From Monoplex corrugatus (Eukaryota > Mollusca > Gastropoda > Littorinimorpha > Ranellidae), in assembly GCA_030674185.1 (NCBI GenBank), contig CM060307.1, positions 59,177,981-59,241,980 of the forward strand: a DNA stretch of 64,000 nt, written 5' to 3'. Of the stretch, positions 1-64,000 are shown one piece after another. The notes beneath the pieces were generated by a model. It was not told where the DNA came from. It was given only the letters and a program-made list of their open reading frames with translations, and made no database searches. The stretch's first letter is position 1. Each line of letters begins with the position of its first letter. The position numbers and the translations under genes are program-made.

Positions 1-96
1 AGTATCCTTTTTTTTTTTTATTCACGATTTCAATCAACCTGTATTAGCAAAGAATTAAAGAGACTTCTCTTCCCGTGATATTAACTATGTACCTAG

Positions 97-282
<186 letters not shown>

Positions 283-679
283 TGATTTGTAATTAATGTT
301 TACACACTTTGATATTTAAATTGCCTGGGAATTTATTATCAAGACAAAGGCAATAAAAGATAAGGATAGATTAATTTGTAATGTTAACAGATTTGGATGT
401 TTAATTTGCTTGTGAATTTACGATCAAGACCAGCATTGCTTTTTAATGTTTATGAAACTTCAGTGCTTTATTTGTCTAAAGAATTCACAATCTAGACAAG
501 ATGGCAAAAGAGGTTAAATTATTTTGTAAGGTTATAAACTTCTCATGTACAACATTTATAAACCTCACTGTTTTGTGTGACTTCAGTGCTTTGTGTGACT
601 GAATTCAGGGTCAGAACAGTGAAAGGTATGGGATTGGTTGCTTTGTGATGTTAAGAAATTAAATTACTATATCTATAAA

Positions 680-3514
680 TAGGTAGGACCAGCCAAATTT
701 TTAACTTCAACTAAATATAATAAAATTTACATTTTTAGAAAGGAAATAACAAGACAAAAGCACATGTAAAATTTCAAAAAAATATCTTTATTAGTTTTTG
801 AGATATTCACTGTTGAAATAGCTAAAATAATGGCGTTTTTCATCAAATGCATAATCAGCGACTTTTGGGGACTAAGATCTTCAAACCTAATGCTCACCCA
901 AGGCTGCAAATTTACCTCCAAGCTCCCAATAACATGCACAGTGCACCTGAATTTTTCCAGAGCTGTCCTATAATTGGTTTTGAAGACTAAAGGCTCTAAA
1001 AATGAGGAAAAAAGCCATTTTGGCAGCTGTCCGATCACTGATTTTACACATGACGAACACAAAACAGAGTGTATCTTGAGAACTAATAAAGATACAGGAA
1101 TGATACTTATATCAGTGGATTCAGCAGACATCCTGCTATCTAAATAACTTTGTTAAAAGATAATATACTGAAAATTAAGGGAGCTGGAAGGCACAAAGTC
1201 AAAGCCAATGCAAGATCAACTGGATAAAATGTAGACAAATATACCCATGAAAAGGCGAAAAGACTTCAAACACACTACCAAATTGTCTGGGTAATTTCAA
1301 GTATGGTACATTTCATGTATTAATTTCTGGTATCCTGGCTGCTGCAGAAAAGTAATCTCTTGACCACCTCAAAGTCAAACACACCTTACAAAGTCAATAC
1401 AGAGAACATGCTCACAATGATGCTGTTTGTCCATCATAGTCAATGAAGACAATGACACTCTAGTGGCTGGTAAACTGGGTCTGGTGTGTCCAAAGGTGGC
1501 TGATTTAAGTCAGGGACAGTTGTTCACAATATATTGTCAATACTGAAGCAGTCAAATCTGAGAAATTAATGTGGATGATGGCTCACGGGGAACAGGATGC
1601 AAACTGGTGCCCAACTACGCGTCGAGCTGTTCTGCATGCTGCAGGAACTGCCTCCACCTCCTCTTCATGGATGCCCACTCTGCCTCTCTGACTGCCCACA
1701 CCCTGTATTTCTTGACAAGGTCAAAGTCAGAGAAAAACACAAAACAAGCAGCAACTTGTTCGATGGTGTCGGATGAGGGCCACTTGAAGACATTTTCTTC
1801 ACCTCGCTGTTCCATGAACGTCACATCTGCGAGGTCAGGTCGATGGACCATGAGGATTTGTCCTAAATAGAACCTGTCATCGTAAAATACTGCGATAGAC
1901 TGTCCTTGGCCAGTGTACTGGAAGTCAAAAGTTTCGGTGTCGTTCTCCAGCTCTTCTGGAACAGGAAGGGCATCCTCCTCTTCATCCTCATCTGGAGCAT
2001 CAACTACAGGCATGGGGTCAGCATTGGCTGGCAACTCAGTTTTAGCAGCTACCTCACTTCAGTTATCAGCACAGCACTGCATGTGCTTGATCTGCTCTGA
2101 CCTGGCATGCCTTTGAAAAATTATGATGAAGAAATCTAGTGTATGTATTCATAACAAATAACTACAAGGTACAGAGTTTCTAAACTGCCTGATGATGATT
2201 ATATTTAGAGCACATGCCATGGGCACACACCACATTCTGCTCTCAAAAGTTGAGAATGAAAGTTGAAACTCAAGTTGCTGTTTCTTGCATGCACACCATG
2301 ATCCCTTTCCCTCCTCAACCACTGAGGAGTAGAATCTTATCGCTTCCTCCAGTCTTACCATTTCTCCCGGAAAACGGATTAAGTTTCATATACACGTGTA
2401 TAAAAGGAGAAGGGTGAAGGCATGTTGAAAAACCAACATGCGTTTCTTCGAAACTGAAAAAATTCGTCTGCTACCCTTCCCGAGTTATCGTTCCTGATCA
2501 GTGAAATGTCGAACAAAACATCATTTAAAAATAGAGGAACTACATAAAACGAATCTCCAAAAAATCGTAAGATCCTTAAGGCATCTTTCTTCAAAAACAA
2601 TGGGGGTCTATAGAAAGATATCGCACGAATTCCGAGTTATTTTGCGATTTCATAGCCAGCACTGTACTCCCAGTCTTTCGATCGACTTTGCCACTTCCGG
2701 TTCGGGTACACGTAAACTGAGAGACAATTATGCGACGATTTCAGCCTAAAACATTACTGTAATCACAAAGGAAATCAAATATGAAACTAATCAACAGTTC
2801 CAGGTGGTAGACTTCCGTTATTTACGCAGTAATGGGGTAATCGAGTCGAAAACACGAGAGGTGCCATGCACGCCGGCTGCATCTGCTGGCTCAGCCATGT
2901 TGTCAGTGTGACAAAGCGAGCGCGTGTGGGGGTTCTCCCTTTTCTTCCCCACGGACTCAACGCGGCAACGACTTCCGGGTCAAGTTATATACCATTTTAA
3001 AGAGGAAAAATCAAGCTTTCCGTCGATATATAGGTTGATCTGATTGAACGAAGCAGTAAAATTTCGCTGTACGTTGGAAAGAAGCGATTTTTCAACCTCT
3101 TGGAAACCTTCTAAATTGTAAACAAATAAATACGAAATTTACACCAACGTGTAGAGGAAATCCCGACCTTTCCATCGATAGTACATGTGTTCTGATTGGT
3201 CGGTTTGCGGAGAATCCGTGAGCATTCTAGGGCAGTACCCCAACACAAGCCGGCGCGAGGTGTGAAAAAAAAATGGCCGCGGGGTTTGCTGCACGCGATA
3301 CCCAAGCTCCGGTTTCAGCTTACATCGGAAATACTCGTCCACATTCTCTCGCATAAACATACTAGAAAGAAGGTAGAAGGATTGTTTTATTCACTGACAT
3401 ATTTTCTACAAGTGTAGGTGCAATATATTGTCAGCCAGGCCGATGTGAAAAGTAGCCAAAATGCAGCTTGTCAGCCTATGTTACACACGCTGTAATAGAC
3501 GGTGGTCCTACCTA
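680..3514 (-). mobile_element. 2.8-kb DNA transposon-like element with 12-bp TIRs and 7-8 bp target duplication
   Basis: Both ends carry the perfect inverted repeat TAGGTAGGACCA (680-691, and its reverse complement at 3503-3514). The flanks are CTATAAA on both sides (673-679 and 3515-3521); the duplication can be read as 8 bp (CTATAAAT) if the shared T is counted as flank. A 7-8 bp duplication with a TAGG-type end fits hAT-like or P-like elements, but no transposase domain was recognised, so the superfamily is open. Inside, on the - strand, are a CpG-rich stretch (about 2600-3350), one ORF (1615-2034) and an AATAAA signal (787-792), which together could be a complete small transcription unit. 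Confidence 0.8.
1615..2034 (-). CDS. Unrecognised ORF with acidic head and conserved-looking globular tail, inside the TIR element
   Basis: The ORF gives up to 139 residues. The first third is very acidic (DAPDEDEEEDALPVPEELE). The rest reads like a folded small domain: VFYDDRFYLGQIL, then DVTFMEQRGEENVFKWPSS and a final W-rich, basic helix. The composition looks like real protein, unlike most other frames here. The listed start is a TTG; the first ATG in frame is inside the acidic part, and an in-frame stop lies a few codons upstream. I recall similar tails in uncharacterised invertebrate proteins but cannot name the family. It may be a transposon accessory or truncated transposase tail, or a captured host exon. 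Confidence 0.5.
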   Translation of the reverse strand: MPANADPMPVVDAPDEDEEEDALPVPEELENDTETFDFQYTGQGQSIAVFYDDRFYLGQILMVHRPDLADVTFMEQRGEENVFKWPSSDTIEQVAACFVFFSDFDLVKKYRVWAVREAEWASMKRRWRQFLQHAEQLDA

Positions 3515-3779
3515 CTATAAATCTGATAAATTAAGAAATCAAATTGCTTAACTGTGTCTATAAATCTTATCAAGATGGTCAAAACTGTTGTAATAGTTTG
3601 TAATATGTGTCAACTTAAGTGCTTTGTGTCCATGTGAATTGTGTGAAACTAGGCAATGTAAGGTTATGATAAATTCACTCATAACATTTAGAAACCAATG
3701 TACTTAGTGAATGCACCATAAGAAATGCTGGTGTTTTGAAGTTATTGTTTATGAATTTAGCACTGTGTATGTGTGTTTT

Positions 3780-4236
3780 TTGAAAGTGGATGTGTTTATG
3801 TGCATGTGTTTTTCAGATGGATGTGTGTATGTGCATGTGTGTTTTTCAGATGGATGTGTGTATGTGCATGTGTGTTTTTCAGATGGATGTGTACATGTGC
3901 GTGCATGTTTTTCAGGTGGATGTGTGTGCCTGTGTGTTTTTCAGATGGATGTGTACATGTGGCATGTGTTTTTCAGATGGATGTGTACATGTGCACGTGT
4001 TTTTCAGTTGGATGTGAAAATGTGCATGTGTTTTTCAGATGGATGTGTATATGTACATGTGTTTTTCAGATGGATGTGTACATGTGCATGTGTTTTTCAG
4101 ATGGATGTGAAAATGTGCATGTGTGTTTTTCAGATAGATATGTATATGTACATGAGTGTTTTTCAGATGGACATGTATATGTGCATTTGTGTTTTTCAGA
4201 TAGATGTGTATATGTGCATTTGTGTTTTTCAGATTC
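3780..4236 (+). repeat. Minisatellite, 31-35 bp unit, 14 copies, each with a TTTTTCAG acceptor-like motif
   Basis: The unit core is GTTTTTCAGATGGATGTG followed by TATGTGCATGT. Fourteen TTTTCAG motifs can be counted, from about 3814 to 4229, spaced 29-35 bp. The long open frames over this stretch only reflect lack of stops in the repeat. The array lies in the last EFTUD2 intron, 0.7-1.1 kb before the true acceptor. Confidence 0.93.
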
Positions 4237-4479
4237 AGTTGCATTCTTTTTAATGTTTTTTTTTTTTTTCCAAAATCACTTAACAGAATTTTTGGCAGGT
4301 ACTTGTTAAATGTTATTTCATTGCTCAATATGATTACAAATCACAAAGTGTAGTTGGTGAATCTTGTGTGATGTGTGTAGTGTCATTTTCATTACCACAG
4401 TAAAGATATTTGGAATTTGAATTTAGTTTAGGAGGAATTCATTTCACTCAGTTCCTTATGTGGTGCATCTGATTGCCAG

Positions 4480-4993
<514 letters not shown>

Positions 4994-6529
4994 AGACCGT
5001 CCTCTGCATCTGGAATAGCCTACAATCTGTCTTTCTTCGATTGCTGCAACTTCTGTTTGGTTGGAAAAGAATTCAAAATTTTCCATTTGCAGATTGCTTC
5101 ATGGAGTCTTGAAAGTTAAGCTTGATGACTGATCAGTGTGAAAGATTCAGTTTTGTGAGATGTTACATACAGTGACTTGGTGCAGCTACAAGGTGTGACA
5201 TACAATGAATAGGTACAGTTGTTTACACTTGTGAAAAAAAAGGCCCATTTGTATTTGTGCAGTCCAGTTGAGAACGTCAACAATGTCTTCATCAGTTAAA
5301 TATGTAACAAGATTTATACGAAAGTGGTCAAGCTTAGAACTAGAGCCCAATTTCCTTATGCATGTTCTCGGCATCTGTGATCTACCAGCAGGTGTTGTTT
5401 CTGCTGAATGGAGGTGCAGTTCTACAGCTATCAACCTGTCAGAGAGGAGTACATTGGGACATTTTGTGTTTGTGCATCAGAGGAGCAAAATATTTTTTTC
5501 TCATGGTTATATTTGATGTTGACTTTTGTGAAGTAAAAACAAATAGTAGAAGATGTGTGTGTCTGTGTGTGTGTGTGTGACGAGAGAGAGAGAGAGAGAG
5601 AGAATGTCATGAAAATACTAGTTTGAGTTACTGTACTTTTGCAGGCAGTGTATAATGTACCACCTGAGTGTGAATTGGCAGAAATCTGCTGCGAATATAT
5701 ATATTCAGTAGAACATGCAGAGGGTGAATTACTCACGAAGGTGTGAAATTCGCCCATCAGTGCATAGTTCTGTTTTCCATACACTTTGTTGTGATCAAGA
5801 TGGCAACTCCTGAAAGCAGTAGCACCAATACTGTTTCACAGAACTCATGTGTGAGAGATCAGACATTGCCAGCAGCTATGAAAGCCAAACATATTTGATT
5901 TGCAGTCAGCAGGTCTTAGTAAGACTCTTCCTGGTAATGTGTGATGATTAAAGAGTGAAGATATTTCCAATCTTCCCAATTAACATGTGTGCAGATCTGC
6001 TAGTGTTTGGTGAACCCCACTCACACATACAAAACAACAAATGCATGATAAAGATCTGTAAGTCATGTTGGTGTTAAGTGGCTTATGAAAACAGCCAGCA
6101 TGTACACTCACCAAAGATGGGGTATAAATAAAGATTTAGCAGCAAAATGATGCATGTACATGATGGGACCAACAATATGTGTATATGTACCTTGGAAAGA
6201 ACACACACACACACAAAAAAAAGCAAAACAAAACATTGATACTGGCATAACAGAAAAGAATAACTGGTGATGAGAATGGTCTGGCATGTTAATGAACATC
6301 TTTCAAACCGTTTCAAAGAGAAGACATACCAAGTTAGGCAAGACGTTTCCAACTTAGGCAACAAGGCAAACAGCATGGTGAATGTGTACAAGTGTGAAAG
6401 TCTGACCATGGATATACCGTGGATAATCACCAGTGTGCCTTTTGCAAGGCATTGTCAAATTAAGATTAAATATAACATTGGCTTGGAATTCTGAAAATAG
6501 GCAGTATGCTCCTCCAGCATGCAGGGTGA
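4994..6529 (+). other. EFTUD2 3' UTR and flanking DNA
   Basis: Non-coding DNA after the EFTUD2 stop. Possible polyadenylation signals are ATTAAA at 5947-5952 and AATAAA at 6127-6132; neither can be chosen from sequence alone. A short (TG)n-(AG)n tract lies at about 5552-5604. Nothing else is recognised. Confidence 0.5.
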
Positions 6530-7075
6530 GCAGCCCCCCACAGGGATGCCGAGGGTTCTTTCAGTATATATAGTATCCCTATCTTCTGGAAATTCTGTGC
6601 TAGAAATTTCCTCTTTTCTGTCTCTTTGTTTCTGCCCTTGCTCTTTTGCTTTCTGTCATTTCTTCCTACCATTTTCTGCCTTGCTGGTCCATTCACCTGT
6701 ATGTGTTCGATAAAGTCTTACATACATTCTCTGAGGACTGATAATTGGGTACTTGTATAAAGTGCACTTATGGCTCTAGGGAAGTGAGATATACAGAAAC
6801 AATTTTGGGTCACTTAAGCCTGTTCTTACGTATGTTTTAGTATTCTTACTCATGTTTAAATTTGTATTCATGTATGTTTTTTAAATCTGTGTGATAAATA
6901 GGACAGAATAATCAGCACCAGGGCATCTCCTTAGACTATGTGAGCGAATGCATTGATATGTGTACTTAATTTTCTTTTCTTTTTTTTTCCCTGTTGAAGT
7001 ATTGTAAACGCTTTGAAACGGTTATCACCCTGATATGGCTGTACACAGTCGGCTGGACTTTAAACAAAAAGAGAA
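6530..7075 (+). mobile_element. ~0.55-kb non-LTR retroposon, copy 1 (forward)
   Basis: Reverse-complement relative of the three copies at 38424, 52213 and 58862. Shared landmarks are the GC-rich 5' end with GGGATGC, then TTCAGTATATATAGTATCCC, CTTCTGGAAATTCTGTG, GAAATTTCCTCTTTTCTGTC, GCATCTCCTTAGA and the 3' GATATGGCT...GGACTTTAAACAAAAA. The A-rich end and the duplications flanking other copies point to retroposition. It has no long ORF. Confidence 0.75.
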
Positions 7076-9640
7076 TATTGGCATAATGATTAGTAAGGTA
7101 AGTAGGTTTTGTTTATGCATGTTTGTCTGTCTTTATTGTGTGTAGCTTTTCTTTGGTTTCTTAATGGTTTTACCTCGTCCCACCCACCCCCACAAACATA
7201 CCCCACTTAAGACTTGTTTGAGACAGAGCTCCTGTCTTTCATCAGAATGAAGGAGTCAAGTCTGACTTCAGACAACTCAAGGTATGTGGCTTGATATCTG
7301 CCTCAGCTGTGAAGGATAGGAGAGAGCACTGCCCTCATAATGCTGGCCCTGACTAAAGTGAGGTCTCCGCCACCTCTCCTATGACCTCAGGGCTATAGGA
7401 AAACGAACCTTTACCATGCCCTCCCCTGCCTCTTCTTTTGTTTGCTTCATTAAGACTAGCAAAATGAATCGGATAAAATGAAAGAAAGCCAAATACGTTG
7501 AAATGCAAATGATCCAAAACACGTAAAAATAAAAACAAAAGATGGTTTCATTTCTGTCTCTTTATTCAGCAAGCCCAACTACTGATTTGCATGAAACAGT
7601 TGTCTATACTTGATACTATATAAACCAGTGAATAACATCAATGACTGACCAAAGCGACTGGAATTAAAAGCCACTGATTATAAAATGTGTACACATACTG
7701 ATCAGATGAAGAGACGACACAGAAACTCAACGCCACATGCTTTGGCCTTAGCAGATGACACAGACTCGATGCCATGTGCTTTGACTTTAACCCACTGACA
7801 CTTGGTTGAGGCATGATGAGAAACTCGGTATCATATGCTTTGACCTTACAGATGACTCAGAAACGAAGTCATTTGCTTCTAATCTTTTAGTTCGTCTTCC
7901 ATACAAAATGGCAAACTGTTCTCTTCAGATAAATAAGATAGATAAAAGAGATGAATAAAACCATAAGGATGAAGGATAAGTGTATGACTACTAAATAAGA
8001 ACTGTATAACCAAATACACTATCTTTTTCCTGTGTGGATACTCAAAATTGTATGAACAATGTTCCTCTGTGCTTCATTCATCGTCATTTGTCATGACTTC
8101 CAGGGAGAAGGCTTAATGATAGAAATGTGTAATTGTGTTTCTATGTTGCCTCTTCATCTCATAGTACAGTAAAATTTTAACATTCTTCCATCACATTATG
8201 TAACTCGCAGTTCCACAACCTTGAACCTGACACAAAACCAACATTAAAACAACTGGTGCTAAATCCAAAGATATAAATGTGGAACATAAGAACAGTGTAA
8301 ATTTCCCTTTGAAATGTATGCTAAATGCTTCTGCTCATTTCTATTGAGACAACAGGCCGATTCTGACTTTGCCATCACATAAGTTTAAAATTTAAAAAAA
8401 TTACGTACTCATTTCTGGTCATCTGCCGGTGTAAAACTTTCTAGCAACAATGTCAAGATATCATCATGATGATTGGAAAGAAAAGATATGCTAATTCATT
8501 TTGCATGTGTGTGTACATCTGTTTGAGTGTTGTGGAAAAAAATACCGCCATTTTCTTGCTACTCACTTGTGTATATATGTGTGTCTTCATGACTTTGTGC
8601 AACAAATATTTTCTACTGAATAAAATTTATTATTGGTGGTATTCAGGTTAATGTGGAAATTTTTAATATGTTTTTACAGTTATGTGTCTTACACCAGAAC
8701 TGAAATTCAACACGTGATTTTTTCCCCAGTGTTGACAAATCAATCCAGTAACTGACATTAACCTCCTTGGCAAGATACATAATTAAAAGTGTACTGTAAG
8801 ACAATGGCGTAAAATTACAGGAACCAACTTGTAAATGGGTACTAAATGTTTTTAATTTTCACTGCTCTTGTGTAAACATTTATTAAAAAGTATATGTATT
8901 TTTTAGAAAGGAGAAATCTTGAACTGCACAATAAAAGTAAAATAAATGCCTGTTTTCAGGAGAAAGTGACATTACGGTGTCAGAATGAAAAAAAAACACA
9001 AAAAAAAACCATCTGCACACGTGCGATGAGAAGTACAATGTAAACAAATCAAACTGAATGACAACCCGCATTTCATCAGTGATGATTTGCTAAAAATACC
9101 CTTCATCATGTGCTGAAACCTCTCTGGTTCATTTAGAAACAAAAACAAAGCCATATTTACTTTATAATCATTGCCAGAATTACTGTCAACAAGAGTCCCA
9201 ACTTGTCAACCTCATGGTCAGTCCCAATCTCACTCATTTTTGTGCAACAAACTTGTAGAAATTAATCGAAGAACAGCAAAACGGCGGCCGTGTGAAAGGC
9301 AGGGGCAATGCAAAAGAAGCCATCTGATTAGTCAATTTGTATTCACTTTACAGATTGGACAGTATTCGATCTTGGCTCATCGTGTTTGGACGGTAAAGCC
9401 ATGATTGTGGCTCATCATGCTGAGTGGGTTAACAGTCTGTAGCTGGCATAATGAGTGCAGCTTCTCAGTAAACTTTTGCTAAATACAAAACAGAACAAAA
9501 ACAATAATCATGAAATAAGAGGCTTATGGGCAGACAAAACTACCCATAAATTAATGAAAAAAGATCCTGATGATAAAAGGAAGGGTTTTTGTCTTGCTTC
9601 CTAGAAACATTAATTGGCTTATCACATGGTACACATCAGG
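7076..9640. other. Intergenic stretch, nothing firm
   Basis: AT-rich DNA without a convincing exon. A degenerate 3-copy repeat of about 50 bp occurs at about 7705-7880 (each copy with a GCTTTGNC core). Open frames here are short and of low-complexity composition. Confidence 0.5.
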
Positions 9641-9654
9641 TGCTTCTTTATTTC

Positions 9655-9876
9655 TTAAAAAGTATGAGTGAGTGATCCATGTATAACTTGCAGAACACTC
9701 TCTTTCCAATAGTTCTCAAGAACAGATGGGAGAAACTTTTTAAGGTCAGGGCAGACTTGGAAAAGTTTGTCATCTATCTGATTGATCTGATCCTCTTTCC
9801 AGAGATTTTTTACCCAAGTTTGTACTTTGGGTTTCAGATCTGTGTAAGGAATGAAGGATTTAGACGTCTTTTCCAC
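9655..9876 (-). CDS. Unrecognised short ORF followed by a polyadenylation signal
   Basis: The frame gives up to 73 residues with protein-like composition (PKVQTWVKNLWKEDQINQ, DDKLFQVCPDLKKFLPSV, ENYWKESVLQVIHG). The stop is followed within a few bases by AATAAA (9647-9652 on the - strand), as in a terminal exon or a processed copy. I see possible but weak acceptor AGs upstream (near 9865-9880). The family is not recognised. It could be the last exon of an unannotated gene, a retrocopy, or part of a repeat. Confidence 0.35.
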   Translation of the reverse strand: MEKTSKSFIPYTDLKPKVQTWVKNLWKEDQINQIDDKLFQVCPDLKKFLPSVLENYWKESVLQVIHGSLTHTF

Positions 9877-9959
9877 TGTGCCATTCTAGTATATATCCTC
9901 CCAAGAGACAGGAGATTAAAACTTCCCGCCATCTACAGATGTGACTAAAGCCACATGAT

Positions 9960-10500
9960 CACAGTCAAATGCGCACGGTGAGAACAGCCAGTCATGCAGC
10001 AAATCACCTGGTCTGGTGAAGATGTCGGGAAGAAAATCACCACACACACAAAAATCAAGGCAGATTCTGTACCTTCTGTTAATTAGACGGAATTGTTTAC
10101 AAACAGGAAAGACTCATTAGTATGACTAAAATGGAGTTTCTCTGCTGTTTGTCAACAAACATTTATCAAAATCTGTCTGGTTAACATGTTTACCAAATGG
10201 AGTTTTACATCAGTATGTTTAAAGGATACTGAACAGTGAACATCTGATGATCTGGGATAAGGCTTCTTTGGTTTATTACATATGTACCAGTACATTTTGA
10301 GACCCATCACTATCATACCATCCTTTTGCAACTGGTTATCTTAATTGGTTGTGACAGGAAGAGGAGAGGGCAAAGAACCAAAATAAGCCAAATTATAGTA
10401 CAGCAAAAACAAGCTTTCCCAAATGTGATTCAAAATTATTATTATTATTAATCATCATCAAAAAAAAAAAATGCAAAAAAAACAAAACAAGCTAGGATAA
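9960..10500. other. Intergenic stretch, nothing recognised
   Basis: AT-rich sequence with short A tracts (10450-10495). No ORF, RNA or repeat family recognised. Confidence 0.5.
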
Positions 10501-10502
10501 AA

Positions 10503-11325
10503 TACTAATCTTCACAGGCAGTTATACGTGAATAAATCTGAATACAAGTTACAATTCTAATCTTCTACTGACAGTCATTAATGAATAAATCTGAATACAG
10601 TGGCGCCTCAGGATATGAGCATCTCCCCGTACGAGCAAATCAGGTTACGAGCACAAAATACTTGGAAAATTTGCCTCGGTATTCGAGCATTCACTCGCGT
10701 TACGAGCAACGTTGTGGTTACGCCATGTGCTTCCTGCCGCTGCATCCCGCTCTCAGTGTGCGTTGTTCTCTCGTAGCGGAAGCATCTCTGCGTTCATTTG
10801 TGCTTTTCAGGGTTTTTTTGTGGTTTACGTGAAGAAATTTTGTAACCCATGATGTCGTCCACAGTAACCCCTCTCCTCCTCCCCATCGTCTCCCTCAAGC
10901 CAGCCACAACTCTTCATAAAGGTAAAGTACGGTATATTATTTATCATTGTTAAATGTTCGAAAAATTACTTTAATTCTGCATAAAATACCATGTTAATTG
11001 ATTTTTATATTGATATTTTTGGGGTGTAGAACAGATTAATTGGATTTCCATTATTTTAAATGGGGAAATTCGTTTCGAGATAAAGAGTTTTCACGATAGG
11101 AGCTACGTTGAGGAACAAATGAAATTCATATCCTGAGGCGCCACTGTACAAGTTACAATACTAATCTTCCACTGACAGTTATAAATGAATAAATATGAAT
11201 ACAAGTTGCAATACTAATCTTCCACTGACAGTTATAAATGAATAAATATGAATACAAGTTACAATACTAATCTTCCACTGACAGTTATAAATGAAAAAAT
11301 CTAAATACAAGTTACAATGGCTAGC
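10503..11325. repeat. ~53-bp minisatellite split by a MITE
   Basis: Units of about 53 bp (ACTAATCTTCCACTGACAGT, ATAAATGAATAAAT, GAATACAAGTTACA) occur twice before 10598 and three to four times after 11146. The interruption is a 549-bp TIR element, so the array is older than the insertion. Confidence 0.85.
10598..11146. mobile_element. Tigger/pogo-like MITE, 549 bp, TA target site
   Basis: The ends are inverted copies of CAGTGGCGCCTCAGGATATG (10598-10617; reverse complement ending at 11146), flanked by TA on both sides (10596-10597, 11147-11148). CAGTGG-type ends with TA duplication are typical of the pogo/Tigger branch of Tc1-mariner. The inside repeats TACGAG/TTACGAGC motifs near the left end. 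There is no transposase ORF, so it is non-autonomous. Confidence 0.9.
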
Positions 11326-11744
11326 AAAAATGTTAAAATACAATGTACAGAAAAACACAAGTATTTCAACGTAGCCTCATTAAACGCATAAAAAAACCTC
11401 AGCTGAAATACTGCCAAGTTCAAATTATACTAACAATCTTCTTTTCCTTCCTACATTTTACATAATTGTGATCAATATCATCCTGTCTGTACAATCATTG
11501 CTGTTGGACCTGTAAGTTTTACCTAAATAAGATAAAAATAAACAGTTTACTTATCTTTAAAATGGGAAAAAAGTTACCTATATAAAACACTGATTTAATT
11601 AGATCCCATCTTTGGCACTAGCTTTGTCTTATTTGATTAGAAACTTGTGTTGATGAAGCATTGTGTTGTGAGATGGGCTGAGTTGTCTTTCGTCACCAAT
11701 ATTTGATCTGATGAAAGTCTCAAGACAGGAACTGAAAGCTACTA

Positions 11745-11873
11745 TATATAATCTGGACCTAGCTGAATCATGATCTTTTTGCACAATTATTCATTTTAGA
11801 CCTGTATGGCAAAGTCCTAGCTGAATCATGATCTTTTTGCACAATTATTCATTTTAGACCTGTATGGCAAAGT
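11745..11873. repeat. 57-bp tandem duplication
   Basis: Two nearly identical copies in a row of a segment starting CTAGCTGAATCATGATC and ending CTGTATGGCAAAGTC. Confidence 0.85.
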
Positions 11874-11914
11874 CATACATCAGTTTATATCCTCAAACAA
11901 GGTCAAGAATCCAT

Positions 11915-12135
11915 TAAATTGGTCATGTGGTTCAGTTTACAGAGCTCTGAACTCTAAATCTGAATATTTCTCCACACTTGGCCTGTTTACTGCCCATGTT
12001 AATGCTCTATAATCACCCTGGTGGTGTCAGCTTTGTGTTGCATATGTCCCCGTACCCACTTCCACTTCAAGATTTTGCTAGCGCTTACGGTTTACCACAG
12101 GTTAGTGGAATCTACCAGATTATCACTGACGAGAA
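11915..12135 (+). mobile_element. SINE, forward copy of the 4480-4785 family
   Basis: The head has a tRNA-like A box (GTGGTTCAGTTTACAGAG). The body CTGTTTACTGCCCATGTTAA, then CTGGTGGTGTCAGCTTTGTG, then CTTCAAGATTTTGCTAGCGC, matches the reverse complement of the copy in the EFTUD2 intron with scattered differences. Degenerate. Confidence 0.55.
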
Positions 12136-12139
12136 TTTT

Positions 12140-14000
12140 CTGAGTATAATCAATCTCTTTTGAATAAATTCTAATTCAAATAATGAAGCACTTTCACATG
12201 TCTGTTTCCTGTATCACAAATTACAGGTCCCCTGCCCATGAAAAACAAAACTTGCCAATATGTTAAACAGGTCCTTTACCCATCCAGAAAAATGTCAAGA
12301 CACACAGTGTACACGGATCTAAATCATGTCTGTTCTATTTTCACATCTATTTTACTAGTTACTCTATCATTTTATGTAGATATATACTTCCAAAAATAAT
12401 CCCCTAAAGAACAGTTGACAGCTGTAGTTTTAATCATACAAATAGATACACAGTTAAGTACAGGAAACAGTTCTGAATTGATAGAAACTGTTCACATAAA
12501 GATCTGTGAAAATTTCTTTTCAACTTGAAAGTTATTTCTGTATTTTGCTCTGCATCTGTATTTTTTTTAATAAAGATTTTTTAATAACAGTGAAGCCACA
12601 GGACATAAGGCAACAAAAACCACTGCCTTTCTAAGGGCCACAATTTTAAGGGCGGTGCCCATTTCCTTTCCTTTGTTGCTTTACCTTCCCTAACCCTGAA
12701 GAGGGTGAGGTACCCACTAACAGCTACATGGACTGAAGGCCACAAGCACATTTTTATTTTTTCTTAGAGACGGTCAAACTCCATGTAGTGTGCTGGAAGG
12801 TGGGAACTCAATTTCTTTACCAACCAGGCCTTTTAAAATATTTATAGTTATGTTATTCACATAAACAGTCAATCAAAATTGTAATTCAAACAAAAAAGAC
12901 AGGTTTAAGTGTCTGCTTACAGACATCACACTCAAAGCAATAATGAAATTGATAGTGATAGTATGACATCTACTAAAATTATAAATCAAGTCATGAACAT
13001 AAAAGATAGGATTGTGTAACTGCATATAGATATCACACTGAAATCAGTAATAAGGACGATGATGACAGTGATACTACTAATAATAACAATGAATGACTGA
13101 AAAAAACATTACCACAATTTCAAATCCATCGAAAACAGTTTTGTTGACATCATGATTTAGACTACAATGTACTTTGGCAATCCTCTAAATAAGACAATGT
13201 CACTGGTAGAAGTTGCAGTGCAGAATTTTCATTCAAGTCTTATGACCAATACTGCCAGCATCCTTCCTTCTCCTGGTATGGAAAAAAATGTTAGCTGTAA
13301 AACCCTACCCATGCTTATAACTGCACAAAAATTAGGTTAGTAATTATTTCATACATACACGTACAGACACTCAACATGCTTTGTGATTAATCAGTTGTTA
13401 GGATACATCACTGCATGCATAAAGAAATCAACTCATCACTTGATCACAGCACAATCAAAAAAGGTGAAATGAAATTATGACTGGAATTTAACACAGCATG
13501 ATGATGAAAAGTAATTATAAGTGATACACAGCATGACAGTGAAAACTGAAAATACACCGCAAAATGGTGAAAAGATTTTTTCTACTGCCATTCAACTTTT
13601 CTTTTTCTGATACATAAAAGTACACACAATCATATAACGATTTTATATACATTTATAAGCATACATAAAAGTACACACAATCATATAACGATTTTATATA
13701 CATTTATAAGCTTAGCAAGACAACTTTGATCAATCAACAAACAAGACCTCATAGTCAGCATCTTTCTATCAAAGATGTGTCGTCCATAATGACATTGCAG
13801 AGTTTTAGAAAACTGTCTTGATAGTAAATTGTACAAGGGGATCTAATATGTGAAAAAAGGAAAATAATCAAGTGCATTTCATATAATGTGTATGCTATCT
13901 GTGGCATCTTTACACTCTTTATGTTTACTGTGATTAGGAGCTAATCATGGAAATAAGTGGAACTCATATTCTGGTGACATTCCAATTCTGATCTCGAGGT
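12140..14000. other. Intergenic stretch, nothing firm
   Basis: No exon-like ORF. A 51-bp direct duplication (segment beginning ATACATAAAAGTACACACAA) lies at about 13610-13712. A possible old repeat with GGGCGGTGCCCATTTCC is at about 12590-12830, unclassified. Confidence 0.5.
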
Positions 14001-14014
14001 TTAGTCCAATACTA

Positions 14015-15420
14015 AACGAAAAGAAATTATAACCAATGTAAATACACAGCATGACTGAGAAAAGAAGTTATAACTGATACTTTAAACAAAGCACAACTAT
14101 AAAAAGAAATTAAAACACGAATACATGCAGCAAGATGGGGAAAAGAAATTACAACAAGTATTTTAAAATATACCACAAAGATGAACATATTTATAACTGA
14201 TACTAATACACAGCATGGTGGTGAAAAAAAATTATAACTAACACCAGAACGCGGCATGACAATGAAAAGAAATTATAACTAACACTAGTACACGTCATGA
14301 TAATGAAAAGAAATTATAACTAACACTAGTACATGGCATGATAATGAAAAGAAATTATAACACTAGTACACAGCATGATAATGAAAAGAAATTATAACTA
14401 ACACTAGTACATGGCATGATAATGAAAAGAAATTATAACTAACACTAATACACAACATGATGGTGAAAAGACATGATAAAAGACTGACACTTATACAGAG
14501 CACACTGGTGAAAAAAAATTATAACAGACTAACACACAGCATAATGGTGGGAAAAAAACTACGAAGACTTATGTTAATACATTGTAATGAGCTTAGAAAG
14601 AAATTACATCTAATACATGATAAAATGATGAAAAAAAAAAACCTTCAAAAATAAATAAACAAACAAATGAACTTCAAAAACACTTTATAATTCAAGGATA
14701 GCAGCATTAGGTCTCACTGTCTTTCAGTTAGTCCTTGCTACTCACCACACATAATTATAAGCATACTGAAAAAAAAATCACTAAGTATTAACAAACAAAC
14801 AAGGGAGGGGTAAAACATGTTACTTTAAAGCTATGATGAAAACAGATGCAACAAAAGACACACAATGTCAAAGCACACAATGTCAAAGAAATTTTGAAAG
14901 TGAATCATAATGAAAAGTAAATAATAACAAACACTTAAAGAAGCATTACAATGATAAGAAATTGTACTAATGAAGATGAAAAGAAATTGTACAAACACTA
15001 AACCATAGCATCAGTGAAAAGAAACAAAAATAGTAACAAACACTAACACAAAGCATGAAGGTGAACGGAACTTATAACAACACTAAATCCACAGCATCAG
15101 CACATGATAAAAAGCATGATGGTGAAAAGAATTTATAATAACATTATATCACAACACAAGTAAAAAGAAATAATAACACTTTACACAGAATAAAAAATAT
15201 ATATATATATATATAACAGATTTGCATTAACATGCAGCATAAGGCCATTGAGGGTAAAAAGAAATTAAAACATTTATTAACAGCATGATGGTGAAAAGAA
15301 ATTATAGCATTAAATCATAACATCAATGAAAAGAAATAATGATAGACTAACACTTAACGCACTGCATGATGGTAAAAAGATATTATAATGCACAACAATA
15401 TACAGCAAGTTAGTGAAATG
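14015..15420. repeat. Degenerate minisatellite, ~41-bp unit
   Basis: Repeated core AAAAGAAATTATAACTAACA then CTAGTACANGGCATGATAATG. It is regular from about 14215 to 14460 and increasingly degenerate to both sides. A short (AT)n lies at 15194-15213. Confidence 0.8.
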
Positions 15421-15639
15421 AAATCATAACAGACTCTCATGTATCATAACCGCACCATTACACTGACTGATGCTTTACAATTTACAATTTAAAATAGTTT
15501 TATTTTATGTGAGTGACCTACATATACATAGTCAACAGACTACAACTTATGTTTCAAAGTGATATGTATACAGGTTCATTTACATCATATCAGCTATCTC
15601 GACTGGCATGAAATGGTTGTCATGCTTTCACTTTTCATT

Positions 15640-15995
15640 CTTTCACCCTATCCATTAGCTTTCACCATACCTTAACCCTTTCATTCCTCACCCTATCCAC
15701 TAACTTCCACCATCCCTTAACCCTTTCACTTCCTCACTCTGTCCCACTAACTTTCACATCCCTTAACCCTTTCACTTCCTCACCCTATCACTAACTTTCA
15801 CCATCCCTTAACCCTTTCACTTCCTCACCCTATCCACTAACTTTCACCATCCCTTAACCACTTTCACCCATTCACTTCCTCACTCTATCCACTAACTTCC
15901 ACCATTCCTTAACCCTTTCACTTCCTCACTCTATCCACTAACTTCCACCATTCCTTAACCCTTTCACTTCCTCACTCTATCCACTAACTTCCAGG
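15640..15995 (+). repeat. 46-bp minisatellite resembling MITE ends
   Basis: About eight units of CTTAACCCTTTCACTTCCTC, then ACTCTATCCACTAACTTCCACCATTC. The unit resembles the terminal part of the TTAA MITEs at 58348 and 63445 (TTAACCCTTTGACTCCC...CCCTATCCACCAGC). Confidence 0.9.
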
Positions 15996-16290
15996 GTTGG
16001 TGGGGACTAAGCACAGCAAATTAATTTTTCAAAATCAATAAACACTTTGACTGAAAAAAAATACACAAAAAGAATACAAACTGCACAGAACATCACTGTC
16101 TGGATAAGAGGCTAACATGTTCTACCAATGCAACAACAACAAAAAACAACAGTATATCTAAAAAACAAAAACAAAAACAAAAAAAGAGTAACAAATTTTA
16201 AACAACTTTGTACAACTGTTCTGTAAATCTATGACATCAGAATTAGGGGAACAAGCACTGAAATGAGAAAAACAAAACATTAAGAAATTC

Positions 16291-16291
16291 T

Positions 16292-16352
<61 letters not shown>

Positions 16353-16361
16353 ATGTGTGTG
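16291..16361 (+). repeat. (TG)n microsatellite
   Basis: Simple TG repeat with a few interruptions at its right end. The surrounding stretch 16000-17080 shows nothing else apart from a short second TG/CG/AG patch near 16730-16785. Confidence 0.95.
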
Positions 16362-17082
16362 TATGCATACATGTTCAAAATATCATCCACTTAGTTATAC
16401 TCCATCACATTCAGCAACTTATTTTCAATTCATTTTGGCATGGAACCAAATGTCATGTTTCTGAAACAAACAATGGATGAAGTATAAAGATATCATCAAC
16501 AATTTCCAGGAAATACCTGATTCCCCAGAAGTGTATACAATAATTATAACTGAAGATTACTAATAATACAAATTCACGAGGTGTATCACTTTACTGCAGT
16601 CAAGAGAATAAATATAACATTTGGTATTAAGGAGAAAAATGAACGAAAAACAAAAGTACAACAAAGATCCTGACAGCATATCTGTGAAAAGTCACTGTGG
16701 TGTTGTTTTGAATTCTAAATCTGTGAGTGTTTGTGTGTGTGCGCGCACGCACGCATGTGCATGTGAGAGAGAGAGTGTGTGTGGTTATAAGCACAGTATG
16801 CATTTGAATCCGCATCAGACAAGAGTCCAGCATCTCATCCACAACAACAATAGAAAGATCAATAAAACATTTACAGTGTAACATTAAACAGTTACACTAC
16901 ACAATTACAGCAAACCAATTATATCTGTCTTTGACTCAGTGAGACCTCTAAGCTCACCAGGCCTCAATGTATTCAACTGTTATTTTGAATATTCTTAACG
17001 GAATGAAACAAATGTAAATCAGCCAGAAGATCATGAAAAATACACTACTCTACATGATTTAGGAGAAAAACTTCTGGCAAAT

Positions 17083-17605
17083 CACTGCAATCCGATCACA
17101 ACACATGAAAAGCATAACAATGAATGAACTGTTGCAATCTGATCACAACACACGAAAAGCACAACAATGAACTTTTGCAATCTGATCACAACACAGGAAA
17201 AGCATTATGAATGAACTGTTGCAATCTGATCACAACACACGAAAAGCACAACAATTAATGAACGGTTGCAATCTGATCACAACACATGAAAAGTGTAACA
17301 ACGAATGAACTGTTACAATCTGATCACAACACACAAAACAAAAAGCATAACAATGAATGAATTGTTGCAATCTGATCACAACACACGAAACGAAAAGCAT
17401 AACAATGAATGAACTGTTGCAATCTGATCACAACACTTGAAAAGCACTACAAGGGATGAACTGTTGCAATCTGATCACAACACTTGAAAAGCACTACAAG
17501 GGATGAACTGTTGCAATCTGATCACAACACTTGAAAAGCACTACAAGGGATGAACTGTTGCAATCTGATCACAACACTTGAAAAGCACAACAAGGAATGA
17601 ACTGT
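17083..17605. repeat. 47-bp minisatellite, about 11 copies
   Basis: Unit GTTGCAATCTGATCACAACA, then CATGAAAAGCATAACAATGAATGAACT. The last four units are nearly identical (ACTTGAAAAGCACTACAAGG), suggesting recent expansion at that end. Confidence 0.92.
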
Positions 17606-18309
17606 TGACATGGAAGCATAAATTTACAATCATGATGACACAACATCCATAATGAATGTTGTTAGTCTTGACACTTGCATAATTATCATTTCCTTGGCAT
17701 AACAGGGCTTCACATTGTGTAGTCTTTACAGACTCAAGATAAAACTATCATAACGCAAAAACACATTCACAATAAACAGTATACATTTCTTTTGCTATGT
17801 ACAATGTGAACATATCAAGTATACATCATGTAAAATAGCCAAATAACAACAAGCCTTTCCTCCCACAAAGTGAAGATCAATACCACAGACTGAATTCTAA
17901 CACAACAACTTTCACTGTGCTGGTTTTGAAAGTGATACATTAAGTTTTGAAGAAATACATGGTTTTCCATATTTTCTCTGATACACTCCCCTTCTACAAC
18001 TATGTCTACTTCATCTTCCACCCCCTTCTCTGGGGAACAATTCTACAGTTTTTAATTGTATTTCTTTCTTTTTTGTCACAATAGACTTAAAACACGAAAT
18101 TCAGCTGCCCTCCCCAGGGAAAGCATGCTGCCGCAGTGCAGCATCACCTGTTTTTTTGTTTTTTTTTCTTTTTTCAGTATGTGTGTATTTTTGTTTGCTC
18201 TATGTTGGTGAATATTATCCCCTATTTTTATACAAGTTTCATAAGCTACGATGTTTTTACTCCAAGTTTTCTTCAATATTCCATGTAAATCATTATATAG
18301 AAACAAAAT

Positions 18310-18690
18310 TCAAATTCAACAATAATGATCATGGTCAACAAATACTATCTCCCTTTTCCAAAGCCTTTCAAACAACAATTTGCAAAAGTGGCATTGAATG
18401 TTGCAAATTCTACAATAATGATTATGGTCAACAAATACTATCTCTCTTTTCCAATGCCTTTCAAACAAACAATTTGCAAAAGTGGCATTGAATATTGCAA
18501 ATTCTACAATAATGATTATGGTCAACAAATACTCCCTTTTCCAATGCCTTTCAAACAACAGTTTGCAAAAGTGGCACCGAATGTTGCAAATTCTACAATA
18601 ATGATTATGGTCAACAAATGCTATCTCCCTTTTCCAATGCCTTTCAAACAAACAATTTGCAAAAGTGGCACTGAATCTTGCAAAACAGAC
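18310..18690. repeat. 94-bp tandem repeat, 4 copies
   Basis: Four copies of a unit beginning CAATAATGATTATGGTCAAC and containing CCTTTCAAACAA and TTTGCAAAAGTGGCA. Open frames on both strands here only reflect the absence of stops in the unit. Confidence 0.93.
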
Positions 18691-18699
18691 TTTCCGTTC

Positions 18700-20220
18700 A
18701 ACGCCAACATTTCTGTGAACAACTAACACACAATAATAAAACAAAAACAAAACAAAACCAAAAAAAAACACACACACACACAAAAAGGAAAGAAAGATAA
18801 ACTCACACACACCACCAAACCAAACAAAAAATGACACAGAACATATGAAAAAAAGAACATAAATAACTGGGTTCAAACAACACAAAGTGTTTACACATCA
18901 GTTACAGGAATTAATGAATATGACAGAACTATTACGATTGATGTACACGACATCAACAGCACACATGAACATTAAATAAGTACTGTAACTAGAAAATGCT
19001 CTGGTTCACTCACTTTCCCAGGCGAATCTTGACACTGCTAGAGCCACATGTCCTGTTCTAGCACAATCACAGGCCAATAAACATTGCTTCAGGTGCAAAG
19101 GAACCATACATTTTCATATGACAAAATCATAAGATTGTTCAAGTGCAGAAATTCCTTTTCATATCCAATACTGATATCAAAGTTAATTCATAATTTAGCA
19201 AAATAAAATGTGTACAAGAAAAATTCAAGTAATCACAACAGCATAAATTCATACACATCAATGGCAATATCAGGACACCATATGTCTGAAGTGCAGTCCA
19301 GAGACATGTGAAAACATTGACAACTGCAAAACCCCATGTAAAAATAGACATAATGAACAAATGATATCAGTTTTAGGGTACTGAAATATAATGAAGTAGA
19401 GAAAGGAAACAGCAAATAGCAACCAAAAAACCTTCCAAATTTATATATGAAATACACATAAAGTAGCCTCCATAAAATGTAAACACAGCAACATTTCATT
19501 TCTTACTTAAGCTCATAATTCCCTCCCGAGTGTAAATCATCAATGACTGCTCTCAGCATTTCCATGCGTGGATGATTTCCTCAAGCCTCATGAAGTCACT
19601 GTCCGAGGTATAACTGGCAAGTGTTTCCTGCTCATTCATTTTGGTTTTGCAGGAAAAATAGTCAATGACTATCTCCATGTGCTCCATTCCTAGAAGATTT
19701 TCTCAAGCTTCCTGTTGTCAGTGTCCAAGGAAAAACTGCCAAGTGTTTCATGCTCATCAATTTAGGTTTTGCAAGTACTAGGTTAGGGACAGTCTGATGT
19801 TTTTGTCTGGTGGTTTGTGGAGTGTGTGACATGTCAGTCTTCCGCCATTTCTTATCTCTACTTCAAACAAGTCTTGGTGACTCTCTCTCAAAACAAGTGA
19901 TAAGAATTCACTCATTCCAGCTGAGGTGAAGGATTCTTCCAAAACAGGAAATGATGGTCTGTAGCCTCTTAATGATTGGCTGCATTATTTGTTAGCCAGC
20001 TTCCAAAGCACAAAGTACTACATGCTTGAAACTACAGTCGAAAATTCTCAACAGTGTGCTTGAGCTGTATCTTCATGGTGATGAGAGCTGCTTTTGTGCT
20101 GCTTACCTCACCATCATCGTCAATACTACCATCCTGACTGGTAGAAATTGCACTGGTATGTTAAAGATGTTATGTTCTTAGTATACCTCAGAGCATAATA
20201 ATGTTTTCTGATCGATTTTT
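18700..20220. other. Intergenic stretch with one ~150-bp duplication
   Basis: At about 19535-19640 and 19660-19775 lie two diverged copies of a segment containing GTCAATGACT...TTCCTCAAGC...CAAGTGTTTC...GGTTTTGCA. Nothing else recognised. Confidence 0.5.
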
Positions 20221-20227
20221 GTTATAA

Positions 20228-20400
20228 AGATGGCCTATTTAGCTCAGCTGATTGGCAGCCAGGCTAATAAACCAGGGATCCTGGGTTTGACCCTTGGACA
20301 GCCAGGCTAATAAACCGGGGATCCTGAGTTTGACCCTAACGCAGACCACAGCCTTTTCTCTTTCATAAGCAGGATGGTTGGGTCTTGCAATAGGTCAGTG
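20228..20400 (+). mobile_element. tRNA-derived SINE with duplicated head
   Basis: A box-like TTTAGCTCAGCTGATTGG and B box-like GGGTTTGACCC lie about 40 bp apart. The part CAGCCAGGCTAATAAACC...GATCCTG...TTTGACCCT is present twice in tandem (about 20253-20296 and 20300-20336). Probably SINE remains rather than a tRNA gene. Confidence 0.5.
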
Positions 20401-20479
20401 AACTCAAGATAGTCTGCCTAAAAAGTCTACATTTTTTGCTAGACATTGTGTAAATATTTTGCCCAAAGCTTGCAGTCCA

Positions 20480-20825
20480 TCCATGAGCCGCCTCTGAATA
20501 CGGATGCTAGCAAAATGTTCCTTCTACATGACAACGCAAGTGCTCTTAAAGCCAAGGCCACTGTGGCCTGTCTACTAGAGCAATCCATTCAAGTTCTCCC
20601 TCCCACCCAACAGTCCTGACTCTGTCCCATGTGACTTCTGGTTGTTTCCCCTTCTAAAGCAAAACCTGGCTTGCAAGACATTTTCAAGAATCAAGGACTT
20701 GGGAGAAGCACTGAAATCAAGCTAGCTACTTTATCGCAATCAGACTATCAAAAGAAACGTACCTTGGTTGAGGACGCCTAAACCTGTCTGGAAGCAGGTT
20801 GACAAAAATTTAAAAGACTGAAAAT
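20480..20825 (+). pseudogene. mariner (DD34D) transposase C-terminal remnant
   Basis: Translation from 20506 reads DASKMFLLHDNASALKAKAT, the mariner catalytic block around the second Asp. After a frameshift near 20612 comes NSPDSVPCDFWLFPLLKQ, the block following the second/third acidic residue, and then FSRIKDLGEALKSS and a stop. Later degenerate sequence still recalls the C-terminus (ATLSQSDYQK in another frame). Frameshifts and stops show it is dead. The N-terminus and TIRs are not visible. Confidence 0.88.
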
Positions 20826-20984
20826 TTCACATATGCTAGACTTCCTATTTTCGTTTTTTGAAGTGACAAGATTCTAGGATCAGCCTTTATATAATACAAT
20901 ACACAGGTATTTTATTCATTCTTTAAAGAAAATTACAAGATATTACATGATGACATATCTATCAATATCAAGTAATTCCCTGCC

Positions 20985-23100
20985 AAGTCAATTGTATCAA
21001 CATATGACTCCTTGCTCAGTCAGTCACATAATATTCTGTGACTGCTTGCCCATTCAATCACATCAACATACAATGACTCTTTGCCCAGTCAATGTCAATA
21101 TACAATGACTTTGCTCAGTCAATGTCAACATACAATGACTCTTTGCCCATCAATGTCGGCATACAATGACTCTTTGCCCAGTCAATGTCAACATACAATG
21201 ACTCTTTGCCCAGTCAATGTCAGCATACAATGACTCTTTGCCCAGTCAGTGTCAGCATACAATGACTCTTTGCCCAGTCAATGTCAGCATACAATGACTC
21301 TTTGCCCAGTCAATGTCAGCATACAATGACTCTTTGCCCAGTCAGTGTCAGCATACAATGACTCTTTGCCCAGTCAGTGTCAGCATACAATGACTCTTTG
21401 CCCAGTCAATGTCAACATACAACGACTCTTTGCCCAGTCAATGTCAGCATACAATGACTCCTTGCCCAGTCAATGTCAGCATACAATGACTCCTTGCCCA
21501 GTCAATGTCAACATACAATGACAGCCCAGTCAATGTCAACATACAATGTCAATATGCTGTGACTCCTTGCCCAGTCAATAGTGTCAATATACTGTAACTC
21601 CTTACCCAGTCAATAACATCAATATGCTGTGACTCCTTGCCCAGTCAATAACATCTATATCTTGTGAGTCCTTGCCCAGTCAATAACATCAATATGCTGT
21701 GACTCCTTGCCCAGTCAATCATGTCAATATAATGCAACTCCTTGCCCAGTCAATAACATCAATATGCTGTGACTCCTTGCCCAGTCAATAACATCTATAT
21801 CTTGTGACTCCTTGCCCAGTCAATAAAACCAATATGCTGATTCCTTGCCCAGTCAGTCATGTCAATATAATGCAACTCCTTGCCCAGTCAATAACACCAA
21901 TATGCTGTGACTCCTTGCCCAGTCAATAACACCAATATGCTGATTCCTTGCCCAGTCAATAACGTCAATATTCTGTGACACCTTGCCCAGTAAATAACGT
22001 CAATATTCTGTGACACCTTGCCCAGTCAATAACATCAATATGCTGTGACTCCTTGCCCAGTGAATAATATCAATATTCTGTGACTCCTTGCCCGGTCAAT
22101 AACATCAATATCTTGTCACTCATTGCCCAGTCAATAGCATCAATCTGGTGTGACTCCTTGCCCAGTCAATAACATCAATATCTCGTGACTCCTTGCCCAG
22201 TCAATAACACCAATATGCTGTGACTCCTTGCCCAGTCAATAACACCAATATGCTGATTCCTTGCCCAGTAATAACGTCAATATTCTGTGACACCTTGCCC
22301 AGTCAATAACGTCAATATTTTGTGACACCTTGCCCAGTCAATAACATCAATATGCTGTGACTCCTTGCCCAGTGAATAACATCAATATTCTGTGACTCCT
22401 TGCCCGGTCAATAACATCAATATGCTGACTCCTTGCCCAGTCAATAACATCAATATTCTGTGACTCCTTGCCCAGTCAATAGCATCAATATGCTGTGACT
22501 CCTTGCCCAGTCAATAACATCAATATGCTGTGACTCCTTGCCCAGTCAATAACATCAATATGCTGTGACTCCTTGCCCAGTCAGTAACGTCAATATTCTG
22601 TGACACCTTGCCCAGTCAATAACATCAATATGCTGTGACTCCTTGCCCAGTCAATAACGTCAATATTCTGTGACTCCTTGCCCAGTCAATAACATCAATA
22701 TGCTGTGACTCCTTGCCCAGTCAGTAACATCAATATTCTGTGACTCCTTGCCCAGTCAATAACGTCAATATTCTGTGACATCTTGCCCAGTCAATAGCGT
22801 CAATATGCTATGACTCCTTGCCCAGTCAATAATACCAGTATCTTGTGACTCCTTGCCCAGTCAATTATGTCAATATAATGAAACTCCTTGCCCAGTCAAT
22901 AACATCAATATGGAGTCTGAACATCAATATGCTGTATCTCCTTGTCCAGTCAATAATATCAGTATGCTGTGACTCCTTGCCCAGTCAATAACATCAATAT
23001 AGTCTGAACATCAATATGCTGTGACTCCTTGTCCAGTCAATAACATCAGTATGCTGTGACTCCTTGCACAGTCAACAACATCAATATGCTGTAACTCCTT
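20985..23100. repeat. 2.1-kb minisatellite with two successive unit types (32 and 35 bp)
   Basis: To about 21540 the unit is 32 bp (TCAATGTCAGCATACAATGA then CTCTTTGCCCAG). After that it becomes about 35 bp (TCAATAACATCAATATGCTG then TGACTCCTTGCCCAG), with insertions and shortened copies. Both share CTNNTTGCCCAGTCAAT. Roughly 60 copies. The array ends about 600 bp from the stop codon of the Deltex-type gene, so it may lie in or just past that gene's 3' UTR. Confidence 0.95.
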
Positions 23101-23707
23101 ATTCTGTCATATTCCTGAAGTCTGTGTGATAACAGAATCACAAAACAGAAACAAGCACAAACTACATCAAATATGCATCTTCTTATGGTACATGACCAGC
23201 ATCAATTTCTGCAGGCACACAAGAGGAGATCAAAACAGTCAGAAAAGAAGCACAGATGTGCTAAAGAGCAAATCTTTCATGAATGAAAATAACAAATAGA
23301 TGCCATCATGGAACAATCAACCTTAACAACAACAACAAAATGCATGAAGACATTAAATACATATAACAATAATTTTGAAAAAAGCATCTGACAGTGACAG
23401 AAAATGAAACTTTAAAAACAACTCATATAAAAATAAAAATCAGAAGCAGTTACTTATTATCTTCATTTATCTATACAGCAGGCACAAGACAGCTTAAATG
23501 GGTAATTCAAACTACCAAGCAGTATTATGGATAAAAGCTTCATGATAATCTACAGAAACAAAAGTAAACAGTCACTCTCACTTGCCTGTAATGTTAACAT
23601 CTAAATGCTCACATATGAGCAAATAACTTGGAAAAAAATAACTGCCCCTACTGAAAAACAAATTCTCAACATTCTGACATAATGAAGCCAAAGAAAAGAG
23701 GTGACTT
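23101..23707 (-). other. Probable 3' UTR of the macro-RING-Deltex gene
   Basis: Non-coding AT-rich DNA immediately after the stop codon of the - strand gene. I find no clear AATAAA on the - strand in this stretch, so the cleavage site may lie within or beyond the minisatellite. Confidence 0.5.
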
Positions 23708-23909
23708 CTACAGAAAAGTATGACGGCTCTGCCTAATTTCAGTTCTGTTGAATTTTCCACTAAAATCGGAAATCTGCATCATAGGCAAATATCGCTCAGG
23801 GTTATCAACAAAATCCTTCTGTGTTGGAGTGAAGTCTTGATCACTGACACCATGTGCCCGCAACTTGTCCTGGACATACTGCAAGTAATCATAGTCTGGG
23901 TAGCTATAC
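23708..23909 (-). CDS. Macro-RING-Deltex protein, last coding exon (end of DTC domain)
   Basis: After a TCTTCCAG acceptor the exon supplies one base to the split Arg codon, then YSYPDYDYLQYVQDKLRAHG, the closing helix of the Deltex C-terminal domain (YGYPDxxYLxxVxxEL in the family). About 40 further residues (DFTPTQKDFVDNPERYLPMM and on to RQSRHTFL) follow before TAG at 23708-23710. Deltex proteins normally stop soon after this helix, so the tail is an extension. Phase joins exactly with exon 26854-27071. By family, the DTC domain binds ADP-ribose/NAD and supports the RING in ubiquitin transfer. Confidence 0.9.
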
Positions 23910-24236
23910 CTGGAAGACAAATGATAATAAAACAACATGAGTATACACATGATTGTGATACATCAACGATACACCAAACAGTGAGCACTTCTATCAACGT
24001 AACATCTAAGTAACTATTGTCCCCTCTACTATATGTACAGTACTTTGGCTTTAAGTTTCAACTTTTCTGTTGTTTTAACTATTGTTTGGAACATTACATT
24101 TTTCTCACCACTTCAGGGACATAATATCCACTTCACTCTCTCAGGTTCCCTGAAACATCACCAAACCCAGGTCTGTTCTATCACAGTCAGGTGTCAAGCG
24201 CTCCTAGAAACTACATCAAAATGCCACAAAATGCCT

Positions 24237-24495
24237 AACGAGGTGTATGCCCTAGAGGATAAAGTACTCACCTTGGAAACAAGTAATCCAGATTCGATTC
24301 TGGGTTGGACAGGGGGGTTTTGCCCCCTACAAAAGGCCTAGACTGGTGGTCTAAGTGCTAGTCTTTTGGATGAGATGGCAAACCAAGGTCTCATACAGCA
24401 TGAACTTGGTGGACAAGAAAGATCTCCTGGAAAATGCAAGAGGAGTTCCTGGCAAAATTCTGCAGAAAATACACTGTCATTGGTGAAAAAAAGAA
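24237..24495 (+). mobile_element. tRNA-derived SINE with conserved central domain
   Basis: The A box region TGCCCTAGAGGATAAAGTAC and B box GATTCGATTCTGG are well preserved. The central part CTAGACTGGTGGTCTAAGTG, CTAGTCTTTTGGATGAGATG and CCTGGCAAAATTCTG has the look of SINE families I recall as common in gastropods. It ends in a short A-rich tail. Intronic to the Deltex-type gene. Confidence 0.7.
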
Positions 24496-24934
24496 AAGTG
24501 AGTGGTGTGTACTATGTCAACTGCCTTTGCCCGAGATAGCAACCCACATTTTACGTGTAAAAATTCTGCTGTGACAAAAACTGAATCCGTCCAACCAAAT
24601 CCAACTAGACTTGACCCAGTGATGACATGAACTGATGAAGATGTCTCCAATGAGATAATCATTACAAAGCTTCAAGAGGTCTAAAATTGGCTGTTGGTGA
24701 GAATGAATTCTGCCTAATTTCTTGGCCGTTTACTCTACAAAATCAGCCCTCAACTGAAACACCGATCAATACTATCACAACCTCCATATCTTCTTCAAAT
24801 TTTTTTCTGGCCAATCATCACTTTGTTTTTTGTAACATACAGTGTACACTGAAGAATGATGCAAATGAAAAGACAGAGGCAGAGTGGTAAGGTAACTTAA
24901 GTATGTACTATTGTTTGGTAAAGACTTTTAATGC

Positions 24935-24942
24935 TCTGTGTG

Positions 24943-24993
<51 letters not shown>

Positions 24994-25004
24994 TGTGAGT
25001 GTAT

Positions 25005-25043
<39 letters not shown>

Positions 25044-25264
25044 TGTGTGCAGGTGTGTGGTGAGTGTGAGAGAGAGACAGAGAGAGGTGTGTGTGTGTGT
25101 GGTGTGTGTGTGTGTGTGTGTGTGTGTGTTAAGAGAGAGAGAGTGAGTGTGTGTGAGTGAATGTGTATACATGTGAGTGTGTGTGCGTATGAGAGCGAGA
25201 CACACAGAGAGACAGACAGAATGAGAGAGAGACAGTCTAGAGTGTGTGAGTGTGTGTGCGTGCG

Positions 25265-25307
<43 letters not shown>

Positions 25308-25345
25308 TGTGTGTGTGTGTGTGCACGTGCGCGCGTGTGCGTGTA
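24935..25345 (+). repeat. Compound (TG)n/(AG)n microsatellite, ~400 bp
   Basis: Three long TG tracts separated by AGAGAG patches, in the last intron of the - strand gene. The VCVCV and THTHT open frames over it are artefacts. Confidence 0.97.
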
Positions 25346-25780
25346 CCTGCGCAACAATTAACCCATTACCATGAAAAGTGCAGTGTGCATGCTTCTAACA
25401 TGGACAGCTTGCATCACATAGATGATGCTATTATTATTATGTATTCTGAAATGCTGACCTTGTCAATGCGCATAGCAAATGTAACGTATCTGGTCTTTTC
25501 CTTTCCCCAACCCTACACAATCTTTCTGATCTGCTTTGTGTGTATTCAAGAAAAAGGAGCGAATAAAAGTTTATTCTGTATAGGAGCATAGAAAAAAATT
25601 ATGATAACGAAGACGATTATGGTTAATTATACTGCTGTTTTTCATGCACAGTGCAACTCAATTTTTTTTAAAGATTGGAACTCGATAAATAATTTCTTAT
25701 AAGTTGATGACAATTGAGGCAGAATGTTTTATATTTTATTTTACATTTCATATTGTTATTTATGTTTTATTTTTTATATA

Positions 25781-26130
25781 TTATAAAGGATTTATCTTTA
25801 CACTGTTACTGAGGTTTATATTATATTGATGATGATGGACTCTCCTATCAATCCAATGGATGAATAGACATACTAGTCCTTTTTCACCTAGTATGGTCTT
25901 CATATGGGAAACACGATCAATTCTGTAGGCGCATGTTCTTCTGCAGGTGCTGTATGGGAAGAGTCCTGCAGCCTTGGGTTCTACTTCTGCCAGTCCATCC
26001 TCTACTGAATAGTAGCTGTTCTGCACAACGAAAATGTAAATTTGCCTTGCATGCTCTGCTGCTGCTAACTCTGTTGTGGGCCTCTTCCCAGCTGATATTG
26101 ATGCCACAGCTGATGATGTTAGCACTGTAT
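25781..26130 (-). mobile_element. Unclassified interspersed repeat
   Basis: A frame gives protein-like sequence (SAGKRPTTELAAAEHARQIY) and ends in TCATCATCAATATAAT tail-like sequence when read on the - strand. It abuts the LINE fragment at 26229. I recognise it only as repeat-like; no second copy is in the window. Confidence 0.3.
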
Positions 26131-26228
26131 TACATTATAGCAGTACATAATAATCAAGACTATGGCATACTTTTCACATGGATTGTTTGCGCTATACAAA
26201 TGAACTAATCATTGCTTTAAATGAAAAT

Positions 26229-26670
26229 CTTGCATACCTTTCCCTTGCTCTCCTCTGCTGGCTGCATCTTCTGCCTCACTTGAAAGACTGTCCATATACG
26301 ACTGCTTATCAGCTCTTGTATCTGCCTTAACTGTACAGTCAGGTTCCTTGTGCAATGCTCATGTTGTACTTGGCATCACTCTTTTAATCTCTCTGACTTG
26401 GCCTTCATGATTTGTTTCTATTCAGGGTTCTCTTGTTTTCAATGGCTTGCCATGTGTCTGTTGTAATCCATTCTTTTCTCTTCTTCTGCTTTGATCCCAG
26501 GCAGGGTTCATGGTTTGGAAGTACGCTTTTTTGATCTACTCCCATTTCTGTGCAGTCAACTTATCTGGGTTTCACTGTGTCTCACCTGTCTCACCTGTCG
26601 GCGTCGCCGGGTTCAGTGTTGGCCTTCAGTATTTGCAAGATCTTGGAACTTGTTCTTCAGCTATATGACA
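26229..26670 (-). mobile_element. LINE fragment (endonuclease-RT linker region)
   Basis: Read on the - strand with frameshifts it gives KKREWITTDTWQAIENKRTL and, further on, DKQSYMDSLSSEAEDAASRG with EQGK. This matches the linker between endonuclease and reverse transcriptase of LINEs that are abundant in molluscs and often misannotated as craniofacial development protein 2-like. Several stops and shifts make it a dead fragment. Confidence 0.65.
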
Positions 26671-26853
26671 AACACACTTTTCTCTCTGGGATCACACAGA
26701 GTCTTTAGATCTAATAGCTGATGTCCTGTTTTTGTTGTTCATATTAAACTAGTATCCCCCCAAAATCTTTACAGCTCTGTCATTATTTTCATGACCATTA
26801 TTTCAATTGATTATTCTGCATTAGCAAAAGTTTGCGAACTATTTATACTTTAC

Positions 26854-27071
26854 CTTGACTGAGCATAAGGTGTGTGCTCTGTCTTGTGAAGAATGTCATT
26901 CCATACAATGCCCACGGTATCACTGTTGGACAACTTTGCCACAGAGAAGATCAAACCCCGATCAAAAGCAACCTTCAGCAGCATCAGTACCTTTCTGCCC
27001 TTTGTGTTGTTTGGTAGAAACGCCTCTTTCTTATAGCCTTTGTATGAGCAGCCTGGCTGAGGGTCTTCTTT
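26854..27071 (-). CDS. Macro-RING-Deltex protein, DTC domain middle exon
   Basis: Starts after a TGTAATCCAG acceptor in phase 0 and ends AG|GTAAAG, leaving two bases for the next codon. It encodes KEDPQPGCSYKGYKKEAFLP, GRKVLMLLKVAFDRGLIFSV and VGIVWNDILHKTE. These are the signature blocks of the Deltex C-terminal domain, including the conserved xPNPGxxYxG, LPxNxxGRKVLxLLxxAFD and WNDIxHKT elements. The HKT region belongs to the pocket that binds ADP-ribose/NAD in human Deltex proteins. Confidence 0.95.
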
Positions 27072-27689
27072 CTGGATTACACAACAAAACAAAATAAACA
27101 AATCCAACAACCCCAAAACACTCACATTTTGATGAACATGTACATGCATCATTTTAAGTGACGAACCTTCAGAAAAAGAACTGTACAAAGTGCTTTTTTT
27201 TTTAACTCAACTTTCACCCATACATCTTATTTAGCATCATGGCTTAATTACAAACTGGCAAAAATGGACCATTAAATGAGCTGTGTTTTGCAACAGTTTA
27301 GTATGAAGGAGAGAAATGAGTACCACCCTAGGAATTCTGACCCTGAGAAAAGTTGATGTCTACCACCTCACTCCCCTATGACTCAAGGATTATGAAATAA
27401 TCTTTGCTTTATCCTTGTTTTACTGCTGTTCCAGCTAGTAATCAAACTTCTACCAAGCAAACATGATTCCAAAAAAAAACTATGCTTAAGAAATATATCT
27501 CCCATGTTTACAAAAACAGCAAGTTTGGAAAATGGCTCTTAGCTAGTAACTTCTACCATTGAAAAATAAAGTACCATTGTCGTTATCAAGTCATGTTTAG
27601 TTTAAAGCCAGCCAAGCTTGATTTTCTTTTATTAGTGACCAATAATATCCCACCCTCAAGAGAGGAAAAAAACTCATGTAATCTTATAG

Positions 27690-27885
27690 CCCTCTGCAGG
27701 CATGAAAGCTATATCTTCTGAATTAGCTGGAGAAGCTCTGAAGACCAGAGCTGTCCCAACCAAACAGCCAGAAAGATTCACAAGGATGGAAGCACCAACT
27801 CCCTTTAATCTAAAGCAGGAAAGGCCATTGGAAGAAGGCACTCTCGACCTTTTCCAACTGTTCAAAGTCCCACATGGGGTCATGC
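27690..27885. other. Possible interspersed repeat in the RING-DTC intron
   Basis: Open on both strands with ordinary amino-acid composition (for example MEAPTPFNLKQERPLEEGTL on +). There are no splice borders or family match that I can defend, so I treat it as probable repeat DNA. Confidence 0.2.
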
Positions 27886-28510
27886 TAGAGGTTATCTGGA
27901 CTGGGAAGTGTCCCCTTTTTCAGCTTGCTTTTGGAACTTCTCTTACAGCAGACTGACGACTAAGGTTTTATTGTAAGTTATTACTGACAATAAAGGTTTC
28001 ATTTTAAGTTATTAGTACTAACTGTTACTACAACTGTTACTGTTCTAAATTCAAAATTGTATCAAATTCAAAATTATATCAAATAAGTTTCACATTTTTA
28101 TTTGCCTATTTTACATAATTTATTCCCTTTTTGCATGTTCACCTAACTTCACTGCCTCTTGAGATTAGTCATGGAAACAGCATACAAAGCGCATTTGATT
28201 CTGTTGACTTCCAGCAACTTTTGCACAAGAGCTATTGGATAACATCATACAGTCAGCAGAATCATACCAGGCGTTCTAGTAACTGGTAACAATCAATGGA
28301 AAAGACAAATGAACTAAACAGTCATTTCAAGTTTCCTTTGTATCAATCAGTTTGAAGTAAAACTGAGGTGTAAGTAGATTTGCAGGGATAGGCCTAGACC
28401 TTTACCTTCCTGTAGTCAACATTATGGTCAATCAAAATTGATGGACACATTTCTGTCCTGCCCCTGGAATGAAGGCCCAAGGCACAAGTGACATTGAAAA
28501 TACAGATAGA

Positions 28511-28527
28511 AATGTGTGTGTGTGTGT

Positions 28528-28564
<37 letters not shown>

Positions 28565-28570
28565 TTTTGT

Positions 28571-28648
<78 letters not shown>
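28511..28648 (+). repeat. (TG)n microsatellite
   Basis: About 140 bp of TG repeat with two small interruptions, intronic. Confidence 0.97.
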
Positions 28649-28650
<2 letters not shown>

Positions 28651-28724
28651 GCATGGGTATACACTGATGGAAAGACTGACATAAAGAGTGTGATATGCTA
28701 AAGAAGATAACCATATCTGTGGCA

Positions 28725-29115
28725 GAGGTGAGTGCCATACTGCAGTTGTCATTTCATGGCTCACCATCACCACAACACCCAAATTTTGAGTGCAAGAGGC
28801 TCTTGTCTCATCCACTTTGGACATCTCCCTTATAGTCATATTTCAGTTTGTGCGTGTTTGTTCATTCTTTGATGTCTTCTCACTGTGAGTGATATAAGAC
28901 AATTGTGTGTGCATGCGTGCGTGCGTGTGTGCATGCGTGTGTGTAGGTTGGTTTTTTTTTTATCTTTCTCAGATTAAGAGGAAACAGATGCAAGGGCAGT
29001 TAGTGACTGACAGCAGTTGTAGTCCTTTGGTTCACAAGTCACAACACCCAATATTGAGTGTAAGGGGGTCTCCTCTCACCCACCTTTGACATCTTCCCTA
29101 AAGTCACATTTCAGT
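28725..29115. repeat. Two diverged direct copies of a ~100-bp segment
   Basis: Shared pattern CACAACACCCAA...TTGAGTG...TCATCCAC/TCACCCAC...TTTGGACATCTCCCT/TTTGACATCTTCCCT...AGTCA...TTTCAGTTT at about 28755-28850 and 29038-29118, separated by a TG-rich patch. Confidence 0.6.
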
Positions 29116-29899
29116 TTTTCATCTTCTCTTAAGTAGGAGGCAATAGAATGCAAGGGCAGGCTCCCTGAGGGGGGTACCAACATGACAAGAAAAGCACTGC
29201 TATTTTTCATTTTGTGAACTGGCCAGTCACAGGTCAGCCAGGGTGCTTGATGAAACAGCAGGTGCAACAGGAAAGACTTGAAAGAAGTGATATGGGTAAC
29301 ATATTATGGCAAGTTTCACAGCCCTGAAGGCCAGGATATGGTTTGACAAATGAAGGGACACTGTAGTGCACAAATTTTAAAGGTAGATCTGTATTCATGC
29401 TTTAGTCTTGCTTGAACATTTAAAATCTGGACAAAGATCCTTCCCTGTTCAGAGAACATACAGTTCAGAGAAAGTACAGTTCAAACACTGATCAATGGTT
29501 GTTCCAAACTGATTTAGCTGAGAGGGCCATGACTGGAAGCTGAACACGTGACAGAAGAGAAGGAAGTAGACTGCTCACACACATGTGTGTTACTGTTACA
29601 CGATTATTTTCCTGCCCAGATTTATGGCCATGTTACCAACGATAGAAAACAATGGATGGCTGGTTTTAAAGCGAAATGTGACATGGCTTGTCCTCTTCTT
29701 TCTTCCTGCAAACTAGGTTCTAGGCTATCCTCTTCAATGGGCTTATGTCCATCCAGCCACCTTCATCTTGTTAATGCACTTTCTCCACATCTGCTTTGGG
29801 GCTGCCCCTTCCCTCTTTATATATCAATCTCTCCTTTCATCACAATTTTGGTTATTTCATCTATTGTGACATAATTATACAACAACAACAAACACTTAC

Positions 29900-30393
29900 T
29901 CTCTGTTTTTCTGAACTGAAGCAATACTCAATCACGAGAGTGTCGCATTCTGGATATCCTGGCAAACAGAATTTCTTTCTATACATCTTCATCTTGCCGT
30001 CTTTTGGTTGACTGCCTCTGATAGCTTTAAAGGAGACCTGACATTCAGGACATGCACGTGTAGTTTTCAAACATCTGTCATGACATGATTTACAGATGGT
30101 ATGTCCACAGCTGGGCATAGTCCCAAGGATATCCACTTTAAACTGACAAAAGCCACATACTGATGCAGAAGATTGCAATGAAGAACTGCTTCTTTGCACT
30201 GCTGCCTTTTGTGATAAATCTACAGCACAACAGCAATCAAAGTCATCTGAAATGGCCTTTAAATATTCTGTATCAGAGGTGACAATGTACACCTGACCGA
30301 TGGTCCTGCTTGGCAGAGTTGAGTGCTCTGAGATGACTTTGTGGAGAGCAGCAGCAAAATTATAGATATCCTGTCTGGAAGCAACATCTGCAC
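29900..30393 (-). CDS. Macro-RING-Deltex protein: end of degenerate macro domain, C3HC4 RING, start of DTC
   Basis: The exon runs from CAG|GT at 30393 to AGA|GTAAGT at 29900. The first ~55 residues (ADVASRQDIYNFAAALHKVI through VYIVTSDTEYLKAI) look like the C-terminal helix-strand-helix of a macro domain. Next, CGFC...CGHTICKSC...CPEC is a C3HC4 RING (C-x2-C-x11-C-x-H-x2-C-x2-C-x10-C-x2-C), the module that recruits E2. It is followed after a few residues by GSQPKDGKMKMYRKKFCLPG and YPECDTLVIEYCF, the start of the DTC domain. RING directly followed by DTC defines the Deltex ubiquitin-ligase family; of the human members DTX3L is closest in having no WWE and being tied to macro domains. Confidence 0.95.
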
Positions 30394-30617
30394 CTGAAAC
30401 ATGCACACACCATGGCTGTTTTCATGTAATTTACATTTTACACACCTACTAATGCAAGCACTTTTATCACAACAAAACAGCTAAATAACAGTAAGCATAT
30501 CAGACAGCATCCCCCTGTCAAAGGAAAAGAAAGCTACTATTTCCAATACATTAAGTATCACCTATTTGATATCAAGAACTTATCCTAAACACTGGATTAT
30601 ATGAAGGATTCACTGAT

Positions 30618-30727
30618 CACAAAATCCAGAACTTTACAGACTTTTTTTGGGGGGTGGGGATGTAAGATAATCATTTTCACTTTACAGACTTTTTTGGGGT
30701 GTGGGGGATGTAAGATAATCATTTTTC
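30618..30727. repeat. ~50-bp tandem duplication with G-rich core
   Basis: Two adjacent copies of CACTTTACAGACTTTTTTGG then GG...GGGGATGTAAGATAATCATTTT. Confidence 0.8.
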
Positions 30728-31559
30728 TCTGTGGTTTACAATGCAGGCTACATGAGAAACACTTTTAGAGAAACACCTTCTATCTGCTCCTGTAACATAA
30801 AAATGGAATCTTTGCCAGTATTTTTAACCTTTTACTAGATGACAAAGTTGATGCATATATATCCTTTCTCTCTCTCACTCACCTTCTTTCTTTTATATTT
30901 TCATTCTCTCTTCTTCATGCTTTATATGCAGTTGTTTCTTCTTGTTATTTCTTCTGAGATTCTTCTCTTCCTGTATATTACTTCAGGTATCTGATCTTCA
31001 GTTTGGAATTGGTTATATGCTAACAGAATGTAGTTTTAGCTTCAGCTTCTTCTTTGCTGTGTTGGGTCTTTCTTTCGACTTACTTTCTGTCTGTTTGTGG
31101 TTTCCATGGCTTACATTTCTCAATTGGTGGTCTTGGTGAAGTTTGGTATGGCTGTGTTTGTAACGTCTCATCTTTTCTTGTCAACATTTATTATTCGAGC
31201 ACATTAACATTCATTCCTTTTTTGTTTTTAAAATTCATTTCATTTTTCATTCAAACCTGGTCAACATTTATTAATTTGCTATATACATATATATAGCTTG
31301 ATTCTCATTTTCATCATTTCTCCCTGAATTCTTTCTCTTTCTCCTTCTTCTTTTTCTTTTCTCGTTTTCTTCCTCTCTCTCACTCATTCTTACAAATGTT
31401 TACACATATGACAATGTGATACATATATTGTTCAAGTTAAACCAAACCCTTTAAAGACTTTCTGCCCATACATTTTCTTGTACATGAGCATACTTTTTAC
31501 ATACTCACAAATGTATACTCACACATAGATTATCTATACACACCTACACTATCATTTTG

Positions 31560-33240
31560 GCAGTACAATGATGATTTGACAGAGCAGCAGCTTGAACACT
31601 TTAATGGAATAGTTTCCTCAACTGAAATATTCTTTCCAAATGTTAAATTTTGTTGTATTAGAAGATTTATCAGCTTGAGCTCTGTTTAAAAAATGACATT
31701 TTTCAGTTTTCCGTACTTGGATTTAGAGATTGACTGCTTGATATCGAAAGAATTTATCCCTAATGACATAATTGTAATCTGGATAGTCCAAACAACATTT
31801 TTAATGTGTTTACTGTAATCCGTTTATTGTGTTGTATTAGAATCAACTGTTACATTTTGCCAAAATGGGCAAATAAGGTGGACATTGGAAAATGCATGCT
31901 TGATGAAACTGATGCTTTGGAACTGTTGACATCTACTACATCCACAGCACCCCTTTTTTACTTCATCTTTTTAATTTAGAAGCACAATATTCAAAGGGTA
32001 AATATTGTGAAGGAACTGTAAGAGTCTAAGAGAAGCTGATTTTCCTTGCTGAGATAATTCATGAGGTTGACAGTTAAGTGTGTAATGGTATTTCTGCTTT
32101 TTACAAATCCTGCTTGATCTGTGCGGACGATTGTTTTGATGACTTTTTGTATAGCTTGTGCTTTTGAGAAAATGTGTGTAGTCTGTAGTTTGTTGGATTC
32201 ATTTTGTTAAATTTTTCCCCTTGATGAAGTACGGGATTGCCCCTTTTCTCAAGGATCTTGAGAGGAAGTTTGTTATTTACCATGGACTACTGTAAATATT
32301 TGTAAAAGATTTTCTACAAAAATGTCCCTTCATTTAAGACAGAATGTTGGTATTAATCAATCAAGCCTGATGCCATATTTTTAACAAAAGCATAAAGAGC
32401 ATGGGATAATTTTTCTTGTGCAATTTCTTTCTCATAGTCTCTTTTTCACAGTTTATGATAGGACCAATTTTCCCTATAATGTTCTTTAATGTTTTGTTCC
32501 TCACAACTATTTGTATTCCATGTATAGCTGTGCATGTCATTTTTTTTGGTCTCTTTAGTACAACACTAAAGTCACCACACACTGTTGCTGATCTATTTGT
32601 AGGGTTGATGTTGTGTTTGCTATTTCTTTCTTTCCTTCTTTCTTTCTTTCCTTCTTTTTTTTAAGTCTCTAGGAACACATTGTACTTTTTTCTCTCCTTC
32701 TTCACTCCATTTTGTTAATGATTTAATTCAAGCTGCTACAGCTAGTTTTATTTCTAGCATTTCTGTTTGTTTTTGTGTTGAGAACTTTGTGTTTAGAGCT
32801 CTCTAATTCAAAAAGTTGGCACTCAGTTGCACTTGCCAAAAGCTGTCCATTTTTTTTCAAGTTATATTGTACACAGAAGGCTTCAAATCTTATATCAAAC
32901 ATTTCCTAACTTAATTCTGCATTTTTAATGTGGTCTTCAGTGTTCAAGTGTGTTTCAATGAACTCACTAGTCTTGTCAATAAAAAGATTGTCAGTCAGCA
33001 ATGAAGCATTGAACTTCCAAAAGTCTGGGCCTCTCTAAAAATTGTTTTTACATGTTTATGATTGGAAATTATTTCTGTTTTTATTTCTTTTATCTTAATT
33101 TGAAGTACCGGGTCACTGAATATGTCATCTATTGGTCATACTGTAAAAAGGTATGAGCTTTGACCAGGTGTATTCTATCACATCTGGACTGTAAGCCCTC
33201 CAGATATCAGACAGTTCTAAGGATGCAGGTGTCTCTTTTT
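31560..33240 (-). mobile_element. L1/Tx1-like LINE fragment, degenerate
   Basis: Read on the - strand with shifts, the end of an apurinic-type endonuclease is recognisable (PASLELSDIWRAYSPDVIEY then TWSKLIPF near 33130-33230). Next comes the linker typical of the clade (GPDFWKFNASLLTDNLFIDK, near 32950-33035), then RT pieces (the RPISL-like and SGF-like segments are broken, around 32100-32290). Later parts resemble the region after the RT. The DIWR...YTW and FWKFNxSLL signatures support the L1/Tx1 group. Dead through stops and frameshifts; antisense to nothing and co-oriented with the host gene. Confidence 0.72.
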
Positions 33241-33784
33241 AAAAGAAATGTAAGTAATTTTTTAACAACTTCTGTTTGGAAACAAAAATGAAAACAATCT
33301 TTATTGTGACTTCTGTTCAGAAACAAAAGTGAATTCTATCTGGAAACAAAAGACAGCATTGACCATATACATCAGAAGTATCTGCAAGTCAAATGATTCT
33401 GGGATGAGGATGAATGTCTGCTGAAGTCAAAATGCATCAGCTGTGCAAATGTCAGATCAACTGAAAACGATCTTTTTTGATAGTGATGAAAACATCAGAT
33501 CAACTGAAAATAGTACTGTGTCTTCATGATGAAAATGAGTGCACAGATCCTATATCTGATTTTATGACCCCCATAAGGAAACTGCATACTCATAAATGCA
33601 AATAAAAAAACTCTTGCAAATATACCTTATCTTACAAAATATCTTACAACAAAATACCACATAGAAGAAGATACTGCAATACTGATATGAAGCTTAATTA
33701 AACAAAAATTTCTAAAGGAAAATGGCTAGTGTACTTACCACTGGTAAACACTGAGGTGTGCTGCAATCTCATATATTTGTAACA

Positions 33785-34113
33785 TTAACCCTTTGAACCT
33801 GGCTGGCTGATGCGGCGGCCAGCGCGATTAATACCTCTGTACCCGGCAGGCCGCAGGAGCGGCCTGACATGTCCGGTTGACCTGGCCTGGTATGGTGCTG
33901 GCGTGCCGTATGCGACCTACCGGCACCTACTCTCCTCTGCCACATCCTGTTTATATTACCGAATTCCAGACACCCTATACTTTCTTCCTGGCAAAGTTTT
34001 AAGCATTAGAAGGATTTATTCTGAGACACCGGTTTTCGCTAGAACTTCTCTAAAAAAATACTCAGGGTTGAGGGTATCAGAGGTCTAGAAGTACTTAGGG
34101 CTGAAAGGGTTAA
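33785..34113. mobile_element. TTAA-flanked MITE, 329 bp, GC-rich interior
   Basis: Left end TTAACCCTTTGAACCTGGC and right end GGGCTGAAAGGGTTAA are inverted (TTAACCCTTTGA against TTAACCCTTTCA), with TTAA at both borders. The inside is clearly more GC- and CpG-rich than the surroundings (CGGCGGCCAGCGCG). TTAA targets indicate piggyBac- or Kolobok-type mobilisation. The open frame across it is incidental. Confidence 0.8.
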
Positions 34114-34728
34114 AACTGCTTGCTGGATTTTTAACTTTTCTGTGCATGGTCATGTTTCTTTGTAAAATTTTGCATTTCCTAAAATATGTGTACATCTTCT
34201 GTAATGATTACTGATGACTTTCTTATATGCTGTAGTTAAAATCTTGATATGATTGCAACTATGCTTTGTCAATAATAGATATTCTGTCTTAAAAATGAAT
34301 AAAAGCAAGTTTGAGAGGATCAAAAACAAAAGACTGGTTAAGACTTGAAGCAACTTTCACACACAAGTGATTCCTAAATTACTCAACACACCAAAGTCTC
34401 AACTGGTCATTCAAAAGATGAAATATCAATATACATGTCTTGTGATAAATCAAAATGACTAATATACTGATAAGACAGCATGAACATCAGAATTACCAAA
34501 AGAACATCTGAACTTGAAAAGTATTCCCTGACTGCACAGGGGAAATGCATTTATTTACAATAGACAGTGGCACAACCTCACAGCAAAATTCAACACCTTC
34601 AAAAGGGCAACAAATGATTTGATATTTGACATGCATTTTTCTGTAATGATGAATTTGAAAATGAGAGACAGAGACAGCCAGAAAATGGAGACAGTGACAA
34701 AGAAGACAAAAAACAATTGTATCCAAAC

Positions 34729-35619
34729 CTTTCATCTGAGGAAATGCAGCAATTGCAAGAGTTTTGATGTGTTCTCTGGAAGCAGCGTTGAAGACTTTCT
34801 CTATGTATCTGCATATCTTAGTCATGTCCTGTACATCGGAAGGCAACATACAACAGGAGATCAGCAGCTGATATCCATACCAGTCTGACACAAAAGAGTT
34901 ATTTTTTAGTGTCTTTTTAAGTCTTGGTATTATTTGTCTTGCAAAGTGTGCTCCGTTTCTGTCAATGATCTGTTTGGAATCGAGGTCTTCAAAGAAATCA
35001 CCTTGACATGGCTGCCACAATGTGATACTCTCTACGTCCATGGAGGAGATGTTCTTTCTTTGAAAAATCAAGTGAAGACCTCCAATAATGAAACGTTTCA
35101 CAATGTCTGATTCACCAGCTACTGTCTCAATCCCTGGGGCAGATACATCAGGAACCTCAGGCGCCTTTTGGACATGTGCACCTGCACAGTTCTTGAAGCT
35201 CTCTGGCAATGGTTCTGTGTTCCCTGGCTGCTGCCTAGCACAGTCAGCTTCACCATGTTTATCAGCCAAGTAGATTTTTTCAGTATTTTCCGTGGTTTTA
35301 CTCTGGGAGCTAGTTTGTGCAGACACAGGAATATTGCCTGGATCTGAATACTGTCTTGATGCCCACATATCACATCTTTTTGTGGCCAGCATATCTGTTC
35401 CGCTAACAGAATCACTGGGTGGTGGCTGGGGGTTTACAGACAACATGCAGGTGTCCCACTTTTGTGTAAAAGTGTCCTGGATAATGCTGACCATGGTATC
35501 ATTCACATCAACAAAGTGGACATGACAGAGACTGGTATGACCTCCATATTCCTTGTCAAATTTCTGAACGGCTGACAGGTAACACTCGGCACAGATGTGT
35601 TGGGGTACCCCAAAGATTG
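34729..35619 (-). CDS. Macro-RING-Deltex protein: end of macro 2, linker, start of degenerate macro 3
   Basis: Exon from TTTTTTCCAG|CA to AAAG|GTTTGG (the donor is weak). It completes the canonical macro domain of the previous exon: AIFGVPQHICAECYLSAVQK and HVHFVDVNDTMVSIIQDTF. A ~90-residue polar linker follows, rich in Ser/Thr/Pro. Then IVKRFIIGGLHLIFQ and ITLWQPCQGDFFEDLDSKQI open a second macro-like fold that reaches MTKICRYIEKVFNAASREHI and KTLAIAAFPQMKG. This copy lacks the NAAN motif and the glycine-rich loops, so ADP-ribose binding is doubtful. The split Gly codon matches the acceptor at 30393. Confidence 0.9.
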
Positions 35620-37274
35620 CTGGAAAAAAAGAGGCTGCTTATAAAAGAAGCACAAAATAAAAAGTCTGAAATTTAAGTAAATCTCTACACACAAAAATCA
35701 TTCCCCTCTAACACTCCACTTTATCCCTTAGAATAAACATATTAGGGGACCTACTTACTCTAAATTTATCATTAATGATAGACTCTCTCTCATGAAACGG
35801 TGACAATGACACATATTTCACAGACTTATCTGAGACAGGAAGCAGCGTCAATGACTATATTTTGATTTCACAGTAACTGACAGTACTTCTGTCTTCCTCA
35901 TGTTTATTACTGGTATCAAAGAGGTCAGTCATTAAGCATTTACTTGTTGGACTACATTTGACATTAACAAAGAACACCAGGCTATATGCACATGTTAAGG
36001 TTTAAGGTCAGACTGATGAAAAATTTGTGTGGGGCTGTGATTTTGAACAAATGCATGTCCACCCAAAGCACTCTGAAAAAATGTTAATACTTGACCATGT
36101 AAATGGCTTAATTAAATATGATGTTACCAATCTCTGAGCCTATTTAATGTCTTAAACAATGAGCTTATTCTATGATAAAGAATATTTACTGAAAGATAAC
36201 AAAAAAATGGATGGTATCAGAAAAACAGAGTAAGAATGCATACTTAACAAAACATAACACAACAGGCACAAATTTCTGGCCAACTAGCTTTTGTCAAGCA
36301 GACAAAAAGACAACAAAAAACATTGCTTGACAAAAAGACAACAAAGAACAAATGCACAAACATTAGCAGGAAACAGTATGACTTTCCCTATATTTCATTA
36401 AGTAGGAGAAAATTAATGATTGGTGTGATAGAAAATACTGACTGAGTAAGACAAAACGAGAAGATTGCTTCTTAAAAACATGAAAACGTATGAAAGATAA
36501 AGATGAGAGTTGCCTACTGCTGAGCAAGAATACAGGACAAAAAAGTATGCTAATAAAAGGGAAAGAAAAGAACTACAATGATGTGTTAATAAATGAATAG
36601 GTCATTTCAGTAAAAGACAAAAAGACTTGTGGGGAACAGTGCATAAAATTTCTCTTTAGGGAAAGCAACTATACAATTTAACAGCTGACGACTGATTTTA
36701 TTAGTCAGATTATAGGGCAAGCCATTTGATATCAACATCATCCAAGTATATGCACCAACATGTACAAGTACTGAGGAAGAAACTGACAACTTCCATGAAG
36801 AATTAGAGACAACCAAGGTTCAATGTAAATCACAGGACATAAAGTGGGACAGAAAAAAGTAGATCATACAGTTGGACCTCACGGCCTTGGCACGTGAAAT
36901 GACAGGGGAGAAAAACTTGTTGAGTGGGCGCAAGTAAATGAATTCAAAATAGGGAACACTTCATTTGAGTAACCTAACAGAAGAAAATGGACATGGATGA
37001 ACCCGGGAGGCAGCACAAGAAATCAAACTGTTTACATTCTAATGAAGAAAAATTTAGCAATTCTTTACTGTTAGTAAAAACATTATCATGCACAGATTGC
37101 AACAGTGACCACAATCCTGTAATGAGAAGATTTAGACTGAAACTAAAGAGAAGAAATCTAACCAAAAATAACAGCAAACTAAATCTTGGACTCTTAAAGA
37201 CAGATGAATCAACTCATGCAAAATTCAACGTAACTGTTCAAAACAAATTCAGTGCTCTGGATGACATAACCAAC

Positions 37275-37362
37275 AATGAGGAACAGTGGATACATTTGAG
37301 AAACTGAATAAATGTGACAAAATCCCATATTTGAGAAACTGAATAAATGTGACAAAATCCCT
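37275..37362. repeat. 39-bp tandem duplication inside the LINE
   Basis: TTTGAGAAACTGAATAAATG then TGACAAAATCCC is present twice in a row; it disrupts the LINE frame. Confidence 0.85.
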
Positions 37363-38423
37363 ACAGCTGAATGAAAAGAAAAGAAGACCTCAATGACAAA
37401 AGAAATTTTAAGATTGATGGATGAACAAAGGAGGGTACAGAGAAATAAGGAAGAATACAACAGGATACATAAGGAAATCAGGAAGAGGTACAATGACAAA
37501 ACAGGTCTTAAGTTTATGTACAGAAACACTGAAGAAATTGCCCACATCAACAACAAATTGCACATCAACTGGTTGCCTAAAATCTAAAGATGGTATGATT
37601 ATTAGGGAATAAGAAAAAAATATTAGTTAGATGGGAAGAGTACATTAAAGACCTTTTTGATGATGACAGAAAGGAGGAACACGGCATAAGAAAGAACGCT
37701 GAAGAACGACCTATAAATAATGTTAGGGCAGTGCTGAAAAAGATGAAACCAGGAAACGTCCCATGACTAGAAAATATTACTACAGAAATAATTGAGGCTC
37801 TACATGAATATGGTATTGAAAAGGTTCTTCTAAATAAAACTTATGACAACAGAAAAATCCCTAAAGATATGTCAAAATAAATTTTCATTGCACTTCCAAA
37901 GAAAGCATGAGCTATAGAATACAACCTCCATTGAACAATCTGCTCAAATTGATAAGCCATGTGACAAAGATTCTATCAGAAAAAAATCATGATGAGAACA
38001 AGGAACAGAATCAAAACAGAAATAGCAGAAGAACAATCTGGATTTGTTGAAGGTGAAGGAACTGTTAATGCCATATGCATCCTTAGAACTCTCAAGATCA
38101 ATTCAGTTGAGTAAGGATTTATATTTATGTTTTGTTGATTACACCAAGGCTTTTGATCGGATAAGACACAAAGAACTGATCAACCAATAGGAAAGGCTCA
38201 ATGTTGATGGAAAAGATCTAAGAATACTAAGGAATGTGTATTGGGAACACCAGCAATGAGAATAGAAAAGCTCTTTTCAAAATATCAAAACAGGGGTAAG
38301 GCGGGTTGTGTTCTGTCACCAGATTTGTTTTCACTTTACAGCAAAACCATCATAAGAAACCTAGAAGAGTGCCCTAGAATAAAGGTTGGAGGAAAAATGT
38401 TAAACAATCTTCATTGTGCAGAC

Positions 38424-38925
38424 TGTTATTTTATTGTTATTTTTGTTTAAAGCCCAGTCGACTGCATAGAGCCATATCAGAGCTATAACCATTTCAATAC
38501 ATACACAATACTTCAACAGAAAAAAAAGAAAAGAAAATGAAGTACACATATCAATGCATTTGTGCACATACCTAAGGAGATGCCCCTGGCGTTGACCACT
38601 CTGTCCAATTTATCACACAGAGGATTTAAAACACATATCTGACTACAATACAAGGACACTAAAACATATATAAAAATGGGCCTAAATTACCTAGAATTGC
38701 TTCCGCATATCTCACTTCCCTTGAGCCAAAAAATGCACTTAATTATGTACCCAATTATCAATCCTAAGAGAAAGTATGTAACACCTTAGGAAGAAATGAC
38801 AGTAAGCAAAGGAGGAACAAAGAACCAAAGAGAGTGACAGAAAAGAGGAAATTTCTAACACAGAATTTCCAGAAGGTGGGGATACTATTTATACTGAACG
38901 AGCCCCCAGCATCCCCATGGGGGAT
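38424..38925 (-). mobile_element. ~0.5-kb retroposon, copy 2 (reverse), nested in LINE
   Basis: Flanked by ATTGTGCAGAC (38413-38423) and ATTATGCAGAT (38926-38936), a ~10-bp target duplication made of LINE coding sequence. Read on the - strand it starts with a GC-rich CCCCATGGGGATGC end, includes TATAAATAGTATCCCC, and ends with an A-rich tail AACAAAAATAACAATAAAAT. Same family as the copies at 6530, 52213 and 58862. Confidence 0.88.
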
Positions 38926-39694
38926 ATTATGCAGATGACACAGTTCTAACTGCAGAAAATGAAAACGACCCACAAAATCATGAGAGTATAATAGAATAGA
39001 AAGCAGAAATAAAGGGCTGAAGCTAAATAGCAAGAAGAACAAAGTCATAGTTGTCGGTAAAAAACAAGAAATCCTCTCATGCAAAATAATGGCAAATGGC
39101 AGAACATAAGGCAAGTTGATAAGTTTAAATATCTGGGAACAGTAATCTCACCAGATGGCCAGTGCACATTAGAAATAGCCAACAGTATCGGCCAAGCTAA
39201 AACAGCATTCAAGAAAATTAAAAATGTTCTTACCAACAAATGCCTATCAATTAATATCAGGAAGAAAGTTCTTTAGTGTTATATAGAAACCGATACTGTT
39301 GTACAGATGCAAAACATGGACAATCAACAAGCAAAGTCAGAACAAAATTAAGACGACCAAAATGTGGTTTCTAAGAAGAATGTTAAGAGTTCCATGGACA
39401 GCAAAGAAAACAAATGAGACAGTCTTGAAAGAAGCAAACAAAAAGAACATTATTATTGAAGAAGATTAGGAAAAGACAAGCAACATTTATAGGACATTTT
39501 ATGAGGCATGAGCACCTAATCACAACAGGAAAGCTAGAGGGAAAAGAGCACCAGGTAGACCCAGGGAGAAAATATTGGCTGGATTTGTGAAGTGGATGAA
39601 GACAGAAAGGGTGGGTGGGAGATGTACTTGCTGCAACACAAGATAGATTCATATGAAAGGCCATGATCACCAGTGCCATGCAGCAGGGCACACA

Positions 39695-39716
39695 ATGATG
39701 ATGATGACGATGATGA

Positions 39717-39750
<34 letters not shown>

Positions 39751-39788
39751 GGTGGCGGCGTTGGTGATGGTGATGATGATGATGACGA
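39695..39788 (+). repeat. (GAT)n/(GGT)n trinucleotide tract
   Basis: Simple triplet repeat at the 3' end of the LINE; probably its tail. The poly-Asp/Gly and poly-His frames are artefacts. Confidence 0.95.
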
Positions 39789-39889
39789 TGATGGTTTAAA
39801 TGCATTAAAAAATGTGCTTGAGGTGAAATCAAGAAAAGAAGGTGATAAAAAATGATGGCACTAATAAGAAATTAGCTCTTTAAACTGTC

Positions 39890-41470
39890 AAATCTCTAGG
39901 GAATAAGTATTGACAGCATTAAGAAAGTTAAAAAAAAATAACAGAAAACTGTTGGACAAAATAACATTACTGATATTGGGAAATGTTGAAACAGACTGGG
40001 GCTTGAGTTTTGGACTTTTTAAATTAGTAAATTTTTTCAATATGGTTTTTAATAAAGGTATATTTCCTGATATCTTGGCAGTCTATTGTTCTACCTTTGT
40101 TTCAGAAAGATGATTCAAACAGTCCTAATACTCACACAGGGATTTCAGTATGTGACACAAGCAGTCAGGTACACAAGACAATAATAAACAGTAGACAGCA
40201 GGAAGGAGTAGAGGAACATGTTAGAACAGGTGAACATCAAGCAGGATATAAATTAAAAGAGGTTATTCCACTATTGATCACATGTTCACATTTGTTCAGA
40301 ATCAACCATAAACTTTATGTCACTTTCACTGATTTCAAAAAAGCATTTGACTGCACAGAAGACATCTACTGTGGCCTATTCATTTGAAAAATAACATCTG
40401 ATATAAACTTTTCCTTTGTGTTAAGAGCATGTACATGAATGTTGAAGTAAGAATTAAATATGAAGTTTAACTAACAAACTAAATTAACTGTGCTCTTTCA
40501 GTAAAGCAATTTTGTTTCTTTGTTCGCAAATGAATTAAGCGTAGAAGATACCAATAAAGGAAGACATAATAATAGATTTACATAGGATTATACATGATTA
40601 CATACGACTATTTTGAACTGTTTATTTACTTCTGGCAGTTGCTGCTGCATTGCTGTTTGAAACTCCTGTTGGACTGCGGACACAGTTAATCAGTTTGAAT
40701 CATACAGAATCAAAACTACTTTTAAAAGTGAACATAAATGCAATTAATGTAGTTGCCATTAGAAAAAAGACATTATTCAGTTGTCAGAGAAAGATGGACC
40801 TTTAATGAATCAGTCATACCTGTAGTTAATGTTTACAAATATATAAGAATCTGTTTCTCTACAAGGCTGATTTTTTTTACAGCTTAGATTAGAAGGATCT
40901 TGGAAGGAGAGCAAAAACATGAGAAAATATGTGAAAACTGTGTAAGTTTAATAGTAATTCTCTTGACATGCTTTTGAAATTATGAAATTATATGGCTCAA
41001 AGATCCAACCTGCAGAGTTGCAAGGGCTTATTGATGCAGCCTGACACTATGAGAATAATTACTCTCATCTGCACTGAAAAGAATTTGGAAGTTGAAATGC
41101 AAACACTAAATGATCTCAAATATGGAAAAACAGACAGATACCCAATTCACATAAATTTTTTATTAAGCTAAGTTAGCTTTTGGTTGAGACTAACAAGGAT
41201 GGATGGTTTCAGAATACCCAGAAAAGCCTACAGATTGCTGTATGACTTAGGTGCACATGACAGAAGAAATTAGGCTTTGAATATACAATGCAAACAGTAT
41301 TAATCTGGTTACTGTTTTGTGAGGATAAATCAAGGTGTAGAGGGAATTACCTAATTTTTACCAGAATTTATGGAAAGATTTGTTGTATGCAGGTGAAAAA
41401 TAGGATTTTCATGTCAAAAACACTGAAAGATTTTAATAACATTTTGTGTGATGCCTACTGAAACATCTGT
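39890..41470 (+). mobile_element. Second LINE family, degenerate copy (RT and C-terminal part)
   Basis: RT-like pieces: NMVFNKGIFPD near 40040, then HKLYVTFTDFKKAFDC at 40309 (the catalytic A motif neighbourhood). Then after a featureless ~600 bp the C-terminal signature IPRKAYRLLYDLGAHDRRN (41215) and INQGVEGI (41326). The same C-terminal block occurs intact in frame at 63695-63850. Many stops. Confidence 0.65.
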
Positions 41471-41539
41471 TGTTGAAATCAAATAGACATTTAAATTTTG
41501 TAATATGGTTTTGTTTGTAAAATCTGGATTACTCATCAG

Positions 41540-42030
41540 TGGCCAACAGATTGGAAACTTCAAGAATTTGTGATGCTTCACAAGAGTGGCAATGTCAAAG
41601 ATTGCAACAACTACAGAATCAATGAGCTAATCAGCCATACCAGTAACATCCTGCTCATAACTATTCTCAACGGATTGAAGCCCAGGATAGAAGAACTATC
41701 TGACTGCCAAGGAGGCTACAGATCCAATAGAAGCACAACTAATATGCTCTTTGTGCTACAAACACTCAAACAGAAAATGAAAAGCACCAAAAAAAAGCTT
41801 TTGTCACCTTCACAGACTATAGCAAAGCATTTGACAAGTGTCATTCATCTCCATATGTTCAGCACAATGGTCAAAATGGGTTTTCCCAAACACATCACTG
41901 CATTAATTGCCTCATTATATATTTAGACCAAAAGGCTACAGTCAGATGGAATGATCAGAAATGTGAATTCTTCAACATCTACAGGGGCGTCAGACAAGGT
42001 TGTATCCTCTCATGAATTTTGACAACAGCT
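41540..42030 (+). mobile_element. LINE RT fragment, same family as 56110-57960
   Basis: WKLQEFVMLHKSGNVKDCNN, then YRSNRSTTNMLFVLQTLKQK and FSTMVKMGFPKHITALIASL. These parallel the RT block at 56657-57000 residue by residue with substitutions. A shift near 41925 and later stops end it. Confidence 0.75.
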
Positions 42031-42551
42031 TCAGCAAGTTCTAAACAATGTCTGCCTCAATGTTACATTTAATATTGGTGATAAAACTGTATCATTTGGA
42101 TATGATACTAGTTTAGATCAAACAATATTTCATTTTGACTCCACTGTATTCCATTCGAAAATTCAAAGTTTAGATAAGACTGGATTTTAGATTTTATTTA
42201 TCTTCTGCACAAAATGCTACATTTATCAATGTAAATATACAGAAAGGACACCACAGATTATGGTTTTAAAAGGTATTTAAAACCCGTATTTGATACAGAA
42301 AAACATATCACGAACAAATAAAAGCAATGTCAATATCCTTCTGTCCTATGGCCTGTAAAGCATATGAAAGCTTGTAAGCATTATCAGTATCTTTCTGCTG
42401 CATGACATGTTATGAATACGAAGGCATATTTTACTATAATCATGAATGTGTTTTCTATGTTTCCTCATAAAACACAAAAAATAATTATCAAAAAAATTTA
42501 AACACAACAATACAACAAACAGACACATAACAAGCTAAAACAGTATTTTAC

Positions 42552-43703
42552 CTGAGCTGACAGAACTGACAGCCAATGTTTTAAATCCACATTCATGTGA
42601 CGTTTTCAGGCAGTTGAAGACTGTTTCTGAAAGATGTCGCCGACAAACTGATTTGTCTGTATAATCATCCCAGCGTGGTCCAACAGCATGAAGCACCTTC
42701 TTGCAAGACAACAATCCCCCAGTTGTCACAGCAACATCAGTTACTTTCAAAGTCCCATGCCCTTTGATGTAGTCAGCACCTTCATTCTCCAGCTCAAACC
42801 CAGCAGCTCGAGCAATGGCATAAGCAACACCACCACCATGACTAAGGTGCTCATTGGCAGCATTAACAATGGCATCTACAGGCAGCTTTGTTATATCTGA
42901 TTTGTATGCAGATACTCTGATGCCAGACTTGGTGAAACGATCAGCCCAGATCATTCTGGGACAAGTTCCTGCATTTGTTGAGGTATGGCCCATGGAATTA
43001 GACGGAAACTGGCCAGTTTGGTTTCTCCTTGATTCTGGATTTTCACCTGCAAATCTTCTTTTGCCCCTGGATGTAACTTTGACATTTCCAAGTTTCACAT
43101 TCACCACATGCCTCGCTTTTGCAAGAGTAGTATATTCAAAACTGAAGATGAGTACCTTCCCTTGATACAAGTCAGGATAAATGAAAGCATCAACTCCTTC
43201 ATGCTTAGTGTCAAATGGCTCACCGAGTTTTGAAACTTCTTCTTTTGAAACCTGCAATTCCTCTTTTCGGAGAGAATTCATCTTGTTCAACATTTCCTGG
43301 GGTGGAGAAGAACCATGGTACTTTATTTCTCTTTTATCACTGATCTGTTCATTTACAGTAAACATTTTAACAAACTCCTCTCCCATCAGTGCTGAAAGTG
43401 CTAAATACTCTTGGTGTTCAATCACTTTGCTCCATTTCTCCTCTCTGTCCTTTCCCTCTTTCCTTGAAGCAGTACTCTGGATCTGATGAGGAGAACTTCT
43501 GACTTGATGATCAGACAAACAGATAAATTCTTTGATAGTTGCTGACACATCATCAAAATGCTCAGGCTTAAACCAAATATGTTTACGTGGGGCATTGCCT
43601 TCTTCATTTTGTATTTTCATAATCTTGCTGTCACAAAGTTTTTCTTGAAAACCTCTGTATGTAGTACAGACAGTGGTATGGAAAGGCTGCACAAAGCCTG
43701 ATT
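42552..43703 (-). CDS. Macro-RING-Deltex protein: large exon with linker and canonical macro domain
   Basis: The largest exon, 384 codons' worth, from TTGTTTCAG|AA to TCAG|GTAAAA. The first ~230 residues have no firm domain; part (AFIYPDLYQGKVLIFSFEYT then TLAKARHVVNVKLGNVKV) may be a KH-like module as in PARP14. From about residue 265 comes a clear macro domain: VDAIVNAANEHLSHGGGVAY, GHGTLKVTDVAVTTGGLLSC, KKVLHAVGPRWDD and TLAVSSVSS. It has the NAAN, GGG and HAVGPRW motifs of the ADP-ribose-binding macro domains of PARP9/PARP14. The start requires one base from upstream, whereas exon 45894-45976 ends in phase 0, so an intervening exon is probably missed. Confidence 0.93.
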
Positions 43704-43889
43704 CTGAAACAAAACAATACAAAACTGTTTCCAATTACAAATTCTGCAGGAAGAAACTGACACTCATGTACAGTACTGATAAAATAAAGGTACTAAAATG
43801 AAACAGAAAACATCAATGACAAATTTGTATTCACCAAGTCAAATTAATCAATAGTTTAACAAAAAGCTTTAACCACCAAGACAGAGAGA

Positions 43890-44215
43890 AAGAGAGGCAG
43901 ACAGACAGACAGATAGATCCTGGATATTTTTCGGATATTGGATATTTTATTCAAATAGGCTATAGCCTCTTATGAAAGAGCGTGATAAACATTTAAACAT
44001 ACAAATAATAAAAGTTCATAGTTTCAATATGTAAACATTCATGTATATGAAATAAACTTATGTTAACAATCCAACACATTCTAAATGTAAATTAGACTAA
44101 GTTTGTGATATATCCTTTTCAAGCCTGTTTCGATAAGAGAGATAGACACAGACAGACAGACAGACAAACAGACAGATAGACAATAAACTGAAACTAAGAG
44201 AGAGTGAGAGAAAGA
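43890..44215. other. Intron stretch with CAGA-rich patches
   Basis: Two short (CAGA)n tracts (about 43900-43916 and 44150-44180). Nothing else between the large exon and the LINE at 44510. Confidence 0.6.
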
Positions 44216-44509
44216 AAGAGATCAGAGGTCTTACAGAACTGGACAAAATATATCACCAGTCAGTAGTAACTACTTAAAAAAATATTGCCCTGTCATGTGT
44301 GTGTGTTTTTTTTTCAAGGATCATCGCACTAAGTTTCCTCTGTCTTCACCTTTTTTTTTTCTTTCTTATGTTCCATTTTCTATACCATGTTAAATGTGGC
44401 TATTGTTAGTAATATTGTAAGTGGCAGACAAGCATGATAGAAAATGAAAAATCTGTTATTTTTTAACATATTCTATTTCATTTCACACTGTTTTAACCAT
44501 AGTTAATTA

Positions 44510-45110
44510 GGTGACAACACTGTTGTACTCTCTGAATCAGTAAAAAACCTTGGCATTGTCCATGATCCTCAACTCTCTATGCAGAAATTCATCACCCAAA
44601 CTTGTCAATCTTGTTACCATCAACTGCGATGTTTGAGTTCTATTTGTCATTATCTTTCAATTCCAGCTGCATGTGAACTTGTGACTTCTCTGATCTTTTC
44701 TCGCATTGATTATTGTAACTCTCTGCTCTCTGGCTTGTCTGTTTCTACTGTTTTATGCCTCCAATGTATTCAGAATTCCATCTTGTCCTTCATAAAAAGA
44801 GGCATGATCATGTCACTCCCTTGCTTCACTTTCTCCATTGGCTGCCCGTTTCTCAAAGAATTTCATGCAAAATCAACACATTACGCTACAAATGTATCAA
44901 TGGTACTGATTTATCTTTGTGACCACCTCCAAATGTACATACCTGCCCAACCTCTAGTTGTCGACAAATTCTTCACTACAAATGTACAATCAGTCACCAC
45001 CCTTTTCTATGCCTGCTCCATATAACTGGAACGTTCTTCCCCCATATATTTGACAGTCACAAACACTTTCTTCCTTCAAGTCTAGCTTGAAGACAAACCT
45101 TTTTGCTAAG
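44510..45110 (+). mobile_element. CR1/jockey-like LINE 3' part
   Basis: Reads SVKNLGIVHDPQLSMQKFIT, then CQSCYHQLRCLSSICHYLSI, IFSRIDYCNSLLSGLSVST and the closing W-NVLPP...SLKTNLF in a shifted frame near 45020-45105. This is the region after the RT of LINEs whose proteins are often annotated as RNA-directed DNA polymerase from mobile element jockey-like. Frameshifts after 45025. Confidence 0.85.
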
Positions 45111-45695
45111 CAGTGACTTCCCCCTCTACATGTACACTTTTTGGCCACACTGCCCTTTTGTCCTCCCCCTTCAGTTTGCGTGTGCTTTGTGCCCTGAAGT
45201 TTTGGTCATTGTTGGGTGATTGCTTTTGTGAATGGTGTGAGTGCATGCTTCGGTTTGATTCTCATATCAAGATTTGGTGGCTTACAAACGTCATGATTAT
45301 AATTAGTATTATAACAAGAACATAACACAAATGCATCATATGACTTGGATAATGTTTGTCAAACTCTGTTGTCATCAATGACTTTAGGTCAGCTCCATCT
45401 TTGCTGAAATATGATGTCTCACAGGATTCTGTCTCAAAGCCTGTTCACTGCACTGTATATTTACAACCACTTAACTCTGGTATTAAACAATCGAACGAGC
45501 TCTACCATTTCCTTGCTGATGCCTCACAACTGCCACCACTCTCCTTTTTTGAGAGACATCTCAAGCACTGCTAGTGAAATTAAAAATAACTGAGAACATG
45601 CCATCTTGGAAAAACTGAAAATGAAACTGAACTTTGATGTTTAATGTTTTGATATTCGTGTCACATTACTAATCATTCTCTGCACGCGCTTGTTT

Positions 45696-45720
45696 GTTTG
45701 TGTGTGTGTGTGTGTGTGTG

Positions 45721-45793
<73 letters not shown>

Positions 45794-45835
45794 TGTGTGC
45801 GTGCGTGCGTGCGTGCGTGCGTGCGTACGTGTGTG
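45696..45835 (+). repeat. (TG)n/(TGCG)n microsatellite
   Basis: TG repeat grading into GCGTGCGT. On the transcribed - strand it is a CA repeat beginning about 60 bp downstream of the splice donor at 45893. Confidence 0.97.
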
Positions 45836-45893
45836 TTTTGTAAACAGGTACAAATATATAATTCTTAGGGAACAAAAAGACAATTGCACTCAC

Positions 45894-45976
45894 ATCTGAC
45901 TCCAAGCTCAGCTCTTCAGGTTTTGCCTCAATTGCTTCTTCTATCCTCTCTTCAATCCCCTTTTGTGTTCTCCGTC
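45894..45976 (-). CDS. Macro-RING-Deltex protein: small linker exon
   Basis: Between TTTCAG|GA and CAGAT|GTGAGT lie 28 codons: GRRTQKGIEERIEEAIEAKP then EELSLESD. It is charged and probably helical. The split Gly codon joins in frame with exon 51829-51907. The downstream junction does not keep frame with the exon at 43703. Confidence 0.75.
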
Positions 45977-46314
45977 CTGAAACAAGAAAACAGAAATTAC
46001 AATTGAACAAAATAAATATTACCCAAACAAATGTTTAAACAGCAGTCATTTAAGACCTTTCTCGCATTCATCAAGGTCACCAACAAACACAAGTCAGTCA
46101 CCACTGCAAATGCACTTTGATACACCATCAAATAACTGTGTCTTGAACTGTAAACTATTTGTCAGTAAACAACAAAAACCACCACCACCATAACAACAAC
46201 AACAGAGCACAACTGAAATAAACATAAAACAAAAAACTCATGAATGCAGTATGTATATCAGTTTGCCTTAGTGAAATTAAGAGTATTCATAAGGCTTAAA
46301 ATTCCCCTATACAT

Positions 46315-46505
46315 TGCCAGCATCCAATAGCTAAGTGGGTAGGACATCCGTCAGAAGGGTGACCTGGCCTTGAGACAGCTGACCAACTTGCATGCGCAGG
46401 TTGGAACCCAGGTCGGGGACAAATTTCTATTGAAAAAGAAAATGGCAACAGCAGAAACGCATCCAAGAGTCATGCTCTAGATGCAGCCTGGCCCCATTAG
46501 AGGAG
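46315..46505 (+). mobile_element. tRNA-derived SINE
   Basis: A box-like AATAGCTAAGTGGGTAGG and B box-like GGTTGGAACCC are about 60 bp apart, followed by a short unique body. The spacing and boxes fit a tRNA-derived head, but I cannot fold a functional tRNA. Confidence 0.55.
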
Positions 46506-46688
46506 ATAAGTACTGAAACACTTGCCTGAAAAGTACACCTAGCACAGAAACATGTTACACCTAGCACCTGCACACCTAGCAAAGAAACATGTTAAAAGTA
46601 CTTATTACATATGACACAGTAATACAAGAACACATATCACTAGAAATTATCAAATCAAAATGATGTAATCTATCTGGATTCAAAGATA

Positions 46689-46725
46689 ATGCACACACAA
46701 AACACACATACACAGACACACACAC

Positions 46726-46782
<57 letters not shown>

Positions 46783-46806
46783 ATACACACATCTACACAC
46801 ACACAT
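46689..46806 (-). repeat. (CA)n microsatellite
   Basis: Simple AC repeat with small interruptions at the low-coordinate edge of the 40-bp minisatellite. Confidence 0.97.
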
Positions 46807-46869
46807 GCACATATCATACAGCAAGTTTCTAGGCCAAATAAGTAAAGAATGAAATCACAAAGGAATTGA

Positions 46870-47244
46870 AAGGAAACAATCTGACAAACACCACATCCCA
46901 ACAATGCAACAAAAACAATTTGACAAAACACCAAATTCCAACAAAGCAACAAAACCAGTTTGATACAACACCACATCCCAAAAAAGAAAAAAAGAACAGT
47001 TTGACACAACACCACACCCGAAAAAGAAAAAAAAGTTTGACACAACACCACATCCAAAAAAGAAAAAAAAAACAGCTCGACATAACACCACACCCCGAAA
47101 AAGAAAAAAAGTTTGACACAACACCACATCCAAAAAAGAAAAAAAAACAGCTCGACATAACACCGCATCCCAAAAAAGAAAAAAAATACAGTCTGACACA
47201 ACACCACATCCCAACAATGAAAAAAAGTCTGATACAACACATCC

Positions 47245-47275
<31 letters not shown>

Positions 47276-50200
47276 ACCCAAAAAACCGGCAAAAGTACAG
47301 TCTGATACAATGCCACATCCCAACAAAGAAAAAGTACAGTCTGACACATCACCCACACCCCAACAAAGCAACAAGAACAGTCTGACACAACACCACATGC
47401 CAACAAAGCAAAAGAAAAGTCTGACACAACACCACATCCCAACAAAGCAACAAGAACAGTGTCACAAAACACTACATTCCAACAAAGTAACAAGAACAGT
47501 TTCTCAAAACACCATATTCCAACAAAACAAGAAGACAGTCTGACACCACACCATACTCCAACAAAGCAACGAAAACAGTCTCACAAAACAACACATTCCA
47601 ACAAAGCAACGAAAACAGTCTCACAAAACAACACATTCCAACAAAGCAACGAAAACAGTCTCACAAAACAACACATTCCAACAAAGCAACGAAAACAGTC
47701 TCACAAAACAACACAGTCCAACAAACCAACAACAAAGCAATGAGAACAGTCTCACAAAACACCATATTCCCACAAACAAACCAAAACAGTCTCACAAAAC
47801 ACCACATTCCAATAAGCGACAAGAACAGTCTGAAACAATACCATGTTCCAACAAAGCAAGGAAAACAATCTCACAAAACACCACAATCCAACAAACCATT
47901 AAGAACAATCTCACAAAACACCACAATCCAACAAACCATTAAGAACAATCTGACACAACATCACAATCCAACAAACCATTAAGAACAATCTCACAAAACA
48001 CCACAATCCAACAAACCATTAAGAACAATCTGACACAACATCACAATCCAACAAACCATTAAGACCAATCTGACACAACATCACAATCCAACCAACCATT
48101 AAGAACAATCTGACACAACATCACAATCCAACCAACCATTAAGAACAATCTGACACAACATCACAATCCAACCAACCATTAAGAACAATCTGACACAACA
48201 TCACAATCCAACAAAGCAACAAGAACAATCTGACACAACATCACAATCCAACAAAGCAACAAGAACAATCTGACACAACAACACAATCCAACAAAGCAAC
48301 AAGAACAATCTGACACAACAACACAATCTAACCAACCATTAAGAACAATCTGACACAACAACACAATCCAACAAAGCAACAAGAACAATCTGACACAACA
48401 ACACAATCTAACCAACCATTAAGAACAATCTGACACAACATCACAATCCAACAAACCATTAAGAACAATCTGACACAACAACACAATCTAACAAAGCAAC
48501 AAGAACAATCTGACAAAACACCACATTCCCATAAAGCATCAAGAACAGTCAGAAACAACACCACAATCCAACAAACCATTAAGAATAGTCTGAAACAACA
48601 CCACAATCCAACAAACCATTAAGAATAGTCTGAAACAACACCACAATCCAACAAAGCAACAAGAACAATCTGACACAACACCATAGTCCAACAAACCAAC
48701 TAAACACCATATGCCAACAAACCAACAAGAACAGTCCCACAAAACACCACGTTTCAACAAAGCAACAAGATCAGTCTCAAGAAATACCACACTCCAATAA
48801 GCAACAAGAACAGTCTGACAAAACACCACATTATGACAAAGCAACAAGAACAGTCTGACAAAAGACCATAATTGAACAGAGCAACAAGAACAGTCTGATA
48901 CAACACCACAGTCCAACAAAGCAACAAGAACAGTCTCACAAAACACCATATTCCAACAAAACAAGAAGACAGTCTGACACTACACCATACTCCAACAAAG
49001 CAACAAGAACAGTCTCACAAAACACCATATTCCAACAAAACAAGAAGACAGTCTGACACTACACCATACTCCAACAAAGCAACAAGAACAGTCTCACAAA
49101 CCCCATATTCCAACAAAACAAGAAGATAATCTGACACTACACCATACTCCAACAAACCAACAAGAACAGTCTCACAAAACACCATATTCCAACAAAACAA
49201 GAAGACAGTCTGACACTACACCATACTCCAACAAAGCAACAAGAACAGTCTCACAAAACACCATATTCCAACAAAACAAGAAGACCGTCTGACACTACAC
49301 CATACTCCAACAAAGCAACAAGAACAGTCTCACAAAAACCATATTCCCACAAAACACCATATTCCAACAAAACAAGAAGACAGTCTGATACAACACCATA
49401 CTCCAACAAAGCAACAAGAACAGTCTCACAAAACACCATATTCCAACAAAACAAGAAGACAGTCTGACACTACACCATACTCCAACAAAGCAACAAGAAC
49501 AGTCTCACAAAACACCATATTCCAACAAAACAAGAAGACAGTCTGACACTACACCATACTCCAACAAACCAACAAGAACAGTCTCACAAAACACCATATT
49601 CCAACAAAACAAGAAGACAGTCTGACACTACACCATACTCCAACAAACCAACAAGAACAGTCTCACAAAACACCATATTCCAACAAAACAAGAAGACAAT
49701 CTGACACTACACCATACTCCAACAAAGCAACAAGAACAGTCTCACAAAACACCATATTCCAACAAAACAAGAAGACAATCTGACACTACACCATACTCCA
49801 ACAAAGCAACAAGAACAGTCTCACAAAACACCATATTCCAACAAAACAAGAAGACAGTCTGATACAACACCATACTCCAACAAAGCAACAAGAACAGTCT
49901 CACAAAACACCATATTCCAACAAAACAAGAAGACAGTCTGACACTACACCATACTCCAACAAAGCAACAAGAACAGTCTCACAAAACACCATATTCCAAC
50001 AAAACAAGAAGACAATCTGACACTACATCATACTCCAACAAAGCAACAAGAACAGTCTCACAAAACACCACATTTCAACAAAACAAGAAGACAGTCTGAC
50101 ACTACACCATACTCCAACAAAGCAACAAGAACAGTCTCACAAAACACCATATTCCAACAAAACAAGAAGACAGTCTGACACTACACCATACTCCAACAAA

Positions 50201-51808
50201 CCAGCAAGAACAGTCTCACAAAACACCTTATTCCAACAAAACAAGAAGACAGTCTGACACTACACCATACTCCAACAAACCAACAAGAACAGTCTCACAA
50301 AACACCACATTCCAATAAGCAACAAGAACAGTCTGAAACATATACCATGTTCCAACAAAGCAAGGAGAACAATCTCACAAAACAACACATTCCAATAAAG
50401 CATAAAGAACAGTCTGAAACAACACACAATCCAACCAACCAACAAGAACAATCTGACACAACAACCACAGTTCAACAAAGCAACAAGAACAATCTGAAAC
50501 ACACCACATTCAACAAAGAACAAGAACAATCTGAAAACACCACATTCAACAAAGAACAAGAACAATCTGAACACCACCACATTTCAACAAAGAAAAGAAC
50601 ATTGAACACCACCACATTTCAACAAAGCAACAAGAACAATCTGAAACACCACCACATTTCAACAAAGCAATAAGAACAGTGTGACAAACACCACCACATT
50701 TCAACAAAGTAACAAGAACAATCTACACACCACCACATTTCAACAAAGCAATAAGAACAGTGTGACACACCACCACATTTCAACAAAGCAACAAGAACAA
50801 TCTAACACACCACCACATTTCAACAAAGCAACAAAAACAGTGTGACACACCACCACATTTCAACAAAGCAACAAGAACAATCTAACACACCACCACATTT
50901 CAACAAAGCAACAAAAACAGTGTGACACACCACCACATTTCAACAAAGCAACAAGAACAATCTAACACACCACCACATTTCAACAAAGCAACAAAAACAG
51001 TGTGACAAACACACCACATTTCAACAAAGCAACAAGAACAATCTAACACACCACCACATTTCAACAAAGCAACAAAAACAGTGTGACACACCACCACATT
51101 TCAACAAAGCAACAAGAACAGTTGACACACCACCACATTTCAACAAAGCAACAAAAACAGTGTGACACACCACCACATTTCAACAAAGCAACAAAAACAG
51201 TGTGACACACCACCACATTTCAACAAAGCAACAAAAACAGTGTGACAAAACACCACCACATTTCAACAAAGCAACAAAAACAGTGTGACACACCACCACA
51301 TTTCAACAAAGCAACAAGAACAATCTAACACACCACCACATTTCAACAAAGCAACAAGAACAGTCTGACACACCACCACATTTCAACAAAGCAACAAGAA
51401 CAGTCTGACACACCACCACATTTCAACAAAGCAACAAGAACAGTCTGAAACACCACCACATTTCAACAAGAACAATCTAACACACCACCACATTTCAACA
51501 AAGCAACAAGAACAGTCTGACACACCACCACATTTCAACAAAGCAACAAGAACAGTCTGACACACCACCACATTTCAACAAAGCAACAAAAACAGTGTGA
51601 CACACCACCACATTTCAACAAAGCGACAAGAACAGTCTGATACACCACCACATTCCAACAAAGCAACAAGAACAATCTGACAAAATTACTTCAATTCAAC
51701 AAAGCAACAAGAACAATCTGTGCAACAGCAATTAGCAAAGAAAAAATAGGAAAAAATCTACATTTCAACAAAGTGACAAGAACAATCTGACAAACACCAC
51801 ATTCTGAC
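46870..51808. repeat. 4.9-kb intronic minisatellite, 40-bp unit, about 120 copies, with 79/80-bp higher-order blocks
   Basis: The basic unit is AATCTGACACAACACCACAT then TCCAACAAAGCAACAAGAAC (40 bp). Blocks differ: A-rich/poly-C units to about 47450; AACAACACATTCCAACAAAG units at 47570-47720; ACCATTAAGAAC units at 47880-48480; a 79-bp dimer (40+39 bp) repeated about 17 times from about 48945 to 50290; CACCACCACATTTCAACAAA units, partly alternating as an 80-bp dimer, from about 50560 to 51650. The array ends about 20 bp before the splice donor of exon 51829-51907. Because 40 is not a multiple of 3 and stops are rare, all three - frames give repeated Cys/Leu/Val-rich peptides; these are not genes. 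Confidence 0.97.
47243..47265 (+). repeat. Poly-C run of 23 bases
   Basis: An uninterrupted C tract inside the minisatellite, followed by an A run. On the transcribed - strand it is G23. Confidence 0.97.
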
Positions 51809-51828
51809 AGCTGGGTGAACAACATTAC

Positions 51829-51907
51829 CTTTCAGATCAACAGATGAATCAACATCTGTGGCAAACTTTGATGCTACATGTTCTGCTGGAGGCTCGATTT
51901 TTCGAAC
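51829..51907 (-). CDS. Macro-RING-Deltex protein: small linker exon
   Basis: Between TTTCAG|GT and GAAAG|GTAATG: 26 codons plus one base, VRKIEPPAEHVASKFATDVD then SSVDLK. It joins in phase 0 to exon 53394-53482 and in phase 1 to 45976. No domain recognised. Confidence 0.75.
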
Positions 51908-52130
51908 CTGAAATCAAGTTTTGAGTTTTTGGTTTGTTTTATTTTTGGTAGTTTTTTTTCTTCTAAATGTCCAAAAAGACCGTTATCAGAATGGTCATAC
52001 AGCACAAAACCACATTCATGAGTTAGTGTACCTGCTCAATATATGTGTATCACAGTCTGAAACTAGGTGATAGTGCTGCTTGTTCTTTTAATTCATTTAC
52101 TTATTAATTTAGTTCATTATTCTCTGTTCC

Positions 52131-52200
52131 TTATTTATTTATTTATTTATCAATTTTATCATTTATTCATTTATTAACTTATCTATTTATTTATTCATCT
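52131..52200. repeat. Degenerate (ATTT)n tract
   Basis: TTTA/ATTT-rich simple repeat immediately at the left edge of the retroposon, which appears to have inserted into it. Confidence 0.85.
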
Positions 52201-52212
52201 ATCATTTCTTTT

Positions 52213-52758
52213 ATAGTTATTGTTATTTTTGTTTAAAGCCCAGCTGACTGCATAGAGCCATATCAGGGCTATAAATGTTTCAAAACTGACACAATATTTC
52301 AACAGGAAAAAAAAGGAAAAGAAAACTGAGTACACATATCAATGTATTTGTGCACATAATCTAAGAAGATGCCCCTGGCACTGACTATTCCATTCAATTT
52401 ATCAAACGGGATTTAAAACAACATACCTGAATACAAATTTAAACATAACTAAGGACACTAAAACAAATACAAAAACAGATCTAAATAACCTAAACTTGCT
52501 TCCATATACCACTTTTCACTACAGTGAAAATTGCACTTAATACATGTACCCAAATCATCACTCCCAAGGAAGTATGTAAGACTTTATCAAAGACATACAG
52601 GTGAATGGACCAGCAAGGCAGAAAATGATAGGGAGAAATGACAGAAAGCAAAGGAACAAGGCAGAAGAGTGACAGAAAAAAGGAAATTTCTAACAGAATT
52701 TCCAGAAGGTGGTGATACTATTTAGAATGAAAGAACCCCTGGCATATCCACAAGGGGT
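52213..52758 (-). mobile_element. ~0.55-kb retroposon, copy 3 (reverse)
   Basis: Flanked by ATCATTTCTTTT (52201-52212) and ATCATTTTTTTG (52759-52770), a 12-bp duplication with two mismatches. The body matches the copies at 38424 and 58862 along its length; the A-rich tail (reverse complement of GTTATTGTTATTTTTGTTT) sits at the low-coordinate end. Confidence 0.88.
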
Positions 52759-53039
52759 ATCATTTTTTTGTTAGCTGATTTCAATAATTATTTCATATAA
52801 ATGAAATACAACTTCAATGAAATAGTCATTTCAGAACAAGTATCCTTAATGTTCTTATGACCCATGAGAAAAAATTCTATACAACTTAATGCAAAAGCAA
52901 GATTATACTTTTTTGGTCCCATTTTCTACACCACCATAATAGCCACAGAACTGGGAGAGTTTTTAAAACAATGACAACAATGATGATGACAACAAGAATG
53001 CTATGAAGTTCCATATAGGACTGACTGCATGACAGGTGG

Positions 53040-53365
53040 TACTCTACACTTAGTGTCATATCATGGTGTCTACAAGGTCTGAGAGATACAAATTCCTACA
53101 GTGTTGGTCAGAAGATCTGAGCAACACCTTTAATGATACACCTATGAAGTAGACGAGATTTGACTGTGTGGTTCCAGTCCTTTCCATGCTCAACTCTGAG
53201 AAGAAGCTGGCTGGGGCCAAAAAATCCCACAATGATCTTGAAAGGAATGATGGAAATTCAAACCCATCCCTTCCAGTTAAGGGGGGATGGGGGTAGTCTA
53301 CTGCACAAAGCACTACACCATGGTGACTGGTAAGATTATAAATTCCTTTTTCAGACAGATCCAAC
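53040..53365 (-). mobile_element. tRNA-derived SINE, family B copy 1 (reverse)
   Basis: On the - strand the head has GGTGTAGTGCTTTGTGC and the B box-like GGGTTTGAATTTCC. The body (on +: GTGTTGGTCAGAAGATCTGA, CCATGCTCAACTCTGAGAAG, AAAAAATCCCACAATGAT) parallels the copy at 55630-55865. Confidence 0.6.
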
Positions 53366-53393
53366 TGTGTTCAAATGTGTATTAAATTCCTAC

Positions 53394-53482
53394 CTTTTCA
53401 ACGGCTTCTTCCACATCATTTTTCGCTCCATATAAATGCACTGTTGCATTTTGCACAGATGTCTCTGCAGGTGACAAATTCT
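53394..53482 (-). CDS. Macro-RING-Deltex protein: small exon, possible KH-like strand-helix
   Basis: Between CTTGACAG|AG and GAAAAG|GTAGGA. Encodes NLSPAETSVQNATVHLYGAK then NDVEEAVEKV after a split Glu codon. The pattern ATVHLYGAKNDVEEAVEKV (strand, turn, amphipathic helix) is like the KH-type repeats that accompany macro domains in PARP14-like proteins; that is a suggestion only. Phases fit both neighbours. Confidence 0.8.
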
Positions 53483-53796
53483 CTGTCAAGAATGAAGTAG
53501 ATAAAGTAGAAAAACAGCTAATAATACAGTAGAAAAACAGCTAATAATACATTTTGCAACTCATATTCTACAAAAGAAAAAACAAGTAACAATAATACAA
53601 ACAAGCAAAAACAAACAAAAACCAAGATAGTCTGTCCATACAAAAAAATCAGGTTTTTTAATGACAAATTACATCAAACATACTTGTATTTTTGACAGTT
53701 AATGTTGGAGTTAAGAAAGTAAGTCAATCTATCTTTGGGTTTGTGATTTACTGAATAATGTGGCAACAATGCAAATACTGCAGTCATGTTTATATA

Positions 53797-54465
53797 TTAA
53801 CTCAATCGAGTCGCAGCCTTCAGGGTCATTCTGCCCCCTGAATTCGGAGGATTTTTAGCACATTTTAAAAAAATATAGAAAAACAACCAAATAAAGTAGA
53901 CAAACAAAGTAAAGTGATACAGAAAGACCAGGATTAGATCTTTACAAATAATCTTACTTTATTTATGGTATTCTATGTACTTGTAAATGATGAGGTAGCC
54001 AACTAGGTATCCAAAGGGGGATAATTTTTTTTTTTTGATGGATATGAACACACAGTGAAACAGTTTTAGATGAAGTCCAGAACATAATTTCCATGCCATG
54101 GGTGTTTAAAATCACAAGATTACTGGTAGTTGTCACTTTTTGCATACAATTGCTCCAGAGCACAAAATATTTACAAAATTGTGAGGTTCGACTTGCTTTC
54201 CTTGACGCCATTTGCGAAATTCACATGTCACGAGTAGCGCTGAAAAAAGGCTACTGTTGTCTTTGTTTCACATTGCCACAAACGGTCTAAGGTAAAAACT
54301 GCTGTAAACATATCCTATTTTCGTTTCCCAGTGAGTTTTTCCTATAACTGACACTTCTGACGTAAAAAAAAAAAAAATGTCCGCCGTCGATAAATCGACG
54401 TCACGTCTCCAAGCAGTAAACGAAAGTGACGGAGATTTTTTTCCGGCACGAAGCGATCGAGTTAA
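53797..54465. mobile_element. TTAA-flanked TIR element, 669 bp
   Basis: Left end TTAACTCAATCGAGTCGC and right end GCGATCGAGTTAA are inverted with two or three differences over about 17 bp, and TTAA lies at both borders. The inside includes CpG-containing GTCGATAAATCGACGTCACG near the right end. No transposase ORF was recognised. It fits a piggyBac/Kolobok-type non-autonomous element. Confidence 0.72.
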
Positions 54466-54469
54466 TCAT

Positions 54470-55625
54470 TAGGTCATTACAGATGCATCACCTACACAAC
54501 TGGGGGAATATTTCAAAATGGAGATGGCAGCAGGAAGCCTACAGTTGCAAAATTCTTGATTCCCAGTTTTTTCACTGTTGTTTTTTTGCTTTTGTGTTAC
54601 TGTCTTTTTAAATTGAGACAACTGATTCGAGGGCTGATTAAAAAATCTTGTCAGTTAGGCTTTCTGAATGGTTTACAGTAATGCTTTCAAGTTGCATCCA
54701 GATATATTACAGCCTTTACACTATCAATACATACAAAATTACAATGACAACATACCTAGTTTGACTGTAAGCCATCATTGAAAATGTGATGTTATTGACT
54801 GTGCATCTGAAATGTGGATCCTAGCATACAGTAGCTCAGATGCTGTATCTTCCAAGACCCAAACTTGGAGATGGTCCATTCAAAACTCATGCCAATCTGA
54901 CACTTGTGTATGGAGACAAGCGTGTGTCATACTGGACAGTTTGCCACTGAATTGATAGTTTCAAATGACAAAAAAACAACTTGAAAGATAAGTACAACAA
55001 TTTGCTGAACTGATAGTTTCAAATAAGAAAAAAAACGAATGACTTGAATGGCAAGTACCAATATGGATGTCCAACTGATGTCTGGAACAAGAAAACTGTT
55101 CCATGAGTTAAGAAAGTAGTTGAAGAGTACTATTTCATATATTTCAGTTCACGAAATAAGTTAAGCTTATGGTGTTTCATATGGCACAATTCAATAGATG
55201 CTGCAGTACGATCTTGAAATGATGAAAGTGGCTGCCAGAGGGATATCTCATCTTCTGACAGAGAAGCTGAAAAAACAGCGGGTCACACATAACTGTCTTC
55301 CCCCTTCAACCATTCTTTCTCCTTGAATTTCCCTTTATCTTCCCTTTTCATGTTTTACCCACCAAAATGAAGACAATGCCCGGGCAAAATGACATTCCAA
55401 TTTATTTTTCTATCCTAAGTATCTCTGTGTCACTGCTCCTACTCTGCTCAACTCAGCTTTCAAACACACTTCCAACCCACCGGAACTGGTCACCACGACA
55501 GCAGGCACAAAAGGACGACAAAATCTGGGACAATTTTTCACAATGCTAAGATAATGAGAACAGAAATGTTCGTAACGATGTAATGAAATTTTGACTGAGC
55601 TGCATGAGACTTTTATAACATATGC
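54470..55625. other. Intron stretch, nothing recognised
   Basis: AT-rich intronic DNA with a short imperfect duplication (AACTGATAGTTTCAAAT, about 54950 and 55000). No exon-like frame. Confidence 0.5.
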
Positions 55626-55629
55626 TGGA

Positions 55630-55865
55630 GTCAATCAGGCCCTACAGATACAGACACCTTGAGTGTTGGTCAAGAAATCTGAGCAAAGAAGATACAGACA
55701 CGAATGTGTGGTCTCAATCTTCTATAGTATGCTCAACTCTGTAGAAGCCAGCTGTAGCCAAAAAAATCTCACAATGATATGAACTGATAAGGATTTGAAC
55801 CTCCAACCTACTAGTCATCAGTACTTTAAACGAACCATTTCACTAAAGTGGCTGGCTACTCTTAA
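55630..55865 (-). mobile_element. tRNA-derived SINE, family B copy 2 (reverse)
   Basis: On the - strand: A box-like CACTTTAGTGAAATGG and B box GGAGGTTCAAATCC. The body matches 53040-53365 (GAGTGTTGGTCAAGAAATCT; TATGCTCAACTCTG; AAAAAATCTCACAATGAT). Confidence 0.65.
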
Positions 55866-55939
55866 CATTTCAAACAAATATAAAATCTTGCACTCTTTAC
55901 TCTTATCTCACCATGTCTTGGATACAGTAGCACCATTAC

Positions 55940-55988
55940 CTTTTCTTCCAGGTGCAGACTTGAAAAAAGCCTCTACTGCTTTGAATCT
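55940..55988 (-). CDS. Macro-RING-Deltex protein: 49-bp exon
   Basis: Between GCTTTTCAG|AG and GAAAAG|GTAATG: RFKAVEAFFKSAPGRK plus one base. It follows the macro domain's last strand in phase 0 and supplies the first base of the Glu codon completed at 53482. Short, but both borders and both phases fit. Confidence 0.75.
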
Positions 55989-56109
55989 CTGAAAAGCACA
56001 CAAAAACGGAGGTAGAGACATAAAATACAGTTACAATTTCATTCACATTCAGGTGGCATACAATCAATAAATCTCAATTTTTTTAATTTGTTTACAGTGA
56101 TCCTGTAAT

Positions 56110-57960
56110 TAAGTACAAGTTTCAACTTACTTATTGCCTATTATGCCAAGATAGAAGATTACAAAAGACTGAAAGAACCATATTCAGAAGAGATAAGAAG
56201 GCATGGATAGAAGAAGAATGCTCAAAAATCACAGAGGCAAATGTTCAGAGAAAAGAAAAAGAAATGTTTCAGCAAATAAGAAAGATGAAATCCACAAATT
56301 TTCAAGGACAAAATCAAAGCATAGACAGTAAATAGAGCGAAACCTTGACAGAGATGGAAGTTATTCTATCAAGATGGCATGAGTACGGCAAAGAACTTTT
56401 TCACAACAACACACCAGAACTCCCAAAAGATATTCCCTGCCTTGACTTTCAAGAACTGGAACCAAAACCTCTTATCAGCGAAGTCAGAGCAGCAATTGAT
56501 CAGCTGAAGTTAGGAAAATTACCTGGATTGGACAACATATCAGGCGAACTGTTAAAGAACACTGGAGAAGCAGATGTAATTGTCTTACATCATCTATGTA
56601 CAAGAATATGGGAATCATGATAATGGTCGGATGACTGGAAGATACAAGTATTTGTCATGCTATATAAAAACTGGAATACCAAGGACTGCAGTAACAACAG
56701 AACCATCGCCCTAATCAGCCACACCAGTAAAGTACTGCTAATCATCATACTGAACAGAATGAAACAAAAAGCAGAAGAAGAACTCTCTGACCGTCAGGCT
56801 GGTTACAGATCCAACAGGGGCACAACAGGCATGTTATTTGTCTTACAGATTTTGATAGAAAAAGTAAGGAACAGCAAACTAGCAGCTTTCATTACCTTTA
56901 TCAATTACAGCAAGGCCTGTAACAGTGTCATACACCATCAACTGTTCAACACCACTGCAAAGATGGGCTTCCCCAAACACTTGGCATCACTTACAGCAGC
57001 ATTATATGAAGACCAGAAAGCAACTATCAGATGGAATGGAGCACAATGCGAATATTTTGGCATTAAAAAAGGGGTCAGGCAGGGCTGCATCCTTTCGCCT
57101 CATTTTTTTAAACTTATATACAGAGCTGGTCATTAGAGAGGCAGATTCAGAAGAGATGGGACTAAAGATTGGAGGAAGAAACATCACCAACCGCAGATAT
57201 GTGTACGACACTGCATTAATGGCAGATAACATTACAAGCATGAAGAGAATTCTCTTCCAAGTAAATGCAGTAGGTCGCAGGGCAGGATGCTTAAAAAAAC
57301 CAAAGTAGCGCACACCACGTGAAAAGGCCAAGAACATCCAAATAAATAACACAGACTTCAAGACTTAGAAAATGTCCAACATTTCAAGTGTCTATGATCT
57401 ATAAAAGCAAAAGATGGCTCCTGCACCAAAGATGTGAAAACAAGAATTGGCATGGCAAAACAAAAGATGGTCCAGTAAAATAATGTATGGCAAGACAGAG
57501 GGCTTCCCAAAGATTTAAAACTAAGACCCCTGAAAATTTTTATTTGGCCTGTTTTTGTGTATGGTTGCAAAGCCTGGACACTAAGAAAAGACAAGAAAGA
57601 AAAGAAAATCACTGCAGCTCTCAGAATCAGATGGACAGAAGAACAAATGATAGAGTGTTAAAGGAACTGAATGTCAGAAGCCAGCTGCTGACAGAGTTCA
57701 ACAACAACAAAATGCTGAAATACAAAGGCCATGCAATCAGAAACACCAGAACAGATCTGATGTCAATGACCTGCAGGATAAAGTTGAGGCAAGAAGAAGA
57801 AAGGAACGACTGCACACCTGTTTCAACAACACTGCCGAAATATGTGGTCTGGAGATCCAGGAGGTCTCCCACAGATATCTTAATCGTATCAACCTGGAGA
57901 AAACATGTGACGTCAAGTGTGGCTCCTACTGCCGATCCCGGTGAGGGAGAGAGATGAAAT
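56110..57960 (+). mobile_element. LINE with RT, degenerate (RTE/L1-like)
   Basis: In order: pre-RT segment (MTEMEVILSRWHEYGKELFH at 56345; then LKLGKLPGLDNISGELLKNT), RT (NNRTIALISHTSKVLLIIIL; DRQAGYRSNRGTTGMLFVLQ; TAKMGFPKHLASLTAALYED; GVRQGCILSPHFF; then YVYDTALMADN in place of the YADD box) and C-terminal block (VLKELNVRSQLLTEFNNNKM, LKYKGHAIRNTRTDLM). Frameshifts at about 57110 and elsewhere. In YVYDTALMADN the catalytic box is altered. Intronic, opposite to the host gene. Confidence 0.88.
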
Positions 57961-58245
57961 GATGACTATGCCACTGGCATGTAGGGCAGCAATGAAGATT
58001 CTCCTCTTCTGTCTGTTCTGGACAAGCCTCTGTGTAGTACTCCAAGTATGTTTTAGGGCCTTGAGGGCTCCTCTTGTTTGTAGCCAGGTCTTTCTTGGGT
58101 CTTCCTCTCTCATGTCTACCTTCTGGAGTCCAGTGAAGGGCAACCCAAGTGATGTTATCCTTCTCTTTTCTGATGATGTGTCCAATCCATCTCAATCACC
58201 TTTTCATTATGATAATGCCCATACTCTCTTGATTAAATTTTGAAG
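57913..58245 (-). mobile_element. LINE 3' end fragment, opposite orientation
   Basis: The - strand reads RMRWIGHIIRKEKDNITWVA, then LHWTPEGRHERGRPKKDLAT and in a second frame NRQKRRIFIAALHASGI. This is the typical C-terminus of LINE RT proteins (GHxxR...RGRPK...W...ALH) with a shift in the middle. Its 3' end meets the 3' end of the + strand LINE. Confidence 0.8.
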
Positions 58246-58347
58246 CAGTTCTACATATGAGGGACTATACTGGGACATCATTTGTGTTTATCTGCTCCCT
58301 TCCCCACATAAAAGTGCCAGACAAGACTGCTATTTATAAATGACTGA

Positions 58348-58463
58348 TTAATCCTTTAACTCCCTTACGCTATCCACCAGCTTTCCACATTATCAACCAT
58401 GATGAAAAAAAAAAAAATTAAATTTTTGAAGCAGCAAATAGGATGAGGGAGTGAAAGAATTAA
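58348..58463. mobile_element. TTAA-flanked MITE, 116 bp
   Basis: Ends TTAATCCTTTAACTCCCTTA and GAGGGAGTGAAAGAATTAA are inverted, extended by CGCTATCC/GGATGA inside, with TTAA at both borders. Same family as the MITE at 63445-63690. Confidence 0.85.
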
Positions 58464-58474
58464 ATACACTCTGG

Positions 58475-58570
58475 TTTGATAGATCAATGGATGACCATAA
58501 GGCATCAAATGGAAAGATTTTGTGACAAACCACAGGGCATGAAATGGAAAGATTTTGTGACAAACAATGA
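58475..58570. repeat. ~35-bp tandem duplication
   Basis: Two copies of GGCATCAAATGGAAAGATTT then TGTGACAAAC in a row. Confidence 0.75.
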
Positions 58571-58861
58571 AGTCAAGAAGCACACAGATTCCAGTTACTA
58601 ACATCATCTGCAAGCATCAACTGAATTGGCTGGATCTTGCTGCTGGGCTGATGTCTTCCAGACCTGTTCATCAAGTCCTGAACTGGAAACCAGAAGGACA
58701 GTGAAGAATGGGAAGACAAAAAAATGAACTGCACCAAACAGCTGACATATACCTACCACTGGTGGATAGATACTGGAGTGATGCCCAAAGACTCTGCCAA
58801 CCAAGCCCATTACAGAGCTTTTGCTGCTTCATTTGTCACATGACACACAAGTGTCTAAGAA

Positions 58862-59411
58862 AGTAAAGCCCAGCTGTTTACTCACAGTCATATCAGAGAC
58901 ATAACCATCTCAAACAAAACATATATCTTAATACACTGATGATCCTGGAAAAAGAAAACCAGGAAAAATAATACACATATCACTGCATTCATGCAAATAA
59001 TCTAAGGATATGTCCTTGGCATTGGCCATTCTGCCAAATATATCACCAAAGGGATTATAAAACAAACCCAAACGCAAATGCATAAACATAACCGGGTACA
59101 CGAAAACATGCATAAAAACTGGTCTGTTCTTCCTAAAACTGACACTACTCAGTTCACATTTTCTTAAGGCTACAAATGCATTCAATGTTAGTACTCAATC
59201 AGCAATGCTGACAGACAGAAAATATGCAAGGCTTTATGGAAAACATACAGAGGACAAATCTGCAAAGCAAAAAACGAGAAAGAAAGAGATGACAGAAAAC
59301 AATGGGGCAAGTTAGAAACAGAGAGAGTAACAGTAAAGAGGAAATTTCTAGCGCATTTCAGGTGGGGATAGTACTTATACTGAAATACCCCTGGCATCCC
59401 CATGGAAGGTA
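58862..59411 (-). mobile_element. ~0.55-kb retroposon, copy 4 (reverse)
   Basis: Matches copies 2 and 3 from AAAGCCCAGCTG...CATATCAGAG to CCCCTGGCATCCCCATGG. The A-rich tail seen in copies 2 and 3 is short or lost here, and I could not define target duplications. Confidence 0.8.
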
Positions 59412-59685
59412 TTCACCAGCTGGCCAAAGGAATACTTTCTACTCCTGTAGACAATAAACAATACCAACATGCCAAATTCTAAACTAGTATAAGCTATACC
59501 AATGAGATACAGAATGGAACACATGTATTTACAAACAACAAAAATTAACAAAACAAATATGTAATCTCAACTACAGACAATTTAGGAAACAACTAGTGTT
59601 TATATCTTCTCATTATGATCTGTAAACAATTTAGAATAAAAATCAATATGTATATGTTTTATCATATTTTGATTTTGATCGTTAC

Positions 59686-59931
59686 CTGAATCAAAGGTCT
59701 GTCCTCTGGAAAACAGACAATGTAGACAGTATGAAGCGATGAATGTGGCATATCAACAAAGAAGTCCCGAGCAGCACTGAACATGGTTTCTGCGACGCTG
59801 TCTGCTGGATATTTTAGCTTACCAGTACCCAAGGTTGGGAAAGTGATGCTTTTATACTTGTGAGCACTGGCCAATGTAAGACAGCAATGCACTCGGTTAC
59901 GAAGTTCTTCCAAAAGATGCTCATTGTTTTC
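59686..59931 (-). CDS. Macro-RING-Deltex protein: second half of N-terminal macro domain
   Basis: 82 codons in phase 0 between ATCTCAG|GA and TTCAG|GTAACG. ENNEHLLEELRNRVHCCLTL, ASAHKYKSITFPTLGTGKLK and YPADSVAETMFSAARDFF are the classic second half of a macro domain: a helix with the Cys/Leu-rich core, then the SITFPxLGTGxxxYP loop that contacts the diphosphate. HTVYIVCFPEDRPLIQ is the last strand. It joins directly to exon 61757-61984. Confidence 0.95.
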
Positions 59932-60229
59932 CTGAGATACACAGGCATGAAGATGGTGACATATATGATAAATGAACAACACAGAAACAACAAACCAAAG
60001 ATGGTTCTAAGTTCTAAAAACAAACTCACAAACAATGGTCCTGCATCTTTCACATGACTGCATCTGGAATGCATTGGCAGCTTTATGGAGTATCTTAAAA
60101 TATCCTGGTTATGAGCAAAACCATAACTGCTCCCCAGATATAGTACTGAATGATTTCACTGTGGGTATTTTAAACTGGCCAAGTATTCATGTTTGCTTTG
60201 GTGGTACTATTCAGTACACATACTGCTTA

Positions 60230-60760
60230 ATGTTCAGTTCAGTTAATATTGCTTATGGCCCAACTGACCAGTAAGGCCATATCACGGCTAACACTACATT
60301 AAACACAATTCCAAATCTAATTAAAAAGCCAACATATGTTTTGAAAATGGCTGATTAAAAGTAGCAGAAGGCCACAAAACACCTTTGTCAGACTTTGGTT
60401 GACAAGAGTTCTGCATAAAAGAACTCACATGCCAATGAACTGGTACAGTCTTTACCGAAGAAAGCAAGATTAAAACAGACCTAGTTTGTTTTAAAGATCC
60501 ATAATGGGCCGTCCAAAATTGAGGAGAGAAGTCTGAAACAACTGCTAGATTATATCTGCATTCTGTAAGAGGGGAAGGATGCAGACTCCAAGAGGAGGAG
60601 TACGTTTTGAGTTTTCTTTGAATTGAGTTTTATGTTTGGGATTAAAGACGCAGTCATAAGCAGGGCTTTTCAGTTCAGTGAACAATAATAGAATAGTATA
60701 TGAAATTCGTTACGAGCGCAGAGATGTCATCTTGAGAAACTGAAACTGAAACTGAAACTG
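60230..60760. other. Intron stretch with a diverged retroposon-like edge
   Basis: GCCCAACTGACCAGTAAGGC then CATATCACGGCTAACAC near 60258-60294 recalls the GCCCAGCTGACTGCATAGAG then CCATATCAGGGCTATAA edge of the 0.55-kb retroposons, but the rest does not match. A (GAAACT)n patch is at about 60736-60760. Confidence 0.35.
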
Positions 60761-60963
60761 CATAATAAGCTGCATACAGGGTTGGATAACTGGCAGAGCA
60801 TGTCTATGACACTGGAGGACTGTGGGATCAGTAAGCTATAGTATAACTATAAGCCATAAGCTGCTGTGAGCAGTAAGTGCATCAACAATTATCCCTTAAT
60901 TATCTGACTCTGCAAACACTGCCCCAGTTACATCTCCCCTACCTAAACCTCACTTACAGTCAT

Positions 60964-60964
<1 letters not shown>

Positions 60965-61018
<54 letters not shown>

Positions 61019-61026
61019 TGTGGTGG

Positions 61027-61082
<56 letters not shown>

Positions 61083-61137
61083 TGTGTGCGTGCGTGCGTG
61101 CGTGCGTGCGTGGCGTGCGTGTGTGTGTGTGTGCGTG
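60965..61137 (+). repeat. (TG)n/(TGCG)n microsatellite
   Basis: TG repeat, a GGTGG interruption, then about 25 GCGT units. Confidence 0.97.
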
Positions 61138-61433
61138 TGCAAGTGTGCAAATGTGTGTGTTGTGCGTTATGAAGCTTTAGATTTCACTTAATCAGTTACT
61201 GTCAAAAGACTCCTGTATCTGAACATTCTCACTAAATGACCTCATAAGTACATCTCATTCATACATAAATAAAGATCATCTCATTCATAATATGTCTGTA
61301 TGTTCATTTCCAAGCTGGGCAATGACAATACAACTTTAACGCTAAGCTGACAACAGAAAGTTCAATGATTTGCAATGACCATGACAGAGAGAGAATGCAT
61401 GTGAATGTGTGCTGCGTGAGTGTGAATGTGTGC

Positions 61434-61443
61434 TGTGTGTGTG

Positions 61444-61524
<81 letters not shown>

Positions 61525-61569
61525 GGATGTGTGTGTGTGTGTGTGTTCTGTGTGTGTGTGCATGCATAT

Positions 61570-61631
<62 letters not shown>

Positions 61632-61668
61632 GTGTGTGGTGGGGTGTGTGTGTGTTGTGTGTGTGTGT

Positions 61669-61722
<54 letters not shown>

Positions 61723-61732
61723 CACGTGCATG
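61434..61732 (+). repeat. ~300-bp (TG)n microsatellite
   Basis: Long TG tract with scattered interruptions. On the transcribed strand it is a CA repeat starting about 20 bp after the donor of exon 61757-61984. Confidence 0.97.
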
Positions 61733-61756
61733 CGCGCATGCGTGTGTTTGACTCAC

Positions 61757-61984
61757 TTTGTCTTTCCATGTACAAGGTGGTAGTACAACATGGAAAATTT
61801 TCTTCACAGATTTCAGGTCAAAACTGTTGGTGACTGCAACAAGACATTCCCCTCTGAGGGGCTTGGGATATTCTTTCTGACATTCTGCTCTGAGTTTATG
61901 ACCAGCCTTTTCTAGTAATGCTTTAGAAACCCGTCCATGTGTATGTTCAAGAAACTTATCAGTTGAGTTGACCATGACATCAGT
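61757..61984 (-). CDS. Macro-RING-Deltex protein: first half of N-terminal macro domain (first visible exon)
   Basis: 76 codons, phase 0 at both ends, between TGTGTGCAG|ACT and GACAAA|GTGAGT. TDVMVNSTDKFLEHTHGRVS is the macro-domain P-loop region with NSTD in place of NAAN; then KALLEKAGHKLRAECQKEYP, GECLVAVTNSFDL and KKIFHVVLPP follow the family order. Because it begins inside a macro domain (the first strand and GDIT-like segment are missing), at least one earlier exon must exist; I see none in 61985-64000, so it lies beyond the window. PARP14-like or DTX3L-like are both fair names for the gene. Confidence 0.92.
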
Positions 61985-63040
61985 CTGCACACAATAAAAT
62001 ATATACATAAACAAATAAATAAATAAAACACAGCAACTGATTAAAATCTGCATGAAATACTGTTTAAAATTATAAGATCAAAATGGTACTTTTGTCTCTT
62101 AACAAACAACGCCTAAAATCTTTGTTAGAAATCACTTAAGCGAATACACATTAAACCAATGACCACCACCACCACAACCAGTGCAATATTTTATGCATTT
62201 TATGTATGCTTGCAGCAGACACAGGTAGAGATTATTCATGTATTAAGGTATAAAATACAGGTGTTCCAATCTACAATGAATGCATGTAGAAAATCACAAT
62301 TTTATTACAATTCTGCTGAGACTTTCAACATTTTTCTCTTTATCTGAACCAGCATACATGAATGATCTCAATAAGTAAATGAACGATCTCAATAAGTATA
62401 TGAGTATTTAAACATTGAGGATGCCAAGTTATCATCAACCGTCTGATCCACATCAACAATATGATTACCAAATTCTTTCTTTTTCTTCTTAATTTAGAGA
62501 GAAAATAAAAACAGATAAAAAAAATACTTCAGAAAGGTGAGAAAAATGTGACCAACTTCACAACACTGAATGTACATCCTCAAAATCTGACTGATTTCAC
62601 CCAGTATCACAGAAAGATATATGAATGTCAGCAACACATGACTGTTCAAACACAGTATATCTTATTAGCAAAATACTGAGGAGAGATGTCAAGATTCATA
62701 AACTCTGCAACCTGCTCCTCTCCCTCACCATTCTGTTTACTTGCTGTTGTTACTGTGATTGTTGTTGTCCTTACTGTTCTTTTTTGTTTGTTTGTTTGTT
62801 TGTTTGTTTGGTGGTTGGTTTGTTGGTTGGTTTGTTGTTGTTGTTCTGTGAATATGGGAGATCAGTTATTTTCCACTGTAGTCTGCAATTCAGAGTAGAC
62901 ATGAATCTTTACTCCTTGTCTCCAACCTTAAATCTGATAGCCAAAGATGATGCATGCATTATGCTCTCCCTCTCCCATATACCTTCTCTGTCTCTCTGTC
63001 TCTCTCTCATAGTATTTAGACAGAGTGGGTATTTGGAAGC
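61985..63040. other. Upstream intron of the Deltex-type gene, nothing firm
   Basis: AT-rich with a (TTTG)n tract at about 62784-62840. No exon of the host gene was found; frames here lack macro-domain features. Confidence 0.5.
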
Positions 63041-64000
63041 AAGGTAACGATGAATGTATGCAAATGCAATGCCTGTGGTAAATGTGTACAAGTATCTTAA
63101 AATACTGTTCTCTACTCATCTGAGTTTTGCTGCAACATGCAAAGATTTATCTATCAGGGCTAAAAATGCTTTGCTTTTCATCATGCACAAGGTGTACCTA
63201 CTTAATATTAATTCTTTTGATGTGTTTGTTAATTCATTTGATTCTCAGATACAAACTATCGCACAATATGGGTCTGAGCTATGGGGTTTAAGTAAAGCTG
63301 CAATTCATTGTGAAGCAGTTCATACTTTTGTTCTGAAGAAATTTCTAAGAATTCACATGCAAACACCTAATGATCTTGTATCTTGTGAAACAAATCGCCA
63401 TCCCATATATATAAACTCTGCAGTTAATTGCATTTGTTACTGGTTTAACCCTTTGACTCCCACACCCTGTCCAACAGCATTTTACATTGTCAACCATGCT
63501 AGCAAAGCAAAAAATTAACCCTTAGACTCCCTCATCCTATCTACCAGCTTCTTGCATAGGAATCTGGTGGATAGGATTATGGAATCAAAAGGTTAGTTTT
63601 TGCAGTTCGTAGATAGGGTGCAGGAATCAAAACAGTCAAAGGGTTATGGTTTTACAGTTGATGGATAGGGTGCGGGAGTCAAAGGGTTAACTTGTTGCAT
63701 ATGAAAGATCATAGAATTCCACGAAAAGCATACAATATGTTGTATGATTTAGATGCTAAAGGTCAGCAAAACTGCGTATCTAGTGTACGTATTTACTTGT
63801 TTAAATACAGTTTTGGTGTTGTATGGTTTTGTCAAGGTCTTGGCAGAATCAATTCATTCATGTTTTTTGTCAATGTTTGATTGACTGTAGGTGGCAGGAA
63901 TAGAAAGAACATACTCAAAATAGAGAGAGGTATAACCTATAAAGAACTTTTTCTAGTATGCATGATTTGAAACCATATTCACAGACAGATATGGACAGAC
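63040..64000 (+). mobile_element. LINE C-terminal region (same family as 39890-41470), runs off the window
   Basis: VVNVYKYLKILFSTHLSFAA, then CKDLSIRAKNALLFIMHKVY, DSQIQTIAQYGSELWGLSKA, EAVHTFVLKKFLRIHMQTPN and NRHPIYINSAVNCICYW. After a nested MITE it continues LLHMKDHRIPRKAYNMLYDL, DAKGQQNCVSSVRIYLFKYS and, after a stop, DCRWQ. This is the region downstream of the RT in a LINE family I recall as common in molluscs. It is the least decayed LINE in the window. Confidence 0.85.
63445..63690. mobile_element. TTAA-flanked MITE nested in LINE
   Basis: Inverted ends TTAACCCTTTGACTCCCACA and TGCGGGAGTCAAAGGGTTAA extend to about 28 bp with two mismatches, with TTAA at both borders (63445-63448 and 63687-63690). 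It contains internal partial copies of its own ends (63516 and about 63600-63650). Removing 242 bp restores the LINE reading frame. Confidence 0.92.

Follow-up and report, generated by a model that had tools for sequence, protein, structure and literature searches.

A putative single-chain fusion of macro domains and a RING-DTC end with a changed His-Glu dyad in Monoplex corrugatus

Exons and domains at the locus

We analyzed a window of 64,000 nucleotides from Monoplex corrugatus (assembly GCA_030674185.1, contig CM060307.1, positions 59,177,981 to 59,241,980 of the forward strand). Seven exons, E1 to E7, lie on the minus strand and all are open reading frames; the gene begins beyond the 5′ limit of the window. 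The earlier note had read them as exons of matching phase in one gene, with at least two clear macro domains, a degenerate third, a C3HC4 RING and a full DTC domain. The phases do agree at E1/E2 (0), E3/E4 (1), E4/E5 (1), E5/E6 (0) and E6/E7 (2), but not at E2/E3 (0 versus 1). From E3 to E7, the phase-matched introns interrupt domains, and this arrangement, as read from the sequence, supports the proposed single-chain fusion of the macro and RING-DTC parts.

E1 (61984-61757; splice-site scores, donor 8.1 and acceptor 2.4) encodes the first part of macroA (Pfam Macro 30.6 bits, profile 1-72), and E2 (59931-59686) encodes the remainder (34.5 bits, profile 57-118). When the two exons were joined, the Pfam Macro score was 66.8 bits (2.1e-18). 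The nearest PDB sequence is PARP14 (3vfq, with the better match to its second macro domain, and 5o2d). MacroA is MD2-like, and its loop 2, GTGKLKYP, has LK in place of the hydrophobic-aromatic pair of active macrodomains. An upstream exon with strand beta-1 of macroA was expected and was not found.

E3 (43703-42552; Pfam Macro 1.2e-24) encodes an N-terminal part, two predicted KH-like units and most of macroB. The two units (43093..43431, minus strand; E3 residues about 91-203) are tandem beta-alpha-(alpha)-beta-beta-alpha elements, which are KH-like by topology. In the AF2 model of E3, made with 35 sequences of which few extend into the KH-like part, the pLDDT was 90-97 for residues 91-200 and 82-96 for residues 251-380 (blocks of ten). 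The front of E3 had no KH match in Pfam. Its sole match in the PDB sequence search was a ribosomal protein (E 0.34), and the profile search showed macro matches and no KH. The fold lists from Foldseek and VIA were filled by macro domains, and the KH-like assignment is by the topology of the model. On this model, KH-like units would precede macroB. At least 22 ORFs are related to E3, with 61-79% identity.

E4 (35619-34729) holds the end of macroB (to about 35456), a linker and the first two thirds of a putative macroC (about 35113-34729). MacroB joined over E3 and E4 matches Pfam Macro at 8.6e-27 (profile 1-117 of 118), its alignments to 3vfq and 9qyd run on into E4, and PARP14 is the nearest among PDB sequences. 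In active MD1-type macrodomains, Asn/Ser and Gly flank loop 1, and loop 2 has a hydrophobic-aromatic pair (PMC10221186). MacroB carries VNAANEHLSHGGG in loop 1 and IF in loop 2 and so retains the sequence pattern of an MD1-type hydrolase. In loop 2, macroB has Ala versus Gly in human MD1s, and this codon is split by the intron.

E5 (30393-29900) encodes the putative end of macroC (about 30393-30239), the RING and the start of DTC (profile 2-38; 24.4 bits, cut-off 25). The RING (30041..30157, minus strand) was found by pattern match (C-x2-C-x12-C-x-H-x2-C-x2-C-x10-C-x2-C). As claimed, all eight C3HC4 ligands are intact upstream of DTC, with Pfam RING scores below the cut-offs (zf-RING_2, 18.5 bits versus 27.3). 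The middle of DTC is encoded by E6 (27071-26854; 70.8 bits, profile 37-107), and its end and the stop by E7 (23909-23708; 16.1 bits, profile 111-133). Joined over E5-E7, the exon pieces tile the Pfam profile from 2 to 133 of 133 (128.4 bits, 2.5e-37), in agreement with a full DTC. Thus, when the joined translation was compared with Macro, RING and DTC profiles, macroA, macroB and DTC were recovered and the RING fell under the cut-offs.

We prefer, with a probability of roughly 55%, the interpretation that one minus-strand gene encodes KH-like units, an MD1-type macro domain, a probable degenerate macro domain, a RING and a DTC, and that the product is a reader/eraser and E3 in cis.

The gap between macroA and E3

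MacroA is 16 kb upstream of E3. The donor of E2 is good (8.5) and ends in phase 0, whereas the good acceptor of E3 is in phase 1; a phase-0 acceptor at 43686 scores -3.3. A direct E2-E3 splice through 43686 was used as a search query only and is not claimed to be real. The junction phases are discordant on the best splice sites, and macroA is a likely rather than a firm member of the chain. Of the two or more clear macro domains placed in one gene by the earlier note, macroB is well tied to the chain, whereas the junction of macroA to E3 is mismatched.

Candidate bridging exons were scored with a codon model trained on the same seven exons, E1-E7. X2 (45894..45976, minus strand; phase 1 to 0) encodes a helix, perhaps the start of a KH-like domain. 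Its score was 27.3, as compared with a maximum of 19.9 for 60 Markov-1 controls and 16.5 for the plus-strand control, and X2 is likely a minus-strand exon between E2 and E3. X1 (53394..53480, minus strand) is KH-like strand-helix by eye. It has phase 0 at both ends only if the AG at 53480 is used, whereas the better AG, at 53482, gives phase 1. Because its score with the 53482 acceptor (17.8) was equalled or exceeded by 7 of 60 Markov controls, X1 is a weak candidate. Two further stretches were not adopted. The first, 58122-57930, had the best score with relaxed sites as a phase 0-to-1 bridge (20.2), but another frame is open too (21.3), and by eye there is no KH character. The second, 55988-55912 (phase 0 to 2; 22.4, above 60 controls), fits no neighbor in phase. 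Since these two also score well, the scan is unspecific for KH exons.

The earlier note had seen no ART catalytic domain, and Pfam scans, which covered the majority of the introns but not every one, likewise detected no exon for ART or WWE. The parts of the E2-E3 gap that were scanned (51.5-59.7 and 43.7-46.6 kb) contain no ART, WWE or additional macro exon. No known ART exon served as a positive control in these scans, and since true exons score low alone when they are short (E7, E 0.013), the scans may have missed a short exon for ART or WWE. The C-terminus of the chain is DTC and a stop, not ART.

The incompatible phases of E2 and E3 would be explained if E1-E2 belonged to a neighboring PARP14-like gene and the fusion gene began near or inside E3, in which in-frame Met codons are present. 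PARP14-like genes are often duplicated, and in lancelet at least four are grouped on one chromosome, according to a passage of PMC4245714. The content of the scanned gap, the good E2 donor and X2 as a likely intervening exon argue against this division. AATAAA/ATTAAA motifs are absent within 2 kb past E2; this is little informative since the real stop also has no such motif. We consider two genes to be a serious competitor, at somewhat less than even odds. In the preferred one-gene reading, the MD2-like macroA probably precedes the other domains of this chain.

The changed dyad of the DTC domain

We aligned DTC with fragments of DTX1, DTX2 and DTX3L. Much of the domain is conserved in this alignment. 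At the site of DTX2 His582 and DTX3L His707, the residue is Leu (CTT, 26891-26889, E6), and at the site of DTX2 Glu608 and DTX3L Glu733, it is Lys (AAG, 23866-23864, E7). The third pocket residue, at the His594/Tyr719 site, is Tyr, as in DTX3L (23908-23906, E7). Passages of PMC7615817 and PMC11460948 describe His582 and Glu608 of DTX2 as essential for ADP-ribose ubiquitylation, and in the former every substitution tested at these residues, including E608Q, impaired Ub-NAD formation. Because Leu and Lys replace the His-Glu dyad, the ADP-ribose-ubiquitylating chemistry is probably lost in this DTC. The ADP-ribosyl-ubiquitin chemistry raised by the earlier note is thus not supported by these residues.

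The dyad change is based on one sequence because the searches gave no relative that includes the RING-DTC part. Protein database searches with this part (945 candidates with lengths of about 626-1990, and a further 9) gave no match at E<=0.001, and two scans of viral contigs gave no relative. We attribute the lack of database matches to sparse representation of animal proteins and do not take it to mean that relatives are absent. Among the papers listed in our subject searches of the open-access literature, none describes a single chain with macro and RING-DTC parts. Judged from the alignment, the changed dyad in DTC is new here; it could also be a sequence error or belong to a decaying copy.

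If the gene were a decaying paralogue, loss of function would explain both the degenerate dyad and the barely detectable macroC, and the Ala in loop 2 of macroB and the family of E3 relatives would fit as well. We consider this unlikely, given seven open exons, intact RING ligands and a DTC of 128 bits over almost the whole profile. Less likely still is an active writer of ADP-ribose-ubiquitin, in which other residues would stand in for the dyad and the macro domains would present ADP-ribosylated substrate to DTC in cis. The DTX3L-like Tyr and the conserved remainder of DTC are consistent with such activity, but the impairment by all dyad substitutions in PMC7615817 argues against it.

The E4/E5 junction and comparison with known systems

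E4 and E5 probably hold a degenerate macro fold, as far as can be judged from sequence. The macroC score was equalled or bettered in 6 of 5000 shuffles, and the weak macro-like alignment stays in register through the E4/E5 junction (residues 98-178). By ungapped count from the common KTLA motif, the macroC intron is 2 residues off the macroB intron with identical phase; in the gapped alignment, the positions are about eight columns apart. In Pfam at E<=10, there was no macro match, only weak Raftlin and NEW1_HB matches. There was no PDB match at the usual threshold (best 0.62, an unrelated protein; 1.5, ADP-ribose 1''-phosphate phosphatase). Profile comparison gave a probability of 1.9%, and the predicted fold of the E4 part (pLDDT 48) had no macro domain among the 50 of 151 matches listed. 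Support for the proposed third macro domain is weak, with no macro counterpart in Pfam, at the usual threshold in the PDB or among the listed matches of the fold search. It is highly doubtful that a macro gene (E3-E4) and a Deltex gene (E5-E7) are separate neighbors with phases that agree by chance: the E4 donor used (34729; 4.4) is mediocre and below those at 34881 and 35002 inside E4 (7.5 each), the E5 acceptor scores 1.6, the bridging macroC is weak and the 2 kb past E4 contain six AATAAA/ATTAAA motifs, but the phases agree, the alignment crosses the junction in register, the intron is near the macroB position by the ungapped count, and the E5 frame has no Met upstream of the RING.

In the preferred single chain, the front resembles PARP14: predicted KH-like units would accompany an MD1-type and an MD2-like macro domain, both with PARP14 as best PDB match. 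PARP14 ends in KH8-WWE-ART (in a passage of PMC13224862), whereas the gene here ends in RING-DTC, so that a Deltex end would take the place of the WWE-ART end. MacroPARPs (PARP9/14/15) have tandem macro domains and a C-terminal ART; the chain here has one firm macro domain, with macroA joined through candidate exons and macroC weak, and it ends in DTC, with no ART hit in the scanned introns. The RING followed by a full-length DTC resembles DTX1, DTX2 and DTX3L, and Tyr719 of DTX3L is matched by a Tyr here; unlike Deltex E3s, the chain includes a macro domain and has Leu and Lys at the dyad. The same source gives the layout of DTX3L as RRM, KH1-5, RING and DTC; a DTX3L orthologue would have the N-terminal RRM and KH1-5 and no macro domain, whereas this gene has a macro domain and its 5′ end lies outside the window. 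The earlier note had compared the gene with PARP9 and DTX3L. The functions of that heterodimer, macro reading/erasing and RING-DTC, would likewise be united here, but in one chain rather than two proteins, with no ART-like domain seen and with a changed dyad, and the gene is more closely described as a front of PARP14 type joined to a Deltex back. RNF114/RNF166 also couple a reader of an ADP-ribose-containing mark to an E3 (PMC12583694); the reader there is a Di19-UIM module, here macro domains, and we claim a functional analogy, not homology.

We infer that the macro domain or domains would bind ADP-ribose on targets and that macroB may trim it. The RING would recruit E2~Ub and place ordinary ubiquitin onto lysines of ADP-ribosylated targets or their partners. 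DTC without the dyad would have a binding or structural role at best and would not be the ADP-ribose-ubiquitylating site. Tentatively, the gene may be a natural chimera of macro ADP-ribose reading/erasing and a RING-DTC E3 with a pseudo-enzyme DTC, in which ADP-ribose ubiquitylation was abandoned and macro targeting in cis replaces a partnership of the PARP9-DTX3L type; we regard this as possible but less likely than not.

With both parts in one chain, the geometry would be fixed, and the protein would be a compact system in which to ask whether ADP-ribose recognition directs ordinary ubiquitylation. Loss of the dyad from DTC would uncouple ADP-ribose-ubiquitin chemistry from the other roles of the Deltex end. 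If the fusion is old, it would be a "Rosetta stone" for the origin of the PARP9-DTX3L complex.

Exon chain and the RING-DTC end

Seven exons were placed on the minus strand by splice-site scores and phases: E1 (61984-61757; phase 0 in, 0 out), E2 (59931-59686; 0 in, 0 out), E3 (43703-42552; 1 in, 1 out), E4 (35619-34729; 1 in, 1 out), E5 (30393-29900; 1 in, 0 out), E6 (27071-26854; 0 in, 2 out) and E7 (23909-23708; 2 in, ending at the stop codon). The outer limits agree with those of the earlier note, which had described the whole set as phase-matched. This description holds for the E1/E2 join and for the joins from E3 to E7, but E2 ends in phase 0 whereas E3 starts in phase 1. The joined translation of E3-E7 is open for 984 full residues up to the stop codon. 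Because the introns fall inside domains, we take E3-E7 as probably one gene. The splice scores of the E4 donor (4.4) and the E5 acceptor (1.6) are mediocre, and the interior of E4 holds two higher-scoring donors (7.5 each).

The Deltex C-terminal domain (DTC) profile of Pfam has 133 positions, and E5, E6 and E7 align to positions 2-38, 37-107 and 111-133, respectively. In the profile search of the joined translation, these pieces tile positions 2-133 with 128.4 bits (E 2.5e-37). Thus, the full DTC proposed previously was recovered, and so was the C3HC4 RING, in which all eight ligands are present. By its RING and DTC, the predicted chain belongs to the Deltex domain family. According to passages of PMC7615817, His582 and Glu608 (DTX2 numbering; His707 and Glu733 in DTX3L) are strictly conserved in DTX proteins and each tested substitution lowers Ub-NAD formation. 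DNA ubiquitylation by DTX3L is lost in H707A and considerably impaired in E733A (passages of PMC11460948). In an alignment of the window DTC, a single sequence, to DTX1, DTX2 and DTX3L fragments, Leu occupies the His site and Lys the Glu site; Tyr is found at the His594/Tyr719 site. The suggestion of ADP-ribosyl-ubiquitin chemistry is therefore not supported by this one sequence, and because the His-Glu dyad was looked for and is replaced, we do not class the chain as an ADP-ribose-ubiquitylating Deltex.

A tandem array (21005-22911; 35-base unit, about 56 copies) follows the stop codon at a distance of about 800 bases. Further on, a minus-strand open frame (1615-2058) gives a weak TNRC18-like SH3 match below the cut-off (E 0.0085) and is perhaps an exon of a neighboring gene.

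Clear and probable macro domains within E3-E5

The second macro domain, macroB, aligns to positions 1-106 of Pfam Macro from E3 alone and to 1-117 of 118 once E4 is added. An AF2 model of E3 was built from 35 aligned sequences, few of which extend to the front; its blocks have pLDDT values of 90-97 (residues 91-200) and 82-96 (residues 251-380). Residues 246-383 superpose on the macro domains of macroH2A (Z 18.6), E. coli YmdB (17.9), PARP14 MD1 (17.4) and PARP9 MD1 (17.2), and these four scores are tied to within about 1. Residues 91-203 of the model fold into two beta-alpha-(alpha)-beta-beta-alpha units. This is the order in KH-like domains, so the two units may be KH-like by secondary-structure order; the front of E3 has no match to a Pfam KH model. 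In PARP14, some KH domains precede MD1. Passages of PMC13224862 describe eight KH domains in PARP14, the eighth adjoining WWE-ART.

Among the best 120 of 163 database proteins similar to macroB, at least 22 (P0001-P0022) top the matches listed with 61-79% identity; P0036, also among the matches listed, has 64% over a shorter stretch. As read by eye, the macro sequence ends at or beside the E3 end in 21 of these 22 (the exception is P0018), as expected if the intron is common to the relatives. This suggests that E3 is part of a multi-copy family; a RING-DTC end in those relatives is not suggested. A GCA codon for Ala is split by the E3/E4 intron (42552/35619); it falls in macroB loop 2, at a residue that is Gly in human MD1s. 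The relatives' open frames also give Gly at this site, though they read partly into their own intron.

The degenerate third macro domain (macroC) of the earlier note is probable. A weak macro-like stretch spans E4/E5, and the macro profile aligns residues 98-178 in register over the junction; 6 of 5000 shuffles score as high (5 of 2000 with another profile). However, Pfam and PDB sequence searches gave no macro match at the usual threshold, the profile-profile probability is 1.9%, and the E4 part has a poor predicted structure (pLDDT 48) with no macro among the fold matches listed. When residues are counted without gaps from the KTLA motif common to both, the intron positions of macroC and macroB differ by two residues, in the same phase, whereas the gapped profile alignment sets them about eight columns apart.

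MacroA and the E2-E3 gap

E1 and E2 score 30.6 and 34.5 bits against Pfam Macro separately and 66.8 bits when joined; therefore, they form one macro domain, macroA. Its nearest PDB match is PARP14, whose second macro matches better. Of the two clear macro domains assigned to the gene, macroB stands in the chain, whereas macroA has no phase-matched join to E3: across the 16 kb gap such a join is absent on good sites, and a phase-0 acceptor at 43686 scores -3.3. The minus-strand candidate exon X2 (45976-45894) scores 27.3 against a maximum of 19.9 in 60 Markov-1 controls. X1 (acceptor 53482, minus strand) scores 17.8, which is reached by 7/60 controls, and resembles a KH strand-helix by eye; a further candidate (55988-55912; 22.4) is without KH character. 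X1 and X2 fail to chain with E2 and E3 on their best sites. Scanned with Pfam, the parts of the gap at 51.5-59.7 and 43.7-46.6 kb gave no ART, WWE or additional macro exon, but a short exon could be missed in this way. AATAAA/ATTAAA is absent in the 2 kb past E2 and equally in the 2 kb past the true stop. We judge that macroA lies in the same chain as E3-E7 with a probability of about 65%.

Much of the gap is occupied by a 4.8-kb tandem repeat array (46874-51719; units of about 40, 80 and 158 bases). A plus-strand reverse-transcriptase fragment (56624-57136; RVT_1, 6.6e-16) and a stretch resembling it by eye only, without a reverse-transcriptase match (41504-41926, plus strand), lie antisense within large introns, as expected from retroelement insertions.

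Predicted activities and relation to known proteins

In the residue pattern of macrodomain hydrolases, Asn/Ser and Gly flank loop 1, and loop 2 carries a hydrophobic-aromatic pair (passages of PMC10221186). At these positions macroB has NAANEHLSHGGG and IF, and macroA has NSTDKFLEHTHG and LK. From these residues, macroB is expected to be an eraser/reader, paralleling MD1, and macroA a reader, paralleling MD2.

A macro plus RING-DTC chain is undescribed in the open-access titles and abstract openings among the matches listed. The words DTX3L and Deltex are absent from the main text of PMC10450202, and passages of PMC11251020 and PMC11080071 do not mention such a fusion. Automatic database entries with this architecture may well exist. 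PARP14 is present in molluscs and PARP9 is restricted to jawed vertebrates (passages of PMC10221186); PARP14-like duplications are frequent and PARPs are linked to ubiquitination (passages of PMC4245714).

The domain order and the residue changes observed in the window are the basis of the following proposal. One or more macro domains would carry the E3 ligase to mono-ADP-ribosylated targets, where macroB may trim the ADP-ribose mark. The RING would support ordinary lysine ubiquitylation, and the DTC may be a relic or a binding platform. Such a way of working would resemble that of RNF114, a reader-writer E3 (abstract of PMC12583694).
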